From: Sphaerisporangium rubeum
GTDB taxonomy: Bacteria > Actinomycetota > Actinomycetes > Streptosporangiales > Streptosporangiaceae
Direction of reading: 5' to 3'
Length of the DNA stretch: 64,000 nucleotides
Assembly (NCBI RefSeq): GCF_014207705.1
Contig: NZ_JACHIU010000001.1
Location: forward strand, 5,634,501-5,698,500
Part shown: positions 1 through 64,000 of the stretch, piece after piece
Layout of the letters: each line of letters begins with the position of its first letter
Position numbering within the stretch: the first letter of the stretch is position 1
Translations under genes and position numbers: made by a program
The notes under the pieces: generated by a model
The model's database searches: none
What the model saw: only the letters and a program-made list of their open reading frames with translations
What the model was told of the DNA's origin: nothing

Positions 1-1
1 C

Positions 2-3000
2 GACTTCGACGCCGCGGCGTTCGGCATCAGTCCGCGTGAGGCCGCCGCGATCGACCCGCAGCAGAGGCTGCTGCTGGAGGTCGCCTGGGAGACCTTCGAA
101 CGCGCCGGGATCGCCCCCGACTCGCTGCGCGGCTCACGCACCGGCGTCTTCACCGGCGTCATGTACAACGACTACGCGTCCCGGCTGGGGAAGGCGCCGG
201 AGGAGTTCGAGGGTTATCTGCTCACCGGCAACACCTCCAGCGTCGTCTCGGGACGGCTCGCGTACACGTACGGCCTGGAGGGGCCCGCCGTCACGGTGGA
301 CACCGCCTGCTCCTCCTCGCTGGTGGCGCTGCACCTGGCCGCGCAGGCGATACGCCAAGGTGAGTGCGACCTGGCGCTCGCCGGCGGTGTGACGGTGATG
401 TCGACGCCGAACACCTTCGTGGAGTTCAGCCGGCAGCGGGGACTGTCCCCCGACGGCCGCTGCAAAGCCTTCGCCGCCACCGCCGACGGCACCGGATGGG
501 CCGAAGGCGCCGCACTCCTGCTCGTCGAACGCCTCTCCGACGCACAACGCAACAACCACCCCGTCCTCGCCGTCATCCGCGGCACCGCCGTCAACCAGGA
601 CGGCGCCAGCAACGGACTCACCGCACCCAACGGACCCGCACAACAACGCGTCATCACCCAAGCCCTCACCAACGCCGGACTCACCCCCACCGACATCGAC
701 GCCATCGAAGCCCACGGCACCGGCACCACCCTCGGCGACCCCATCGAAGCCCAAGCACTCCACAACACCTACCGCGACCGAACGCAACCCATCTACCTCG
801 GCTCACTCAAATCCAACATCGGCCACACCCAAGCAGCCGCCGGAGCCGCCGGCATCATCAAAATGATCCAAGCCATCCACCACGCCACCCTCCCCCCCAC
901 CCTCCACGCCGACACCCCCACCCCCCACATCGACTGGACCACCACCCCCCTCCACCTCCTCACCCACCCCACCCCCTGGCCCACCACCAGCCACCCCCGC
1001 CGCGCCGCCATCTCCTCCTTCGGCATCAGCGGCACCAACGCACACGTCATCATCGAACAACCACCGGCGGACACCGCGCAGACCACAGGTGCGCCGTCCC
1101 TCGCTCCGGCCGGCGCGACGGCCACCGAACCCCCGGCAGGGGCTCCCCTCCTGTGGCCGCTGTCGGCCCACTCCCCCGAAGCCCTGCGCGACCAGGCGCG
1201 CAACCTGCGCGACCATCTGGTCGGCCACCCCGGCGCGGACCTGACCTCCGTCGCGCGGACCCTGGCGACCAGCCGCGCCGGCCTTCCGCACCGTGCCGTC
1301 GCCGTCACCGGCGACCACGACGAACTCCTCGGCGCGCTGGCGGCCCTCGCCTCCGGCGCCGAGCACCCGGCCCTCGTCCGGGGTCACGCGGCGGCGCAGC
1401 CCCGGACCGCGTTCCTGCTCACCGGTCAAGGCAGCCAGCACCCCGGCATGGGACGGGACCTCTACCGCACCTACCCGGTCTTCGCCGCCGCGCTCGACGA
1501 GGCCTGCGCCGCGCTGGACCCCCATCTGGACCATCCGCTGCGTGACGTGATGTTCGCCGGCGAGGGCTCGGACCTGGCGGCGCTGCTCGACCGGACCGAC
1601 TACACCCAGCCGGCCTTGTTCGCGTCGCAGACCGCGCTGTTCCACCTGCTGGCCCACCTCGGCGTACATCCCGACGTCCTCACCGGCCACTCCATCGGCG
1701 AGCTGACCGCGGCCCACCTCGCAGGGGTGCTGACGCTGGAGGACGCCGCCACCCTGGTCTGCGCACGCGGCCGGCTCATGTTCGGCGCGCCGCCAGGCGG
1801 TGCGATGATCGCCGTCCAGGCCACCGAGGACGAGATCCTTCCCCATCTGACCGGCACCGTCGCCATCGCCGCGATCAACGGCCCCGCGGGTGTGGTCGTC
1901 TCAGGCGACCGTCGTGACGCCGCACGCGTCGCCGGGGTCTTCTCCGCGCGAGGCAGGCGCACGCATGAGCTCACCGTGAGCCACGCGTTCCACTCGCCGC
2001 ACATGGACCCGATACTCGACGCCTTCGCCGACATCGCGGGGACGGTCACCTACCATCCTCCTGCGACGCCGGTCGTCAGCGCGCTCACCGGTGAGGTCGC
2101 CACGGCGGCGCAGCTCACCGACCCCGCCTACTGGACCGAGCACATCGCAAGACCCGTCCGGTTCCACGACGCCACCCGGCACCTGCACGACGCCACCACG
2201 CTCCTCGAACTCGGGCCCGACGCCGTCCTCAGCGCACTCGTCGCGAACGGCACTCCGCTGCTGCGCAAGGGCCATCCCGAGCCGCAGACCTTCGCGCGCG
2301 GCGTCGCCGCAGCGTACGCCGCCGGCGCACCGGCCGACCTGTCCCGGCTCGTCCCGGCCGGCCCGCGCGTTCCGGCGGTGCTGCCGACCTACGCCTTCCA
2401 GCGGCAGCGGTACTGGATCGACGCCACGCGGGAAGGGCTCCTCGAGGAGGGGACCGAGCTGGCCGGGGACGGCGGGCTGCTGTTCACCGGACGCCTGTCA
2501 CCGGCGGCGTCCCCGTGGCTGGCCGACCACCGTGTCGGCGGGACCGCGACGGCGCCGGGTGCGTTGCTGGTCGCGCTGGCACTCCAGGCGGGGGTCCGTG
2601 CGCACACACCTGTGGTGGACGAGCTGACCCTGGAGGCGCCGCTCGCGCTGCCGGCCGAGGTGCAGGTCCTGGTGGAGGCCGCCGGCGCGGACGGCCGGCG
2701 TGCGCTGACCGTCCACGCGCGCGCCGGCGAGGACGAACCATGGGTACGGCACGCCGCCGGGTACCTCGCACCGGAGACCACGGTGACCGCCGTCCCCGAC
2801 GCCGCGTGGCCACCTCCCGGCGCGGCCCCGGTGGACGCCGCCGTGATGTACGACCACCTTCAGGCACTCGGCTACGACTACGGCCCCGCGTTCCGCGGTG
2901 TCCGGATGGCCTGGCGTGCGGAGAACACGCTGTTCGCGGAGGTCGTCCTGCCGGATGGCGTCGCCGGCGGTCTCCCGTTGCACCCGGTGCTGCTGGACGC

Positions 3001-6000
3001 GGCGCTGCACCCGCTACCGGGGATCGGGGACGGCATGGGGCTGCGCCTGCCGTTCACCTGGTCGGGGGTGCGGCTGCACGCCACCGGGGCCGGTGCGGTA
3101 CGGGTGCGGCTCGACCTGTCGGGTACGGACTCCGCCTCGCTGGTGCTGTCGGACCCGGCGGGTGGCCTGGTGGGCTCCGTCGAGGAGATCACCCTGCGGC
3201 CCTTCACGGGCTCCACCGGCACACGCACGGCGCCGGTGTACGAGCTGAACTGGGTGCCGGGGGCCGCGGGGAGACAGGCCGCCGAGGACGTCGAGATCGT
3301 CCGGATCGATGTGCCGCCGGTCGCGTCCGGTGGTGACGGCGTGCCGATCTCGGCACCGGACGGGACACCGGGGTCGCCGGTCGCGTCCGGTGGTGAGGGG
3401 GTGGCGATCGCGGGGCCGGAGGCGGTGCGTGCGGTGGCGGAGCTGGCGCTCGGGCTGGTGCGGCGGCACGTCGAGGACGACGGTGACCGGCGGCTGGTCC
3501 TCGTCACCTCCGGTGCCGTCGCCACCCACCGCGAGGAGCCGATCGCGGACCCGGCCACGGCGGTGGTGTGGGGGCTGGTGCGCTCGGCGCAGACCGAGCA
3601 CCCCGGACGGTTCGTGCTGGTCGACACCGACGGCACCGCCGAGTCGGAGCAGGCGCTGCCGTTCGCGGTGGCCGCAGGCGAGCCGCAGCTCGCGCTGAGA
3701 GAGGGCCGGGTGCTGCTGCCGCGGCTCGCCAGGCTCGCCGTCGGGGGTGGGGAGAGCCGGTTGCGTCCGGAGGGGACGGTGCTGATCACCGGCGCCACCG
3801 GATCACTCGGCCGCCTCGTCGCCGAACACCTCACCACCCACCACAACATCCGCCACCTCCTGCTCACCAGCCGACGCGGACCCGACGCACCCGGCGCCGA
3901 CGACCTGCTCACCACACTCACCGACCTCGGCGCACACCCCACCCTCATCGCCTGCGACACCACCGACCCCACCCAACTCACCGACCTGCTCACCACCATC
4001 CCCCCCGAACACCCCCTCACCGCCGTCATCCACACCGCCGCCATCCTCGACGACACCCCCATCACCCACCTCACCCCCCAACGCCTCCACACCGTCCTCA
4101 ACGCCAAAGCCACCACCGCACACCACCTCCACACCCTCACCCACAACCTCGACGCCTTCATCCTGTTCTCCTCCATCGCCGGCACCCTCGGCACCGCAGG
4201 ACAAGCCAACTACGCCGCCGCCAACACCTACCTCGACGCACTCGCCCACCACCGCCACACCCACCACCAACCCGCCACCTCACTCGCCTGGGGACTCTGG
4301 CAACAACCCACCACCCTCACCACCCACCTCACCACCACCGACCACCACCGCCTCCACAAAACCGGCATCACCCCACTCCACCCCCACCACGCACTCACCC
4401 TCCTCGACGCCGCACTACGCACCGACTGGTCGGACCACCCCGTGCTGGTCCCCGCACGGCTCGACACCTCGGCCCTGTCCGGCGACGCGGTCCCCGCACC
4501 GCTGCGGTCGCTCGTACGGCAGGCACCACGGCTCGCGTCCGCTCGACGAACCGAGGCCCGGCTGGCGGAACGGCTCGCCGGCGCGTCCCGGCAGGACGCG
4601 GAACGCCTGGTGGCGGACCTGGTGCGGGAGACGGCGGCCACGGTGCTCGGACACGCCACCGGCGCGGCCGTGGCGGAGGACCGGGCCTTCACCGAGCTCG
4701 GCTTCGACTCACTGTCCGCTGTGGACCTGCGCAACCGGCTGAACGCGGCGACCGGACTGAAGCTGCCGACGACCCTGGTGTTCGACCACCCGACCCCAGG
4801 GGCCGTCACGACGCTGCTCGTCGAAGAGCTGCTGGGTGAGGAAGAGGCGCCGCGCGAGGTACGGCCACGGGTCTCCGCGTCTCCCGTCGATGATCCGATC
4901 GTCGTCGTGGGGACGGCGTGCCGGCTCCCCGGCGGGGTGACCTCACCGCAGGACCTGTGGCGGCTGGTCAGCTCCGGCACCGACGCGATCGGCCCCTTCC
5001 CTCAGGACCGGGGGTGGGACCTGGACGCGCTGTACCACTCCGACCCCGAGCATCCGGGTACGTCCTACACGCGGGAAGGCGGATTCCTCTACGACGCGGC
5101 CGACTTCGACGCCGCGGCGTTCGGCATCAGCCCTCGTGAGGCCGCCGCGATCGACCCGCAGCAAAGGCTGCTGCTGGAGATCGCCTGGGAGACCTTCGAA
5201 CGCGCCGGCATCGCCCCCGACTCACTGCGCGGCTCACGCACCGGCGTCTTCACCGGCGTCATGTACAACGACTACGGCGCACGGCTGCACCAGGCGAGCG
5301 AGGCGCCGGAGGGGTTCGAGGGTTACCTGGTCAGCGGCAGCGCGGGAAGCGTCGCCTCGGGCCGGGTGGCGTACACCTTCGGGCTGGAGGGCCCGGCGGT
5401 CACGGTGGACACGGCGTGTTCGTCATCGCTGGTCGCGCTGCATCTGGCCGCGCAGGCGCTGCGGCAAGGCGAGTGTGATCTGGCGCTCGCGGGTGGCGTC
5501 ACCGTCATGGCGAGCCCGTCGGTCTTCGTGGAGTTCAGCCGGCAGCGGGGACTGTCCCCCGACGGCCGCTGCAAAGCCTTCGCCGCCACCGCCGACGGCA
5601 CCGGATGGGCCGAAGGCGCCGCACTCCTGCTCGTCGAACGCCTCTCCGACGCACAACGCAACAACCACCCCGTCCTCGCCGTCATCCGCGGCACCGCCGT
5701 CAACCAGGACGGCGCCAGCAACGGACTCACCGCACCCAACGGACCCGCACAACAACGCGTCATCACCCAAGCCCTCACCAACGCCGGACTCACCCCCACC
5801 GACATCGACGCCATCGAAGCCCACGGCACCGGCACCACCCTCGGCGACCCCATCGAAGCCCAAGCACTCCACAACACCTACCGCGACCGAACGCAACCCA
5901 TCTACCTCGGCTCACTCAAATCCAACATCGGCCACACCCAAGCAGCCGCCGGAGCCGCCGGCATCATCAAAATGATCCAAGCCATCCACCACGCCACCCT

Positions 6001-9000
6001 CCCCCCCACCCTCCACGCCGACACCCCCACCCCCCACATCGACTGGACCACCACCCCCCTCCACCTCCTCACCCACCCCACCCCCTGGCCCACCACCAGC
6101 CACCCCCGCCGCGCCGCCATCTCCTCCTTCGGCATCAGCGGCACCAACGCACACGTCATCATCGAACAGCCCCCTCCCCCCGCCGCCGCCGAGCCGGTCG
6201 AGGACACCGGCCCCGTGCCGTGGCTGCTGTCCGCACACACCCCAGAAGGCCTGCGAGCGCAGGCACGGCGGCTGAGCGATCACCTGGCGGCCGACCCCGG
6301 CCTGGACCTTCCGTCCGTCGCGCGCACCCTGGCCACGGGCCGCGCCGCGCTCACCCACCGCGCCGCCGCCGTCCCCTCCGGGCCCGGAGAACTGCGTGAA
6401 GCCCTGGACGCCGTGGCCGACGGCCGCCACCACCCGGCCGTGACACGCGGCGAGGTGAACGGCGTGCCGCGCACCGCGTACCTGTTCACCGGCCAAGGCA
6501 GCCAGCACCCCGGCATGGGACGGGACCTCTACCGCACCTACCCGGTCTTCGCCGCCGCGCTCGACGAGGCCTGCGCCGCGCTCGACCCGCATCTCGACCG
6601 GCCCCTGCGCGACATCCTCTTCAGCGACCCCGGCACCCCGGACGCCGCGTCACTGCACGAGACCCGCCACACCCAGCCCGCTCTGTTCGCCATGGAGACG
6701 GCGCTGTTCCGGCTGCTCGGCCACGCGGGCCCGCCGCCGCGCGCACTGCTCGGCCACTCGGTGGGCTCGATCGCCGCGGCCCATGTCGCGGGGGTGCTGA
6801 GCCTGGACGACGCCGCCACCCTGGTCACCGCGCGTGGCCGCCTCATGCAGGCACTGCCTGCCGGGGGTGCCATGGCGTCGTTGTCGCTGAGCGAGGCCGA
6901 CGCCGCCGCGCTGCTGGACGGGGAGGTCTCGGTGGCCGCGGTGAACGGGCCGCGTTCGACGGTGGTCTCCGGCGCGGAGGACGCCGTGCTGGGGGTGATG
7001 GAACGCGCGGCGGCCGGCGGCGCGAAGGTCAGGCGGCTCACCGTGAGCCACGCCTTCCACTCGTCGCTGATGGACCCGATGCTGGCGGACTTCCACGCGG
7101 TCGTCGCGGGCCTGACGTTCGCCGCTCCGCGGATCCCCATCGTGTCCGACCACACCGGGACGTTCGCCGGCGCCGAGGAACTGGCGTCCCCCGGCTACTG
7201 GGTGCGGCACGTCCGCGAGCCGGTGCGGTTCGCCGACGGGGTCCGCGCGCTGGCCGGGTCAGGCATCGATCTGTACGTCGAGGTGGGGCCGGACGCGGTG
7301 CTCTCCTCCATGGCCGCGCAGACCCTCCCCGATGCGCGCACGGTCCCGGTGCTGCGCCGTGACCTGCCGGAACCGGTGGCGTTCACCCGGGCCCTGGCCG
7401 CGCTGCACGTCTCCGGTACACCGGTGGACTGGGGCCGTCTCCTCCCGCCGGCGGGCCGTGACGTTCCGGTGGAGCTGCCGACGTACCCGTTCCAGCGCAC
7501 CCGCCACTGGCTCGACGTCCCCGCGTCCACCCGGCCGGCCGCGGGGCTGGACACCACCGGTCATCCGCTGCTCACCGCGGCCGTGGACCTGGCCGACGCG
7601 GACGGCACCGTGTTCACCGGCCGGATCTCCCCGCGTACCCACCCATGGCTGGCCGGCCACGTGATCGCCGGCACCACGCTGCTGCCGGCCACCGCGCTGC
7701 TGGACCTCGCGCTCACGGCGGGACGGCACACCGGCACCCCTGTGGTGGAGGAACTGACCCTCCTCGCTCCGATGCCGATCCCCGAGGACGCCGCGCTCCA
7801 GCTCCAGGTCACCGTGGCCGCCACCGATCAGGACGACCGCCGGACGGTGTCGGTGCACTCCCGTGAGGAGTCCGGGACCTGGACGCTGCACGCCTCAGGT
7901 GTGCTCACCCCGGCCGCCGGCCCGGCGGCTGCCGTACCCGGGGTGTGGCCGCCGCCGGATGCCGAGGTCGTCGAGCTCGACGGGGTGTACGAGCGGCTGG
8001 CGGGGCTCGGGTACGTGTACGGACCCGTGTTCCAGGGGTTGCGTGCCGTGTGGCGGCGCGGCGAGGAGCTGTTCGCCGAGGTCGAGCCGCCGGACGGCGC
8101 AGGGGACTGGCCGGGCCCGCATCCGGCGCTGCTGGACGCGGCGCTGCATCCGCTGGCGCTGGCGGGGGACGGTGTCCGGTTGCCGTTCTCGTGGAGCGGT
8201 GTCCAGGCGCACGGGACGGCCACCGGGCCGCTGCGCGTCGCGATCGTCCCCGCCGGGGACGGACAGGTGGCGTTGTCGCTGGCCGGGTCCTCCGGGGAGC
8301 CGGTGCTGTCGGTGGCAGCGCTGACCGTGCGGGAGGCCGACCTGGCCGCGCTCGCGCCTACGGCCGGTGGCGGGCTGTACCGGGTGGCCTGGTCGCCGGC
8401 GAACGGCGCCTCGGCGCCGGGGTCGTACGTGGTGCTGCGGTCGGCCGGGGAGGCGCAGGAGCACATCCGTGCGGCGGACGTCACCGAGGACGTCGTGCTC
8501 GCCGTCCCGGACGGCGAGCAAGCCGGCTTCACGCAGGTCACGGCCGACGTGCTCGCTGTGATCCAGGCCTGGCTGGCCGCCGACCCGCCGGACGTCCGGC
8601 TCGCCGTGGTCACCCGGCACGCCGTCGCCGTACGGGACGGTGAACCGCTCACCGGCCTCGCGCAGTCCGCGCTGTGGGGCCTGGTGCGCTCGGCGCAGAC
8701 CGAGCACCCCGGACGGTTCGTCCTCATCGACACCGACGGCGGCGCCGAGTCAGAACGTGCCGTCGGCGCCGCGCTCGCCACCGGCGAACCGCAGCTCGCG
8801 CTGCGCGACGGACTCGCACTGGTCCCGAGGCTCGTCCCGGTACGGGACGCGGCCGGACGGCTCGACGCGGCGGCGACCGGCGACGGTGCCACGGCACCCG
8901 ACGAGCACACCGGCATCGCTCCCCTCAGGCACAGGATGCGTCCGGAGGGGACGGTGCTGATCACCGGCGCCACCGGATCACTCGGCCGCCTCGTCGCCGA

Positions 9001-10243
9001 ACACCTCACCACCCACCACAACATCCGCCACCTCCTGCTCACCAGCCGACGCGGACCCGACGCACCCGGCGCCGACGACCTGCTCACCACACTCACCGAC
9101 CTCGGCGCACACCCCACCCTCATCGCCTGCGACACCACCGACCCCACCCAACTCACCGACCTGCTCACCACCATCCCCCCCGAACACCCCCTCACCGCCG
9201 TCATCCACACCGCCGCCATCCTCGACGACACCCCCATCACCCACCTCACCCCCCAACGCCTCCACACCGTCCTCAACGCCAAAGCCACCACCGCACACCA
9301 CCTCCACACCCTCACCCACAACCTCGACGCCTTCATCCTGTTCTCCTCCATCGCCGGCACCCTCGGCACCGCAGGACAAGCCAACTACGCCGCCGCCAAC
9401 ACCTACCTCGACGCACTCGCCCACCACCGCCACACCCACCACCAACCCGCCACCTCACTCGCCTGGGGACTCTGGCAACAACCCACCACCCTCACCACCC
9501 ACCTCACCACCACCGACCACCACCGCCTCCACAAAACCGGCATCACCCCACTCCACCCCCACCACGCACTCACCCTCCTCGACGCCGCACTACGCGGCGA
9601 GCATCCGGTGACCGTCCCGGCGCGCATCGACACGGCCGGTCTGCGTGCCACCGGGGACCCCGAGAAGGTGCCGCCGCTGATGCGTTCACTGGTCCGCATC
9701 CCCGTCAGGCGTGAACCGGCGCGACGGGACGGGCCGCGACCCTGGATGCGGAAACTCACCGAGGCCGCCGGGCCCGACCGGCCGCGTATCGCGCTCGACC
9801 TGGTGCGCGGCACGGTCGCCGAGGTCCTCAGGCTGCCGTCCGGCCAGGCCGTACCGGCGGAACGCGGGCTGCTGGACCTCGGGTTCGACTCCCTCACCGC
9901 GGTGGAGCTGCGCAACAGGCTCGCGGAGGAGACCGGACTGCGGCTGCCGACCACGCTGCTCTTCGACCATCCGACGGCCACCGCGCTCGCCGGTCATCTG
10001 CTCGGCGAGGCCGCCGCGCGGCTTCCCGGCGGCACCTCGGCGGCGCTGGCCGCACTCGACGAGCTGGCCGAGGCGCTCCCCGGCACGCTCACCCCGAAGG
10101 ACAGGGACCTGTTCACGACCCGGCTGTCCGCGCTGCTCACGCTGGTCTCCGCGCCACCGGACGACACGGTGACCACCGCGGTGGAGGAGGCGACCGACGA
10201 CGAACTGTTCCGGCTGATCGACACGCAGCTCGGCTCCGAGTGA
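2..10243 (+). CDS. Modular type I polyketide synthase, two complete or near-complete modules (5' end outside window)
   Basis: The frame is open from the window edge, so the gene starts upstream. Domain order: KS (2-1060, lacking its N-terminus; TACSSS, HGTGT), AT (about 1410-2300, GHSIGE and HAFH, malonyl type), DH (2450-3220, HxxxGxxxxP and DAALH), KR (3769-4420, [11 protein letters not shown], catalytic Tyr in QANYAAAN), ACP (4600-4830, LGFDSL). Module two: KS (4885-6170), AT (6470-7400, HAFH; GHSVGS instead of the usual GHSxGE), DH (7555-8350, HVIAG and DAALH), KR (8944-9600), ACP (9790-10010), then a C-terminal docking region (10020-10240). Both KRs have the LDD of B-type ketoreductases. 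By PKS rules each module adds malonate and makes a trans double bond. The next PKS gene starts 34 bp downstream. Both modules share long identical DNA blocks. Confidence 0.97.
415..1059 (+). repeat. Identical KS block, copy 1
   Basis: This 645-bp stretch, the distal half of the first KS, reads the same by eye as 5524-6168 (constant offset 5109). Mismatches begin immediately outside both ends. Codon use is distinct from flanking sequence: CAA, GAA, GGA and C-ending codons replace CAG, GAG and GGG. It looks like recent gene conversion or a block from a source with other codon habits. Confidence 0.9.
3316..3396 (+). repeat. Short in-frame direct repeat in the DH-KR linker
   Basis: A 21-bp segment at 3316-3336 recurs exactly at 3376-3396, 60 bp apart, encoding PVASGGDG and PVASGGEG. 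It sits in the non-catalytic linker before the KR, so it lengthens a loop without breaking the frame. Confidence 0.85.
3762..4420 (+). repeat. Identical KR block, copy 1
   Basis: This 659-bp block covers the whole catalytic KR of the first module and matches 8937-9595 by eye at constant offset 5175, with mismatches at both outer flanks. It is rich in ACC, CAC and CTC codons, unlike the linkers around it. Module homogenisation by gene conversion is the simplest reading. Confidence 0.9.
5524..6168 (+). repeat. Identical KS block, copy 2
   Basis: This is the partner of 415-1059 and covers the distal half of the second KS, including the HGTGT and NIGHT motifs. The shared block stops at the KS end, where the KS-AT linkers differ. 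Confidence 0.9.
8937..9595 (+). repeat. Identical KR block, copy 2
   Basis: This is the partner of 3762-4420. It carries the KR of the second module with the same NADPH motif, LDD motif and catalytic Tyr, so both modules should give the same alcohol stereochemistry. Confidence 0.9.
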
Positions 10244-10277
10244 CCCACACGCACGACGCAGGAGGGACGAACGCCGC

Positions 10278-13200
10278 ATGACCACCGATGCGACCAAGGG
10301 GAACGAAGCGCGTCTGCGCGACTACCTCAAGCGGGTGACCAACGACCTGCTGCACACCCGGCAACGGCTGTCGGAGGTGGAGGCGGCACGGCACGAACCC
10401 ATCGCGATCGTCGGCATGGCCTGCCGCTACCCCGGCGGCGTCCGGTCACCGCAGGAGCTGTGGCGTCTCGTCGCGGACGGCGTCGACGCGATCTCGCCGT
10501 TCCCCGGCGACCGTGGCTGGGACACACAAGGGCTGTACGACCCCGATCCGGCACGCACCGGGAAGACGTACGCACGGGAAGGGGGGTTCCTGCACGACGC
10601 GGCCCGGTTCGATCCGGCGTTCTTCGGGATCAGCCCGCGTGAGGCGGTCAGCATGGACCCGCAGCAGCGGTTGCTGCTGGAGACCGCGTGGGAGGCGTTC
10701 GAACGGGCCGGCATCGACCCGGGGACGCTGCGCGGCTCACGGACCGGGGTGTTCGCCGGGGTGATGTACAGCGACTACGGGGGCCGGATCCGGCAGGCAC
10801 CCGAGGAGCTCGAAGGGTACATCGGGACCGGCAGCGCCGGGTCGGTGGCGTCGGGCCGGCTGTCGTACGTGTTCGGGCTGGAGGGCCCGGCGATCACGAT
10901 CGACACGGCGTGCTCGTCGTCTCTGGTCGCGCTACACCTGGCGGTGCGCGCGCTGCGGAACGGCGAGTGCGAGCTGGCGCTGGCCGGCGGCGCCACCGTC
11001 ATCGCCACCCCTGGCCTGTTCGTGGAGTTCAGCCGGCAGCGCGGCCTGTCCCCCGACGGCCGCTGCAAGGCGTTCGCCGCCGCGGCGGACGGCACCGGCT
11101 GGGGTGAGGGGGTCGGACTGCTGCTGGTGGAACGGCTGTCGGACGCGCGGCGGAACGGCCACCCGGTGCTGGCCGTCATCCGTGGCACCGCGGTCAACCA
11201 GGACGGGACGAGCGGCCAGCTGTCCGCGCCGAACGGCCCCGCGCAGCAGCGCGTCATCCGGCAGGCCCTGGCCGACGCGGGACTGACCGCGGCCGACGTG
11301 GACGCCGTCGAGGCCCACGGCACCGGCACCCGTCTCGGTGACCCCATCGAGGCCCAGGCCCTGCTCGCGACGTACGGCCAGGCACGTCCGGCGGACCGTC
11401 CCGTCTGGCTGGGGTCCCTGAAGTCCAACATCGGCCACACGCAGGCCGCCGCAGGAGTCGGCGGCATCATCAAGATCGTGCAGTCGCTGCACCACGGCCT
11501 GCTCCCCCGGACCCTGCACGTGGACCGTCCCACGCCGCACGTCGACTGGGAGGACGGCGCCGTCCGCCTTCTCACCGAACCCGTCCCCTGGCCCGCCGAC
11601 CCGGATCACCCCCGCCGCGCCGCCGTCTCGTCGTTCGGCATCAGCGGCACCAACGCGCACGTCGTCATCGAAGAGCCTCCTGTCTCGGAGCCTTCACCTT
11701 CGCCGGTCCCGGCCGACGGCGGCCACGAGGCCGGATCGGTGACCGAGGCCGTGCGTACGCGCGACGACGGGCCGGTGCCGGTGGTGTTGTCGGGACACAC
11801 TCCCGAGGCGCTGCGGGCTCAGGCGGGACAGGTGTACGACTACCTGGCCGAACGGCCGGAGGCGGATCTGCGTGCGGTGGCACACACCCTGGCCACCGGC
11901 CGCGCCGCACTCACCCACCGCGCCGTCATCGTCCACCAGGACCGGCCCGAACTGCTCACCGCACTTCAATCCCTCGCCGACGGACGCCAACACCCCGCAC
12001 TCGTCCAAGGCCAGACCGGCGACCCCGGCAAAATCGTCTTCGTGTTCCCCGGCCAAGGCTCCCAATGGGAACACATGGCCACCGACCTGCTCACCACCTC
12101 ACCGGTCTTCGCACACCACCTCACCGAAGCCGCCGACGAAATCCAGCGGCAAGCCGGATGGAACCTGATCGACGTCCTGCACAACAAACCAGGAACCCCA
12201 CCCCTGAACCGCGTCGACATCGTCCAACCCGCACTGTTCGCCGTCATGACCAGCCTCGCCCGGCTATGGCAACACCACGGCATCCACCCCCACGCCGTCA
12301 TCGGCCACTCCCAAGGCGAAATCGCCGCAGCCCACATCGCCGGAGCCCTCACCCTCACCGACGCCACCACCATCATCACCCGCAGAGCAACCACCCTGCG
12401 CACCCTCACCGGCACCGGCGCCATGGCCACCATCCCCCTCCCCGCCGAAACCCTCCACCCCCACCTCACCCCCTACACCGACCTCCACATCGCCGCACAC
12501 AACAGCCCCACCACCACCGTCATCGCCGGCAACCCCACCCAACTCACCCACCTCCTCACCACCCTCCCCCACCTCAAAACCCGCACAATCCCCGTCGACT
12601 ACGCCTCCCACACCCCCCACATCCACCCCCTCAAACAAACCCTCCTCCAAACCCTCTCCCACATCACCCCCACCAAATCCCACATCCCCTTCTACTCCAC
12701 CCTCCACACCAAACCCATCGACACCACCACCCTCACCGCACACTACTGGTACGACAACCTCGCCAACCCCGTCCACTTCCACCAAACCATCACCCGCCTG
12801 ACCAACGACGGCCACACCACCTACATCGAAACCAGCCCCCACCCCGTCCTCACCACCGCCATCCAAGACACCACCCCCAACGCCACCACCACCGGAACAC
12901 TCCGCCGCGACCAAGGCACCCTCACCCGCTTCCACAAATCCCTCGCACACCTCCACACCCACGGCACCCCCACCACCTGGACCCCCCACACCACACCCAC
13001 CACCACCGACCTCCCCACCTACCCCTTCCAACACCGCCACTACTGGCTGGAGGACGGCGCCACCTCCGGTGACCCGGAGAGTCTCGGTCTGCGGACGACG
13101 CGGCATCCGCTGCTCGCGGCGGCCACGACGGTAGCGGGAGGTGACACGCTTCTGCTGACGGGACGGGTGTCCGCGCACGCTCACCGCTGGGTCGCCGACC

Positions 13201-16200
13201 ACGCGATCGACGGCACGGTGGTGTTCCCGGCGGCGGCCTACCTGGACCTGGCGTTCCAGGCGGGCCAGGCACTCGGCGGGCTCGGTGTCGCGGAGCTCGG
13301 CGCGGGACCCGCGCTGGCACTGGACGCGGCCGGTGGCGCGGACCTGCAGCTCACGGTAGGCGCGGCGGACGACCAAGGCAGGCGCGTCTTCACGTTGTAC
13401 GCGCGGCCGTACGACGAGTCCTCCGAGGACGAGGCCCTTGATCCGCCGTGGACGGAGCACGCCTCGGGGGTGCTCGCACCGCCGGCCGCCGTGCCGGATG
13501 CGCTCACGGCCTGGCCGCCGGCGGACGCGGAGGAGCTGGACGTGGTGGAGACCCGTGCGGACCTCGCCGCGCTGGGCCACGACCACGGCGCGGCTTTGCA
13601 GGGTCTCACGCGCCTGTGGCGGCGGGACGAGGAGCTTTTCGCCGAGGTGGCGGCACCCGACGGCCTGGACGTCTCCCGCCACAACCTGCACCCCGCGCTC
13701 CTCACCGCCGCGCTCCAGCCTCTCCTTCCGGTCGCCGGCCCTGTCGCCGTCCCCGCGCAGTGGCACGACGCCGTACCGCACACCGCCGGAACACCGGGTC
13801 CACAAGGTCTGCGCGTACGCCTCACCCGCCTGCCCTCCGGCGACCCGGCGACCGAGGCGGACGACGGCACCCCCGCCGTGCGGTACGGGGCCGTGATCGC
13901 CGACGCGGCCGGTCTCCCTGTGGCCACGATCAGGTCGGTGGAGCTGCGGCCGGTGCGCGACCTGGCCCCGGCGGCGGCCCGTCCCGACTGGCTGCTCGGA
14001 CCGGACTGGCAGCCGGTCCCCGTCCGGGACACCGCCGGCGGTGACGTCCCGGACGTCGTGACCTGGCACGCCTCCTCGGCGGCCGATCTGCTCACCGACC
14101 TGCGGGCCTGGTTCACCGACCGGGACGACGACGGCACCCACCTGATGGTGGTGACCCGGCACGCGGTGGCCACCTCGCCGGACGACGTGCCGGATCTGGC
14201 GCCGGCTTCGGTGTGGGGCCTGGTCAGGGCCGTGCAGTCCGAGCATCCGGGACGGGTCACGATCGTCGACCTGGACGGGGACGAGGCGTCCGCGCGTGCG
14301 CTTCCCGCCGTGCTCGGCCTCGGCGAGCCGCAGGTCGCGCTGCGGCGAGGTGAGGCACGGGTCCCCCGGCTGGCCGTCTCCACGCCGGACGACTTCACGT
14401 CCGCGCCGCGCTTCGGCGGCACGGTCCTCGTGTCGGGGTCGGGTGACCTCGCGGCGCACGCCGCCGAATACCTCGTCGCAGGGCTCGGGGTGCGTCGCCT
14501 GCTGCTGCTCGGCGACGTCATCGAGCACGCGGGGACGCTGGCGGAACTCGGGGCCGAGGTCCTGGTGGCGGGTGACGAAGCCGCGGGTGACGGAGCGGCG
14601 GACAAGGAGACGGCCGCCGGTGGCGGAGCGGCGGACCAGGGTGCGGCGGCAGGCGGCGGAGCGGCGCACCGGGAGACGGTGGCGGCGGCGCTCGCGCTGG
14701 TCCCCCCGGAGCACCCGTTGACGGCGGTCGTCCATGTGCCGGCCGTGGCGGACGAGGCCGTGCTGCTGTCCATCCCGCCGGACGACTTCGACACGGCGCT
14801 GCGGGAGAGCCGCGACGCGGCGTGGGCCCTGCACGAGCTGACCCTCGGTGTCGATCTCGGCGCCTTCGCGCTGGTGCTGCCGGACGTCTCGGCCGCGCTC
14901 GGCGGCACAGGACAGGCGGCGCGAGCCGCGACCGGCGCGTACCTCGACGCGCTGGCGCGGCACCGGCGGGACCTCGGTCTCCCCGCCGTGTGCGTGGCCT
15001 TCGGCCCCCGCGAAGGGGGGCCGCCGCGCGCCGGCCTGGTACGTTCGGCCGCCACGCAGACGGGGCCGCTGCTCGGACTGGCGCTGCGGTCGGCGCGGCC
15101 CTCGCTGCTCGCCACCCGGCCGGCCGTGGGTGCGCTGCGCGACCAGGCGGCGGCGGGCCTGCTGTCGCCGCTGCTGCGGCCGTTCGCGGGGAGCCGGGCC
15201 GTCTCGCCGCAGGGGACGGTCTCGGCGTTCGCGTCCCTGGCCACCCGGCCGAGGGTGGACCAGGAACGGATGCTTCTCGACGCGATCGGCGAACAGGTCG
15301 CCGGGGTGCTGGGGTACGCCGCGCAGGACGGCCTGGACGCCACGCGGCCCTTCAAGGACCTCGGTTTCGACTCGCTGACCTCGGTGGAGCTGCGCAACCG
15401 GCTGTCCGCCGCCACCGGACTGAAGCTGCCTAGCACCTTGGTCTTCGACCACCCGTCGCCGCGTGCGCTCGCCGGGTTCCTGCGTTCCCGGCTGCTGAGC
15501 ACAGGCGACACCCCGGCGGTCACGGTCACGGTGGAGCGGCGGGACGACGAACCGGTCGCGATCGTCGCCATGGCGTGCCGGTACCCGGGTGAGGTGCGCA
15601 CCCCCGAGGACCTGTGGGACGTCGTCGCGTCCGGACGCGACGTCGTCTCGCCGTTCCCCGTGAACCGGGGGTGGGACCTGGAACGGCTCTTCGACCCCGA
15701 CCCTTCGCGCGCCGGCACCTCGTACGCGCGGGAAGGTGGGTTCCTGCACGACGCCGACCGGTTCGATCCGGCGTTCTTCGGGATCAGCCCGCGTGAGGCG
15801 GTCAGCATGGATCCGCAGCAGCGGTTGCTGCTGGAGACGTCGTGGGAGGCGTTCGAACGGGCCGGCATCGACCCGGGGACGCTGCGCGGTTCACGGACCG
15901 GGGTGTACGCGGGGGTCGTGTACACCGACTACGGGTCACGGGTGCGGCTTCCCGCCGACATGGAGGGGTACCTCGGAATCGGCAGCGCGGGGAGCATCGC
16001 GTCGGGACGCATCGCGTACACGCTGGGACTGGAAGGGCCCGCGGTGACGGTGGACACGGCGTGCTCGTCGTCGCTGGTGGCACTGCACCTGGCGGTGCGC
16101 GCGCTGCGGAACGGCGAGTGCGATCTGGCGCTGGCCGGTGGCGCGACCGTGCTGGCCAATCCGGACATCTTCATCGGGTTCAGCAGGCAGCGCGGCCTGT

Positions 16201-19200
16201 CGCCTGACTCGCGGTGCAAGGCGTTCGCCGCCGCGGCGGACGGCACGGCGTTCGGTGAAGGCGTCGGACTGCTGCTGGTGGAACGGCTGTCGGACGCGCG
16301 GCGGAACGGCCACCCCGTGCTGGCCGTCATCCGTGGCACGGCGATCAACCAGGACGGCGCGAGCAACGGCCTCACCGCGCCGAACGGCCCCGCGCAGCAG
16401 GCGGTGATCCGGCAGGCGCTGGCCGACGCGGGACTGACCGCGGCCGACGTGGACGCCGTCGAGGCCCACGGCACCGGCACCACGCTCGGCGACCCCATCG
16501 AGGCGCAGGCCATTCTCGCGACGTACGGCGCCGACCGGCCGGCCGGCCGGCCGGTGTGGCTGGGATCCCTGAAGTCCAACATCGGCCACTCGCAGGCCGC
16601 CGCGGGGGTCGGCGGGGTCATCAAGATCGTGCAGTCCCTCCGGCACGGTGAACTCCCCCGCACTCTTCACGTGGACCGTCCTACCCCGCACGTCGACTGG
16701 GAGGACGGCGCCGTCCGCCTTCTCACCGAACCCGTCCCCTGGCCCGCCGACCCGGATCACCCCCGCCGCGCCGGCGTCTCCGGCTTCGGTATGAGCGGCA
16801 CCAACGCGCACGTCATCATCGAGGAACCACCTCCCGCACCGTCCGGGACGGACGCCGGAGTGGCGGCTCCGGCCGACGAGGCGGCGGCCGTGCCGGTGGT
16901 GCTGTCGGGACACACACCTGCGGCGTTGCGCGCTCAGGCCGAACGGTTGCGCGAGCATCTCCTCCAACGGCCGGAGGCGGATCTGCGTGCGGTGGCACAC
17001 ACCCTGGCCACCGGCCGCGCCGCACTCACCCACCGCGCCGTCATCGTCCACGACAACCGGCCCGAACTCCTCACCGCACTCCAAGCCCTGACCAACGGAC
17101 ACGAACACCCCGCACTCGTCCACGGCCAAGCCGGTGACCCCGGCAAAATCGTCTTCGTGTTCCCCGGCCAAGGCTCCCAATGGGAACACATGGCCACCGA
17201 CCTGCTCACCACCTCACCGGTCTTCGCACACCACCTCACCGAAGCCGCCGACGAAATCCAGCGGCAAGCCGGATGGAACCTGATCGACGTCCTGCACAAC
17301 CAGCCACAAGCCCCACCCCTGGACCGCGTCGACATCGTCCAACCCGCACTGTTCGCCGTCATGACCAGCCTCGCCCGGCTATGGCAACACCACGGCATCC
17401 ACCCCCACGCCGTCATCGGCCACTCCCAAGGCGAAATCGCCGCAGCCCACATCGCCGGAGCCCTCACCCTCACCGACGCCACCACCATCATCACCCGCAG
17501 AGCAACCACCCTGCGGACTCTGGCAGGTACCGGTGCCATGGCCACGATCCCCCTCCCCGCCGAAACCCTCCACCCCCACCTGGCCACCTACACCGATCTC
17601 CACATCGCCGCACACAACAGCCCAACTACAACCGTCATCGCCGGCAACCCCACCCAACTCAAACACCTCCTCGACCAACACCCCCACCTCAAAACCCGCA
17701 CAATCCCCGTCGACTACGCCTCCCACACCCCCCACATCCACCCCCTCAAACAAACCCTCCTCCACCAACTCACCGACATCCACCCACAAAAAGCCGACAT
17801 CCCCTTCTACTCCACCCTCCACGGCACCCCCATCGACACCACCACCCTCACCGCACACTACTGGTACGACAACCTCGCCAACCCCGTCCTGTTCCACCAG
17901 ACCATCACCCACCTCGAACAAGACGGCCACACCACCTACATAGAAGCCAGCCCCCACCCCGTACTCACCGCCGCCATCGACGACACCACCACCGGTACGA
18001 CCCTCACCACCGGAACACTCCGCCGCGACCAAGGCACCCTCACCCGCTTCCACAAATCCCTCGCACACCTCCACACCCACGGCACCCCCACCACCTGGAC
18101 CCCCCACACCACACCCACCACCACCGACCTCCCCACCTACCCCTTCCAACACCGCCGCTACTGGCTGGAGGGTCCCTCGATCGGCGGCGACGCCGGCAGC
18201 CTTGGTCACGACACCACCGACCACCCGTTCCTCGGTTCCCTCACCACGCTCGCCGAGAGCGGCGCGACGGTCCTGACCGGCCGCCTCTCCCGTGACTCGC
18301 ACGGCTGGCTGGCCGGCCACGCCGTGCGGGGGTCCGTACTGCTTCCCGCCACGGCGCTGCTGGAGCTGGCGTTGCAGGCGGGCCAGGTCACCGGGTCCGC
18401 GCCGCGGGTGGAGGAGCTGACCCTGGAGGCGCCGCTGTACCTGCCGGAACGCGGCGCCGTCCGTCTCCAGGTGGTCGTGGAGGAGGCGGACGGCACCGGC
18501 AGGCGGCGGGTCACCGTCCACTCGCGGCACAGTACGGACCCGGAGTGGACGCGGCACGCGGCGGGGGTGCTCGCGCCGCAGGCCGGCGAAGCGCCGGCGC
18601 CGGTGGAGAGCTGGCCGCCGCCGGGGGCCGTGCCGCTCGACGTGGACGGGTTGTACGAGCGGCTCGCGGAGCTGGGGTACGAGTACGGGCCCGACTTCCA
18701 GAACCTCACGGCCGCCTGGGGTGACGGGGACACCGTGTACGGCGAGGTGGCGTTGCCGGAGGAGCAGCACGAGACGGCGGCGCGTTTCCTCGTCCACCCG
18801 GCGCTGCTCGACGCGGCGATGCACACGATGGCGCTCGGCGGGTTCCTCGGCGACGGGGTCCGGCTGCCGTTCGCCTGGTCAGGAGTGTCGCTGTACGCGG
18901 CCGGCGCCACGGCGCTGCGGGTGACCGTCGCGCCGGGCCCCGGTGGCGCCGGCGATGCCGACACGGTGTCGCTGACCGTCGCGGACCCGGCAGGGGCCCC
19001 GGTGGCGCATGCGGCGTCGCTGACCCTGCGTGCCGCCGGCCCTGGGACGTCGCGCCGTCCCACCGGACCGGCTTCCCTGTACGAGGTCGGCTGGACCGAG
19101 ATCCCCGTCCAGGACGCCACGCTTTCCTACGATCTCGCCGCGCCGTTCCCCGGCCTGGTGGCATCGCTCGGCGCTCCGGACCCCGGAGCGGCGACGACGC

Positions 19201-21884
19201 TGCTCCCCTGGCTGGAGACACCGGACGGCGCCACACCTGAGGCGGTCGCGGGAAACGTCCAGGCCCTGCTCGCACAGCTCAGGGAACGGCTGGCGGACGA
19301 GCGGCCGGGACGGCTGGTCGTGCTCATCCGCGAGGCGGTCGCCGCCGGGCCGGGTGACGTGGCCGATCTTGTGGCCGCGCCACTGTGGGGACTGCTGAGG
19401 TCGGCGGCGACCGAGAACCCCGGCCGGGTCGCGGTGGTGGACGTGGACGGCGAGGAGTCGCTGCACGCGCTTCCCGGCGCGCTCGCCACCGGGGAGCCGC
19501 AGGTGGCGCTGCGTGGCGGCCGGGTGCTGGTGCCGAGGCTCGGCAGGGTGGACACGACCCGTGTCGTGCGGCCCCCTGAGGACGGTTCGGCGTGGCGGCT
19601 CGCCACGTCAGGGGGCTCGCCTGACGACCTGTACGCGGCGGCGTTCCCCGAGGCGTACGCGCCGCTCACCGATGGCCAGGTCAGGATCTCGGTGCGCGCG
19701 GCGGGTCTGAACTTCCGCGACGTGCTCACGACCCTCGGGATGGTCCCCGCGGACGTGCCGCTCGGCACGGAGGTCGCGGGGACCGTGCTGGAGACCGGGC
19801 CCGGTGTCACGGGCCTCGCGGTGGGAGACCGGGTGTTCGGCCTGGTGCGAGGTGGGGTGGGGCCGGTCGCGGTGGGGACGCGCGACCTGCTGGCGCCGAT
19901 ACCGGACGGCTGGACGTACGCGCAGGCCGCCGGGGTGCCTGCGGTGTTCACCACGGCCTACCACGGCCTGGTGGAACTGGCCCGGCTGCGGCCGGGTGAG
20001 CGGGTGCTGATCCACGCGGCGGCCGGTGGGGTCGGCCTCGCGGCGCTCCAGCTCGCTCGGCACCTCGGCGCCGAGGTGTTCGCCACGGCGAGCCCGGCCA
20101 AGTGGCACGCGCTGCGTGAACTCGGCGTGCCGAGGGAACGGATCGCCTCGTCGCGCACCGGCGACTTCGAGCAGGCCTTCCCCGCCGTGGACGTGGTGCT
20201 GAACTCGCTGACCGGCGATCTCCTCGACGCGTCGCTGCGGCTGTTGTCCCCAGGCGGCCGGTTCGTCGAGATGGGGATCGCCGACCTGCGGGACCCGGCG
20301 GATGTCGCGGCGGCCCATCCGGGGGTCGCGTATCTGCCGTTCGAGCTGCTCGACATGCCGGTCCCGTCGGTGAGCGCGTCGCTGTCGGCGGTGCTGGCGC
20401 TGTTCCGCGACGGCGCGCTGCGGCCGCTGCCGGTGACGACGTGGGACGTGCGGCAGGCCCCGGCGGCCTTCAGGTACTTCGGTCAGGCCCGGCACGTCGG
20501 CAAGATCGTGCTGACCTTGCCGGGGACCGGCACCGAGGCGGTCATTGAGACGGCTACGGCAGGGGACTCAGGCAGGCGTACGGCAGGGGACACGGCCGCG
20601 CCTACAGGCACCGTGCTCGTCACCGGCGGTACCGGCACCATCGGCGCCGTCGTGGCCCGTCACCTGGTGGCCGAGCACGGCGTGCGTCACCTGCTGCTCA
20701 CCGGCAGGCGCGGCGCGGACGCGCCGGGGGCCGAGGCGCTGGCGGCCGAGCTGACCGAGGCGGGGGCCGAGGTGCGCGTCGTGGCCTGTGACGCCGCCGA
20801 CCCGGACGCGCTCGCGGCGCTGCTCGCCACGATCCCGGACGAGCGTCCGCTGACCTCGGTGATCCACGCGGCGGGGGTGCTGGACGACGGTGTGCTCGCC
20901 TCGCTGACCGAGGAGAAGGTCCGCGCGGTGCTGCGGCCCAAGGTGGACGCCGCCTGGAACCTGCACCGGCTCACGCGGGACCTGGACCTCGCGTCGTTCG
21001 TGCTGTTCTCGTCGGCGTCCGGCCTGCTCGGCGGCGCGGGTCAGGCCAACTACGCCGCGGCGAACGTGTTCCTCGACGCGCTCGCCGAGCACCGCCGGTC
21101 CCGTGGCCTGCCGGCGGTGTCCCTGGCGTGGGGCATGTGGCGGCAGGCGAGCGGCATGACCGGCCACCTCGGCGAGGCGGACCTCGCGCGTATCGCCAGA
21201 GGCGGCCTCGTCCCGATGGACGCCGCCGACGGCATGGCCCTGTTCGACGCGGCGCTGGCCGCGGGACGTCCGGCGCTGGTGCCTGCCGTGGTGGACGAGG
21301 CGGCGCTGCGAGCGCGCGACGACGTCCCGGCCGTGCTGCGGTCCCTGGTGCGGGGCCCCGGGGTGCGGCGGGCCGCGCGGCGGGAACAGGTGTCGCCGTC
21401 GTCCCTGGCGGACCGGCTGGCGGCGCTGCACGGCGCCGAGCGCACGGAGGCGATGGAGACGCTGGTACGTGAGCAGGTCGCGGCCGTGCTCGGTCACCTG
21501 ACGGCCGACGACGTCGGCTCCGGCCGCGCGTTCAAGGAGATCGGCTTCGACTCGCTGACGTCGGTGGAGCTGCGCAACCGCGTCGCGGCGGCGACCGGGT
21601 TGCGGCTCCCCGCGACGCTGGCGTTCGACTTCCCGACCCCGGCCGCGCTGGCCGCGCACCTGCTCGGGCTGCTGGCGCCGGACGACACGGCGGCCGAGCT
21701 GGACCGGCTGCTGGCCTCGGTCACGGCGGACAGCGCCGATCTGCCGAAGATCAAGGACAGGTTGCGCGCGGCGCTGTGGCGCCTGGAGGAGGCCGCCGGC
21801 GGCGAGAGGCAGGCCGAGGATCTGACGTCGGCGACGGACGAGGAGCTGTTCCGCGCGCTGGACGAGGAGTTCGACGCGACGTGA
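10278..21884 (+). CDS. Modular type I polyketide synthase, two methylmalonate modules (one non-reducing, one fully reducing)
   Basis: 3868 aa, ATG preceded by GGAGGG at 10261. N-terminal docking helix, then KS (10397-11690), AT (12027-13045, GHSQGE and YASH, methylmalonyl type), a degenerate DH (13090-13960: HAIDG present but the Asp motif is TAALQ), a degenerate KR (14413-15010: no TGxxGxxG, no LDD, ARAATG in place of NYAAAN), ACP (15280-15490). Second module: KS (15545-16830), AT (17145-18170, YASH), DH (18210-19050, HAVRG and DAAMH), ER (19590-20530, [10 protein letters not shown]), KR (20610-21130, LDD and active Tyr), ACP (21460-21670), C-terminal docking segment. Prediction: the first module leaves a ketone with an alpha-methyl; the second makes a saturated alpha-methyl unit. 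The ER has Val in GMVP where Tyr would favour 2S, so a 2R methyl is suggested by the published Tyr/Val correlation. Confidence 0.97.
12021..13050 (+). repeat. Near-identical AT block, copy 1
   Basis: The AT and its downstream linker closely match 17136-18170, with long identical runs broken by patches of difference (for example around 12185 versus 17300, and the region before 12660). Both copies use the same C-ending, CAA/GAA-type codon style that contrasts with neighbouring KS and DH sequence. Confidence 0.85.
14580..14678 (+). repeat. 33-bp tandem repeat (x3) inside the inactive KR
   Basis: Three in-frame 33-bp units encode [22 protein letters not shown] and [11 protein letters not shown]. 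They fill the region where an active KR would carry its nucleotide-binding fold, consistent with decay of a domain that is no longer under catalytic selection. Confidence 0.85.
17136..18170 (+). repeat. Near-identical AT block, copy 2
   Basis: This is the partner of 12021-13050, within the AT of the fully reducing module. Offsets shift by about 10 bp between its upstream flank and the AT core, showing that small indels accumulated in the KS-AT linker outside the conserved block. Confidence 0.85.
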
Positions 21885-21970
21885 CCGGCCCGCCGGCCCC
21901 GTGACCAGCCGTCTCGACGGCCCCGTCGACCGGCCCCGTGACCATGAGGAACCCGACGCCTGGAGCTGAC

Positions 21971-24900
21971 ATGAGCAACGAGGAGAAGCTGCGCGACTAT
22001 CTCAGGCGCGCGACGGCCGACCTCCGGCAGGCCCGGCGGCGCCTTCGCGAGCTTGAGGACAGGGACCACGAGCCGGTGGCGATCGTGGCGATGGGGTGCC
22101 GTCTTCCCGGCGGCGTGGACTCCCCCGAGGAGTTGTGGCGGCTGGTCGACGACGGCGTGGACGCGATCGGCGCGTTCCCCGAGGACCGGGGCTGGGACGT
22201 GGAGGGGTTGTACGACCCGGACCCCGACCGCACCGGCACGACGTACACCCGGGAAGGGGGGTTCCTGCGGGACGCCGCGCACTTCGACGCCGCGTTCTTC
22301 GGCATGGGGCCGCGGGAGGCGATCGCGACCGACCCGCAGCAGCGGCTTCTGCTCGAAGTGGCGTGGGAGACGTTCGAACGGGCCGGGATCGCGCCGGGGT
22401 CGCTGCGCGGCTCACGGACCGGGGTGTTCGCGGGTGTGGTGTCGCAGGCGTACGCGCCGCCACCCGGCCGGGTGCCTGACGGGTACGAGGGGCACCTGAT
22501 GACGGGGAACGCGACGAGTGTGGCGTCGGGCCGGGTGTCGTACCACCTGGGGCTCGAAGGCCCGGCGGTGACCATTGACACGGCGTGCTCGTCGTCGCTG
22601 GTGGCGATGCACCTGGCCGCGCAGTCGCTGCGGCGCGGCGAGTGCGACCTGGCGCTCGCCGGTGGTGTCACGGTGATGGCGACGCCGGTGCTGCTGGTGG
22701 AGTTCAGCCGCCAGCGGGGCCTGGCCCCCGACGCGCGCTGCAAGGCGTTCGCCGCCGCCGCCGACGGCACCGGTTTCGCCGAAGGCGCCGGGCTGCTCCT
22801 GCTGGAACGCCTGTCGGACGCCAGGCGCAACGGCCGGGCCGTGCTCGCGGTGCTGCGCGGCTCGGCGGTCAACCAGGACGGCGCGAGCAACGGCCTGACC
22901 GCGCCGAACGGCCCCACGCAGGAACGGGTCATCCGGGAGGCCCTCGCCGACGCCAGGTTGTCGCCGCAGCAGGTGGACGCGGTGGAGGCGCACGGCACCG
23001 GCACCCGGCTCGGCGACCCCATCGAGGCCCAGGCGATCATCGCGGCGTACGGCCAGGGCCGCGACCGGCCGCTGTTCCTGGGGTCGGTGAAGTCCAACAT
23101 CGGCCACACGCAGGCGGCGGCGGGGGTGGCCGGGGTCATCAAGATGGTGCAGGCGCTGCGGCACGGCGTGCTGCCGCGCACGCTGCATGTTGACGAGCCG
23201 ACCCCGCAGGTGGACTGGGACTCCGGTGCGGTGCGGCTGCTGATCGAGCCGGTGCCGTGGCCGGAGCACGACCGGCCGAGGCGCGCGGGTGTGTCGTCCT
23301 TCGGCATCAGCGGCACCAACGCGCACGTGGTGATCGAGGAGGCGCCGCGTACACCGGTGGCGGAGGCCGGGCCGGACGAGGAGCGGCGGTCCACGGGGAT
23401 CTCCGCGGACCGCCTGGCGGAGCCCGCCGAGGCCGGACCGTCGTGGCCGGCGTCATGGCCAGCGCTGTGGCCGTTGTCGGGACACACCGAGGAGGCCTTG
23501 CGCGACCAGGCGGCGCGGTTGCTCCGGCGGCTGCGTGACCGGCCGGACCTCGACGCGACGCGGGTGGGACGGACGCTGGCGCTCGGCAGGACGGCGCAGC
23601 GCCACCGCGCGGTCGTCCTGCCGGGTGACGGGGACCACCGGCTGCGGGCCCTCGCGGAGCTGGCCGAGGGCCGCACGTCGGGACGGCACGTGCGTGGCCG
23701 TGCCGCCGGCCGGCCGGCCGTCGCCTACCTGTTCACGGGGCAGGGGAGTCAGCGGGCCGGCATGGGACGGGGGCTGTACGCGGAGGCGCCGGTGTTCGCG
23801 CGGGCCCTGGACGAGGCGTGCGCGGGGTTCGACGGGCTGCTCGACCGGCCGCTCAAGGAGGTGCTGTTCGCCGAGCCGGGTTCGGCGGCGGCCGCGCTCC
23901 TGGACAGGACCGAGTACGCGCAGCCCGCGCTGTTCGCGCTGGGGACCGCGTTGTTCCGGCTGCTGGAGCGGCTCGTCGCGCCGCCGGCGCGGATGGCGGG
24001 GCACTCGCTCGGCGGGCTGACCGCCGCGCACGCCGCCGGGGTGCTGTCGCTGGAGGACGCCTGCGCGCTGGTCGCGGCACGCGGCAGGGTCATGCAGGAG
24101 CAGCCGGCCGGCGGCGCGATGGCCGCCGTCGAGGCCGGCGAGGCGGAGGTGACGGAACTGCTGGCCGGGTACGCGGGCCGGCTGGACCTCGCCGCGGTCA
24201 ACGGGCCGTTCGCGACGGTCGTGTCCGGTGACGCGGACGCGGTGGCCGACGTCGCCGGCCGGTTCGCCGGCCTCGGCCGCAGGACGACGCGGCTGCGAGT
24301 GAGCCACGCGTTCCACTCGCCGCACATGGACGGGGCCCTCTCGCCGTTCCACGCGGCGGCGGCCCGCGTCACGTACCGGCGGCCGCTGATCCCGCTGGTG
24401 TCGGAGGTGACCGGCCGCGAGGCGTCCTTCGACGAGCTGCGCGACCCCTCCTACTGGGTGCGTCAGCTCCGTGCCACGGTGCGGTTCGGCGACGTCCTGT
24501 CGGCACTGCGCGCCACCGGGATCACGGCCTTCGCCGAGGTCGGGCCGGACGCCGTGCTCACACCGCTCGCCGCGGCGGCCCTGCCGTCCGGCGCCGTGGT
24601 CCTTCCCACGTTGGCCCGGGACCGCCGCGAGCCGGACGCCGTCGCCGCGGCGGTGGCCCGGCTGCACGTCGCAGGCGCCGAGATCCACTGGGACGCCTGG
24701 TACGGAGACCGTCCCACGCCTCCCGCCGACCTCCCCACCTATCCCTTCCAGCACGAGCACTACTGGTGGCCGGACGGAACCCTGCGCACGTCCGGAGAAA
24801 GTGGCCACGTCCCGGCCGGCACAGCGGACCAGGCCGCCGCCGGGCCCGCGCGGAACGGCCGGGTGCTCAGCGGCACCGCACCGGCCGGTCCTGCCGAACC

Positions 24901-25183
24901 CGCGCCGGCCGGTCAGGTCCTCGCCGGCGCCGCGCCGGCCGGTGAGGCCACGCTGATCGATCTCGTGCGGGTGCACGCGGCCGAGGTGCTCGGCCATCCC
25001 ACCCCCGAGACGATCGGAGCCGACGACAACTTCCTCCACATCGGTTTCTCGTCGTTCACCGCGTTGGAGGTGCGCAACAGGTTGTGCGAGGCCACGGGGC
25101 TGCAGTTGCCTCCCGTGCTGCTGTACGACTACCCCACCCCGGCCGCCGTGGCGGTCTACCTGGAGGAGCGGCTGGCCTCCTGA
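21971..25183 (+). CDS. Modular type I polyketide synthase, terminal minimal module KS-AT-ACP without thioesterase
   Basis: 1070 aa. The ATG at 21971 is chosen because GGAG lies 5 nt upstream and the protein then begins with a typical docking helix; an in-frame ATG at 21938 would add 11 unlike residues. Domains: docking helix, KS (22070-23350, TACSSS, HGTGT, NIGHT), AT (23715-24700, GHSLGG, HAFH, malonyl type), an Ala/Pro/Gly-rich linker, ACP (24950-25180). The ACP motif is GFSSF rather than GFDSL: the phosphopantetheine Ser is kept but the preceding Asp is lost. There is no KR, DH, TE or C-terminal docking segment, so a beta-keto thioester must be released in trans. Such endings are known for tetronate-type polyketides. 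Confidence 0.96.
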
Positions 25184-25188
25184 GGGTG

Positions 25189-25224
25189 GGAGGCGGGGGA
25201 ACACGGCCGTGTTCCCCCGCCTCC
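25189..25224. terminator. Perfect 36-bp palindrome between convergent PKS and P450 genes
   Basis: Two 18-nt arms form a perfect inverted repeat with no spacer (left arm 25189-25206, right arm 25207-25224). It lies 5 bp after the PKS stop and 35 bp before the P450 stop. A bidirectional terminator is the likely role, although there is no clear T-run on either side. Confidence 0.7.
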
Positions 25225-25259
25225 GTCGTGCTTCCTCCGGGGCTTCTCGCGGGTTCCGT

Positions 25260-26462
25260 CTACCAGGTGACGGGGAGCCGGTAGATGCCCTGGACCGACC
25301 CTCCGGGTTTGACGCCGAGCGTCTCGACGGGTTCGGCGAGCCGCAAGGTGGGGATGCGGGTGATCAGTTGCTGGAGGCCGATCTCCAGTTCGGCGCGTGC
25401 GAGGTTCTGGCCGATGCACTGGTGCACGCCGTGGCCGAACGCCAGATGCGGCCGTGCGTCGCGCCGCAGGTCCAGGACGTCGGGGTCGGGGAAGACCTCG
25501 GCGTCCCTGTTGGCGCTCGCGTTCGGCAGGTAGACCCCGTCCCCCGCCTTGATCACGACATCGCCGAGCTCGATGTCCTCCGCCGCGACCCGTTGCAGCT
25601 CGTCGGCGACCGACAGGAACCGCAGCAGCTCCTCCACCGCCTCCTTGATCAGGTGCGGGTCCTGCCGCAGCTCGTTGAGCTCCTCGGGGTGCTCCAGCAG
25701 CGTCAGGATGCTCAGCCCGATCATGTTCGCGGTCGTCTCGTGTCCCGCGACCAGCAGGAACATCACGATGGACGCGATCTGCGTACGGTCGAGCTCCCCG
25801 GTGGACAGCCGTTCCCTGATCAGCGTGCCGACCAGGCCCTCGCCGGGGTCGTCGATCCGCTTGGCGATGAGCTTCTCGAAGTACGCGACGAGGGTGCCGC
25901 TCGCCGTGGCGGCCTGCTCGGCGGTGCTGGTCGCCATGAGCATGCGCCGGGTCTGGTCCTCGAAGAACTCGTGGTCGTCGTACGGCACACCGAGCAGTTC
26001 GCAGATCACGGTGGAGGGGACGGGGAGCGCGAACCGCGGCACGAGGTCGGCGACCGGGCCGCCGGCGAGCAGCGCGTCGATGCGTTCGGTCACGATGCGG
26101 GTGATCGCCGGCCGCAGCGTCTTGACGCGGTTCACCGTGAAGCTCGGCGCCAGCATGCGCCGCTGCACGTCGTGCTCGGGAGGATCCATGCCGACGAGCG
26201 CGACCAGCTTGGACGCCGCCATGCGCGGCACGAGCACCGGGAAGTCCGCACGGGACCGGTCCGACGACAACCGGCGGTCGAGCAGCAGCCGCCGTGTGTC
26301 CGCGTGACCGGTGACGACCCAGGCGACGCGTCCGTCGTACAGCCGGACCCGTGCCGCGGGCCCTTCGGCGCGCAGGTCCGTGTAGCCGGGTGGCGGGTGG
26401 TAGGGGCACTGGCGGTCCATGGGGAACCCGGGTAACCGGGTGGTCGCCGCTACGCCGTTCAT
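25260..26462 (-). CDS. Cytochrome P450
   Basis: 400 aa from the ATG at 26462, with GAGGA just upstream; a longer frame to 26657 adds an unlikely Pro-rich leader. It has the I-helix motif AGHETT (239-244), ExxR (E278-R281) and the heme loop FGHGVHQCIG (342-351) with Cys349. The length and motifs fit soluble bacterial P450s of the CYP105/107 type that need separate ferredoxin partners; none is encoded nearby. It converges on the PKS genes and may tailor the polyketide by hydroxylation or epoxidation, but it could equally belong outside the cluster. It is divergent from the LigD-like gene. Confidence 0.95.
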   Translation of the reverse strand: MNGVAATTRLPGFPMDRQCPYHPPPGYTDLRAEGPAARVRLYDGRVAWVVTGHADTRRLLLDRRLSSDRSRADFPVLVPRMAASKLVALVGMDPPEHDVQRRMLAPSFTVNRVKTLRPAITRIVTERIDALLAGGPVADLVPRFALPVPSTVICELLGVPYDDHEFFEDQTRRMLMATSTAEQAATASGTLVAYFEKLIAKRIDDPGEGLVGTLIRERLSTGELDRTQIASIVMFLLVAGHETTANMIGLSILTLLEHPEELNELRQDPHLIKEAVEELLRFLSVADELQRVAAEDIELGDVVIKAGDGVYLPNASANRDAEVFPDPDVLDLRRDARPHLAFGHGVHQCIGQNLARAELEIGLQQLITRIPTLRLAEPVETLGVKPGGSVQGIYRLPVTW

Positions 26463-26577
26463 CGGGTCCTCGCAGTGTCGGTGGTGGTCTGGGTCGGGGC
26501 ATCGTGCGGGAGGGTTCTGAAGGCGGACCAAACCCGGGCCCGCTGCGGCGCGGCCGGGGCCCGTGGGAGGGTGGGGT

Positions 26578-27528
26578 ATGGGCAGTGACGAGGTGCGGGA
26601 CGGGGTCTCGCTGACCAATCTCGGCAAGCCGTTGTTCGACGGCGCCGAGGCCACCAAGAGAGATCTGGTCGACTACCTGGACGCCATGCGTGACCGCCTG
26701 CTGCCGGTGCTGCGCGGCCGTCCGCTGTCGGTCATGCGGGTCCGTGAGGGCCAGGACCCGTTCATGCAGAAGAACGTCCCGAAGTACGCTCCCGAGTGGC
26801 TGCGCACCGTCGCCGTGTGGGCCGAGTCGTCCCACCGCGAGATCAGGTACGCCTTGTGCGACGATCGCCGTTCCCTGCTGTGGTTCGCCAACCAGCGCGC
26901 CGTCGAGTACCACCCCGCGCTCGCCACCGCCGGCCACCTCGACCGGCCCACGCACATGATCCTCGACCTCGATCCCCCGGAAGGCGCCTCCTTCGGCGTG
27001 GTCGTCAAGGCCGCCGCACTGGTCCGCCAGGCCCTGGAGGACTGCGGCCTCGCCGGTGCCGTCAAGACCTCCGGCGCCAAAGGCGTCCATATCTTCGTCC
27101 CCGTCCCCACCGACGCCGCCGTGGAGGACGTCGCCGCCGCCACCCGTGCGCTGGCCGTCCGCGCCGAACGCCTGGACCCCGCGCTGGCGACCACCGCCTT
27201 CATCCGCGAGGACCGCCAAGGCAAGGTCTTCCTCGACTCGACCAGGGCCGGCGGCGCCACCGTGGTCGCCGCCTACAGCCCGAGGATCCGTCCAGGCACC
27301 CCCGTCTCCTTCCCCCTGACCTGGGACGACCTGGAATCCGCCACCCCCGCCGACTTCACCGTCCACACCGTCCCGTCCCTCCTCGGCGACACCGACCCCT
27401 GGTCCGGCCTCATGCCACCCCCTCAGCCGCTGCCGGACGATCTCGTCGCCGAGGGCCACACCATCCCGGTGGCCCGTGTGCAGGCCATGCACGAAGGCAA
27501 ACGCCGCGCACGCGCACGCCGGGAGTGA
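26578..27528 (+). CDS. LigD-type DNA polymerase/primase domain protein (stand-alone)
   Basis: 316 aa. The ATG at 26578 follows GGAGG at 26566-26570; a GTG at 26563 would overlap that site. The protein matches the NHEJ polymerase domain of bacterial LigD (archaeo-eukaryotic primase superfamily): metal-binding DLDPP near residue 125, a TSGAKGVHIF segment with the catalytic His, and the conserved opening SLTNLGKPLF. It should add nucleotides to DNA ends during non-homologous end joining with Ku and a ligase. No ligase, nuclease domain or Ku gene is in the window, so it is a single-domain version, as is common in actinobacteria. A link to the flanking P450 or carotenoid genes is not apparent. Confidence 0.92.
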   Translation: MGSDEVRDGVSLTNLGKPLFDGAEATKRDLVDYLDAMRDRLLPVLRGRPLSVMRVREGQDPFMQKNVPKYAPEWLRTVAVWAESSHREIRYALCDDRRSLLWFANQRAVEYHPALATAGHLDRPTHMILDLDPPEGASFGVVVKAAALVRQALEDCGLAGAVKTSGAKGVHIFVPVPTDAAVEDVAAATRALAVRAERLDPALATTAFIREDRQGKVFLDSTRAGGATVVAAYSPRIRPGTPVSFPLTWDDLESATPADFTVHTVPSLLGDTDPWSGLMPPPQPLPDDLVAEGHTIPVARVQAMHEGKRRARARRE

Positions 27529-27675
27529 ACGACCGCTCAGGAGGCGGCCGGGGGTCCGGCGGGTTCCGGCCTCACCGTGGCCGGGCGGTTTCCCTGACGG
27601 TGATCACGGTACGGAACAGGGGAGGCGGACGGTAAACGGTGCATCCGCTGTCCTTTGACGTCCGAAGGAAAGAAC

Positions 27676-28665
27676 GTGGATGTGGTGATCGAGGAGAGCC
27701 GGGTAGCCGGTCGTGCGGCGTACGTGACGGTAGGAGGGCTCCTGCTCGCCTCGATGCTGGTCGCGCAGGTGGCCTCCGGGCTGCAACCGGCCCCCGTGCG
27801 GCTGACCAGCGTGGTGGTGCTCCTGCTCTCGGCCTGTGCGATCGCGTTCGCGGCGGCCGACCACGGCGCGGCGCGGGCCGCCGGGGCTTTCGGCGCCGCC
27901 GCGGGGGCCGGGTACGTGGCCGAGTGGGTGGGGGTGCGGACGGGGGTGCCGTTCGGCGAGTACGCCTACACCGGTGTGCTGTGGCCCGCACCCGGCGGCG
28001 TGCCGGTGATCGTGGCGCTGGCCTGGGGAGGCATGGGGCTCGCGGCGTACGCGGTCGCGTCCCGTGTGGCGCGCTCCTTCTGGGGGGTCGCGGTGACAGG
28101 TGCGTTCGCGCTGACGGCCTGGGATCTGTTCCTCGATCCGCAGATGCTCAGGCTGGGGCTGTGGGACTGGGTGGCCGACGGGCCGTACCGCGGCGTGCCG
28201 GTCAGCAACTTCGTGGGGTGGCTGGTCGTATCGTTCCTGGTCATGGCGTTGATCGGCCGGGTGCTGCGCCGGGACGCGGCGGGTAACGGCACTGGGCTCG
28301 TCCTGCTGTACACGGTCATGGCGGTCATGGAGACGATCGGTTTCGCGGCGGTGTTCGACCCGCCGGACCTCGTGGTCGCCGTGTCCGGCGGCGTGGCGAT
28401 GGGGCTGTTCACCGTCCTCGCCTGGACCCGGAGTACCCGGAGCGGGGTCACCCGCCGCGCGGACGACGACTCCCTCGCTCCTGAGGAGTCCTCCGGCTCG
28501 GACGGCGGCTCCTCCCGCTCGGCGGACACCGTCTCCCCTGACACTCTCGGGTTCTCCCCCGACGGGGCCCCGATCCCGGCCGACGGGCCGTTTCCTGATC
28601 CGCCGCCGCCGCTGCCTGATGAGCCGCGGCCCTTTCCCGATGGACGGCACCTATGGCGGAAGTGA
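27676..28665 (+). CDS. cruF: CruF-like carotenoid 1',2'-hydratase family membrane protein
   Basis: 329 aa. The GTG at 27676 follows GAAGGAAAG with good spacing; a TTG at 27655 is the alternative. Several hydrophobic segments and the motifs EYAYTGVLWP, WDLFLDPQM and NFVGWL identify the carotenoid-synthesis membrane family (DUF422) that contains CruF. CruF hydrates the end of acyclic carotenoids, giving a 1'-hydroxyl for later glycosylation. The C-terminal 70 residues are Ser/Pro-rich and probably disordered. Its stop overlaps the next gene by 13 bp, so it heads a coupled three-gene operon (hydratase, desaturase, glycosyltransferase). Family membership is clear; the precise substrate is inferred. 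Confidence 0.85.
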   Translation: MDVVIEESRVAGRAAYVTVGGLLLASMLVAQVASGLQPAPVRLTSVVVLLLSACAIAFAAADHGAARAAGAFGAAAGAGYVAEWVGVRTGVPFGEYAYTGVLWPAPGGVPVIVALAWGGMGLAAYAVASRVARSFWGVAVTGAFALTAWDLFLDPQMLRLGLWDWVADGPYRGVPVSNFVGWLVVSFLVMALIGRVLRRDAAGNGTGLVLLYTVMAVMETIGFAAVFDPPDLVVAVSGGVAMGLFTVLAWTRSTRSGVTRRADDDSLAPEESSGSDGGSSRSADTVSPDTLGFSPDGAPIPADGPFPDPPPPLPDEPRPFPDGRHLWRK

Positions 28666-30122
28666 TCGTCGTCGGCGGTGGCGTCGGCGGCATGGTGTGC
28701 GCGTTGCTGCTGGCCAGGGACGGACACGAGGTCGTGTTGCACGAGAAGCTGGGACGGCTCGGGGGGAAGCTGGCCGAGCATCGGCGGGACGGGTTCACGT
28801 TCTCGGTGGGGCCGTCGCTGCTCACACTGCCGGGGCTGTTCCGCGACCTCGGCGCGCGGCTCGATCTGGTGGAGCCGGCGGAGATCTGCCGGTACCGGTT
28901 CCCCGACGGGTCCACGTTGACCGCGCCGCGCGACCCCGCGCGGATGGCCGAGGAGGTGGACAGGCTCGCGCCGGGGGAAGGCCGGCGCTGGCTGGCGTTC
29001 CACGCATGGGCCGGTGAGTGCCTCGCGGCGGCGCGGCGCACGTTCTTCTCCGGCCCGCCGGTCAGCCTGCCGCGCTTGTCCGGGCCGCCGACCGGCCCGT
29101 CGCGCGAGGCGAGGCTGGCCGACCTGTTCGCCGTCGCGCCAGGCCGTACCCTGAACGGCCTGGCGCGGCGGTTCTTCCGCGACCCGCGCATGCGGCAGTA
29201 CGTCGGCCGGTACGCCACCTACGCCGGGTCGAGCCCGTACCGCGCACCCGCGGCGCTCGGCTGCATCCCGGCGATCGAGCACGACGAAGGCGGCTGGTAC
29301 GTGCGCGGCGGCCTGCCGAGGGTCGCGGACGCTCTCGCCGGACTGCTCGCCGAGGCCGGGGTGGAGGTGCGGCTCGGCAGCAAGGTGACCCGGGTGCTCG
29401 AAGCGAACGGCCGCGTGGACGGTGTGCGGCTGGCGTCCGGTGAGCGGGTGCGCGCCGACGCGGTCGTGGTGAACGCCGACGCGGCCCAGCTGTACGGCCG
29501 GCTGATGCCGGACTCGCGGCGGCTGCGGCGCGTCGCGGGTCTCGGCCGGTCGTCGTCGGCGTTCCTGGTGCTCGCCGGGGTGGAGGGCCGCACCGAGGGG
29601 CTGCCGCACCATTCCGTCGTCTTCTCCGGCGACTATCGTGAGGAGTTCGCCGACATCTTCCGGCGGGGCCGTCCACCTGAGGACCCGACGGTTTACATCG
29701 GCTGCTCGGCGGTGGACGATCCGACGCAGGCGCCTGCGGGGACGGAGAACTGGGTGGTGCTCGTCAACGTCCCCGCGCGTGACCCGGCGCGGTGGCCGAT
29801 GAGCCCGGAGGCGTACCGGGACCTGGTGTTCGAGCGGCTGGCGTCGCGGGGGTACGACCTGTCCGGCCGGCTGCGGTTCGCCGACCTGTTCACCCCGGCC
29901 GACCTGCGTGACCGGTACGGCGCGTGGGGTGGCGCGATCTACGGCACGCCGTCGCACGGCGCGCTGTCGCCGTTCCGCCGTCCCGCCAACCGGGGGCCGC
30001 GGCGTGGCCTGTACCTGGTCGGCGGCACCACTCATCCCGGTGGCGGGCTGCCGCTGGTGGCGATGAGCGGACGGCTGGTCGCCGGGCTGGTCGGCGAGGA
30101 CTTCCCCGGACGTAAGCGGTGA
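28653..30122 (+). CDS. Phytoene desaturase-family FAD oxidoreductase (CrtD-like)
   Basis: 489 aa starting at ATG 28653 inside the upstream gene. The N-terminus has the FAD Rossmann motif VGGGVGG, followed by a Glu-containing second strand (LHEKLGRLGGK) and the C-terminal YLVGGTTHPGGGLPL motif of the CrtI/CrtD/CrtO family. A separate CrtI is present at 34375-35844, so this second enzyme more likely acts late, for example 3',4'-desaturation after CruF hydration as CrtD does. It is coupled to CruF (13-bp overlap) and to the GT2 gene (GTGA-type overlap at 30119-30122). The assignment as CrtD rather than CrtO rests on context. Confidence 0.88.
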   Translation: MAEVIVVGGGVGGMVCALLLARDGHEVVLHEKLGRLGGKLAEHRRDGFTFSVGPSLLTLPGLFRDLGARLDLVEPAEICRYRFPDGSTLTAPRDPARMAEEVDRLAPGEGRRWLAFHAWAGECLAAARRTFFSGPPVSLPRLSGPPTGPSREARLADLFAVAPGRTLNGLARRFFRDPRMRQYVGRYATYAGSSPYRAPAALGCIPAIEHDEGGWYVRGGLPRVADALAGLLAEAGVEVRLGSKVTRVLEANGRVDGVRLASGERVRADAVVVNADAAQLYGRLMPDSRRLRRVAGLGRSSSAFLVLAGVEGRTEGLPHHSVVFSGDYREEFADIFRRGRPPEDPTVYIGCSAVDDPTQAPAGTENWVVLVNVPARDPARWPMSPEAYRDLVFERLASRGYDLSGRLRFADLFTPADLRDRYGAWGGAIYGTPSHGALSPFRRPANRGPRRGLYLVGGTTHPGGGLPLVAMSGRLVAGLVGEDFPGRKR

Positions 30123-31255
30123 AGGCGCTGCTCGCGGCCGTGCAGGTGGCCGCGGCCGTGGTGGTGACGGCCCGCCTGGTCAAGGGCCGCGACCGGCGGC
30201 CGGCGCTGCGGCCCCCGGCCACCGCGCCTGGCGGGATCACGGTGGTCGTGCCGGCGCGTGACGAGGAGGGCCGGATCGGGCCGTGCGTCGCGGCCGCGGT
30301 CGCCGATCCGCTGGTCCGCGAGGTGATCGTGGTGGACGACGAGTCGGCGGACGGGACGGCGCGCCTGGCCGCCGCGCTCGGCGCGCGGGTCGTGCGGGGT
30401 CGTCCGCTGCCGCAGGGCTGGGTCGGCAAGCAGTGGGCCCTGCACCAGGGCCTCTCCGAGGCGACCGGCGACATCGTGATCACCCTGGACGCCGACACGC
30501 GGCCGGACCCGGGGCTGTTCGCTGCGCTGGCCGAGGCGCTGGACGACTGCGACCTGGTCAGCGTGGCGCCGCGGTTCGTGTGCGACGGGCCCGTGGAGCA
30601 GGCGCTGCACGCGGCGTTCCTCGCGACGCTGGTGTACCGGTACGGCCCGGTCGGCGCCTGGAGGACGCCGCCGCCGTACCGGGTGATCGCCAACGGCCAG
30701 TGCATGGCGTTCCGCCGCAAGGCGATGCGAGTTTCCGGGGGTTTCGTCAGGGTTCGCGGGAACATGACCGACGATGTGGCGCTGGCCCGCACGCTGGCCG
30801 GCGACGGCTGGGAGGTGCGGTTCCTGGACGGCCGCGGCCTGCTCGAAGTGGACATGCACTCCTCGGTGGCCGAGGTGTGGCGCGAGTGGGGCCGTTCGCT
30901 GTCGCTGGCCGACGTCACCGACGGCCCGCGCCTCGCGGGGGACATCGCGGTGGTGTGGCTCACCGCCGCGCTGCCGGTCGCGCGGCTGCTGACCGGCCGT
31001 CCCACCCGGCTGGACCTCGGCCTGCTGTGCATGCGTTTCCTGCTGCTCGGCGCGTTCCGGCGCGGCTACACCCGTCCCGGCCTCGGCCTGCTGCTCTCGC
31101 CGCTGCTCGACCCGCTCGCGGCCCTGCGGCTCACCCTCGGGGTGCTGCGGCCGTCACGCACGTGGCGCGGCCGGACGTACGCGAGCGCCGGCCGGCCGGT
31201 CAGCGACGACCGGTCCGCCGTCGTAGTGCCGCTTCGGCGAACCGCAGCCCGATGA
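30119..31255 (+). CDS. GT2-family carotenoid glycosyltransferase (CruG/CrtQ-like)
   Basis: 378 aa. The GTG start at 30119 overlaps the upstream stop. An N-terminal hydrophobic segment is followed by a GT-A fold: VVVPARDEEGRIG, VVDDESADGTA and the metal-binding TLDADTRPD. NGQCMAFRR and a later DDVALARTL segment fit processive or lipid-linked GT2 enzymes. C-terminal hydrophobic stretches suggest membrane association. In cyanobacteria CruG (GT2) glycosylates the hydroxyl made by CruF, and in Staphylococcus CrtQ glycosylates a C30 carotenoid; either role fits. The 3' end overlaps the convergent plsY-like gene by 56 bp. Confidence 0.88.
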   Translation: MKALLAAVQVAAAVVVTARLVKGRDRRPALRPPATAPGGITVVVPARDEEGRIGPCVAAAVADPLVREVIVVDDESADGTARLAAALGARVVRGRPLPQGWVGKQWALHQGLSEATGDIVITLDADTRPDPGLFAALAEALDDCDLVSVAPRFVCDGPVEQALHAAFLATLVYRYGPVGAWRTPPPYRVIANGQCMAFRRKAMRVSGGFVRVRGNMTDDVALARTLAGDGWEVRFLDGRGLLEVDMHSSVAEVWREWGRSLSLADVTDGPRLAGDIAVVWLTAALPVARLLTGRPTRLDLGLLCMRFLLLGAFRRGYTRPGLGLLLSPLLDPLAALRLTLGVLRPSRTWRGRTYASAGRPVSDDRSAVVVPLRRTAAR

Positions 31256-31802
31256 GGCACATCAGCGCTCCGGTGGCGGCGACCTGGAGGAGCGGGGTGA
31301 ACGGCACCTGCGCCAGCGGCACCGCGAACACCCCGGCCCTGGCGCCGACGGCGAACGACCGCGTGGCGAGGGCCGTCACGACGAGCAGCACGACGGCGAG
31401 CAGGAACGCCGGGGGGCACAGGGCCGCGACGCCGCCGGCGAACGCCAGCACCGACCGTCCGCCGCGCAGCCCGGCGAACACCGGCCACGCGTGGCCGATC
31501 ATCGCCGCCGCGACCCCGGCGTACGCCGGCAGCACGCTGTCCCCGGTCACCACGCCGAACCCGGTGACGTGGAACCCGCTCACCAGCAGCCCGAGCAGGC
31601 CGGCGAGTGTGCCTTTGAGCATGTCGCCGGCGAACACCGGCACCGCGGCGCGCGGTCCGAGCAGTTCCTTGACGTTCCAGTACCCGGGGTTGCGGTCGCC
31701 GCGGTCACGCGGGTCGACCCCGTACATCCGTGCCACCAGCACCGCCACCGGCACCGAGCCGAGCAGGTAGCCGCCGGTGACCGCCACAAGCAGGGGAACC
31801 AT
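31200..31802 (-). CDS. plsY: PlsY-like acyl-phosphate-dependent acyltransferase
   Basis: 200 aa, ATG at 31802 with a strong AAGGAAG site upstream. It is a polytopic membrane protein with the PlsY signatures [27 protein letters not shown] and [16 protein letters not shown]. PlsY transfers acyl groups from acyl-phosphate, made by PlsX, to glycerol-3-phosphate. The usual GGKG loop is GGRS here, which may mark altered acceptor choice. It lies within a carotenoid cluster together with a PlsX gene on the same strand, separated only by the antisense crtA gene. Acylation of a carotenoid glycoside is proposed; ordinary phospholipid synthesis is the alternative. Confidence 0.85.
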
Positions 31803-32481
31803 CGCTTCCTTCCACCTGGTCAGATATCAGGGCCGCGGCGCCGCCAAGTACATGGCCTTCGACCGTCCTGTGCTGCGCCGCACCCCCGGCCTGGCCTTCC
31901 ACCGCCTCCTCGGCACCGGCAGAGGCGACTCCACGACCCTAGGGGCCGATCTGCGGCGCTGGGCCCTTTTCGCGGTGTGGCGGGACGAGGAGGCGCTGTC
32001 CGCGTTCCTGCGCCGCTCCCCCGTCGCGCGCCGCTGGCACACCGCCGCGCTGGAGGCGTGGCACGTTCGCCTGCGTCCGGTGTCCTGGCACGGCCGGTGG
32101 GCCGGCGCCGCGCCGTTCGGCGCGCCGTCCGGGCCGCCGGTCGCGGTCGGCGGGCCGGTGGCGGTGCTGACCCGTGCGGCGATCCGGCCGGCACGGCTCG
32201 CCGCGTTCTACCGTTCGGTGCCGGCGGTGAACACCGAGCTGCACCGGCACGAGGGCCGGCTGGCGTCGGTCGGCGTCGGCGAGTGGCCGCTCGCCAGGCA
32301 GGCGACGTTCTCGCTGTGGCGGGACGGCGAGGCGGTGCGTGCCTTCGCGTACGGCGGCGGCCCGCATCGGGACGTGATCGGCCGGACCCGCGCGGAGAAC
32401 TGGTACAGCGAGGAGTTGTTCGCGCGTTTCGTCCCCTACGGCAGCACGGGGACCTGGGACGGCGCCGACCCGCTCTCCTGA
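31777..32481 (+). CDS. crtA: Spheroidene monooxygenase-like protein (CrtA)
   Basis: 234 aa from GTG 31777, a weak start that overlaps the divergent plsY start by 26 bp. The protein has the CrtA hallmarks ASFHLVRY near the N-terminus and, near the C-terminus, [34 protein letters not shown]. CrtA enzymes are heme-dependent and introduce keto groups at C-2 of acyclic carotenoids. This supports an acyclic end product, since no lycopene cyclase is present. The gene lies on the opposite strand between plsX and plsY, so it is antisense to any transcript joining these two. Confidence 0.85.
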
Positions 32482-32493
32482 GGGTCCCGCCGT

Positions 32494-33441
32494 TCACGAC
32501 CGGAGCCCGGCGCGGCTCTTGCTCAGGTCACGCGCGACGACGCAGGCCCGCGCGATGGTCGCGGCGCGGGACGAGCCGTGCGCGACCACCACGGTGGCGT
32601 TGAGGCCGAGCAGCGCGGCGCCGCCGTGGGTCCCGGGGTCGTAGCGGCGCGCGACCTCGGCGAGGCGGTCCGGTGGCGCGATCCCCGCGGCGGCGACCTG
32701 AGCGAGCGCGGCGCGCACGGTGCCTTCGACGTTCTTGAGCACGATGTTGCCGGTGAAGCCGTCGGTCACCACCACATCTACTGTTCCCGCGAGCACGTCG
32801 TGGCCTTCGACGTTCCCGTGGAACCGATGCGGCAGCAGCGCCAGGAGCTCGGCGGCCCTGCGGGCCAGCCGGTTCCCCTTACCCGGCTCGGAGCCGATGG
32901 ACAGCAGCCCGACGACCGGCTCCGCCACCCCGAGCACCTCCTCGGCGTACGTCACGCCGAGCACCGCGAACTGCGCCACCATCTCGGGGGTCGGGTCGGA
33001 GGTGGCGCCGGCGTCGATCAGCACGGTCGCGCCGCCGGTCACCGTCGGCAGCGCCACGGCCAGCGCGGGACGCAGCACCCTCGGCGCGCGGCCGAGCGCA
33101 CGCACCGCGCACGAGACCACGGCCCCGGTGGACCCGGCCGACACCAGCGCGGCCCCCGCGCCACCGCGCACCAGCTCACACCCCACTGCCAGGCTGCTCT
33201 TGCCGGTCGCGAGCGCGCCGGGCCCGCGTTCCGCCATCGGCACGACGTCAGGCGCGTGCGTCACGGCGATCTCATGCGTGGCGCCGTACCTGGCGAGCTC
33301 GGCACGCAGCTCACCGGCGCGGCCGACGAGGGTCACCGGCACGCCGTGCTCGCGGCACGCCTGCACGGCCCCCGCCACCGTCTCGGCCGGCCCGTGGTCG
33401 CCACCCATCGCGTCGAGCACCACAGGCGCCGCCGTGGTCAT
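32494..33441 (-). CDS. plsX: Phosphate acyltransferase PlsX
   Basis: 315 aa starting at MTTAAPVVLDAMGGD (ATG 33441). The ATG overlaps the CrtB stop (ATGA), indicating translational coupling; a longer frame upstream is an out-of-frame shadow of crtB. Conserved PlsX segments include VLDAMGGDHGP, SAGSTGAVV, IDAGAT and DGFTGNIVLKNVEG. PlsX converts acyl-ACP to acyl-phosphate, the donor for PlsY. Housekeeping plsX usually sits with rpmF/fabD genes; here it is the last gene of the crtE-I-B operon, which suggests a paralogue dedicated to carotenoid acylation. Confidence 0.93.
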   Translation of the reverse strand: MTTAAPVVLDAMGGDHGPAETVAGAVQACREHGVPVTLVGRAGELRAELARYGATHEIAVTHAPDVVPMAERGPGALATGKSSLAVGCELVRGGAGAALVSAGSTGAVVSCAVRALGRAPRVLRPALAVALPTVTGGATVLIDAGATSDPTPEMVAQFAVLGVTYAEEVLGVAEPVVGLLSIGSEPGKGNRLARRAAELLALLPHRFHGNVEGHDVLAGTVDVVVTDGFTGNIVLKNVEGTVRAALAQVAAAGIAPPDRLAEVARRYDPGTHGGAALLGLNATVVVAHGSSRAATIARACVVARDLSKSRAGLRS

Positions 33442-34349
33442 AGCGGCGTCACGTCCGGGACGCGGCGTTCCGCGCGCGCCGCGAGGGACGCGGCGGTGAG
33501 GTGGCGCGCGAAGATGGCGAGCCGGCGCCGGTACGGCACGCGGGCCCGGCCGGCCAACACGTCGTACCCGGCGGCCTTGATCTCGGTGAGGATGCCGCCG
33601 TACAGCTCGTGCGCGGCCCTGATGCACGGCCGCGAGGACGGCACCAGCATGGCGACGCCGTCGAGGGCCCGCCGGTAGTGCTCCTCGGCACGCGCGGCCT
33701 CGAACGCGATCAGTTCACGCACGGCCGGGGCCGCGCGCTCCGCGCTCAGGTCGGCCACGGTGACCCCGAACTTGTCCAGGTCGTCCAGCGGCAGGTAGAC
33801 CCGGCCGCGTTCCAGGTCCTCGGCGACGTCCCGCAGGAAGTTGGTGAGCTGGAACGCCAGCCCGAGCTGCCTGGCCGGCTCCCTGGCCGCTCCCAGCGCA
33901 CCCGGCATCGCTTCGAGCACCGGCAGCATCATGGTGCCGATCACGGCGGCCGAGCCCTCCATGTACTCAAGGAGGTCGTCGTAGGTCTGGTACCTGGTGA
34001 CCGTCAGGTCGGCGCGCATGGACCGCAGGAACGCCTCGATGTCGCCGTGCGCGACGCCGAAGGACCGCACGGTGTGGGTGAAGGCGGGAAGCACCGGGTC
34101 GTCCACCGGCTCGCCGTCGAGCGCGTCCCGAAGGCGCGTGGCCAGCGCGTCCAGGGCCTTCTCCCGGTCGCCGGTCACGCCGAACGCGTCCACGATCTCG
34201 TCGGCGTACCTGGCGAAGCCGTACAGAGCGTGCACGTGACGGCGTTTCCAGGCGGGAAGCAGCAAGGTGGCGAGGTAGTAGGAACGGCCGTGCCGCGCGT
34301 TGAGCAGGCGGCAGTGTTCGTAGCTGGCGGACAACGTCATCGATGTCAC
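33438..34349 (-). CDS. crtB: Phytoene synthase
   Basis: 303 aa. It joins two GGPP molecules head-to-head to form phytoene. The two Asp-rich motifs are visible: DEIVD (50-54) and DVAED (174-178), with NFLRD typical of squalene/phytoene synthases. The GTG start at 34349 overlaps the stop of a 10-codon ORF that bridges the gap from crtI; an ATG three codons later is the alternative. The downstream stop overlaps the plsX start by 4 bp. Confidence 0.95.
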   Translation of the reverse strand: MTSMTLSASYEHCRLLNARHGRSYYLATLLLPAWKRRHVHALYGFARYADEIVDAFGVTGDREKALDALATRLRDALDGEPVDDPVLPAFTHTVRSFGVAHGDIEAFLRSMRADLTVTRYQTYDDLLEYMEGSAAVIGTMMLPVLEAMPGALGAAREPARQLGLAFQLTNFLRDVAEDLERGRVYLPLDDLDKFGVTVADLSAERAAPAVRELIAFEAARAEEHYRRALDGVAMLVPSSRPCIRAAHELYGGILTEIKAAGYDVLAGRARVPYRRRLAIFARHLTAASLAARAERRVPDVTPL

Positions 34350-34378
34350 CGTTTTCTCATCGGCGGTTTCTGCGTCAT
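34346..34378 (-). CDS. Ten-codon linker ORF between crtI and crtB
   Basis: The ORF encodes MTQKPPMRKR. Its ATG overlaps the crtI stop (ATGA) and its TGA overlaps the crtB GTG start (GTGA). A GGAGGG site at 34385-34390 is spaced 6 nt from this ATG, whereas crtB itself has only a weak site. It may serve as a relay that carries ribosomes from crtI to crtB by two successive termination-reinitiation events. The peptide is probably not functional. The arrangement is seen directly; the role is inferred. Confidence 0.45.
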   Translation of the reverse strand: MTQKPPMRKR

Positions 34379-35844
34379 CTGCGACCCTCCAGGACGCGTT
34401 CCGCGGCCAGCCGGCCGGAGATCAGGACCGGCGGCACCCCGACCCCCGGCGCCGTGTACATGCCGGCGAAGTGCAGGCCGGGGACGCGGCGGGCCCGGCC
34501 GGAGGGCCGCAGCCAGGCCGTCTGGGTGAAGCGGTGGTCGAGCGCGAACGGCGTGCCGGCGCTGTGGCCGCGCCGCAGCCAGTCCGGCGGCGCGATGGTG
34601 AGGCTCGGCGTGGTGGACAGGTCGCCGTACCCGAGGCGCGTGAGGCGGTCCAGCAGGCGGTCACGCAGGCGCGGGCCGAGGTCGTCCCAGTCGAGGCCGC
34701 CGCGCAGATTGGCGGTGGGTTCGAGGACGGTGAGAGTGGCGTGTCCGGCCGGCGCGGCGCCGGTGTCGGACGAGGGGTAGGTCACCAGCAGACTCGGGTC
34801 GGGCTGCGGCCGGCCCTCCTCCAGCGCGGCGAACGTCGAATCCCACTGCTCGCCGAGGTGCAGCGTGTGGTGGGCCTGGTCCGGCAGCCGCCGGTCCAGG
34901 CCGAAGTGCAGCACCAGGCAGGACGGCGAGTACGACGGCCGCCGCAGCCGCCAGTCCGCGGCGGCGTCCGGCAGCAGTCCTTGGTGCGCGGCCGGCAGGT
35001 CGCAGGCGACCACCGCGTGGCGCGCCTGGAGCCGTTCCCCGGTGTCGAGCCGCACGGCGGTCACGCCTGAGCCGTCCGCCTCGACCTTGGTGGCGCGCAC
35101 GCCGTACCTGATCACCGCGCCGGCCTTCTCCGCGACGGCGGCCATCGCGACGGGGATGGCGTGCATGCCGCCGTGCCGGGGGAAGAAGACGCCGCCGACG
35201 GTGTCCATGTGGGCCACCGAGGCGTACACGCCGAGGGCCTTGCGCGGCGAGAGGCCGAGGTAGAGGGCCTGGAAGGTGTGCGCTCTGATCAGACGCTCGT
35301 CGGTGAGGCACGACCGCACCAGCCGGTCCAGCCGGCGGAACCCCCCGGAGGCGGCGAGGCGGGCCAGCGCGTACGGCCGGACCATGGCGCGCAGCCTCGT
35401 CATGTCGTGGTCGATGAACAGGGGCCACTCGACGTCGAAGATCTGCTGCAGGCGGCGGCGGAACCGCAGGTAACGTGCCGCCTCGGCGGGGCCGCACAGC
35501 TCGCGCACCTGCTCGGCCATCGCCTCCTGTCCCCGCACCACGTCGAACACCGAGCCGTCGTGGTAGGCGAAGCGGTAGTACGGGTCGAGCCGCCGCAGCG
35601 GCAGCCAGTCGTCCAGTTCCTCCCCTGCGGCGCCGAACGTGTCCGCGAGCACGCTCGGCATGGTCAGCACCGAGGGGCCGGTGTCGAAGCGGTACGGGCC
35701 GAGCGTGGCGGTGCCGCAGCAGCCGCCTGGCACGTCGGAGGCCTCCACCACCGTGACGTCCCGGCCGGCGGCGGCGAGCCTGATCGCGGCGGCGAGCCCG
35801 CCGAGGCCCGCGCCGACCACCACCACCTGATCACGTGTGGCCAT
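34375..35844 (-). CDS. crtI: Phytoene desaturase
   Basis: 489 aa with ATG at 35844. N-terminal FAD-binding VVVGAGLGGLAAAIRLA, then VVEASDVPGG and RFDTGPSVLTMP, and the C-terminal CrtI signature GLHFAGMYTAPGVGVPPVLISG. It should desaturate phytoene stepwise to neurosporene or lycopene. It sits between crtE (TGATG, 1-bp overlap) and crtB in the classical crtE-I-B order, so it is the primary desaturase of the pathway. Confidence 0.95.
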   Translation of the reverse strand: MATRDQVVVVGAGLGGLAAAIRLAAAGRDVTVVEASDVPGGCCGTATLGPYRFDTGPSVLTMPSVLADTFGAAGEELDDWLPLRRLDPYYRFAYHDGSVFDVVRGQEAMAEQVRELCGPAEAARYLRFRRRLQQIFDVEWPLFIDHDMTRLRAMVRPYALARLAASGGFRRLDRLVRSCLTDERLIRAHTFQALYLGLSPRKALGVYASVAHMDTVGGVFFPRHGGMHAIPVAMAAVAEKAGAVIRYGVRATKVEADGSGVTAVRLDTGERLQARHAVVACDLPAAHQGLLPDAAADWRLRRPSYSPSCLVLHFGLDRRLPDQAHHTLHLGEQWDSTFAALEEGRPQPDPSLLVTYPSSDTGAAPAGHATLTVLEPTANLRGGLDWDDLGPRLRDRLLDRLTRLGYGDLSTTPSLTIAPPDWLRRGHSAGTPFALDHRFTQTAWLRPSGRARRVPGLHFAGMYTAPGVGVPPVLISGRLAAERVLEGRR

Positions 35845-36890
35845 CAGGACGTCCTGCTCGTCGCGATGGCCGCCAGGTCCACCAGGGCCTGCCTGGCGTC
35901 CTGCGGCACCCGGTCGTCGTCCAGCGCCTGGACGGCGTCCGCGACCAGCGCGGTGATGCGGCGCTCCACGGCGTCGAGCGCGCCGGTGGCGACGATCAGC
36001 TCGCGCGCGGCCGCGACGTCCGCCTCGTCGCGTACCTCGTCGAGCAGGGTGCCGCCTCCGGCGCGCTCGCGGGTCTCCGCGGTCAGGTACGTCCGTTTCC
36101 CCTGCCGCAGGTCGGTCCCCGCCGGTTTGCCGGTGTGGCCGGGGTCGCCGAAGACGCCGAGCACGTCGTCCCTCAATTGGAAGGCCTCGCCGAGCGGCAG
36201 CGCGTAGGCGCTCAGCACCTCCTTGATCGCGGGATCACCCGCCGCGATGGCGTGGCCGAGGTGCAGGGGCCGTTCGACGGTGTACTTGCCGGACTTGTAG
36301 ATCGACACGCGGGCCGCCGCCTCGACGCCGGCCACGCCGCGTGCCGCGTACGCCAGGTCGAGGTACTGGCCCGCGATGATCTCCACCCGGAGCTGCGTGA
36401 ACACCTGGAGCGCCTCCGCGGCGCCGTCACCGGACAGAAGGGCCGCGTCGGCCCAGGTGAACGCCAGCATGCCGAGCAGCGTCGCCACCGACTCGCCGTA
36501 CCGCGCCGGGTCACCCCACCAGCCGGACCTGCGGTGCCGCTCGGCGAGCGCGACGTGCGCCGTGGGGTGGCCGCGGCGGGTGGCGGACTCGTCCATCACA
36601 TCGTCGAGGATCAGCGCGCTGGCGTGCAGCAACTCGACGGCGCACCCGGCGGCGAGCACGGCGTCCTGGTCTGCCGGTGAACCCCCCGCGGCGCGGTGGC
36701 CCCAGTACACGAAGGCGGGCCGCAGGCGTTTGCCGCCGGTGCGCACGAACTCCACCAGGTGCCGGCGGAGCGTCTCGCGGTCCTCCTCGGCGAGGAAGGC
36801 CAGCCGGCCCATCTCGCTTTCGAGCAGTTCGTCCAGACGGCGGTCGACGAGGCCTCTCAGGTCGACCGCTTCCCGTGTCGCCATCACCAT
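35844..36890 (-). CDS. crtE: Geranylgeranyl diphosphate synthase (polyprenyl synthetase)
   Basis: 348 aa from ATG 36890, preceded by AAAGGAG with 8-nt spacing; a GTG at 36920 is less likely. It contains the first Asp-rich motif DDVMD (96-100) and the second DDVLGVFGD (241-249), with GGKRLRP near residue 52, the signature of trans-prenyl diphosphate synthases. Position at the head of the crtE-I-B-plsX operon indicates C20 GGPP for phytoene synthesis. An inverted repeat about 60 bp upstream may control it. Confidence 0.94.
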   Translation of the reverse strand: MVMATREAVDLRGLVDRRLDELLESEMGRLAFLAEEDRETLRRHLVEFVRTGGKRLRPAFVYWGHRAAGGSPADQDAVLAAGCAVELLHASALILDDVMDESATRRGHPTAHVALAERHRRSGWWGDPARYGESVATLLGMLAFTWADAALLSGDGAAEALQVFTQLRVEIIAGQYLDLAYAARGVAGVEAAARVSIYKSGKYTVERPLHLGHAIAAGDPAIKEVLSAYALPLGEAFQLRDDVLGVFGDPGHTGKPAGTDLRQGKRTYLTAETRERAGGGTLLDEVRDEADVAAARELIVATGALDAVERRITALVADAVQALDDDRVPQDARQALVDLAAIATSRTS

Positions 36891-36948
36891 CGGCGCAGCT
36901 CCTTTGATCGCTGTACACACCTTCGGGGCGACGACCGCCTCGGATGCA

Positions 36949-36967
36949 CCGATACGTCAGGTATCGG
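36949..36967. promoter_or_regulatory. Inverted repeat upstream of the crtE operon
   Basis: The 7-bp arms CCGATAC and GTATCGG flank a 5-nt spacer (GTCAG). An outer pair, GCACC at 36946 and GGTGC at 36973, extends the symmetry. It lies in the 245-bp divergent region between crtE and the BNR gene and resembles an operator. Carotenoid operons in actinomycetes are often controlled by MerR-type LitR/CarH regulators, but no such gene is in the window. I saw no clear -35/-10 pair for either direction. Confidence 0.5.
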
Positions 36968-37135
36968 AGTCCGGTGCGAGAGCCACGCGCGGATTGACGC
37001 AAACTTTGTGAGCCCCGTGCCGGGATTCCTCTTCCGGGACGCGCGGAACTGTCGGGGAGGTCTGCGATAGTGCCAGGAACCGAGACCTCACCGCCGCGAG
37101 AGTGAGGAAGTCTTCGCACGTCAGGAGGCAGTGAG

Positions 37136-38230
37136 ATGACGCGGAAAGTGCTGCTCGCCATCGGAACGCGCAAGGGGTTGTGGCTCGCGGTCCGTGACGG
37201 CGCCGACCAGGACGCCGGCTGGGAGCTGTCCGGCCCGTTCCACCACACCACCGACGTCCACGTCGTCGCGATCGACACGCGGCGCGGCCGTCCCCGGCTG
37301 CTGGCCGCCGTGCACAGCGAGCACTTCGGCCCGAGCGTGGTCACCAGCGACGACCTCGGCGCCACGTGGCAGGAGCCCGAGCGGCCCCCCGTCGCCTTTC
37401 CCGAGGACACCGGCACCGCGCTCACCCGCGTCTGGCAGCTCGCCCCCGGCCCCGGGCCCGACGTCGTCTACGCCGGCGCCGAGCCGTCGGCCCTGTTCCG
37501 CTCCACCGACGGCGGCTCGACGTACGAGCTGGTCCGGGGGCTGTGGGACCACCCGCACCGTGAGCACTGGACCCCTGGCGGCGGCGGCATGGCCATCCAC
37601 TCGATCCTCCCCCACCCCGAGGACGACAAGCATGTGACGGTCGCCATGTCCACCGGCGGCGTCTACCGCACCACCGACGGCGGCGCCACCTGGGAGGCCG
37701 CCAACACCGGGGTCGGCGCCTACTTCCTTCCCGATCCCCAGCCGGAGTTCGGCCAGTGCGTCCACAAGATCGCGGCGCACCCGGCGCGGCCCGGCCAGAT
37801 GTTCCTGCAGAACCACCACGGCGTGTACCGCACCGACGACCTCGGCGGAAGCTGGCGTTCCATCGCCGACGGCCTGCCGAGCGACTTCGGCTTCCCCATC
37901 CTGGTCCACCCCACCCGGCCCGGCGTCGTCTACACCTTCCCCCTGACCGCCGACCACACCCGCTTCCCCCCGGACGGCCACTGCCGCGTCTACCGCAGCG
38001 AGGACGCCGGCGAGACCTGGACGGGCCTGTCGGAGGGCCTGCCGCAGAACGGCTTCTGGTCGGCCGTCCTGCGCGACGCCATGTGCGCCGACGACGCCAC
38101 CCCCACCGGTCTCTACTTCGGCTCACGCTCCGGCACGGTCTACACCTCGGCCGACGACGGCGACACCTGGCGCCAGGTGGTCACCCACCTCCCCGACGTC
38201 CTGTGCGTCCGCGCCGCCGCGATCTCCTGA
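37136..38230 (+). CDS. BNR/Asp-box repeat beta-propeller protein
   Basis: 364 aa, ATG preceded by AGGAGG at 37122. No signal peptide is evident, so it is probably cytoplasmic. Six Asp-box motifs (SxDxGxTW) occur at about residues 70-78, 122-130, 179-186, 232-240, 287-295 and 337-345, predicting a six- or seven-bladed beta-propeller like sialidases or sortilin-type domains. The catalytic Arg triad and Tyr of sialidases cannot be identified, so an enzymatic role is doubtful. The start gene of a two-gene unit with a MoaD/ThiS-like protein 17 bp downstream. Confidence 0.88.
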   Translation: MTRKVLLAIGTRKGLWLAVRDGADQDAGWELSGPFHHTTDVHVVAIDTRRGRPRLLAAVHSEHFGPSVVTSDDLGATWQEPERPPVAFPEDTGTALTRVWQLAPGPGPDVVYAGAEPSALFRSTDGGSTYELVRGLWDHPHREHWTPGGGGMAIHSILPHPEDDKHVTVAMSTGGVYRTTDGGATWEAANTGVGAYFLPDPQPEFGQCVHKIAAHPARPGQMFLQNHHGVYRTDDLGGSWRSIADGLPSDFGFPILVHPTRPGVVYTFPLTADHTRFPPDGHCRVYRSEDAGETWTGLSEGLPQNGFWSAVLRDAMCADDATPTGLYFGSRSGTVYTSADDGDTWRQVVTHLPDVLCVRAAAIS

Positions 38231-38247
38231 CGGCCGTGGGAGACGCG

Positions 38248-38532
38248 ATGACGGTGACGGTGCTGCTTCCGGGGGTGCTGCGCGAGAACGCCGGCGGGTC
38301 CGCGCGGCTCGACGTCGAGGTCGGCGAGGAGGCGACACTCGGCGCGGTGCTCGACGTGCTGGAGCAGCGGTATCCGCTGCTGGACCGGCGGCTCCGCGAC
38401 GAGCGGCGGCGGCTGCGGCGCCACGTCAACTTCTTCGTCGCCGGCGAGGAGTGCCGCCGCCTGGACGGCCCGGCCACCCGCGTCACCTCCGGCACCGAGA
38501 TCCATATCATCCCCTCGGTGGCCGGCGGCTGA
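38248..38532 (+). CDS. MoaD/ThiS-like ubiquitin-fold protein
   Basis: 94 aa from ATG 38248, with GGGAG 5 nt upstream. It has the beta-grasp pattern of sulfur carrier proteins (VTVLLPGVLRENAG, VGEEATLGAVLDVLEQRYP, VNFFVAGEECRR) and ends in a free Gly-Gly, the site adenylated and thiocarboxylated in MoaD and ThiS. The GTEIHIIPSVAGG tail is typical of MoaD. No moaE, thiazole or molybdopterin gene is nearby; its only close neighbour is the BNR protein. It could supply sulfur to an unknown pathway or be conjugated to a target. Confidence 0.9.
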   Translation: MTVTVLLPGVLRENAGGSARLDVEVGEEATLGAVLDVLEQRYPLLDRRLRDERRRLRRHVNFFVAGEECRRLDGPATRVTSGTEIHIIPSVAGG

Positions 38533-38613
38533 CCGGCCGTCGGGCCGGGGACGGCAGGTCTCGATCGGCAGGTCTCGGACGACGGTCAGGGAAGCCAGGT
38601 CCGGCACGCCGGG

Positions 38614-39662
38614 TCAGGGACGGCGGCCGATGCCGGTGGTGAGTTCGTGCAGGCGTGAGCGCAGGCCGGTGTCCGGTTGGAGCGGCGGGCTGTCCAGGCC
38701 GGTGCCTTCGCGCAGGCCGGTGACGAGTTCGCTGAGCGCGTCGAGTGAGGTGTGGCGAGGAGTCCAGCCGAGTTCGGTGCGCGCTCGGGTGGTGTCCATG
38801 ACCGGGATCATGAGGGCCATCTCCACCAGGCCGGGGGACGCCGGGACGAGGTGCAGGTGCCAGGCCAGTGCGGCGGCCTCGCGTGCGGCCCAGCGGGGCA
38901 CCGGCACCAGGCGGGCCTTCCACAGGTCCGCCAGCACGGCCGGGGTGATCACCGGGTCGGCGGCGAGGTTGACCGGCCCCGCGATGTCCCCGGTCACGGC
39001 CAGCCGGTACGCCTCGGCGACGTCCTCGGTGTGCAGGGCCTGCAGGCGCAGGCCGGGGATGTCGGGGACGACCGGCAGCGCGCCGGGCCGCACGAGGCGG
39101 CGCGGCAGGAAGGGCCCGGCGAACAGCCGCCGCTGACCGGTGGCCGACTCACGTTTGAAGATGAACCCGGGCCGCATCCGCACGACCCGCAGGCCGGGGT
39201 GGTCACGCTCGAAGATGTCGAGCAACCGCTCGACGTACGCCTTCTCCCGTCCGTACGCGGCCCCCGGCCAGCCGTGGGTCGGCCAGCTCTCGTCCACGGG
39301 GTGGTCCTTCGGGCCGGGTGAGTAGGCGCCCACCGACGACGCGTAGACCAGTGCGGGGACCTTGGCCTCGGCGACGGCGCGGAACACCCGGGACGCGCCG
39401 AGCACGTTGGCCCGCCACGTGACCGAAGGGGTGCGGGTCGGCTGGAAGAGCCACGCGAGGTGGACCACGGCGTCCGCGCCGCGGAACACCTCGGTGAGGT
39501 CGTCCGCCGCGATGTCGGCCGTGTGCCACTCGGTCTTGGCGGCCGTCCACCCGGCCGGCCGCCGGGCCACGCCGACGATCGACTCGACCCCGGGTCGCCG
39601 GCCAGGGCCGACACCACGCTCGTACCGACGTTCCCTGTCGCTCCCACCACGATGACGCGCAT
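38614..39662 (-). pseudogene. NAD-dependent epimerase/dehydratase, frameshifted
   Basis: The ATG at 39662 starts MRVIVVGATGNVGTSVV, a Rossmann GxxGxxG motif. Near 39588-39594 (CCCCGGG on the plus strand) the frame is lost; the remainder (VESIVGVARRPAGW onwards, with VYASSVGAYSPG, YGREKAYVE and a long C-terminal part) continues in a different frame to the stop at 38614. Adding one G in the G-run restores a normal extended-SDR protein of about 350 aa with the catalytic YxxxK motif. This is either a recent single-base deletion or a sequencing error. The substrate is unknown. Confidence 0.8.
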
Positions 39663-39712
39663 ACCTGTCCGCTCCCCGGACCGCCTCGCGGCAAACACCG
39701 GGGCCGGTGCCG

Positions 39713-40051
39713 TCACCCGGCGTGGCGGTGCTCGCGGCCCGCCGGCACGGGGAACGACGCGGCGGGCCTGGCGCCGCCGCGCGCCGGTCGCCTGCCGACG
39801 GCGACGCGCCGCTCGTCGGGGTCGGTGCCTCCCCAGATGCCGTGTTCCTGATGGGTGCGCAGCGCGTAGTCCAGGCAGGCGGCACGCACGGGACACCGGC
39901 CGCACACGGCTTTGGCCTGGTCGTGCTGGCGCTGTCCAGGACCGGTGGCGGATATGGGGAAGAACAGCTCCGGGTCCTCCGAGCGGCACGCGGCGCGGCG
40001 CAGCCAGGAGACCGCCGGAAGGACAACAGAGGTCTGGAAGGCCATGATCAT
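39713..40051 (-). CDS. WhiB-family iron-sulfur transcription regulator
   Basis: 112 aa from ATG 40051; ATG 40045 and GTG 40114 are alternatives and no start has a strong ribosome site. Four Cys (C22, C50, C53, C59; CxxC then x5 then C) bind a [4Fe-4S] cluster, and GIWGG (71-75) followed by an Arg-rich tail is the Wbl turn and DNA-contact region. The DPELFFP segment matches WblE/WhiB1-like members. Wbl proteins act with the principal sigma factor in actinobacterial development, redox and drug responses. An AT-rich segment (40115-40160) upstream probably holds its promoter. Confidence 0.9.
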   Translation of the reverse strand: MIMAFQTSVVLPAVSWLRRAACRSEDPELFFPISATGPGQRQHDQAKAVCGRCPVRAACLDYALRTHQEHGIWGGTDPDERRVAVGRRPARGGARPAASFPVPAGREHRHAG

Positions 40052-40171
40052 CCCATGAATGTCGGATACCGGTTGGTAGAGTCGCGTGCCCTCTGCCGCA
40101 GGTTTAAACACCACATTTGGTGAACGATGGCGGCGATTTACCGATTATCTGACTTTTGACCGACAGATCAG

Positions 40172-40897
40172 TCAATCCCCTGACCTGCCGCCTCCCTCCG
40201 CGAGAACCGCGCACAGGGCCGGCACGGCCTCCCCGATAGGCGTCCGGATCACCTCGTCGGCCAGGTGGTCGTACGGCGTCGGATCGGCGTTCACGATGAT
40301 CAGCCGAGCGCCGCTCCGCTCCGCGACGTGCGCCAGTGACGCCGCCGGCTGCACCTGCAGGGACGTGCCGATCGCCACGAAGACGTCGCACTGCTCGGCC
40401 ACCGCGATGGCCCGCCGCAGCACCCCGGAGTCGAGCGGCTGGCCGAACATCACGGTCGTGGTCTTCAGCACATCGCCGCAGGCCCGGCAGCGGGGATCGT
40501 CCTCCCCCGCCTCGACCCGCTCGATCGCCTCACGGGTGGTGGACCGCGCGTCGCAGCCGGTGCACACCACCCCGAACATGTTGCCGTGCAGCTCCACGAC
40601 CCGCTCGGCGGGTGACCCGGCCCGCTGGTGCAGCCCGTCGATGTTCTGCGTGACGACCCAGGTGTCCGGCAGCGCGGCCAGCGCACGGTGCGCGACGTTG
40701 GGCTCGGCGCGCCACGCCGGGTTGTCCCTGCGGTGCAGCCACGACCGTCGCCGGATGGCCGGATCGGACATGTAGCAGTCGTACGTGACGAGCTTCTCGT
40801 GCTCGGGATTCCTGCGCCACAGCCCGTTCGGCCCGCGATAGTCAGGAATACCCGAGTCGGTGGAGATGCCCGCCCCGGTGAGCACCGTCACGTTCAC
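40172..40897 (-). CDS. Sir2-family NAD-dependent protein deacetylase
   Basis: 241 aa from GTG 40897 (GTG 40891 is also possible). Motifs are GAGISTDSGIPDYRG, TQNIDGLH, the catalytic His in ELHGNMF, a zinc ribbon CTGCDA...CRACG, and GTSLQVQPAA. It removes acyl groups from lysines using NAD. It is transcribed in the same direction as the WhiB gene but starts upstream of it, with about 120 bp between them, so a shared transcript is possible but unproven. Confidence 0.93.
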   Translation of the reverse strand: MNVTVLTGAGISTDSGIPDYRGPNGLWRRNPEHEKLVTYDCYMSDPAIRRRSWLHRRDNPAWRAEPNVAHRALAALPDTWVVTQNIDGLHQRAGSPAERVVELHGNMFGVVCTGCDARSTTREAIERVEAGEDDPRCRACGDVLKTTTVMFGQPLDSGVLRRAIAVAEQCDVFVAIGTSLQVQPAASLAHVAERSGARLIIVNADPTPYDHLADEVIRTPIGEAVPALCAVLAEGGGRSGD

Positions 40898-41112
40898 CCT
40901 GCCGACTTTATGCCGCCTCGTCCCCGGCCGGCCGCTCGGGACCACGAGCCTCCGCAGCCGAGATACTGGCGGATGGAGACGCCGGCCCGGCGTGACCGGC
41001 CGACGGGGACGGTGGACCCCGCGGCCGGCGTGTGGCCGCTCGGCCGCGAAGGCACCGGTACTGGTCGTGCGGTAGCGTCGTCGGCGACGGCGACCTGATC
41101 GGGGGTCACGAC

Positions 41113-41997
41113 GTGGCCGACGTCATCACCGGCCCGCCGGTTCCGCTGGTGGAGCTGCGCGATGAGCGGCTGACCCGCCGGGGGCTCACGCTCTGGCTGA
41201 TGCGCGACGACCTGGCCGACCCGGAGATCCCCGGAAACAAGTGGCGCAAGCTGAAGCACAACCTCACGGCGGCGGCCGGTCTCGGTCACCGGACCCTGCT
41301 CACGTTCGGCGGCGCGTACTCGGGTCACATCCGCGCCACCGCCGCGGCGGGTCACCGGTTCGGCTTCGCCACAGTCGGGGTGATCCGCGGCGAGGAGCAT
41401 CTGCCGCTGAACCCGGTGCTGGAGTTCGCGACGGCCCGCGGCATGCGGCTGACCTATCTGGACCGGAGCACCTACCGGCACAAGACCGATCCGGAGGTCG
41501 TGGCACGCCTTCGCCGCGAGTGGGGTGACTTCTACCTGATCCCCGAAGGCGGCAGCAACGATCTCGCCGTACGCGGCTGCGCGGAACTGCCGCGCGAGAT
41601 CGGCGCCGCCTTCGACGTGATCTGCTGTCCCTGCGGCACCGGCGGCACCCTGGCCGGCATCGCGGCGGGCCTGCGTCCGGGCCAGCGGGCCGTGGGGTTC
41701 TCGGTGCTGAGAGGCGGCGGGTTCCTCGACGCCGCCGTGCGCGACCTCCAGGAGCGGACCTTCGGCCACGCCTTCGCCAACTGGCACATCGAGCACGGCT
41801 TCCACTTCGGCGGCTACGCCAGAAGGCCGCCGGAGCTGGACGCGTTCGTCGCCGGCTTCGAGCGGCGCCACGGCGTGGCACTCGACTGGGTCTACGTCGC
41901 CAAGATGATGTACGGCGTCCTCGCTCTGGCGGAGCAGGGGGCCTTCGCGCGCGACACCCGCGTCGTGGCCGTGGTCACCGGCCCGGCGGCGTTCTAG
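41113..41997 (+). CDS. PLP-dependent D-cysteine desulfhydrase/ACC deaminase-family protein
   Basis: 294 aa from GTG 41113 with a G-rich site upstream. A fold-type II PLP enzyme: PLP lysine K43 within GNKWRKL, the AYSGHIRATAAA loop and the CGTGGTLAG phosphate-binding segment. Members cleave D-cysteine or 1-aminocyclopropane-1-carboxylate, or remain uncharacterised. Specificity residues cannot be assigned by eye. Monocistronic; the next gene is convergent after 221 bp. Confidence 0.88.
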   Translation: MADVITGPPVPLVELRDERLTRRGLTLWLMRDDLADPEIPGNKWRKLKHNLTAAAGLGHRTLLTFGGAYSGHIRATAAAGHRFGFATVGVIRGEEHLPLNPVLEFATARGMRLTYLDRSTYRHKTDPEVVARLRREWGDFYLIPEGGSNDLAVRGCAELPREIGAAFDVICCPCGTGGTLAGIAAGLRPGQRAVGFSVLRGGGFLDAAVRDLQERTFGHAFANWHIEHGFHFGGYARRPPELDAFVAGFERRHGVALDWVYVAKMMYGVLALAEQGAFARDTRVVAVVTGPAAF

Positions 41998-42026
41998 CGC
42001 TCCGGCCGACGCGATGGCTTTTAATG

Positions 42027-42046
42027 TATATCAGGTAGCTAATATG
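42027..42046. promoter_or_regulatory. AT-rich imperfect palindrome, possible orphan operator
   Basis: TATATCAGGTAGCTAATATG is an island of A+T in a very GC-rich region and has the look of a MarR/HxlR/PadR-type operator with partial dyad symmetry. No regulator gene adjoins it; the 221 bp around it (41998-42218) contain no convincing ORF. It may be the remnant of a lost regulator-promoter unit. Confidence 0.3.
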
Positions 42047-42218
42047 ACTTTGCTGCCCCCCGAGCCCTGACCACCTCCCACATGGAGAGATCCACCACGG
42101 CGCCGCACAGGTGGCCGGCACGGCACCGAAGGATCTGTGAGTCTTTCGATGGCGCCTTCACTAGAAGGGCTGTCACGCTGAGCTCCTTACGGCATATCGG
42201 CATGAGCCGCGTGCTCCG

Positions 42219-42779
42219 CTAAAGGTGTTCGTATCTCATGATCACGACCTGCGAGTCACAGGTGCGTGACGCGGTCAGGCGCAGTCCCAGCCGTTCGTCA
42301 CGCGGGACGAACAGGGGTCGGCCGCCGCCGAGGACGACCGGGTGGACGGCGATGTGGTACTCGTCGATCAGGCCGTGTTCGGTGAGTGACGCGGCGAGGC
42401 TGGAGCCGCCGGTGAGGAGCAGGTCCTTGCCGTGCCGGCGTTTGAGGTCGGTGACCTGGCCGGCGAGGTCGTCGGTGATGACGCGGGTGGCCCAGGCGGT
42501 CTCCTTCAGCGTCCTGGAGAAGACGATCTTCGGGGTGCGGCGCCAGCGGGGGGCGAACTTCAGGACGTGCGGGTGTTCCGACATGGACTCGGCGTCCGGC
42601 CAGAAGGCCGCCATGCCTTCCCAGACACCTCGGCCGTAGAGGAAAGTGTCACAACGGTCGGCCAGCGCCTCGGAGTACGCCGACAACTCCTCACCCATGA
42701 CGGGCCAGTCGAATTCGCCTTTCGGGCCGTCGATGTGGCCGTCGATCGACGTGTGCACCCAGAAAATGATCTTGCGCAT
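42219..42779 (-). CDS. Dihydrofolate reductase-family (RibD C-terminal domain) protein
   Basis: 186 aa from ATG 42779 with AGGAG 6 nt upstream. Opening MRKIIFWVHTSIDGH, then TFLYGRGVWEGM, KIVFSRTL, GKDLLLTGGSSLAASL and VHPVVLGGGRPLF are typical of the YwjB/RibD-C single-domain family. These proteins bind NADPH; most have unknown substrates and do not act as folate enzymes. Single gene; downstream (41998-42218) shows no gene. Confidence 0.9.
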   Translation of the reverse strand: MRKIIFWVHTSIDGHIDGPKGEFDWPVMGEELSAYSEALADRCDTFLYGRGVWEGMAAFWPDAESMSEHPHVLKFAPRWRRTPKIVFSRTLKETAWATRVITDDLAGQVTDLKRRHGKDLLLTGGSSLAASLTEHGLIDEYHIAVHPVVLGGGRPLFVPRDERLGLRLTASRTCDSQVVIMRYEHL

Positions 42780-42926
42780 GTTCGGCTCCTGTGTGTGCTG
42801 TCCCAGTTCCGGTGCCTGCGTCCGGCTCCTGCCGTCGCATGTCCGGTGCCTGGGTCTTCTCGGCTTCCGCATGTCGGTCGGAGTCGTGGTGACGTTCTCT
42901 ACATCCGGCGGCGGACTTTTTCCGAC

Positions 42927-44036
42927 CTATCCGGCCGGGACCGGCCGCCGGCGGCCGAGCAGTGCCAGCAGGCCGATCACGACCAGCCCGAGAGCGGACA
43001 GCTCAAGCTTGTCGGCGACGGTCGCGGCGTTCGCCACCACCCCGAACGCGGTGTGTCCCGTCAAGGCGCCACCGGCCAGCCAGAGACTGTGCCGGTCCGT
43101 CCACTGTCGGCCCGATGTCCACCGGCTTACCGGCCACCAGGTCAGTACGGCGACCATCGCCGCGCCGAGCATCGGCACCGCCACCCAGCCGCCATGGGTG
43201 AAGGCAGGCTGAGCGGCCCCGCCGAACGGGAACAGCAGCGCCAGGTACCCGAATCCGGCCACCAGTCCGACGACCCCCGGCACCCAAGGGCCCGGAACCG
43301 TCACGGGCCGCGTCGATCGCAAGTCGGTGGACGTTCCTGAGGTGGAGGCGCTGAGGGTGGACGCGCCGGAGGCGAGGGACGTGCCTGAGGTGGAGGTGCT
43401 GGAGGTCCTCGGCGTGGTCGGCATGTCGGCGGCGGCGGGTGGCAGTACGCGCAGGGCCAGCACAGTCAGCAGTGCCACGGCGGCCACGCATCCAACCATC
43501 ACCGCGAGCGGCGCCTGGTAGCCGGGGTCGATGGAGGTCGCCACGGTGACGCGGAGCAGCAGGCCGCCGAGTACGAAGACCACCGCGGTCACCACCAGGC
43601 CCGTCCGGTTCAGGTACGGCCGGTCGCGTAGCAACGGGAACGCCAGGTCGGTCAGGAGGATCGGCAGCGCCACACTGAACACGGCGTGGTAGACCAGGTT
43701 GAGCTCGGCGTAGGCGCTGTTCAGGCCGAGGACCCTCGGTCCCCAGCCGGCCACGCCGTACATGGTGGGGCTGCTCAGCGCCTGCAGTACCAGCCCCTCC
43801 TCGACGATGCCGTACGCCAGTCCGAGCAGCAGGATCGACGGCCAGCCGGCACGCCGCCGCCGTACCAGTTCCCGGATCAGCACCGTGCCGGCGCCGTAGA
43901 TCGGGATCCACAGGAGCATCAGCCAGATCCGGCTGAGCGGCGGATTCCCCAGCGTGAGTTCGGCGACGACCGGGGTGATCACCGCGAGCAGCCACGCGGC
44001 GCGCCGGCCTCCCTTGGGCCTGTCGGATGCGTTCAT
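42927..44036 (-). CDS. Polytopic membrane protein of unknown function
   Basis: 369 aa from ATG 44036. About ten hydrophobic segments; a conserved-looking YGIVEEGLVLQAL lies near residue 84. A Ser/Thr-rich hydrophilic linker of roughly 40 residues (STSTSGTSLASGAS and similar repeats) interrupts the membrane part near the middle, encoded by short in-frame repeats. I do not recognise the family. It is divergent from the sensor kinase gene (175-bp gap), so it may be a target of that two-component system. Confidence 0.8.
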   Translation of the reverse strand: MNASDRPKGGRRAAWLLAVITPVVAELTLGNPPLSRIWLMLLWIPIYGAGTVLIRELVRRRRAGWPSILLLGLAYGIVEEGLVLQALSSPTMYGVAGWGPRVLGLNSAYAELNLVYHAVFSVALPILLTDLAFPLLRDRPYLNRTGLVVTAVVFVLGGLLLRVTVATSIDPGYQAPLAVMVGCVAAVALLTVLALRVLPPAAADMPTTPRTSSTSTSGTSLASGASTLSASTSGTSTDLRSTRPVTVPGPWVPGVVGLVAGFGYLALLFPFGGAAQPAFTHGGWVAVPMLGAAMVAVLTWWPVSRWTSGRQWTDRHSLWLAGGALTGHTAFGVVANAATVADKLELSALGLVVIGLLALLGRRRPVPAG

Positions 44037-44211
44037 ACGGCCAGCGTGCCGACGAGGGGCCGCCGGCCGCTGCCGCCGGACGGCCGGGACGTGGCCACCA
44101 TGGTCTCGTTCCGCGGGGAACCTCGGACACCTCTGGTGGCGACTTCGGTCGTGGCGCACCGGTGACTTCGGTTGCCACGCGGCGTGGCGAGGCGGGTTAC
44201 GATCGGCGGTT

Positions 44212-45525
44212 GTGTACCTGACCAGCGCGGATGACGTTCGGCTCGGCTGGATCTGGTCGCGGCGTGGTTGGGTCGTGGGCCTTGCCGGGTTCGTGCCGGC
44301 GTTCGCCGGAGCGGTCGCGGTGGTCCTCGGCGATCTGGCGGGTGGCCCTGGCTGGTACGTCGTCGCGGACCTCGTGGGTGGCGCGGCGGCCTGCGCGGGG
44401 GTGTGGCTGTGCCGCAGATGGCCCGTGTCCGCGGGCCTCGGAGTGATCGCGCTGTCGGTACCGGCCGCCTCGGCGTCGGTGGCGGCGGGGATCGCCGCGT
44501 TGATCGCGGCCCGGTACCGCCGGCCGCGCGTCGCGGTCGCGGTGGGGGCCGCGGGGGTGGCGGCGACGCTGGTGCGGTTCGCGTTGCGGCCCCCCGGGCT
44601 CGCGCCGTACCCGGTGTGGGCCCTGGTCGGGGTGCTGTTCGGGGTCGCGGTGACCGTGTGGGGGATGCTGGCGCGCACCCGCAGAGAGCTGGTGCTGTCG
44701 CTCGCCGAGCGGGCCCGCCGAGCGGAGGCCGATCAGCGGCTGCGTGCCGAGGAGGCCCGCCGCGCCGAACGGCTCGGGATCGCGCGCGAGATGCACGACG
44801 TGCTCGCTCATCGGTTGTCGCTGCTGGTGGTGCACGCCGGTGCACTGGAGTTCAACGCGGACGCGACACGTGGCGAGGTCGCGGAGGCGGCCGGGGTGAT
44901 CCGGTCGAGTGCTCGCCAGGCGCTGGAGGAACTGCGGACCGTCGTCTCGGTGCTGCGCGACACCGGGCCGCCGTCGGACGGTGGCGTGGACCTCACGGCG
45001 CTCGTGGCGGAGTCACGGCGGGCCGGCATGCGGGTCGAGCTGCGCGACCATGGGATAAGGCTGTCCGAGGTGCCGGAGACGGCAGGCCGCGCCGCGTACC
45101 GGATCGTGCAGGAAGGGCTCACGAACGCACGCAAACACGCGCCGGGCCAACCCGTCACGGTCCTCGTGTCCGGCACGGAGGGGGCCGAGCTGGTCGTCGA
45201 GGTGCGCAATTCACCGCACAGTGGACTGCCGGCGCATGCGGGGACCGGAGCGGGGACTGAGCCGACCGAACTCGCGGGGACCGGAGCCGGGACAGGGCCG
45301 ACCGAATTCGCGGGAACCGGAGCCGGGAAAAGGCCGACTGGGCTCGCGGGGACCGGAGCGGGGACGGGGCCGGCCGGGCTGGCGGAGACTGGAGCGGGGA
45401 CAGGGCTGGCCGGGCTGGCGGAGCGCGCGTCGCTGGCCGGGGGACGGTCGGAGTACGGGGAGACGCCGGACGGCGGGTTCCGGCTGGTGGCTCGGCTGCC
45501 GTGGCCGCGTCGAGGGCCTGGCTAG
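44212..45525 (+). CDS. NarL-type sensor histidine kinase with expanded ATP lid
   Basis: 437 aa from GTG 44212; a TACGAT -10-like element ends 8 nt upstream, so the message could be leaderless. Four or five N-terminal transmembrane helices, a coiled linker (160-190), a HisKA_3 dimerisation domain with phospho-His H195 (EMHDVLAH) and a HATPase domain with an N-box (QEGLTNARKHA). Between the N-box and the final G-box (GTGLAGLAERASLAGG) lie five 12-residue repeats (343-402). The response regulator follows after 1 bp. Kinase of this type sense membrane stress or antibiotics in many actinomycetes; the signal here is unknown. Confidence 0.93.
   Translation: MYLTSADDVRLGWIWSRRGWVVGLAGFVPAFAGAVAVVLGDLAGGPGWYVVADLVGGAAACAGVWLCRRWPVSAGLGVIALSVPAASASVAAGIAALIAARYRRPRVAVAVGAAGVAATLVRFALRPPGLAPYPVWALVGVLFGVAVTVWGMLARTRRELVLSLAERARRAEADQRLRAEEARRAERLGIAREMHDVLAHRLSLLVVHAGALEFNADATRGEVAEAAGVIRSSARQALEELRTVVSVLRDTGPPSDGGVDLTALVAESRRAGMRVELRDHGIRLSEVPETAGRAAYRIVQEGLTNARKHAPGQPVTVLVSGTEGAELVVEVRNSPHSGLPAHAGTGAGTEPTELAGTGAGTGPTEFAGTGAGKRPTGLAGTGAGTGPAGLAETGAGTGLAGLAERASLAGGRSEYGETPDGGFRLVARLPWPRRGPG
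45238..45417 (+). repeat. Five 36-bp tandem repeats in the kinase ATP lid
   Basis: Five in-frame units encode variants of AGTGAGTGPTEL: AGTGAGTEPTEL, AGTGAGTGPTEF, AGTGAGKRPTGL, AGTGAGTGPAGL, AETGAGTGLAGL. The last unit runs into the real G2 box, so the repeats look like serial duplication of the glycine-rich lid itself. Confidence 0.93.
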
Positions 45526-45526
45526 C

Positions 45527-46207
45527 ATGGCGCGGGTGACAGCCGACGAGAGCGCGCCGATCCGGGTCTTGATCGTGGACGACGACGCTCTCGTACGCGC
45601 CGGTTTGACGCTCATGCTCAAAGGCGCCGCCGGCCTGCGCATCGTCGGCGCGGTGGCCGACGGCGCCGACGTGGAGAGTGCCGTGGCCGAGCACCGGCCG
45701 GACGTGGTGCTCATGGACATCCGCATGAACGGCGTCGACGGCATCGAGGCGACCCGGCGGCTGCGGGCCAGATCAGGAGCCCCCGAGGTGGTGGTGCTCA
45801 CCACGTTCGACGCCGACGAACTGGTGTTCGGTGCTCTGCGGTCAGGCGCGAGCGGGTTCCTGCTCAAGGACACCCCGCCGGAGGACATCGTGGACGCCGT
45901 ACGGAAAGTCGTGGCCGGGGAGCCGATTCTCTCGCCGAGCGTCACCCGCAAGCTGATCGCGCACCTGGTGCCGCAGGAGGAGAGCCGGCGACGTGCCGAG
46001 GCCCGTCAGGTGCTGGAGCGGCTGAGTGAGCGTGAACGCGAGGTGGCATTGGCGGTCGGCCAGGGGAAGCCGAACGCGGTGATCGCCGGTGAGCTGCACA
46101 TGAGCGTGGGGACCGTGAAGGGGTACATATCCCGCATCCTCACCAAGGCCGGCCTGGACAACCGGGTGCAGTTGGCCCTTGTGGTCCACGACACGAGACC
46201 TGACTAG
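45527..46207 (+). CDS. NarL/LuxR-family response regulator
   Basis: 226 aa, ATG 45527 directly after the kinase stop. Receiver domain with acidic triad in VDDD and phospho-Asp D64 (LMDIRMNG), conserved TTF and K in LLKDTPP; C-terminal LuxR helix-turn-helix (LSEREREVALAVGQGK...SVGTVKGYISRIL). It should bind DNA after phosphorylation by the adjacent kinase. Likely targets are its own operon or the divergent membrane-protein gene. Confidence 0.95.
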   Translation: MARVTADESAPIRVLIVDDDALVRAGLTLMLKGAAGLRIVGAVADGADVESAVAEHRPDVVLMDIRMNGVDGIEATRRLRARSGAPEVVVLTTFDADELVFGALRSGASGFLLKDTPPEDIVDAVRKVVAGEPILSPSVTRKLIAHLVPQEESRRRAEARQVLERLSEREREVALAVGQGKPNAVIAGELHMSVGTVKGYISRILTKAGLDNRVQLALVVHDTRPD

Positions 46208-46233
46208 AGACCGGCAGCACCGGCACGGCCAGC

Positions 46234-46340
46234 GATCGGCCCGGCCGGCGATCGGCCGGTGATCGGCTCGGCTGGTGATCGGCACGTCCTAACGATCGGC
46301 CGGTGATCGACTCGGTCTGGTGATCGACTTGGTCCGGTGG
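46234..46340 (+). repeat. Degenerate GATCG repeat array after the response regulator
   Basis: GATCG begins at 46234, 46250, 46261, 46277, 46294, 46305 and 46322. The spacing pattern shows a 44-bp unit (46250-46293) duplicated as 46294-46338 with a 1-bp slip. It starts about 25 bp after the response-regulator stop. Function is unknown; it might bind a regulator or simply be repeat expansion. Confidence 0.75.
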
Positions 46341-46394
46341 CTGCGTGGCGGCCGGTGAATGCGTGTCGAACAGTGAATACACGTCGGCCGATGA

Positions 46395-48029
<1,635 letters not shown>

Positions 48030-48044
48030 GTACGTCCCGCGACC

Positions 48045-48075
48045 CCGGCCGGTGCGCCACCCCCGCACCGGCCGG
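48045..48075. terminator. Hairpin between convergent rox and ATPase genes
   Basis: A 12-bp stem, CCGGCCGGTGCG (48045-48056) and its exact complement (48064-48075), encloses a 7-nt loop. It lies 16 bp after the rox stop and 6 bp before the stop of the convergent ATPase gene, fitting a bidirectional terminator. Confidence 0.7.
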
Positions 48076-48080
48076 CCGTC

Positions 48081-48512
48081 TCACCCACCGTCCGGGACGT
48101 CCGCCGTCCGCACCGGCAGATCCCACCGGCACCAGACCGTCTTGCCGCCACCGTCAGGAAGCGGCGTGACCCCGGTCCCGTGCGTGAGTGCTCGCACAAT
48201 GGTCAGCCCCCTGCCGTGCACGGCCTCAGGGTCGAGCTCAAGCCGGCGAGGCGACTCCGCACCGTGGTCGGTGACACGGACACAAAAGTCCCGAGCCGTG
48301 AACCACAGTGACAGCCTCACCGGCGACCGGCCGTGAGTGAACGCGTTCGCGAGCAACTCCCCCACGACAAGCAGAATGTCGTCGGCGAGCTCGGACAGCC
48401 CCCACCCGGTGACGACCTCCCTCACCATGGCGCGAGCCTTCCCGACCACCGAAAGATCGTCAGGCAGATCCCAGCAGACGGTACGAAGATCGTCTTCTTG
48501 CGTCCCGGTCAT
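48081..48512 (-). CDS. Anti-sigma-factor-type ATP-binding protein (HATPase_c_2)
   Basis: 143 aa from ATG 48512, with GGAG 5 nt upstream. The fold is the GHKL ATPase of RsbW/SpoIIAB-like kinases: N-box VGELLANAFTHG, DHG in VRVTDHGAES, and GRGLTIVRAL. Such proteins are abundant in actinomycetes next to XRE/DUF397 pairs and are thought to control alternative sigma factors through anti-anti-sigma partners. The reading frame stays open upstream to 48935, so a longer form is possible. Confidence 0.82.
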   Translation of the reverse strand: MTGTQEDDLRTVCWDLPDDLSVVGKARAMVREVVTGWGLSELADDILLVVGELLANAFTHGRSPVRLSLWFTARDFCVRVTDHGAESPRRLELDPEAVHGRGLTIVRALTHGTGVTPLPDGGGKTVWCRWDLPVRTADVPDGG

Positions 48513-48935
48513 CGGTGCTCCATGAGGCGTCGTATGACTGACAGAGGAAAGCGCGAGAACCCCCGGCCGCACCGTCCGGCCCTCGGCGACCCCGGCCGAC
48601 AAGCCCGTCCCACCGCCTCCCGGCCGGCCCCAGCCCCCCGGCCCGGCCGCGGACCGGCCCGAAGCAGCCAGCTCGGCCTCCCGCATCAGATCGCGAAGTT
48701 CATCCGAGCTGTCCGCGCACAGCGGCGACGACCCCGGCGACGGCCACGTCGCGACCGCGTAGAACCGCCGGGACCCCACCCCGTACCAGACAACCCACCC
48801 CGGCTCCACCAGCCCCAACCCCCGAGCCTGAGCCCTCTGCGCAACGTCCCAGCACCGCACACCTCGCCGTACCGGCACCACCCCCGGCCGATGCCGCCCC
48901 CGCCGCCGCACCCCGACCGGCCAGTCCCACTTCAC
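48513..48935 (-). other. In-frame upstream coding extension of the ATPase gene
   Basis: From GTG 48935, with GGGGAGGG spaced about 8 nt upstream, the frame runs without a stop into the ATPase. It has coding-like third positions and a domain-like core, WVVWYGVGSRRFYAVATW then DELRDLMREAELA, followed by a Gly/Pro-rich linker. Either the gene encodes a 284-aa fusion, or this is an overlapping small protein. I do not know the domain's function. Confidence 0.5.
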
Positions 48936-49293
48936 GCCATCACCCTCCCCCCACCGCACCTCTGCGGCGCCTCAATGGATCCGGCTTGCCGCCAAGTGAC
49001 AAAGCTGTTTCCGGCGGATAGGCCACATACATGCCGGGGATAGGCAACGGTCTACTCTCGGTCTGCAATTCGCACCCCTTTATCCGGACATGTCCGGCGA
49101 ATTTCTCGACGTATCTCTATGGCACGAGCCCATATAGAGGAGCGCCGGACGTTCGCTCCTCAACATGCTTCACAGCCTGCCGCCACCGGACTAACTTGTG
49201 CACCGAGAACTCAGGCACACCGCCGAGACACTTTGGTACATGCATCTGTGCCATTGCCGTGTCCGAAACCCTCCCCCATCGGACGGAGTCGAA
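48936..49293. other. Divergent intergenic region with operator-like palindrome
   Basis: The gap between the ATPase frame and the XRE regulator is relatively AT-rich. It has a perfect 14-bp palindrome, CCGGACATGTCCGG, at 49084-49097, and two GGATAGGC copies near 49014 and 49041. These are candidate operators for the XRE protein. No gene is convincing. Confidence 0.55.
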
Positions 49294-50115
49294 ATGTCCA
49301 TACGGCGATCCAATGACCCATCCGTCAAGTCCCTCACCATTTTTGGTGACGAACTCCGCGAACGCCGCATGCGCGCGCAAGTGACTCAACAGCAACTGGC
49401 GGACATGACCCAGTTCAGCCGGAGCCTGCTGGCCTTCATCGAGCGCGGAGAGCGCACCCCAAGCCGCAACCTGGCCCAACGCTGCGACGACGCGTTGCGC
49501 GCCGACGGAGAGCTTCTTCACCTGTGGACCCAACTGACCCGAGACGCCAGCCCTCGTTGGTTTCGAACCTGGCTGGAAGTCGAGGAGGAGGCGCACACCC
49601 TCCACACCTGGCAGCCACTCGTCATTCCCGGCCTGCTCCAAACCGAGGACTACGCGCGGGCCGTGATCCGCGGAGAAGCGGGAATAACCACTACCCAAGT
49701 GGAGAAAGCGGTCAATGCACGGCTGGAGCGCCAGCAGATTTTCGCTCGCGAAGCTCCACCCATGCTCTGGGCCGTGATAGACGAGGGAGTGCTCCATCGG
49801 CCGATCGGCGGAAGGACCATCATGCGTAACCAGGTCCGCCGACTCCTGGATGCCATCGAATCCCCGCATATCGGTATTCAGGTTGTTCCTACCACTCTTG
49901 GCATCACGACGGGACTACTAGGGGGATTTGTCATCGCACAGATGCCGGACACTCCAGATACGGTGTACATCGAATCCGCGACTCACGGACACGTCTCAAC
50001 TCGTCCAGAAGACGTCAAAGTGATCCAGAGCAGCTACGACACCGTACGGGCTGAGGCGCAGCCCCAGCCCCACTCGATCGAGTTGATCAGGGAGGCTGAG
50101 AAGCGATGGACCTGA
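49294..50115 (+). CDS. XRE-family helix-turn-helix regulator with DUF5753
   Basis: 273 aa from ATG 49294, with GGAG 6 nt upstream; earlier starts lack support. N-terminal HTH (ELRERRMRAQVTQQQLADMTQFSRSLLAFIERGER, residues about 15-50) followed by the DUF5753 sensor-like domain (IPGLLQTEDYARAVI...). The stop overlaps the DUF397 gene by 10 bp. Such pairs occur in many copies in actinomycetes and influence development and antibiotic production; the signal is unknown. Confidence 0.93.
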   Translation: MSIRRSNDPSVKSLTIFGDELRERRMRAQVTQQQLADMTQFSRSLLAFIERGERTPSRNLAQRCDDALRADGELLHLWTQLTRDASPRWFRTWLEVEEEAHTLHTWQPLVIPGLLQTEDYARAVIRGEAGITTTQVEKAVNARLERQQIFAREAPPMLWAVIDEGVLHRPIGGRTIMRNQVRRLLDAIESPHIGIQVVPTTLGITTGLLGGFVIAQMPDTPDTVYIESATHGHVSTRPEDVKVIQSSYDTVRAEAQPQPHSIELIREAEKRWT

Positions 50116-50318
50116 GTGACGAACTGAAGAACGCCACCTGGCGCAAAGCCACCAAGAGCGGCCCCAACCAGGGTGACTGCCTCGAAGTGGCTCCCCTGTC
50201 CGAGGGCCGGGTAGGGCTCCGGGACACCGAAGCCCCAGAGAAGACCCCCTTCGTAGTGACCGCAAGCGTCTGGGACGCCTTCATCGACGGCGCCAAAAAA
50301 GGCGAGTTCGACTTCTGA
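50106..50318 (+). CDS. DUF397 small protein
   Basis: 70 aa beginning MDLSDELKNATWRKATKSG, with the typical NGDCLEVA-like segment (NQGDCLEVAP), VGLRDT and W(D)AFIDGAKKGEFD ending. These are partners, possibly antitoxin-like or effector-like, of the upstream XRE proteins. Coupled to the XRE gene by overlap. Confidence 0.93.
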   Translation: MDLSDELKNATWRKATKSGPNQGDCLEVAPLSEGRVGLRDTEAPEKTPFVVTASVWDAFIDGAKKGEFDF

Positions 50319-50342
50319 GCGTCCACCTCTAGCGGTGTCCGG

Positions 50343-50480
50343 TCAGTGAGCTCGGAACGCGGTCCAGGTCTCCACCTGGCGGAACCCCATGGACTCGATG
50401 TCGAACAGCCGGTTCGACTTGAAGGCGTCCCTTCCACGCCGGAAGCCCTCGGGGAACCAAGCGAGGGATACGACCTGATC
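50343..50480 (-). pseudogene. Orphan C-terminal gene remnant (45 codons)
   Basis: On the minus strand a stop-terminated frame reads DQVVSLAWFPEGF, then RRGRDAFKSNRLFD and IESMGFRQVETWTAFRAH. Third positions are overwhelmingly G or C, like real genes here, yet no start or upstream domain exists: the HEPN gene occupies the sequence just upstream. It appears to be the tail of a gene whose front was replaced when the HEPN-MNT module or another insertion arrived. I do not recognise the family. Confidence 0.4.
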
Positions 50481-50907
50481 AGAACAGATCCAGTCGCGTC
50501 ATCACCTGACCGCAGAGCTCGGCCGCGGTGACCGACTCACCTGGCTGAGAGCCGTACTCGACCACATTGCGGCGCCTGCGCATCTGGTCCAGGCGACGCA
50601 GTGGACGGCCCTCAGGAGTGGAGGCGAATTGAGCGACCACGGCATCTTTGAGCGCGATATGACCTCCCGCCGAGGTGGCACGCAGGCCTTGAGCTTGCAG
50701 CAACGCGGCACAGGCTTTCCTGGCGGCGTCGTAGCACAGGGTGTAGGCACCCTCGGGATCGTCATCGCGGATCTTCCCCACCGACGCCAGGTGACTTTCC
50801 GCTGCCGCAAGCATGGTCTTCGCTGTCTCGCGAGCCAGTTGGACGCGTTGAAGTTCACGCTCTGTCAGTAGACGTCGGATGGTGTCTTCACCGAGAGTCC
50901 AGCGCAC
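50479..50907 (-). CDS. HEPN-domain protein (SAV_6107-like), putative toxin
   Basis: 142 aa from GTG 50907, preceded by GGAGG 6 nt upstream. Helical HEPN pattern (AKTMLAAAESHLASVG, CYDAARKACAALLQAQG) ending in RRRNVVEYG, the variant catalytic motif of SAV_6107-type HEPN proteins. HEPN toxins are usually RNases. The start overlaps the nucleotidyltransferase stop by 20 bp, a typical toxin-antitoxin layout. Confidence 0.85.
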   Translation of the reverse strand: MRWTLGEDTIRRLLTERELQRVQLARETAKTMLAAAESHLASVGKIRDDDPEGAYTLCYDAARKACAALLQAQGLRATSAGGHIALKDAVVAQFASTPEGRPLRRLDQMRRRRNVVEYGSQPGESVTAAELCGQVMTRLDLF

Positions 50908-51502
50908 TTTGGGCCTCCGGGCCGGGGGGAGTCGCTACGTCGAGGACGGGGGATCCCTTGATCTGCTGGATCAGGCCGTCAGCAGAAGACTGCCACGACA
51001 TGACTGTACGTATCACAGCGTTCACGGAAAGTCCCAGACGGTGCTCTGCGCGCTCGGCGGCGTCGTAGACGTCTCCGCGAAGGGGGGAGCCTATGACAAG
51101 AAGGTCGATGTCGACGGGCTGGGGGCCGGGGTGGCCGTGGTAGCGAGCGGCCCAGGAGCCGAAGATCTTGAGTGCGTGGATGTCCTTCACGGCGGCGAAC
51201 TCGTCGGCGATGATCGCCGGAGGGCCGAACGACGCGGCGAGCAGTTGGGCCAGTGGACGGTAGACGGCCGTGCCGGTGTTGGCGCGGATCAGCCTGGTAC
51301 GACCGACCCGATGTTCGGTGACGAGGCCGGCCACCACCAGCCGGTCCACCTCGCGCTGCGTCGTACTGATCGGGTGGTCGAGCAGTGCGGACAGCTCGGT
51401 GATCGAGAATTCGCGTTCAGGGGAGAGATAGACCCTGGTCAGCAGATCGGCTTGGAACCGGGATCGGAAGATGGGCAGTAGGTCGGGTGCTGACGTTCCC
51501 AC
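50888..51502 (-). CDS. Winged-HTH MNT nucleotidyltransferase, putative antitoxin
   Basis: 204 aa from GTG 51502; a GTG at 51643 would add 47 residues with no domain character. The N-terminal winged helix (FSITELSALLDHPISTTQREVDRLVVAGLV) is followed by a minimal nucleotidyltransferase: GSWAARYHG and the metal-binding DIDLLV. In HEPN-MNT systems the MNT protein AMPylates the toxin. A -10-like TTATCG ends 8 nt before GTG 51502, and a TTGCGCAA palindrome lies beside it, so leaderless, self-repressed expression is plausible. Confidence 0.87.
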   Translation of the reverse strand: MGTSAPDLLPIFRSRFQADLLTRVYLSPEREFSITELSALLDHPISTTQREVDRLVVAGLVTEHRVGRTRLIRANTGTAVYRPLAQLLAASFGPPAIIADEFAAVKDIHALKIFGSWAARYHGHPGPQPVDIDLLVIGSPLRGDVYDAAERAEHRLGLSVNAVIRTVMSWQSSADGLIQQIKGSPVLDVATPPGPEAQSALDSR

Positions 51503-51718
51503 ATTGCTGACGATAACTTGCGCAATCTGGGAATGGAAGCGAGCTGGCCTGTCAGCGGCCCGTTCCAGTCGAACGTTGGACTCGACTTGATGCCTTCCTA
51601 CAAGGTGCGGAGTTCTGGGACCACGCTGCCCTAGGGATGACACTGTCCGCTCGCCATGGCGGGAACCTGCACCGGCCGGGAGGGTCGCCGCCGTCCCGGC
51701 CGAGTCGTTCGGGTGGTT

Positions 51719-52306
51719 TCAGTGGGATGTTGCGATCGCGCGGGGGACGGTTGAGGCGCGCCACAGGGTGACGCCGAGCCAGGCGACTCCGACGGCGGCC
51801 AGGACGAGGCCGGACAGGTAGAGGGGCTCGGGTATCTGGTTGCGTAGTGCGCCGGGGATCATGCCGGCGATGTAGAGGGTGAGTGCGGGGCGGGGGAGTA
51901 CGGCGGCGCGTAGGCCGGTGATGCCGAACAGGAGGACGCCTGCGATCAGGCAGGCCGCGGTGACCAGGAAGGCGCGTGCGGTCGGTCCGGTGATGATGGC
52001 GGTGACCTGCGCGGACGTGAGGTAGGGGAAGACGAAGTGGATGATGTACTCGATCGCGAAGGCACCGGCGAGGCCGGCGGCGTTGAGCACGAAGCCTATT
52101 AGGCCCAGTAGGCCGGTCTCCTTGCGTTGCCACAGGTAGATGCCGACGAAGGCGAGCAGGCCGATCAGTGCGGCGAACGGGGCGATCGCGTGGGTGACGG
52201 CGTTCTCCGGCACCAGGCCGCCGCGGCGAGCGGCGTTGAGGACGAGCAGTACCGCGCACGTGACGGCGGCGACGCCGGCGTACCGGTAGAGAGGCAGGGG
52301 GGTCAC
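51719..52306 (-). CDS. Small polytopic membrane protein
   Basis: 195 aa from GTG 52306 with TGGAGG upstream. About six hydrophobic helices (for example AGVAAVTCAVLLVLNAA, ALIGLLAFVGIYLW, LVTAACLIAGVLLFGI). No recognisable enzymatic motif. It is divergent from the TetR gene across a 52-bp gap that holds a perfect palindrome, so it is very likely the TetR target. Confidence 0.82.
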   Translation of the reverse strand: MTPLPLYRYAGVAAVTCAVLLVLNAARRGGLVPENAVTHAIAPFAALIGLLAFVGIYLWQRKETGLLGLIGFVLNAAGLAGAFAIEYIIHFVFPYLTSAQVTAIITGPTARAFLVTAACLIAGVLLFGITGLRAAVLPRPALTLYIAGMIPGALRNQIPEPLYLSGLVLAAVGVAWLGVTLWRASTVPRAIATSH

Positions 52307-52323
52307 TGGGCCTCCAAGGCTGG

Positions 52324-52337
52324 ATAACGTACGTTAT
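52324..52337. promoter_or_regulatory. TetR operator, perfect 14-bp palindrome
   Basis: ATAACGTACGTTAT is perfectly symmetric and sits between the divergent membrane-protein and TetR starts. A further CGTTAT half-site follows at 52344-52349. TetR regulators usually bind such sites to repress both divergent promoters. Confidence 0.8.
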
Positions 52338-52358
52338 ATCGCTCGTTATGCAACTACG

Positions 52359-53147
52359 GTGGATCCGGTGGCGGCAAGAGACGTAAGCACTCCGAAAGAA
52401 ACTCCCGCAGCGGTCGCCGACCTGCGCCGCCGCCTCGTCGAGGCGAGTCAGCGCGTCCTGCGCGAGCACGGTCCCGCCGAACTCACCGTGCGCCGTGTCG
52501 CCGAGGCCGCCGGTTCCTCGACCATGGGGATCTACACCCACTTCGGCGGCCGCGGCGGCATGCTGGAGGCCGTCTACCTCGACGGCTTCGAGCAACTGCG
52601 TGCCGCACTCACCCACGCCGCCGGCGACCACCGCGACGACGGGACCACACCTGCCGACCTCACGCCGGCCGAGCCGACCACCGCCTCCGACCCGGCCCGG
52701 CGCGCATCCGCCGCCGACCCCGTCCGGCGACCTTCCGCCTCCGGCCCCGTCCGGCGAACCTCCGCCACTGACCCGGCCCGCCGCATCACCGCTCTGGCCC
52801 TCGCCTACCGCGGCTTCGCCCTGCGCAATCCCCCGCTGTACGCGCTGATGTTCGAACGACCCATCCCCGACTTCGACCCACCTCCCGAACTGCGCCTGCG
52901 CGCCATCGGCATGACCTTCCCGTTCCTCGTCACCGAGATCGAGAACGCCGTCACCCACGGCACCCTGCGCACCCCCGACCCGCGCCGCACCGGCTACCTG
53001 CTGTGGACCGCCATCCACGGCATGGTCAGCATCGAGCTCACCCACACGACCCGCGGCTCCCTGCCGGGCTGGCTCCTCGGTGCTCCCGAAGCCGGTGAAC
53101 ACCTCTTCACCGACGGACTCTCCCTCCTGCTCTCCGGTCTGCGCTAG
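52359..53147 (+). CDS. TetR-family transcriptional regulator
   Basis: 262 aa from GTG 52359. N-terminal HTH (LTVRRVAEAAGSSTMGIYTHFGGRGGMLEAVY). Between the HTH and ligand domains four 9-residue repeats (about residues 111-146: DPARRASAA, DPVRRPSAS, GPVRRTSAT, DPARRITAL) lengthen the linker. The C-terminal domain resembles TetR_C_33-like ligand-binding regions (YRGFALRNPPLYALMF). Probably represses itself and the divergent membrane gene. Confidence 0.92.
   Translation: MDPVAARDVSTPKETPAAVADLRRRLVEASQRVLREHGPAELTVRRVAEAAGSSTMGIYTHFGGRGGMLEAVYLDGFEQLRAALTHAAGDHRDDGTTPADLTPAEPTTASDPARRASAADPVRRPSASGPVRRTSATDPARRITALALAYRGFALRNPPLYALMFERPIPDFDPPPELRLRAIGMTFPFLVTEIENAVTHGTLRTPDPRRTGYLLWTAIHGMVSIELTHTTRGSLPGWLLGAPEAGEHLFTDGLSLLLSGLR
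52689..52796 (+). repeat. 27-bp tandem repeat (x4) in the TetR linker
   Basis: Four in-frame 27-bp units (52689, 52716, 52743, 52770) encode DPARRASAA-like nonapeptides in the loop before the ligand-binding domain. Confidence 0.85.
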
Positions 53148-53205
53148 CACGTGCCGCCACCACGCCACACTCGCGTGGCGGCGGCACCGAGCGAACGTGC
53201 GTGTC

Positions 53206-53240
53206 CGTGTCCGCGAGCCCGGGGTGGGCTCGCGGACACG
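53206..53240. terminator. Bidirectional terminator hairpin
   Basis: A perfect 15-bp stem (left arm 53206-53220, right arm 53226-53240) with a GGGGT loop lies between the convergent TetR and membrane-protein genes, 6 bp before the latter's stop. Confidence 0.85.
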
Positions 53241-53246
53241 GTCGGC

Positions 53247-54194
53247 TCAGGCCCAGGGGGCCACGGGGTACCAGGGGATGATCTCGCGGCGGGCCAGGAG
53301 GCGGATGTCCCAGTACATGAAGGTGAAGACGCCGACGACGATGAAGGAGACGGCGACGATCAGAGCGGCTCTGCTTGGTTTGGCGGCGATCCAGCGGCCG
53401 ATGGGGCCGCCGGCGACGATCGCGATGATGACGGCGAGCACCACCATGATCACGATGTTGCCGAGGGACTGGAGGACGAAGGCGCCGGCGCCGTACAGGG
53501 GGTTGCCGCTTTCGGCGGCGTCGCGGAAGAGTTGGCGGAAGAGACCGAAGGGTCGGCCGATGAGGAAGCCGCCGATCAGGATGCCCATGACCAGCATGCG
53601 AGCGCCGGGGAAGCGTTGCGAGACGCGCTCAAGCGGGTCCTTGACGAGGCCGAGTGCGGCGAGGCCGAGCCAGACGAAGACCAGGCCGATGACGCCGAAG
53701 ACGACCATGGACTGGATGCTGCGCGGGGACAGGCCGGCGGCGGTCGGCGCGGTGTCGAACTGCGGCATGCTGGTGCCGACGAAGCCGACGATCGCGCCGT
53801 ACACGGCGGAGACCGCGACCATGCCGGCGATGAGCCAGCGCAGCGGGAGCAGGACCGCCTTGATGCGGCCACCCAGGCTGCCGCCTTGGCCCATGAGCGG
53901 GGCCACGGCGCCGAAGACGGCGACGTTGCAGGCGGTGAAGCTGCCGGCGAGGCCGGTGGCCAGGGCGAACGCGAGGCCGGCCGCGACACCGGCGATCGGC
54001 ACCTCCTTGGCGTCGTGTCCGAGGAGGGAGTTGGCGACGCTGTCGCCGATGACGGAGTCGACGAACGTCGCCGACCAGACCACGGTGAGCAGGAAGCCCG
54101 CCAGCACGCTGAGCGCGACGATCAGTGCGCGCCTTCTGGGGTAGGGAGAGGTGGTTTCCGGGGCCTTCAGAGGTGTGGACGCGATCTCGACCAT
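53247..54194 (-). CDS. Polytopic membrane protein of unknown function
   Basis: 315 aa from ATG 54194 (AAAGGGAAA upstream). Seven to eight transmembrane segments; a GLAGSFTACNVAVFGAVAPLMG stretch after the second segment has a single Cys and recalls, weakly, CcdA/DsbD-like transporters. A large hydrophilic loop is absent. The family is not recognised with confidence. Same strand as the downstream-lying P450 but separated by 418 bp. Confidence 0.78.
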   Translation of the reverse strand: MVEIASTPLKAPETTSPYPRRRALIVALSVLAGFLLTVVWSATFVDSVIGDSVANSLLGHDAKEVPIAGVAAGLAFALATGLAGSFTACNVAVFGAVAPLMGQGGSLGGRIKAVLLPLRWLIAGMVAVSAVYGAIVGFVGTSMPQFDTAPTAAGLSPRSIQSMVVFGVIGLVFVWLGLAALGLVKDPLERVSQRFPGARMLVMGILIGGFLIGRPFGLFRQLFRDAAESGNPLYGAGAFVLQSLGNIVIMVVLAVIIAIVAGGPIGRWIAAKPSRAALIVAVSFIVVGVFTFMYWDIRLLARREIIPWYPVAPWA

Positions 54195-54612
54195 TGTGCG
54201 GTTTCCCTTTCGTTGCGCCCTTTGCCCTGCCTGTGGGGGCCGGCCCCTCGAAGAAGGCCGAGGAGCGGCCCGCCGGGGGGTCTCCAGGCCAACGCCGGAC
54301 GACGATCCGGAGGTGTGCGGCCGCAGCCGGCCATAGGCCCGGCGACGACGATGTCGAACCCGACGATCTCCAGGATCCGTCCGGCCCGGGACTTCGCCAA
54401 TACGCCGCCGCAGGGGAACGAAACAGTGACCTTCACGACGCCTCACGCCACGTCACCGGCCGGTATCACGGCGACACGGCCGAGCGCGGGACCCATTCCT
54501 GGAGACATGTCACGGGTCTGGTCGGCATCTACATGCGATCCCCGCCATGTCATCGCGTACAGCGACGGCGAGGTCCGTCAGCAGTTCGGCATCGACGTCG
54601 GGAACGGCAGCG
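54195..54612. other. Intergenic region without convincing gene
   Basis: This 418-bp gap separates the membrane-protein start from the P450 stop. A minus-strand frame (54167-54436) begins MKVTVSFPCGG and has coding-like third positions for about 40 codons before degenerating; it may be a remnant. No hairpin or operator stood out. Confidence 0.5.
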
Positions 54613-55887
54613 TCAGGCCCAGGTGACCATGAGCTCGGCCGGGCCCGGGATGAGGTGGCCGGATCTGCGGGGGACCTGGTCGGCGGGGACGGCCAGTCGC
54701 AGGCCGGGGAGTTCGGCGGTCAGCAGGCCGACCGCGACGGTGAGCTCGATGTGGCCGAGGTGGCGTCCGATGCAGTGGTGTGCGCCGTGGCCGAACGACA
54801 GGTGGCGGTTGGGGGTGCGGCCGAAGTCCATCCGCATCGGGTCGGGGAACACCCTCGGGTCGTGGTTGGCCGCGTCATGGGAAGTGATCACCACGTCGCC
54901 GGGGTGAAGAGCGGCACCGCTCGGGAGGATGACCTCGCGCAGGACCCGGCGGGGCATGTTGTCGGCGGCCGTCGTGGAGAACATTCGCTCCAGCTCGGTG
55001 ACGGCTCCGGGTACGGCTCCGGGGTGCTCGGTCAGGTAGGCGTACGCGGTGTCGTGGCCTTCGTACGGCTGGGTGAGCAGTACCTCGGTGAACGTGGCGG
55101 TGGACGCGGCGACCGATTCCCAGCCGCCGACGAGTAACGCGATCGGCAGTTTGATCAGACGGTCCGGCGGCAGGGACCCGCCGGCGGCCGCGATCGTCGA
55201 CAGCAGGTCCGGGCCGGGGGTGCTGTGACGCCGCATGACCTGCGCCACGAAGTACCCGGCGAGCTCCTTCTGCGCCGCCTCGGTGGTCTCCCTGGTGGCG
55301 GTGCTGGTCGCGAGGAACGGGTCGACCCATTCACGGAACCGGGAACGGTCGGCCTCAGGCAGGCCGAGCATGTCGGCGATCACACCGAGCGACAACGGCA
55401 GCGCGAACGCTGTGACCAGGTCCGCCGTGTCACCGCCGGCGGTCATGTCGCGCAGCAGCGCAGCCGCTCGTTCCTCCACCAGGTGACGCATCGGGGCGAT
55501 GGCGTTCGGTGTGAAAACGGCTTTGACGACGTCACGGACCGCGGCGTGGTCCACTCCGTCCAGGCCGAGCAAGGTGCCTTCCAGATCGACGTCGTCGACG
55601 TCCAGTGCGGCGTGCCGGGAGAACGTGCGCTGGTCCCGCATGACTGCCGTGACGTCGTCGTACCGCGTCACCAGCTTCGCCGCGGTGCCGTTCGCCCTGA
55701 CGATGTCGATCACTCCGGTGCCGGCCTCCCTGATCTCGTGGTATCTGGGGTTCTTGAACATCGGCTGCCGGTTCTCACCGGTGGCGTCCCGGTCGAAGGG
55801 GTGACTGATGGGGGTCGCGTCGAGAGGCGTCGTAGCGGCCATGGACGGCTCGTCCTCCTGCGGGTCGACTGTCGTCGTGTCGGTCAT
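54613..55887 (-). CDS. Cytochrome P450 with non-canonical I-helix
   Basis: 424 aa from ATG 55887 (GTG 55911 also possible). Heme loop FGHGAHHCIG (365-374, Cys372) and ExxR (E298-R301) are intact. The I-helix reads LLVGGWESVAAS (252-262) where AGxxT is expected: the acid is Glu but the conserved Thr is replaced, and a Trp occupies the position before Glu. Such changes occur in P450s that do not need the usual proton relay, for example some that use peroxide or a substrate hydroxyl. The substrate is unknown. It lies upstream-to-downstream after the PLP gene, with an 89-bp gap. Confidence 0.93.
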   Translation of the reverse strand: MTDTTTVDPQEDEPSMAATTPLDATPISHPFDRDATGENRQPMFKNPRYHEIREAGTGVIDIVRANGTAAKLVTRYDDVTAVMRDQRTFSRHAALDVDDVDLEGTLLGLDGVDHAAVRDVVKAVFTPNAIAPMRHLVEERAAALLRDMTAGGDTADLVTAFALPLSLGVIADMLGLPEADRSRFREWVDPFLATSTATRETTEAAQKELAGYFVAQVMRRHSTPGPDLLSTIAAAGGSLPPDRLIKLPIALLVGGWESVAASTATFTEVLLTQPYEGHDTAYAYLTEHPGAVPGAVTELERMFSTTAADNMPRRVLREVILPSGAALHPGDVVITSHDAANHDPRVFPDPMRMDFGRTPNRHLSFGHGAHHCIGRHLGHIELTVAVGLLTAELPGLRLAVPADQVPRRSGHLIPGPAELMVTWA

Positions 55888-55976
55888 AACACTCTGATCA
55901 GCCCCTGTCACCCAGAGCCGTCCCGGCTACCGAATCATCGTCTCGTCGGCCGAGCGCATCGACAAGTAAGGAGTGA

Positions 55977-56975
55977 TCATGAGCATGGCCGTGACCGGTC
56001 GCGGCGGCCGGGGGTCGCGCCGACCCAGCGATGGTAGGCGTCGATGTCGACGTTGCCGCCGCAGATGATGGTGGCGACGTGGCGGCCGGCGAAGCGGGTG
56101 GGGTTCTCCAGGATCGCGGCGATGCCGAGTGCGGCGGAGGGTTCGACGACCAGGCCGGCGTGGTGGAGGAGGAGGCGCATGGCGGTGGTGATCGACGCCT
56201 CTTGGACGAGGACGGCGTCGTCGGCCACGAGGAGGAGGTCGTCGAGCACGGCGGGGATGGGGTTCCGGCCGGCTACGCCGTCGGCGATGGTGTCGGTGGC
56301 GTCGGTGGTGACGACCTGGCGGCTGTGCCAGGAGTGGGTCATCGCGGGTGCGCCTTGGGGCTGTACGCAGATCACCTCGACGCCGGGTGCGAGGGCTTTC
56401 AGCACGTGGCCCACGCCGGTGGCCAGTGCGCCGCCGCCTAGTGCGATCAGGACGGCGTCGAAGGAAGGCGAGGTGTCGGCCAGTTCCAGGCCGATGGTCG
56501 CCGCGCCTTCGCAGGTCTCGATGTCCAGGCTGTCTTCCACCAGGCGGAAGCCGTAGTGCTCGGCCAAGGCCGTGGCGCGTTCTCGGGCTTGGTCGAAGTC
56601 GCCGGGGACGAGTTCCAGTCTGGCGCCGAGCGCGCGGATGCGGTCGAGCTTGACGGCGGGTGCGGAGCGGGACGCCACGACGGTGACGACGATGCCGCGC
56701 TTGCGGCCGGACCAGGCGAGGGCTTGGCCGAGGTTTCCCGCGCTGGCGCACACCACGGCACTCGCTCCGGCGTCGGCGATCAGGCTCGTGATGAGCTCGG
56801 TGCCGCGGGCCTTGAAGCTGCGGACCGGGTTCGCCGTTTCGAGTTTGAGGCTCACCGCGCAGCCGAGGTGCGGCTCCAGCGCCTCGCAGCGGTACAGCGG
56901 GGTGTTGAGGAAGACGGGGTCGATCACCTCGCACGCCGCCAGGATGCGATCGGTGTCGAGGCGCGTCTCCTGCAC
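55977..56975 (-). CDS. Threonine/serine dehydratase-like PLP enzyme
   Basis: 332 aa from GTG 56975. Fold-type II PLP protein with the Schiff-base Lys K55 in VRSFKARG, the CASAGNLGQALAW asparagine loop and the glycine-rich LGGGALATG phosphate loop. The family deaminates L-threonine or L-serine to 2-oxo acids; diaminopropionate- or hydroxyaspartate-type substrates are also possible. No ACT regulatory domain. It follows MurQ on the same strand after 77 bp. Confidence 0.88.
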   Translation of the reverse strand: MQETRLDTDRILAACEVIDPVFLNTPLYRCEALEPHLGCAVSLKLETANPVRSFKARGTELITSLIADAGASAVVCASAGNLGQALAWSGRKRGIVVTVVASRSAPAVKLDRIRALGARLELVPGDFDQARERATALAEHYGFRLVEDSLDIETCEGAATIGLELADTSPSFDAVLIALGGGALATGVGHVLKALAPGVEVICVQPQGAPAMTHSWHSRQVVTTDATDTIADGVAGRNPIPAVLDDLLLVADDAVLVQEASITTAMRLLLHHAGLVVEPSAALGIAAILENPTRFAGRHVATIICGGNVDIDAYHRWVGATPGRRDRSRPCS

Positions 56976-57006
56976 GGTACGACAGCGTAGTGCCGTCGGC
57001 GGTCGG

Positions 57007-57103
57007 GTGCGGGTCGCGAGTGAGGTCGTGAGGTTGGGACCGGAGGCGGCGGTCAGGTGCGGGTCGTGAGGGCCGTGGTGAGGTTGTGGCCGGAGGCGGC
57101 CAG
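57007..57103 (-). repeat. 50-bp tandem duplication of the murQ 3' end
   Basis: The last part of murQ (about 57057-57103) is repeated imperfectly just downstream (57007-57056), so the non-coding copy would read SGPNLTTSLATRT against the real SGHNLTTALTTRT. The period is about 50 bp. Confidence 0.65.
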
Positions 57104-58021
57104 GTGGTGGCGGGCCGCTTGCGGAGGGAGGGTGTGCTCGATCATGAGGATGGCGGTCTTGACCTCGTTGTCGGCGGCTTCGAGGGCTTCCTTGGCGGTC
57201 TGGGGGTCGGTGCCGGTGATGTCGGCGACGATTCTGGTGGCGCGGTCGGCGAGTTTGTTGTTGGTGGCGGAGACTTCGATCATGTAGTTGCCGAAGGTGC
57301 GGCCGCATTTGATCATGGTGATGGTCGAGATCATGTTGAGGACGAGCTTCTGGGCCGTGCCTGCCTTGAGGCGGGTGGAGCCGGTGACGATCTCGGGGCC
57401 GGTGATCACTTCGATGGGCTGGTCGGCGGCGGCGGACAGCGGGGTGGACTCGTTGCACGACAGGCCCACGGTGTAGGCGCCTCGGGAACGGGCCGCTGTG
57501 ACGGCGGCCACGACGTACGGGGCCCTTCCTGCGGCGGAGATGCCGACGACCGCGTCGCCGGGGCCGACGGCGTGAGTGGCGATCGCGGTCCTACCGGCTT
57601 CCGCGTCGTCCTCGGCGCCTTCCACGGAGCGGATCAGTGCCTCGGGGCCGCCGGCGATGACGCCTTGGACGGTTTCCGGGGACGTGCCGAAGGTCGGGGG
57701 ACATTCGGAGGCGTCGAGGACGGCGAGGCGGCCGGAGGTGCCCGCACCGATGTACAGGAGGCGACCGCCTTGGCGGAGGCGGGTGGTGATCTCGTCGATG
57801 GCGGCGGAGATCTGCGGGAGCTGGGACGCGACGGCGGCCGGGACGGTGGCGTCGGCGGCGTTCATCAGGCCGGCGATCTCCTCGGTGGGGAGGCGGTCGA
57901 TGGCTCTGTAACGCGGGTCGGTCTGCTCGGTCGCGCGACGGCCCGGGTCGGTCTGCTCGGTCGCGCGGCGGCCCGGGTCGGTCGCGTGGTGGCGGACGGC
58001 GTCGGTGGCGGGTCGGGTCAT
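57053..58021 (-). CDS. murQ: N-acetylmuramic acid 6-phosphate etherase
   Basis: 322 aa from ATG 58021, overlapping the GNAT stop (ATGA). The SIS domain shows GAGTSGRLAVLDASECPPTFG, GISAAGRAPYV and CNESTPLSAAADQPIEV, diagnostic of MurQ. It cleaves the lactyl ether of MurNAc-6-P to GlcNAc-6-P and D-lactate in cell-wall recycling. The N-terminus contains a 10-residue duplication (DPGRRATEQT twice). It is the last of a tightly coupled operon with ABC transporter genes. Confidence 0.94.
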   Translation of the reverse strand: MTRPATDAVRHHATDPGRRATEQTDPGRRATEQTDPRYRAIDRLPTEEIAGLMNAADATVPAAVASQLPQISAAIDEITTRLRQGGRLLYIGAGTSGRLAVLDASECPPTFGTSPETVQGVIAGGPEALIRSVEGAEDDAEAGRTAIATHAVGPGDAVVGISAAGRAPYVVAAVTAARSRGAYTVGLSCNESTPLSAAADQPIEVITGPEIVTGSTRLKAGTAQKLVLNMISTITMIKCGRTFGNYMIEVSATNNKLADRATRIVADITGTDPQTAKEALEAADNEVKTAILMIEHTLPPQAARHHLAASGHNLTTALTTRT

Positions 58022-58923
58022 GACTCCTCGGTTTCCGGGAGGCCGGGGTCGGTCAGGGAACGGCGGAACGACCAGAAGACGCGTTCGACGCGTGCGCCGA
58101 TGGCCCTGGCGTAGAAGTGAATGGGGCCGACCCAGGCGATCTGGGCCTCCCGCTGGCCGGTGGCAGCCTGGTCGTTGAGGCAGCGGCGCAGCAGGACGCG
58201 GCCCACGCCGAGGCCGCGGGACTGTTCGGCGGTCCCCATGGGGCCGAACCAGCCGGGACGGGTGCCCCAGGCGGCGAAGCCGAGGATCTCGCCGTCGCGT
58301 ACGGCGTAGTGGCAGCCGGTGGACTGTTCGACCTCCCAGGCCCAGGAGTCGTTCCAGTGGTCGCGGACGAAGCCGGCCACCGACGCGCGGTCGCCGGGGT
58401 CGTGCGCGGAGTGCAGTTCCACCCCGGCCTCGGCGAGGCGGGCCAGGTCGGGTTCCTGCGCGGTGGGGAGCGCGGTGAGGTCCACGGTCATGTTCCACGC
58501 GGTGCGGTACCGCTGGTAGCCGAGGCTTTCGGCGAGGCAGACGGCGGGGGTGTAGCGGACGTCGACACCGGGCCAGGCGTAGCACGGCGGGTTGCCGGCG
58601 AGGCGTACCTCGTGGACGTCGCGGTCGTGCAGCCAGTCCTCGGCGGCGTGGACGAGGGCCTTGCCGAGGCCGTGGCCGCGTGCGGCGGGGTGGACGGCGA
58701 GCAGGTCCACGTGGCCGGCGCCGGGGGTCGTGGCGGAGGTCGAGACGAACGCCACGCCGTCCATGTCCGGGGTCACGAGCGCGGCCCAGTCCCGGTCCGG
58801 CGGTGGCGCGGCGAGGTGGGTGACCAGGGCCCCGGCCTCGCCGGCGTCCAGGCTCAGGGCCGACCAGGCGAGCCCGGCGACCGCGTCGAGCTCGCCGGTC
58901 GCCATGGGACGGATACCGGTCAC
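58018..58923 (-). CDS. Double-domain GNAT acetyltransferase
   Basis: 301 aa from GTG 58923 (GTGA overlap with the ATPase stop). Two GNAT modules: the first with VHPAARGHGLGKALV, the second with SRGLGVGRVLLRRCL, each an acetyl-CoA loop (RGxGxG/A). The fold is similar to mycothiol synthase-type tandem GNATs but the substrate is unknown. Placement between a peptide transporter and MurQ hints at amino sugar or peptide acetylation. Confidence 0.88.
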   Translation of the reverse strand: MTGIRPMATGELDAVAGLAWSALSLDAGEAGALVTHLAAPPPDRDWAALVTPDMDGVAFVSTSATTPGAGHVDLLAVHPAARGHGLGKALVHAAEDWLHDRDVHEVRLAGNPPCYAWPGVDVRYTPAVCLAESLGYQRYRTAWNMTVDLTALPTAQEPDLARLAEAGVELHSAHDPGDRASVAGFVRDHWNDSWAWEVEQSTGCHYAVRDGEILGFAAWGTRPGWFGPMGTAEQSRGLGVGRVLLRRCLNDQAATGQREAQIAWVGPIHFYARAIGARVERVFWSFRRSLTDPGLPETEES

Positions 58924-60035
58924 GCGGTGGTCCTCACACGGCCGGCGCTCCCCGCGCCGGTCGCGTCGCCGGTCGCCGTTCCGGCCGCGCCGCATCCCCC
59001 GTCGGCGGGTCCCCGGTGGACGGGGGTGCCGGCGTGAAGTTCCAGGGGGATGACCTGGCGGCGGTGCGGGTGGAAGCAGGCGTGTTCGTGGGCCGGGTCG
59101 AGGCAGTGGGCCAGTTCGGGGTGTTCGTCGTAGCAGCGCTGCGTGCTGAAGGGGCACCGGCGCGCGAACAGGCAGCCGGTGTCGGGACGGCGTTCGTCGA
59201 GGGCCTCGGTGGGGACGACGCGGTCGGCACCCGGACGTTCCAGGCCGTGCAGGACGGGGATCGCCGACAGCAGGGCCTGGGTGTAGGGGTGCATGGGGCC
59301 GGTGATGACGGTCTCGGTGGGGCCCTGTTCCACGACCTGGCCGCGGTACAGGACGTACAGCTCGCTGCCGTCGCCGATGTAGCGCGCGGTGGCGATGTCG
59401 TGCGTGATGAACAGCAGGCTGACGCCGAGGCGTTCGCGCAGGTCCTTCAGCAGAGCGAGGATGCTCAGGCGCATGGAGACGTCGATCATGGAGACGGACT
59501 CGTCGGCGACGAGCATCTCGGGGTCCACGGTGAGGGCCCGCGCGATGACGACCCGCTGGCGCATGCCGCCGGAGAGCTGGTGCGGGTAGCGCGGCAGCAC
59601 GTACCCGGGGTCGATGCCGACCAGGGCCAGCAGTTCGGCGGCCCGCTCGTCGACCCACGACCCGGAGCGGCCGGTCTGCCGTGCGCGCAGGGTGAGCGGC
59701 GCGCGCAGGGTCTGCTGGATGGTGCGGTTGGGGTTGAGCGCCGAGTAGGGGTCCTGGTGGATGAGCTGGATACGGCGGAAGTACGGTTCCCGTTTGCGTG
59801 GACGCAGCGGGGTCATCGGCACGCCGCCGATGACGATGTCGCCGGAGTCGTACGTCTCCAGACCGGCGACGATACGGCCGAGTGTGGTCTTGCCGCACCC
59901 GGACTCGCCGATGAACGACACCGCGCCGCCTTTCGGCACCGTGAAGTCGACGCCGCGCAGCGCCGGCACGGTCTGCGGCCCGGTGTGGTCGCCCTTGCGG
60001 CGGTAGGTCTTGGTGATACCGGTTCCGCTGATCAC
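58920..60035 (-). CDS. Oligopeptide-type ABC transporter ATPase (OppF/DppF-like)
   Basis: 371 aa from GTG 60035, AGGAGG upstream, overlapping the preceding stop (GTGA). Walker A GESGCGKTT, signature LSGGMRQR, Walker B MLVADESVSMID (Ser for the usual Pro), H-loop THD, and the C-terminal Cys-rich oligopeptide ATPase extension (CLFARRCPF). Powers uptake with the OppD-like partner. Confidence 0.94.
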   Translation of the reverse strand: MISGTGITKTYRRKGDHTGPQTVPALRGVDFTVPKGGAVSFIGESGCGKTTLGRIVAGLETYDSGDIVIGGVPMTPLRPRKREPYFRRIQLIHQDPYSALNPNRTIQQTLRAPLTLRARQTGRSGSWVDERAAELLALVGIDPGYVLPRYPHQLSGGMRQRVVIARALTVDPEMLVADESVSMIDVSMRLSILALLKDLRERLGVSLLFITHDIATARYIGDGSELYVLYRGQVVEQGPTETVITGPMHPYTQALLSAIPVLHGLERPGADRVVPTEALDERRPDTGCLFARRCPFSTQRCYDEHPELAHCLDPAHEHACFHPHRRQVIPLELHAGTPVHRGPADGGCGAAGTATGDATGAGSAGRVRTTA

Positions 60036-61114
60036 GTATGGTCCTCCTCGGCTCCGGACGGCACCCGCGCGGCCGGGGTGGCGCGTTCCACCCGGACCCC
60101 GGGGGTGGGGAGTTCGACGGCGTGGCAGGCGACGCTGCGGTCGCCGTGCGCCACGGCGAGCGGGTCGTCGGTCTCGCAGACGTCCATGCGCCGGGGACAG
60201 CGTTCGCGGAACACGCAGCCGGCGGACGGCAGGGTGCCGAGCGTCGGTGGCCGGCCCGGCAGCGCGCGGGCCTGCGTGATGTCCCCCGACAGGCGCGGGA
60301 TGGCCTGGATGAGGCCCTGTGTGTAGGGGTGGCGGGGTGCGCCGAGCACCTCGCGGGTGGGGCCGTGCTCGACGAGCCGGCCGCCGTACATCACGGCGAG
60401 GCGGTCGGTGACCTCGGCGGCCACACCGATGTCGTGGGTCACCATCAAGGTGGTGAGGCCGCGCTCCTGGTGCACCTCGCGCACGATGCGCAGGATCGTC
60501 GCCTGCGTGATCATGTCGAGCGCGGTGGTCGGCTCGTCGAGGATCACCAGGTGCGCGTTGAGCACCAGCGCCAGCATGATGCCGACGCGCTGCCGCATGC
60601 CGCCGGAGAGCTGGTGCTGGTGGGAGTCCAGGACGCGCGCTCCGTCGAGGCCCATGCGTTCCAGCAGGCTCATGGCGTCGCGCACCAGGGCCCGGCCGTC
60701 CCGCACGCCGTGCGAGCGGCCGAGGTCGAGCAACTGCTTGCCGACCGTCTTGAGCGGGTTCAGGGAGTTCTGCGCGGCCTGGAAGACGTACCCGAGGTGC
60801 CGGCCGCGTGCCTGGCGCAGTTCCTCGCCGCCGAGGGTGAGCACGTCGCCGAGGCCGTCGATCTCGACGCTGCCGCCGGCGATCCTGCCGGGGGGCTGCA
60901 CGGCGTTCAGCAGCGACAACGCCAGGGTGGACTTGCCGGAACCGGACTCGCCGACGATGCCGGTGATGGTGCCGGGTTCGACGATCATGCTGACGCCGCG
61001 CAGCGCGGGAAGCTCGCCGAGCGGCGTCTTGTAGACGACGGTCAGGTCGCGTACCTCGACGCCGGGAGCGGCGCGGGTCACGAGGGTGACGGGGACGCGG
61101 CTGGTGGTGGTCAT
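60032..61114 (-). CDS. Oligopeptide-type ABC transporter ATPase (OppD/DppD-like)
   Basis: 360 aa from ATG 61114 (GAGGA upstream; GTG 61129 is possible). Walker A GESGSGKST, Q-loop FQAAQNSLNP, LSGGMRQR, Walker B LVILDEPTTALD, and the CVFRERCPRR extension. Forms a heterodimer with the adjacent ATPase. Confidence 0.94.
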   Translation of the reverse strand: MTTTSRVPVTLVTRAAPGVEVRDLTVVYKTPLGELPALRGVSMIVEPGTITGIVGESGSGKSTLALSLLNAVQPPGRIAGGSVEIDGLGDVLTLGGEELRQARGRHLGYVFQAAQNSLNPLKTVGKQLLDLGRSHGVRDGRALVRDAMSLLERMGLDGARVLDSHQHQLSGGMRQRVGIMLALVLNAHLVILDEPTTALDMITQATILRIVREVHQERGLTTLMVTHDIGVAAEVTDRLAVMYGGRLVEHGPTREVLGAPRHPYTQGLIQAIPRLSGDITQARALPGRPPTLGTLPSAGCVFRERCPRRMDVCETDDPLAVAHGDRSVACHAVELPTPGVRVERATPAARVPSGAEEDHT

Positions 61115-61118
61115 CGCG

Positions 61119-62021
61119 TCAGTCCTCACGTAGCCGGGGATTGAAGATCTCGTCCATGGCGTCCACGATCAGCACGATGCCGAGCGTGAGCAGCAGGATG
61201 GCGAGCAGCGGGGCCAGCAGGTACGGCAGCGCGGCCGTGCTGGTGAGCGCGCCGCCGCCGAACACGGCGAGGTTGAGCATCACACCCCAGTTGTTGGAGT
61301 CGAACGGCAGCACACCGAGGAAGAACAGTCCGACCTGTGCGTAGATGGCGCCGGTGACCGCGATGAGCACGTTCATGGCGATGTACGGCGCCATGCCTGG
61401 CAGGAGTTCGCGGATGACGATGTGCCGGGTGGACAGGCCGAGGCCCCGCGCGGCCTCGATGAAGCCGCGTTCGCGCAGCGACAGGGTCTGGGACCGCACG
61501 GCGCGCGCCACGCCTCCCCAGCCGAGCAGGCCGAGCACGAGGCCCATCTCCAGGGGGCTGTCGAACTTCCAGATCGTGGTGAGCACCAGCAGCAGCGGCA
61601 GCCCGGGGATGGTGAGCTGCAGGTCGGTGAGGCGCATCAGCACCGAGTCCCAGCGGCCCCGGTGGAAGCCGGCGACCAGGCCGAGCGCGGTGCCGAGCGC
61701 GACGGCGATGACCGCGGTCGCGACACCGGTCAGGATGACGTACCTGGCGCCGGTGACGACCAGGGCCAGCACGTCGGTGCCTTCGAAGTCGGTGCCGAAG
61801 GGGTGCGCGAGGCTCGGCGCGGCGTACAGCGCGTCGTCGTCCCTCGGCAGCGGCGACGGGTAGACCATCGGCCCGAAGATCGCCATGAGCGCGAACAGCG
61901 CGAGGATCACCACGCCGGCGATGCGGCTCGGCTTGCGGCGCAGCACGCGGCGCACGCCGCGCCAGAAGTCGCGCCGGGTGGACACCCGCACCGGTGCGGT
62001 GTTCTCCAGGATCGCCGTCAC
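61119..62021 (-). CDS. ABC transporter permease (DppC-like)
   Basis: 300 aa from GTG 62021 with AAAGGAGG upstream. N-terminal hydrophilic part, then about six helices; the EAA cytoplasmic loop EAARGLGLSTRHIVIRELLP couples to the ATPases. Pairs with the DppB-like permease 22 bp upstream. Confidence 0.94.
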   Translation of the reverse strand: MTAILENTAPVRVSTRRDFWRGVRRVLRRKPSRIAGVVILALFALMAIFGPMVYPSPLPRDDDALYAAPSLAHPFGTDFEGTDVLALVVTGARYVILTGVATAVIAVALGTALGLVAGFHRGRWDSVLMRLTDLQLTIPGLPLLLVLTTIWKFDSPLEMGLVLGLLGWGGVARAVRSQTLSLRERGFIEAARGLGLSTRHIVIRELLPGMAPYIAMNVLIAVTGAIYAQVGLFFLGVLPFDSNNWGVMLNLAVFGGGALTSTAALPYLLAPLLAILLLTLGIVLIVDAMDEIFNPRLRED

Positions 62022-62043
62022 GGCGCCTCCTTTCCACGGGGGC

Positions 62044-63075
62044 TCACGCCGCCGTCCTCACCCTGGGGTCGATCACGGCGTACAGCAGGTCGGCCGCGAT
62101 GTTCGCCACGATGATCGCCACGGTGGTGATCAGGAACGTGCCTCCCATGAGCGCGTAGTCGCGCGCGCCGATGCTGTTGACGAGCAGCAGCCCGAGGCCC
62201 GGGTAGTTGAAGATGCGCTCGATGAAGATCGCGCCGCCGAACAGCATGCCGAGCGACAACGCGAGGATGGTGAACAGCGGCAGGATCGCGTTGCGCGCCA
62301 CGTACCGGAACAGCACGCCGCGCGACAGGCCGCGCAGCTCCGCCGCGAGGATGAAGTCGTCGCCGAGCACGGTCGCCACGCTGGACTTCATGGCGAGGAC
62401 CCAGCCGCCGTAGCTGGCGAGCGCGTACGTCAGCACCGGCAGCGTGGCGTGCTGCACCAGCGAGGCCAGGTACGGCCCGTTGAACCCGGGGACGAACTCG
62501 ACGTCCACCGGCCCGCCGGCCGGCAGGATCGGCCACAACGTGGTGAAGATCGCCAGCATGAGCAGGCCGATGACGTACTGCGGCACGCCGTGCAGCAGGG
62601 AACCCGAGATGGACAGCAGGTCGCCGAGCTTGCCGGACCGCTTGATGCCGGCGTAGACGCCGAACGTCACGCCGAGCAGGAAGCTGAGCAGCGTGCCGCC
62701 GAGCACCGGCAGGATCGTCCACTTGGCGGCGGCCCCGATGAGCGTGGTGACCTCGGTACCCGGTGTGCTGAGCGACTGGCCGAAGTCGCCGCGCAGCAGC
62801 GCGCCGAGGTACTGCGTGTACTGCTCCCACAACGTGCCTTTCGGCAGGAAGCCGTACAACGCGGCGGTGGCCCGCTCGGCCGCGTCCGGTGACATGCCGC
62901 GCTCGATCAGTTTCTCGTACTGGCCGCGCACGGGGTCGCCGGGGATGCTGCGGATGATCACGAAGCTGATCGTGGTGACGACCCAGATCATGGCGAGCGC
63001 GCGGGCCAGGTGGCCCATGACGCGTCGCGTGACGGCGTTCGCCCGGAGCCGGCCCCGGGGCGGAGGTGTCTTCAT
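62044..63075 (-). CDS. ABC transporter permease (DppB-like)
   Basis: 343 aa from ATG 63075. Six-helix DppB permease with the typical start RALAMIWVVTTISFVIIRSIPGDP and an EAA-like AELRGLSRGVLFRYVARNAILP loop. Starts 3 bp after the solute-binding protein stop, so the operon order is SBP-DppB-DppC-OppD-OppF-GNAT-MurQ. Confidence 0.94.
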   Translation of the reverse strand: MKTPPPRGRLRANAVTRRVMGHLARALAMIWVVTTISFVIIRSIPGDPVRGQYEKLIERGMSPDAAERATAALYGFLPKGTLWEQYTQYLGALLRGDFGQSLSTPGTEVTTLIGAAAKWTILPVLGGTLLSFLLGVTFGVYAGIKRSGKLGDLLSISGSLLHGVPQYVIGLLMLAIFTTLWPILPAGGPVDVEFVPGFNGPYLASLVQHATLPVLTYALASYGGWVLAMKSSVATVLGDDFILAAELRGLSRGVLFRYVARNAILPLFTILALSLGMLFGGAIFIERIFNYPGLGLLLVNSIGARDYALMGGTFLITTVAIIVANIAADLLYAVIDPRVRTAA

Positions 63076-63078
63076 GCG

Positions 63079-64000
63079 CTACTTCTTCTTGATCATGCCG
63101 AGCTGCATCCACACGCCGGCAGGCAGGCGGAGCGCCTCACTGCCCGGCGGCGGCCAGCCGGTGTAGCGGGTGGTGTTGACGAACTGCGTGTTGACGTAGT
63201 CGTAGATCTGGATCACCGGAAGCTGCTCGTTGGTGAACTTCGCCAGGTCGCCGACGATGCGCTTCTGCTCCTCGGGGGTGGCGAGGTTGAGCCGGTTGGT
63301 CAGCTCGCCGGGGTTCACCCCGCCGGCCGTCTCCGGTCCCCCCATCCAGTTTCCCTGCGTGCCGGCCGGCACGTGCGTGAGGCGGCCGGCGAGCAGCTGC
63401 CAGCCGTTGGCCGAGCCGTAGAGCCGCTGGAAGATGTTGTACGGCGACGGGCCGAGGCCCATCAGCCAGAAGCCGACGTCGTACTTGCCGGCGGCGAGCT
63501 CGTCGAGGTACAGGATGTAGTCGGCCGAGGTGACCACCGAGGCGCGCACGCCGTGGTCGCCGAGCTGGCTGGCGACCGACTTGGCGGCGGCCACCCAGTC
63601 GGAGAACGACGCCGGCACGTTGATGCGCACCGTCCACGGCGAGCCGTCCGGCATGGCCCAGAACCCCCCCTGCTTGACCATGCCGGCGGCCTTCAGCTCG
63701 CGGTCGGCCGCGGCGGGGTCGACCTTGTAGGGGTCGAGCGTGGCGAGGCCGTCGCCGAGCCACGCCTTGGCGGCGCTGGCGTGGATGCCGGAGGTGGTGA
63801 CGGCGGGTGTGCCGGCCTCCGGGGACGCGACCTTGGTGACCTGGCCGCGGTCGATGAGGTAGGCGAGCGCGCGGCGTACGTGCAGGTTGTCGTACGGCTT
63901 GTGCGACTGGTTGAACGCCAGCGCCGCCGCCACCGGGGAATAGCCCTTGCGCACCTCGTTGCCGGGGGTGCGCTCGATGCGGTGCATCACGGCGGCCGGC
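63079..64000 (-). CDS. Extracellular solute-binding protein family 5, C-terminal part (start outside window)
   Basis: About 306 C-terminal residues; the frame is open through the window edge. The segment AAALAFNQSHKPYDNLHVRRALAYLIDR is the signature of the peptide-binding (SBP_bac_5) family. The lipoprotein signal and N-lobe lie beyond the window. It determines the cargo for the adjacent transporter; MurQ in the same operon makes muropeptide or MurNAc-peptide a reasonable guess. Confidence 0.93.
   Translation of the reverse strand, partial: PAAVMHRIERTPGNEVRKGYSPVAAALAFNQSHKPYDNLHVRRALAYLIDRGQVTKVASPEAGTPAVTTSGIHASAAKAWLGDGLATLDPYKVDPAAADRELKAAGMVKQGGFWAMPDGSPWTVRINVPASFSDWVAAAKSVASQLGDHGVRASVVTSADYILYLDELAAGKYDVGFWLMGLGPSPYNIFQRLYGSANGWQLLAGRLTHVPAGTQGNWMGGPETAGGVNPGELTNRLNLATPEEQKRIVGDLAKFTNEQLPVIQIYDYVNTQFVNTTRYTGWPPPGSEALRLPAGVWMQLGMIKKK

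Follow-up and report, generated by a model that had tools for sequence, protein, structure and literature searches.

The window, i.e. the whole stretch of 64,000 nt that was analysed (bases 5634501-5698500 of the 7.5 Mb genome of Sphaerisporangium rubeum, a single contig), begins with three collinear polyketide synthase (PKS) genes that extend over positions 2-25183 and in which Pfam and motif scans detected five modules. Positions are given as genome coordinate minus 5634500, genes located upstream of the window having negative numbers, and gene calling relied on a codon-usage script applied to 126 kb around the window. The first PKS gene, abyB1, enters the window with its 3' part (2-10243, plus strand), which starts inside the KS of module 2 and encodes modules 2 and 3, both with the Pfam architecture KS-AT-DH-KR-ACP, the first KS being cut by the window edge. 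The whole gene (-8572 to 10243), whose upstream part was defined by a KS search and motifs, encodes 6271 aa and adds a KSQ-AT-ACP loading unit (KSQ motif DTAQSSSL) and module 1 outside the window, modules 1, 2 and 3 each being KS-AT(malonyl)-DH-KR-ACP. It is followed on the same strand by abyB2 (10278-21884; 3868 aa), in which Pfam found two KS-AT-DH-KR-ACP modules, 4 and 5, the second with an ER, and by abyB3 (21938-25183, with a possible alternative ATG start at 21971), which encodes module 6 as KS-AT-ACP. No thioesterase (TE) domain was detected by Pfam in abyB3 or in the PKS genes of the window as a whole. The AT motif is HAFH (malonyl) in the loading unit and in modules 1, 2, 3 and 6, and YASH (methylmalonyl) in modules 4 and 5. 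In total, the PKS is composed of a loading unit and six modules split 4/2/1 among the genes, with five malonyl and two methylmalonyl ATs, and N-terminal docking domains found by Pfam on abyB2 and abyB3 support this gene order. A preliminary description of the raw sequence had read the same five modules in three genes, in the order malonyl, malonyl, methylmalonyl, methylmalonyl, malonyl and without a TE, which Pfam and the AT motifs confirm; it had also predicted a loading unit and one malonyl module further upstream, and not more than two extra modules, which is what abyB1 contains.

The description had further considered both the KR and the DH of the first module of abyB2 to be dead. This stands, with the nuance that the DH of module 4 retains the His of its HxxxGxxxxP motif and has Thr in place of the catalytic Asp, while in the KR the catalytic Tyr is replaced by Arg, the Lys is lost and the glycine motif is degraded. 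As judged by residues only, both domains are inactive. In an alignment of five clusters (that of S. rubeum and those of Acrocarpospora, Herbidospora, S. fragilis and Streptomyces 2131.1), the KR Tyr is absent from all five and the DH Asp is Thr in four, S. fragilis retaining the Asp with an altered His region, a point counted against the abyssomicin-type explanation given below. All five share the KSQ motif and, in their ATs, the order HAFH (four times), YASH (twice), HAFH (once). Outside module 4, the catalytic motifs checked are intact, and none of the called genes has an interrupted frame.

Two further features of the PKS genes were recorded. The last ACP of abyB3 carries IGFSSF (25040-25057) rather than a motif of the LGFDSL type; this holds for all five clusters read, with the variant IGLSSF in S. 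fragilis, and the motif is perhaps a mark for hand-over of the chain to AbyA1 (see below). Also, the KR-coding regions of modules 2 and 3 contain a 662-base direct repeat (3759-4420 and 8934-9595) with 99.85% identity, including 657 identical bases out of 657 over a run of 219 residues. Other inter-module repeats listed for the PKS have 90% identity or less, and the KR repeat looks like the product of a recent gene conversion.

The PKS genes are part of a cluster of ca. 61 kb (genome positions 5599868-5660962) in which nearly all accessory genes are located ca. 9-35 kb upstream of the window; their coordinates derive from the codon-usage gene calls and their families from Pfam matches. The cluster starts with genes for a SARP (-34632 to -33865, plus strand) and a type II thioesterase (-33841 to -33137, plus), followed by the LuxR-type abyH (-32477 to -29754, minus). 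A plus-strand series then comprises abyK (-29521 to -26897), encoding an RHS-repeat protein of 874 aa, abyU (-26872 to -26468; AOC-like, 134 aa), abyA1 (-26438 to -25395; ketosynthase III), abyA2 (-25398 to -23485; FkbH), abyA3 (-23488 to -23261; ACP), abyA4 (-23264 to -22452; 2-oxoacid dehydrogenase acyltransferase type), abyA5 (-22455 to -21379; alpha/beta hydrolase) and abyZ (-21382 to -20882; flavin reductase). The five abyA genes thus occur in order, the assignment of abyA5, which has weak family matches only, being mainly based on position and conservation. Next come the TetR gene abyC (-20855 to -20187, minus) and, again on the plus strand, the MFS exporter gene abyD (-20107 to -18650), the luciferase-like abyE (-18582 to -17554), the ABC transporter genes abyF1-F4 (-17496 to -12388), a gene for an Acyl_transf_3 protein, hereafter the acyltransferase (-12299 to -11133), the P450 gene abyV (-11136 to -9931), a ferredoxin gene named abyW by its position (-9857 to -9666) and an esterase gene (-9662 to -8772). 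As had been anticipated from the window, tetronate genes lie upstream: the abyA1-A5 cassette, on the same strand as the PKS and ca. 13-18 kb before the abyB1 start, includes the glyceryl-ACP genes abyA2/A3 and the FabH-like abyA1, and an AbyU-like Diels-Alderase gene is present as well.

At the other end, a second P450 gene (25260-26462, minus strand) closes the cluster 3' of abyB3 in reversed orientation. The genes scanned beyond it (LigD-type polymerase, carotenoid-type enzymes, sirtuin, transporters and others) appear to have nothing to do with the cluster. Among them, in 32494-36890, the gene of a PlsX-like protein (PF02504, fatty acid synthesis) lies next to genes for squalene/phytoene synthase, an amine-oxidase-type protein and polyprenyl synthase.

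Taken with the gene content, the PKS region at the start of the window is most probably where a complete spirotetronate cluster of the abyssomicin type, with the type 1b layout, has its 3' end (probability of about 0.92). The abyssomicin-type assembly-line end proposed from the window is supported by the module order, the inactive KR/DH and the presence of the main aby genes, abyU and abyV among them. AbyU shares 100 of 129 aligned residues (77.5%) with that of Verrucosispora (Micromonospora) maris, compared through structure entry 5DYV, and AbyV is 62% identical to 7QAN, with which it falls on the same side of a P450 tree (see below). The aby cluster of V. maris AB-18-032, which directs synthesis of atrop-abyssomicin C, is described as having the 4/2/1 split of abyB1-B3, five malonyl and two methylmalonyl units (five acetates and two propionates) and inactive KR and DH domains in the first module of B2 (PMC3625739); the match with the V. 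maris AbyB1-B3 is to this description rather than residue by residue. The gene split that the preliminary description had likened to abyB1-B3 thus agrees with the table and text of that paper, from which abyA1-A5, C, D, E, F1-F4, H, K, V, Z, a type II thioesterase and a SARP are also common to both clusters. Compared with aby as published there, the S. rubeum cluster differs in having nearly all accessory genes upstream of the PKS and one P450 downstream, in an AbyK of 874 rather than 579 aa, in an additional acyltransferase and esterase, and in the His kept by the module 4 DH. The layout corresponds to type 1b as outlined by Iglesias et al. 2020 (PMC7176366) for ten genomes, namely all aby blocks upstream of the PKS and an extra abyV downstream; both features occur here and no difference in layout from that outline was found. 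The cluster, ordinary save for a few conserved extra genes, is a further type 1b abyssomicin representative that is complete on one contig, in an actinomycete close to Herbidospora and Acrocarpospora. The case also illustrates that the compound class, and the genes to be expected upstream, were predicted correctly when the raw sequence was read one module at a time.

The gene set and motifs were observed directly, whereas the catalytic steps below are inferred from published work on aby, abm and AbyV. The KSQ unit would decarboxylate the loaded malonyl to acetyl, and the three malonyl KR/DH modules would build a triene. Module 4 would then add methylmalonyl and leave a ketone, module 5 would add methylmalonyl with full reduction, and module 6 would add malonyl without reduction, giving CH3-(CH=CH)3-CO-CHMe-CH2-CHMe-CO-CH2-CO-S-ACP. 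AbyA2/A3 would provide glyceryl-ACP, which AbyA1 would couple to the chain, releasing it as a tetronate, so that a TE would not be needed. AbyA4/A5 would form the exocyclic methylene by acylation and elimination, AbyU would carry out the [4+2] cyclisation and AbyV an epoxidation, the tetronate oxygen then opening the epoxide. For the steps from tetronate release to epoxidation, the scheme follows the accounts given in PMC5819245 and PMC10107801. The predicted product has the carbon skeleton of abyssomicin C, possibly acylated by the extra acyltransferase.

The closest alternative is a neoabyssomicin/abyssomicin-2 type pathway like abm of Streptomyces koyangensis SCSIO 5802, for which the same 4/2/1 PKS layout and the same tetronate cassette are described (PMC5819245). 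It is nonetheless very unlikely here, as AbyU scores 226.5 bits against V. maris AbyU and 66 bits against the distant AbmU, gene order and accessory genes differ from the published abm table, and no Pfam match corresponding to the abm-specific PPTase or amidohydrolase was found among the scanned cluster and flanking genes. A different spirotetronate, of the chlorothricin, tetrocarcin or tetronomycin class, would imply a PKS partly encoded elsewhere in the genome, and other KS domains do occur in large frames at ca. 5.99-6.02 Mb and at 0.57 Mb. Also in its favour, the tetronate cassette of the glyceryl-ACP/FabH type is shared by these families, which are mentioned in PMC3625739. The nearest of the other KS domains is more than 300 kb away, however, and no part is missing from the local PKS, which has a KSQ loading unit of its own as well as docking domains, a release cassette and an AbyU of the abyssomicin type beside it; this makes the option highly improbable. 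Clusters of that class have a longer PKS and other tailoring.

That the cluster might be silent or decayed, and yield no product, is raised by its distribution in the genus: among 11 genomes, that of S. rubeum alone has a strong AbyU match, two others having weak AOC-like matches (E 1.9e-5 and 9.3e-4), which suggests, without proving it, that the cluster was gained by horizontal transfer. Genes that are open throughout and whose checked motifs are intact outside module 4 argue against decay, and an inactive locus is hardly to be expected.

A scan of genome contigs identified 25 AbyU loci, some of which are perhaps among the ten published type 1b genomes. The K-U-A1-A2-A3-A4-A5 block is intact in 18 of them; in the others it is interrupted by a contig end (L019), has no A2 match (L025), is without K (L028-L030) or, at two Micromonospora loci, has A1-A5 on the other strand. 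Four relatives were followed over 60 kb; all four kept the gene order between abyU and the downstream P450, with abyZ unmatched in two, and each had the PKS with its flanking P450 (58-76% for the best segment of B1-B3). To our knowledge no product has been described for these four relatives, and none of the titles retrieved from the literature accessible to the search reported a product from Herbidospora. As a separate observation, the S. rubeum genome contains two full rpoB-like genes (genome positions 1428577-1431882 and 4909607-4912900). One RpoB is 93% identical over 606 residues to those of Acrocarpospora and Herbidospora and 84-89% to those of the other six of 8 genomes compared, which probably puts the host in or near the family of these two genera; the other, more divergent copy reaches at best 85% among 9 genomes.

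The P450 downstream of the PKS does not seem to have arisen by duplication of abyV. A phylogeny of 14 P450s, rooted at midpoint only and with AbyV and the Micromonospora wenchangensis sequence as long branches, has one split (100/100) that unites the downstream P450s of the five clusters with the M. wenchangensis P450 at the abyX position, opposite the upstream P450s, AbyV 7QAN and two Frankia-type P450s. The nearest kin of the S. rubeum downstream P450 outside such clusters is likewise the M. wenchangensis protein (63%, vs 52% to AbyV), the abyX class being taken from the gene position in M. wenchangensis. The type 1b paper terms this gene an extra abyV (PMC7176366), whereas here it groups with the abyX-position P450. 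In V. maris, abyX deletion is reported to lower production to about 3% (PMC3625739).

Neither the acyltransferase nor the esterase appears in the published aby table (PMC3625739), and the final compound may therefore differ from atrop-abyssomicin C. Nineteen of the 25 AbyU genomes encode the acyltransferase with at least 60% identity, the two Micromonospora genomes having matches of only 42-45%, and the esterase gene occurs within a few kilobases of the acyltransferase gene, also in 19 of 25. Relative to the first set, the second lacks two Streptomyces and includes two Frankia (50-57%), and one of its esterase matches is partial. As both genes are common to most relatives, an acylated product, or an acyl mask that is later removed, is plausible, i.e. 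an acylated abyssomicin may be the end product of such strains or an intermediate on the way. The titles retrieved from the literature accessible to the search included no acylated compound of this type.

The remaining conserved feature concerns abyK, which is located directly 5' of abyU in 22 of the 25 loci, the other three (L028-L030) having no AbyK beside AbyU. If each distance is taken up to where the tblastn match to AbyU begins, 14 pairs are separated by 16-103 nt, 7 overlap by 8 nt and one has no stop in between. In the latter, from Streptomyces iconiensis (L007:7328-10405), abyK and abyU share one uninterrupted frame of 1025 aa. By its predicted fold, AbyK is a toxin-less Rhs-like shell: an AlphaFold2 model of the Acrocarpospora protein (mean pLDDT 77.3, pTM 0.81, with low confidence over roughly the 100 C-terminal residues, among them part of the Rhs-associated core) has Rhs shells as its nearest PDB structures, with the best E-value for RhsA 7Q97 (7.5e-40; TM 0.47 on the model) and a top TM of 0.60 among the Rhs matches listed. 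Besides, in-frame deletion of abyK is reported to reduce production to ca. 30%, restored by the plasmid-borne gene (PMC3625739). The adjacency, overlap or shared frame with abyU, the predicted fold and the deletion effect together led us to consider that AbyK might be a toxin-less Rhs cocoon in physical partnership with the Diels-Alderase AbyU, serving it for example as cage or chaperone or holding the substrate in its shell. This idea is speculative and probably wrong: three loci have no adjoining AbyK, and the S. iconiensis abyU still has its own ribosome-binding site and ATG. AbyU alone has been the subject of in vitro Diels-Alderase work. It is presented as an established Diels-Alderase by itself in PMC5819245, which also weighs against a cocoon. 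Were the idea true, an Rhs shell would have been co-opted for small-molecule biosynthesis. In any case, the AbyK-AbyU linkage is a concrete lead on a gene whose role was termed obscure in the 2011 paper (PMC3625739), beyond which no paper on AbyK function was found in the literature accessible to the search.

PF18678 matches were found in 24 of 396 sampled genomes of the phylum, including that of S. rubeum, with 27 matches listed. Three of the matches lie in frames of more than 500 aa. One of them (L050) reads as a protein with a signal peptide, whose frame is long by accident owing to high GC content, rather than as an Rhs-AOC fusion; the other two (L055 and L071) had no YD repeats in the parts of the frames inspected. 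As a further point against the cocoon idea, no Rhs-AOC fusion was recognised among the distant AOC-like matches, which were inspected in part. The S. rubeum genome itself encodes a second, weak AOC-like domain protein at genome positions 1806000-1806290 (L035).
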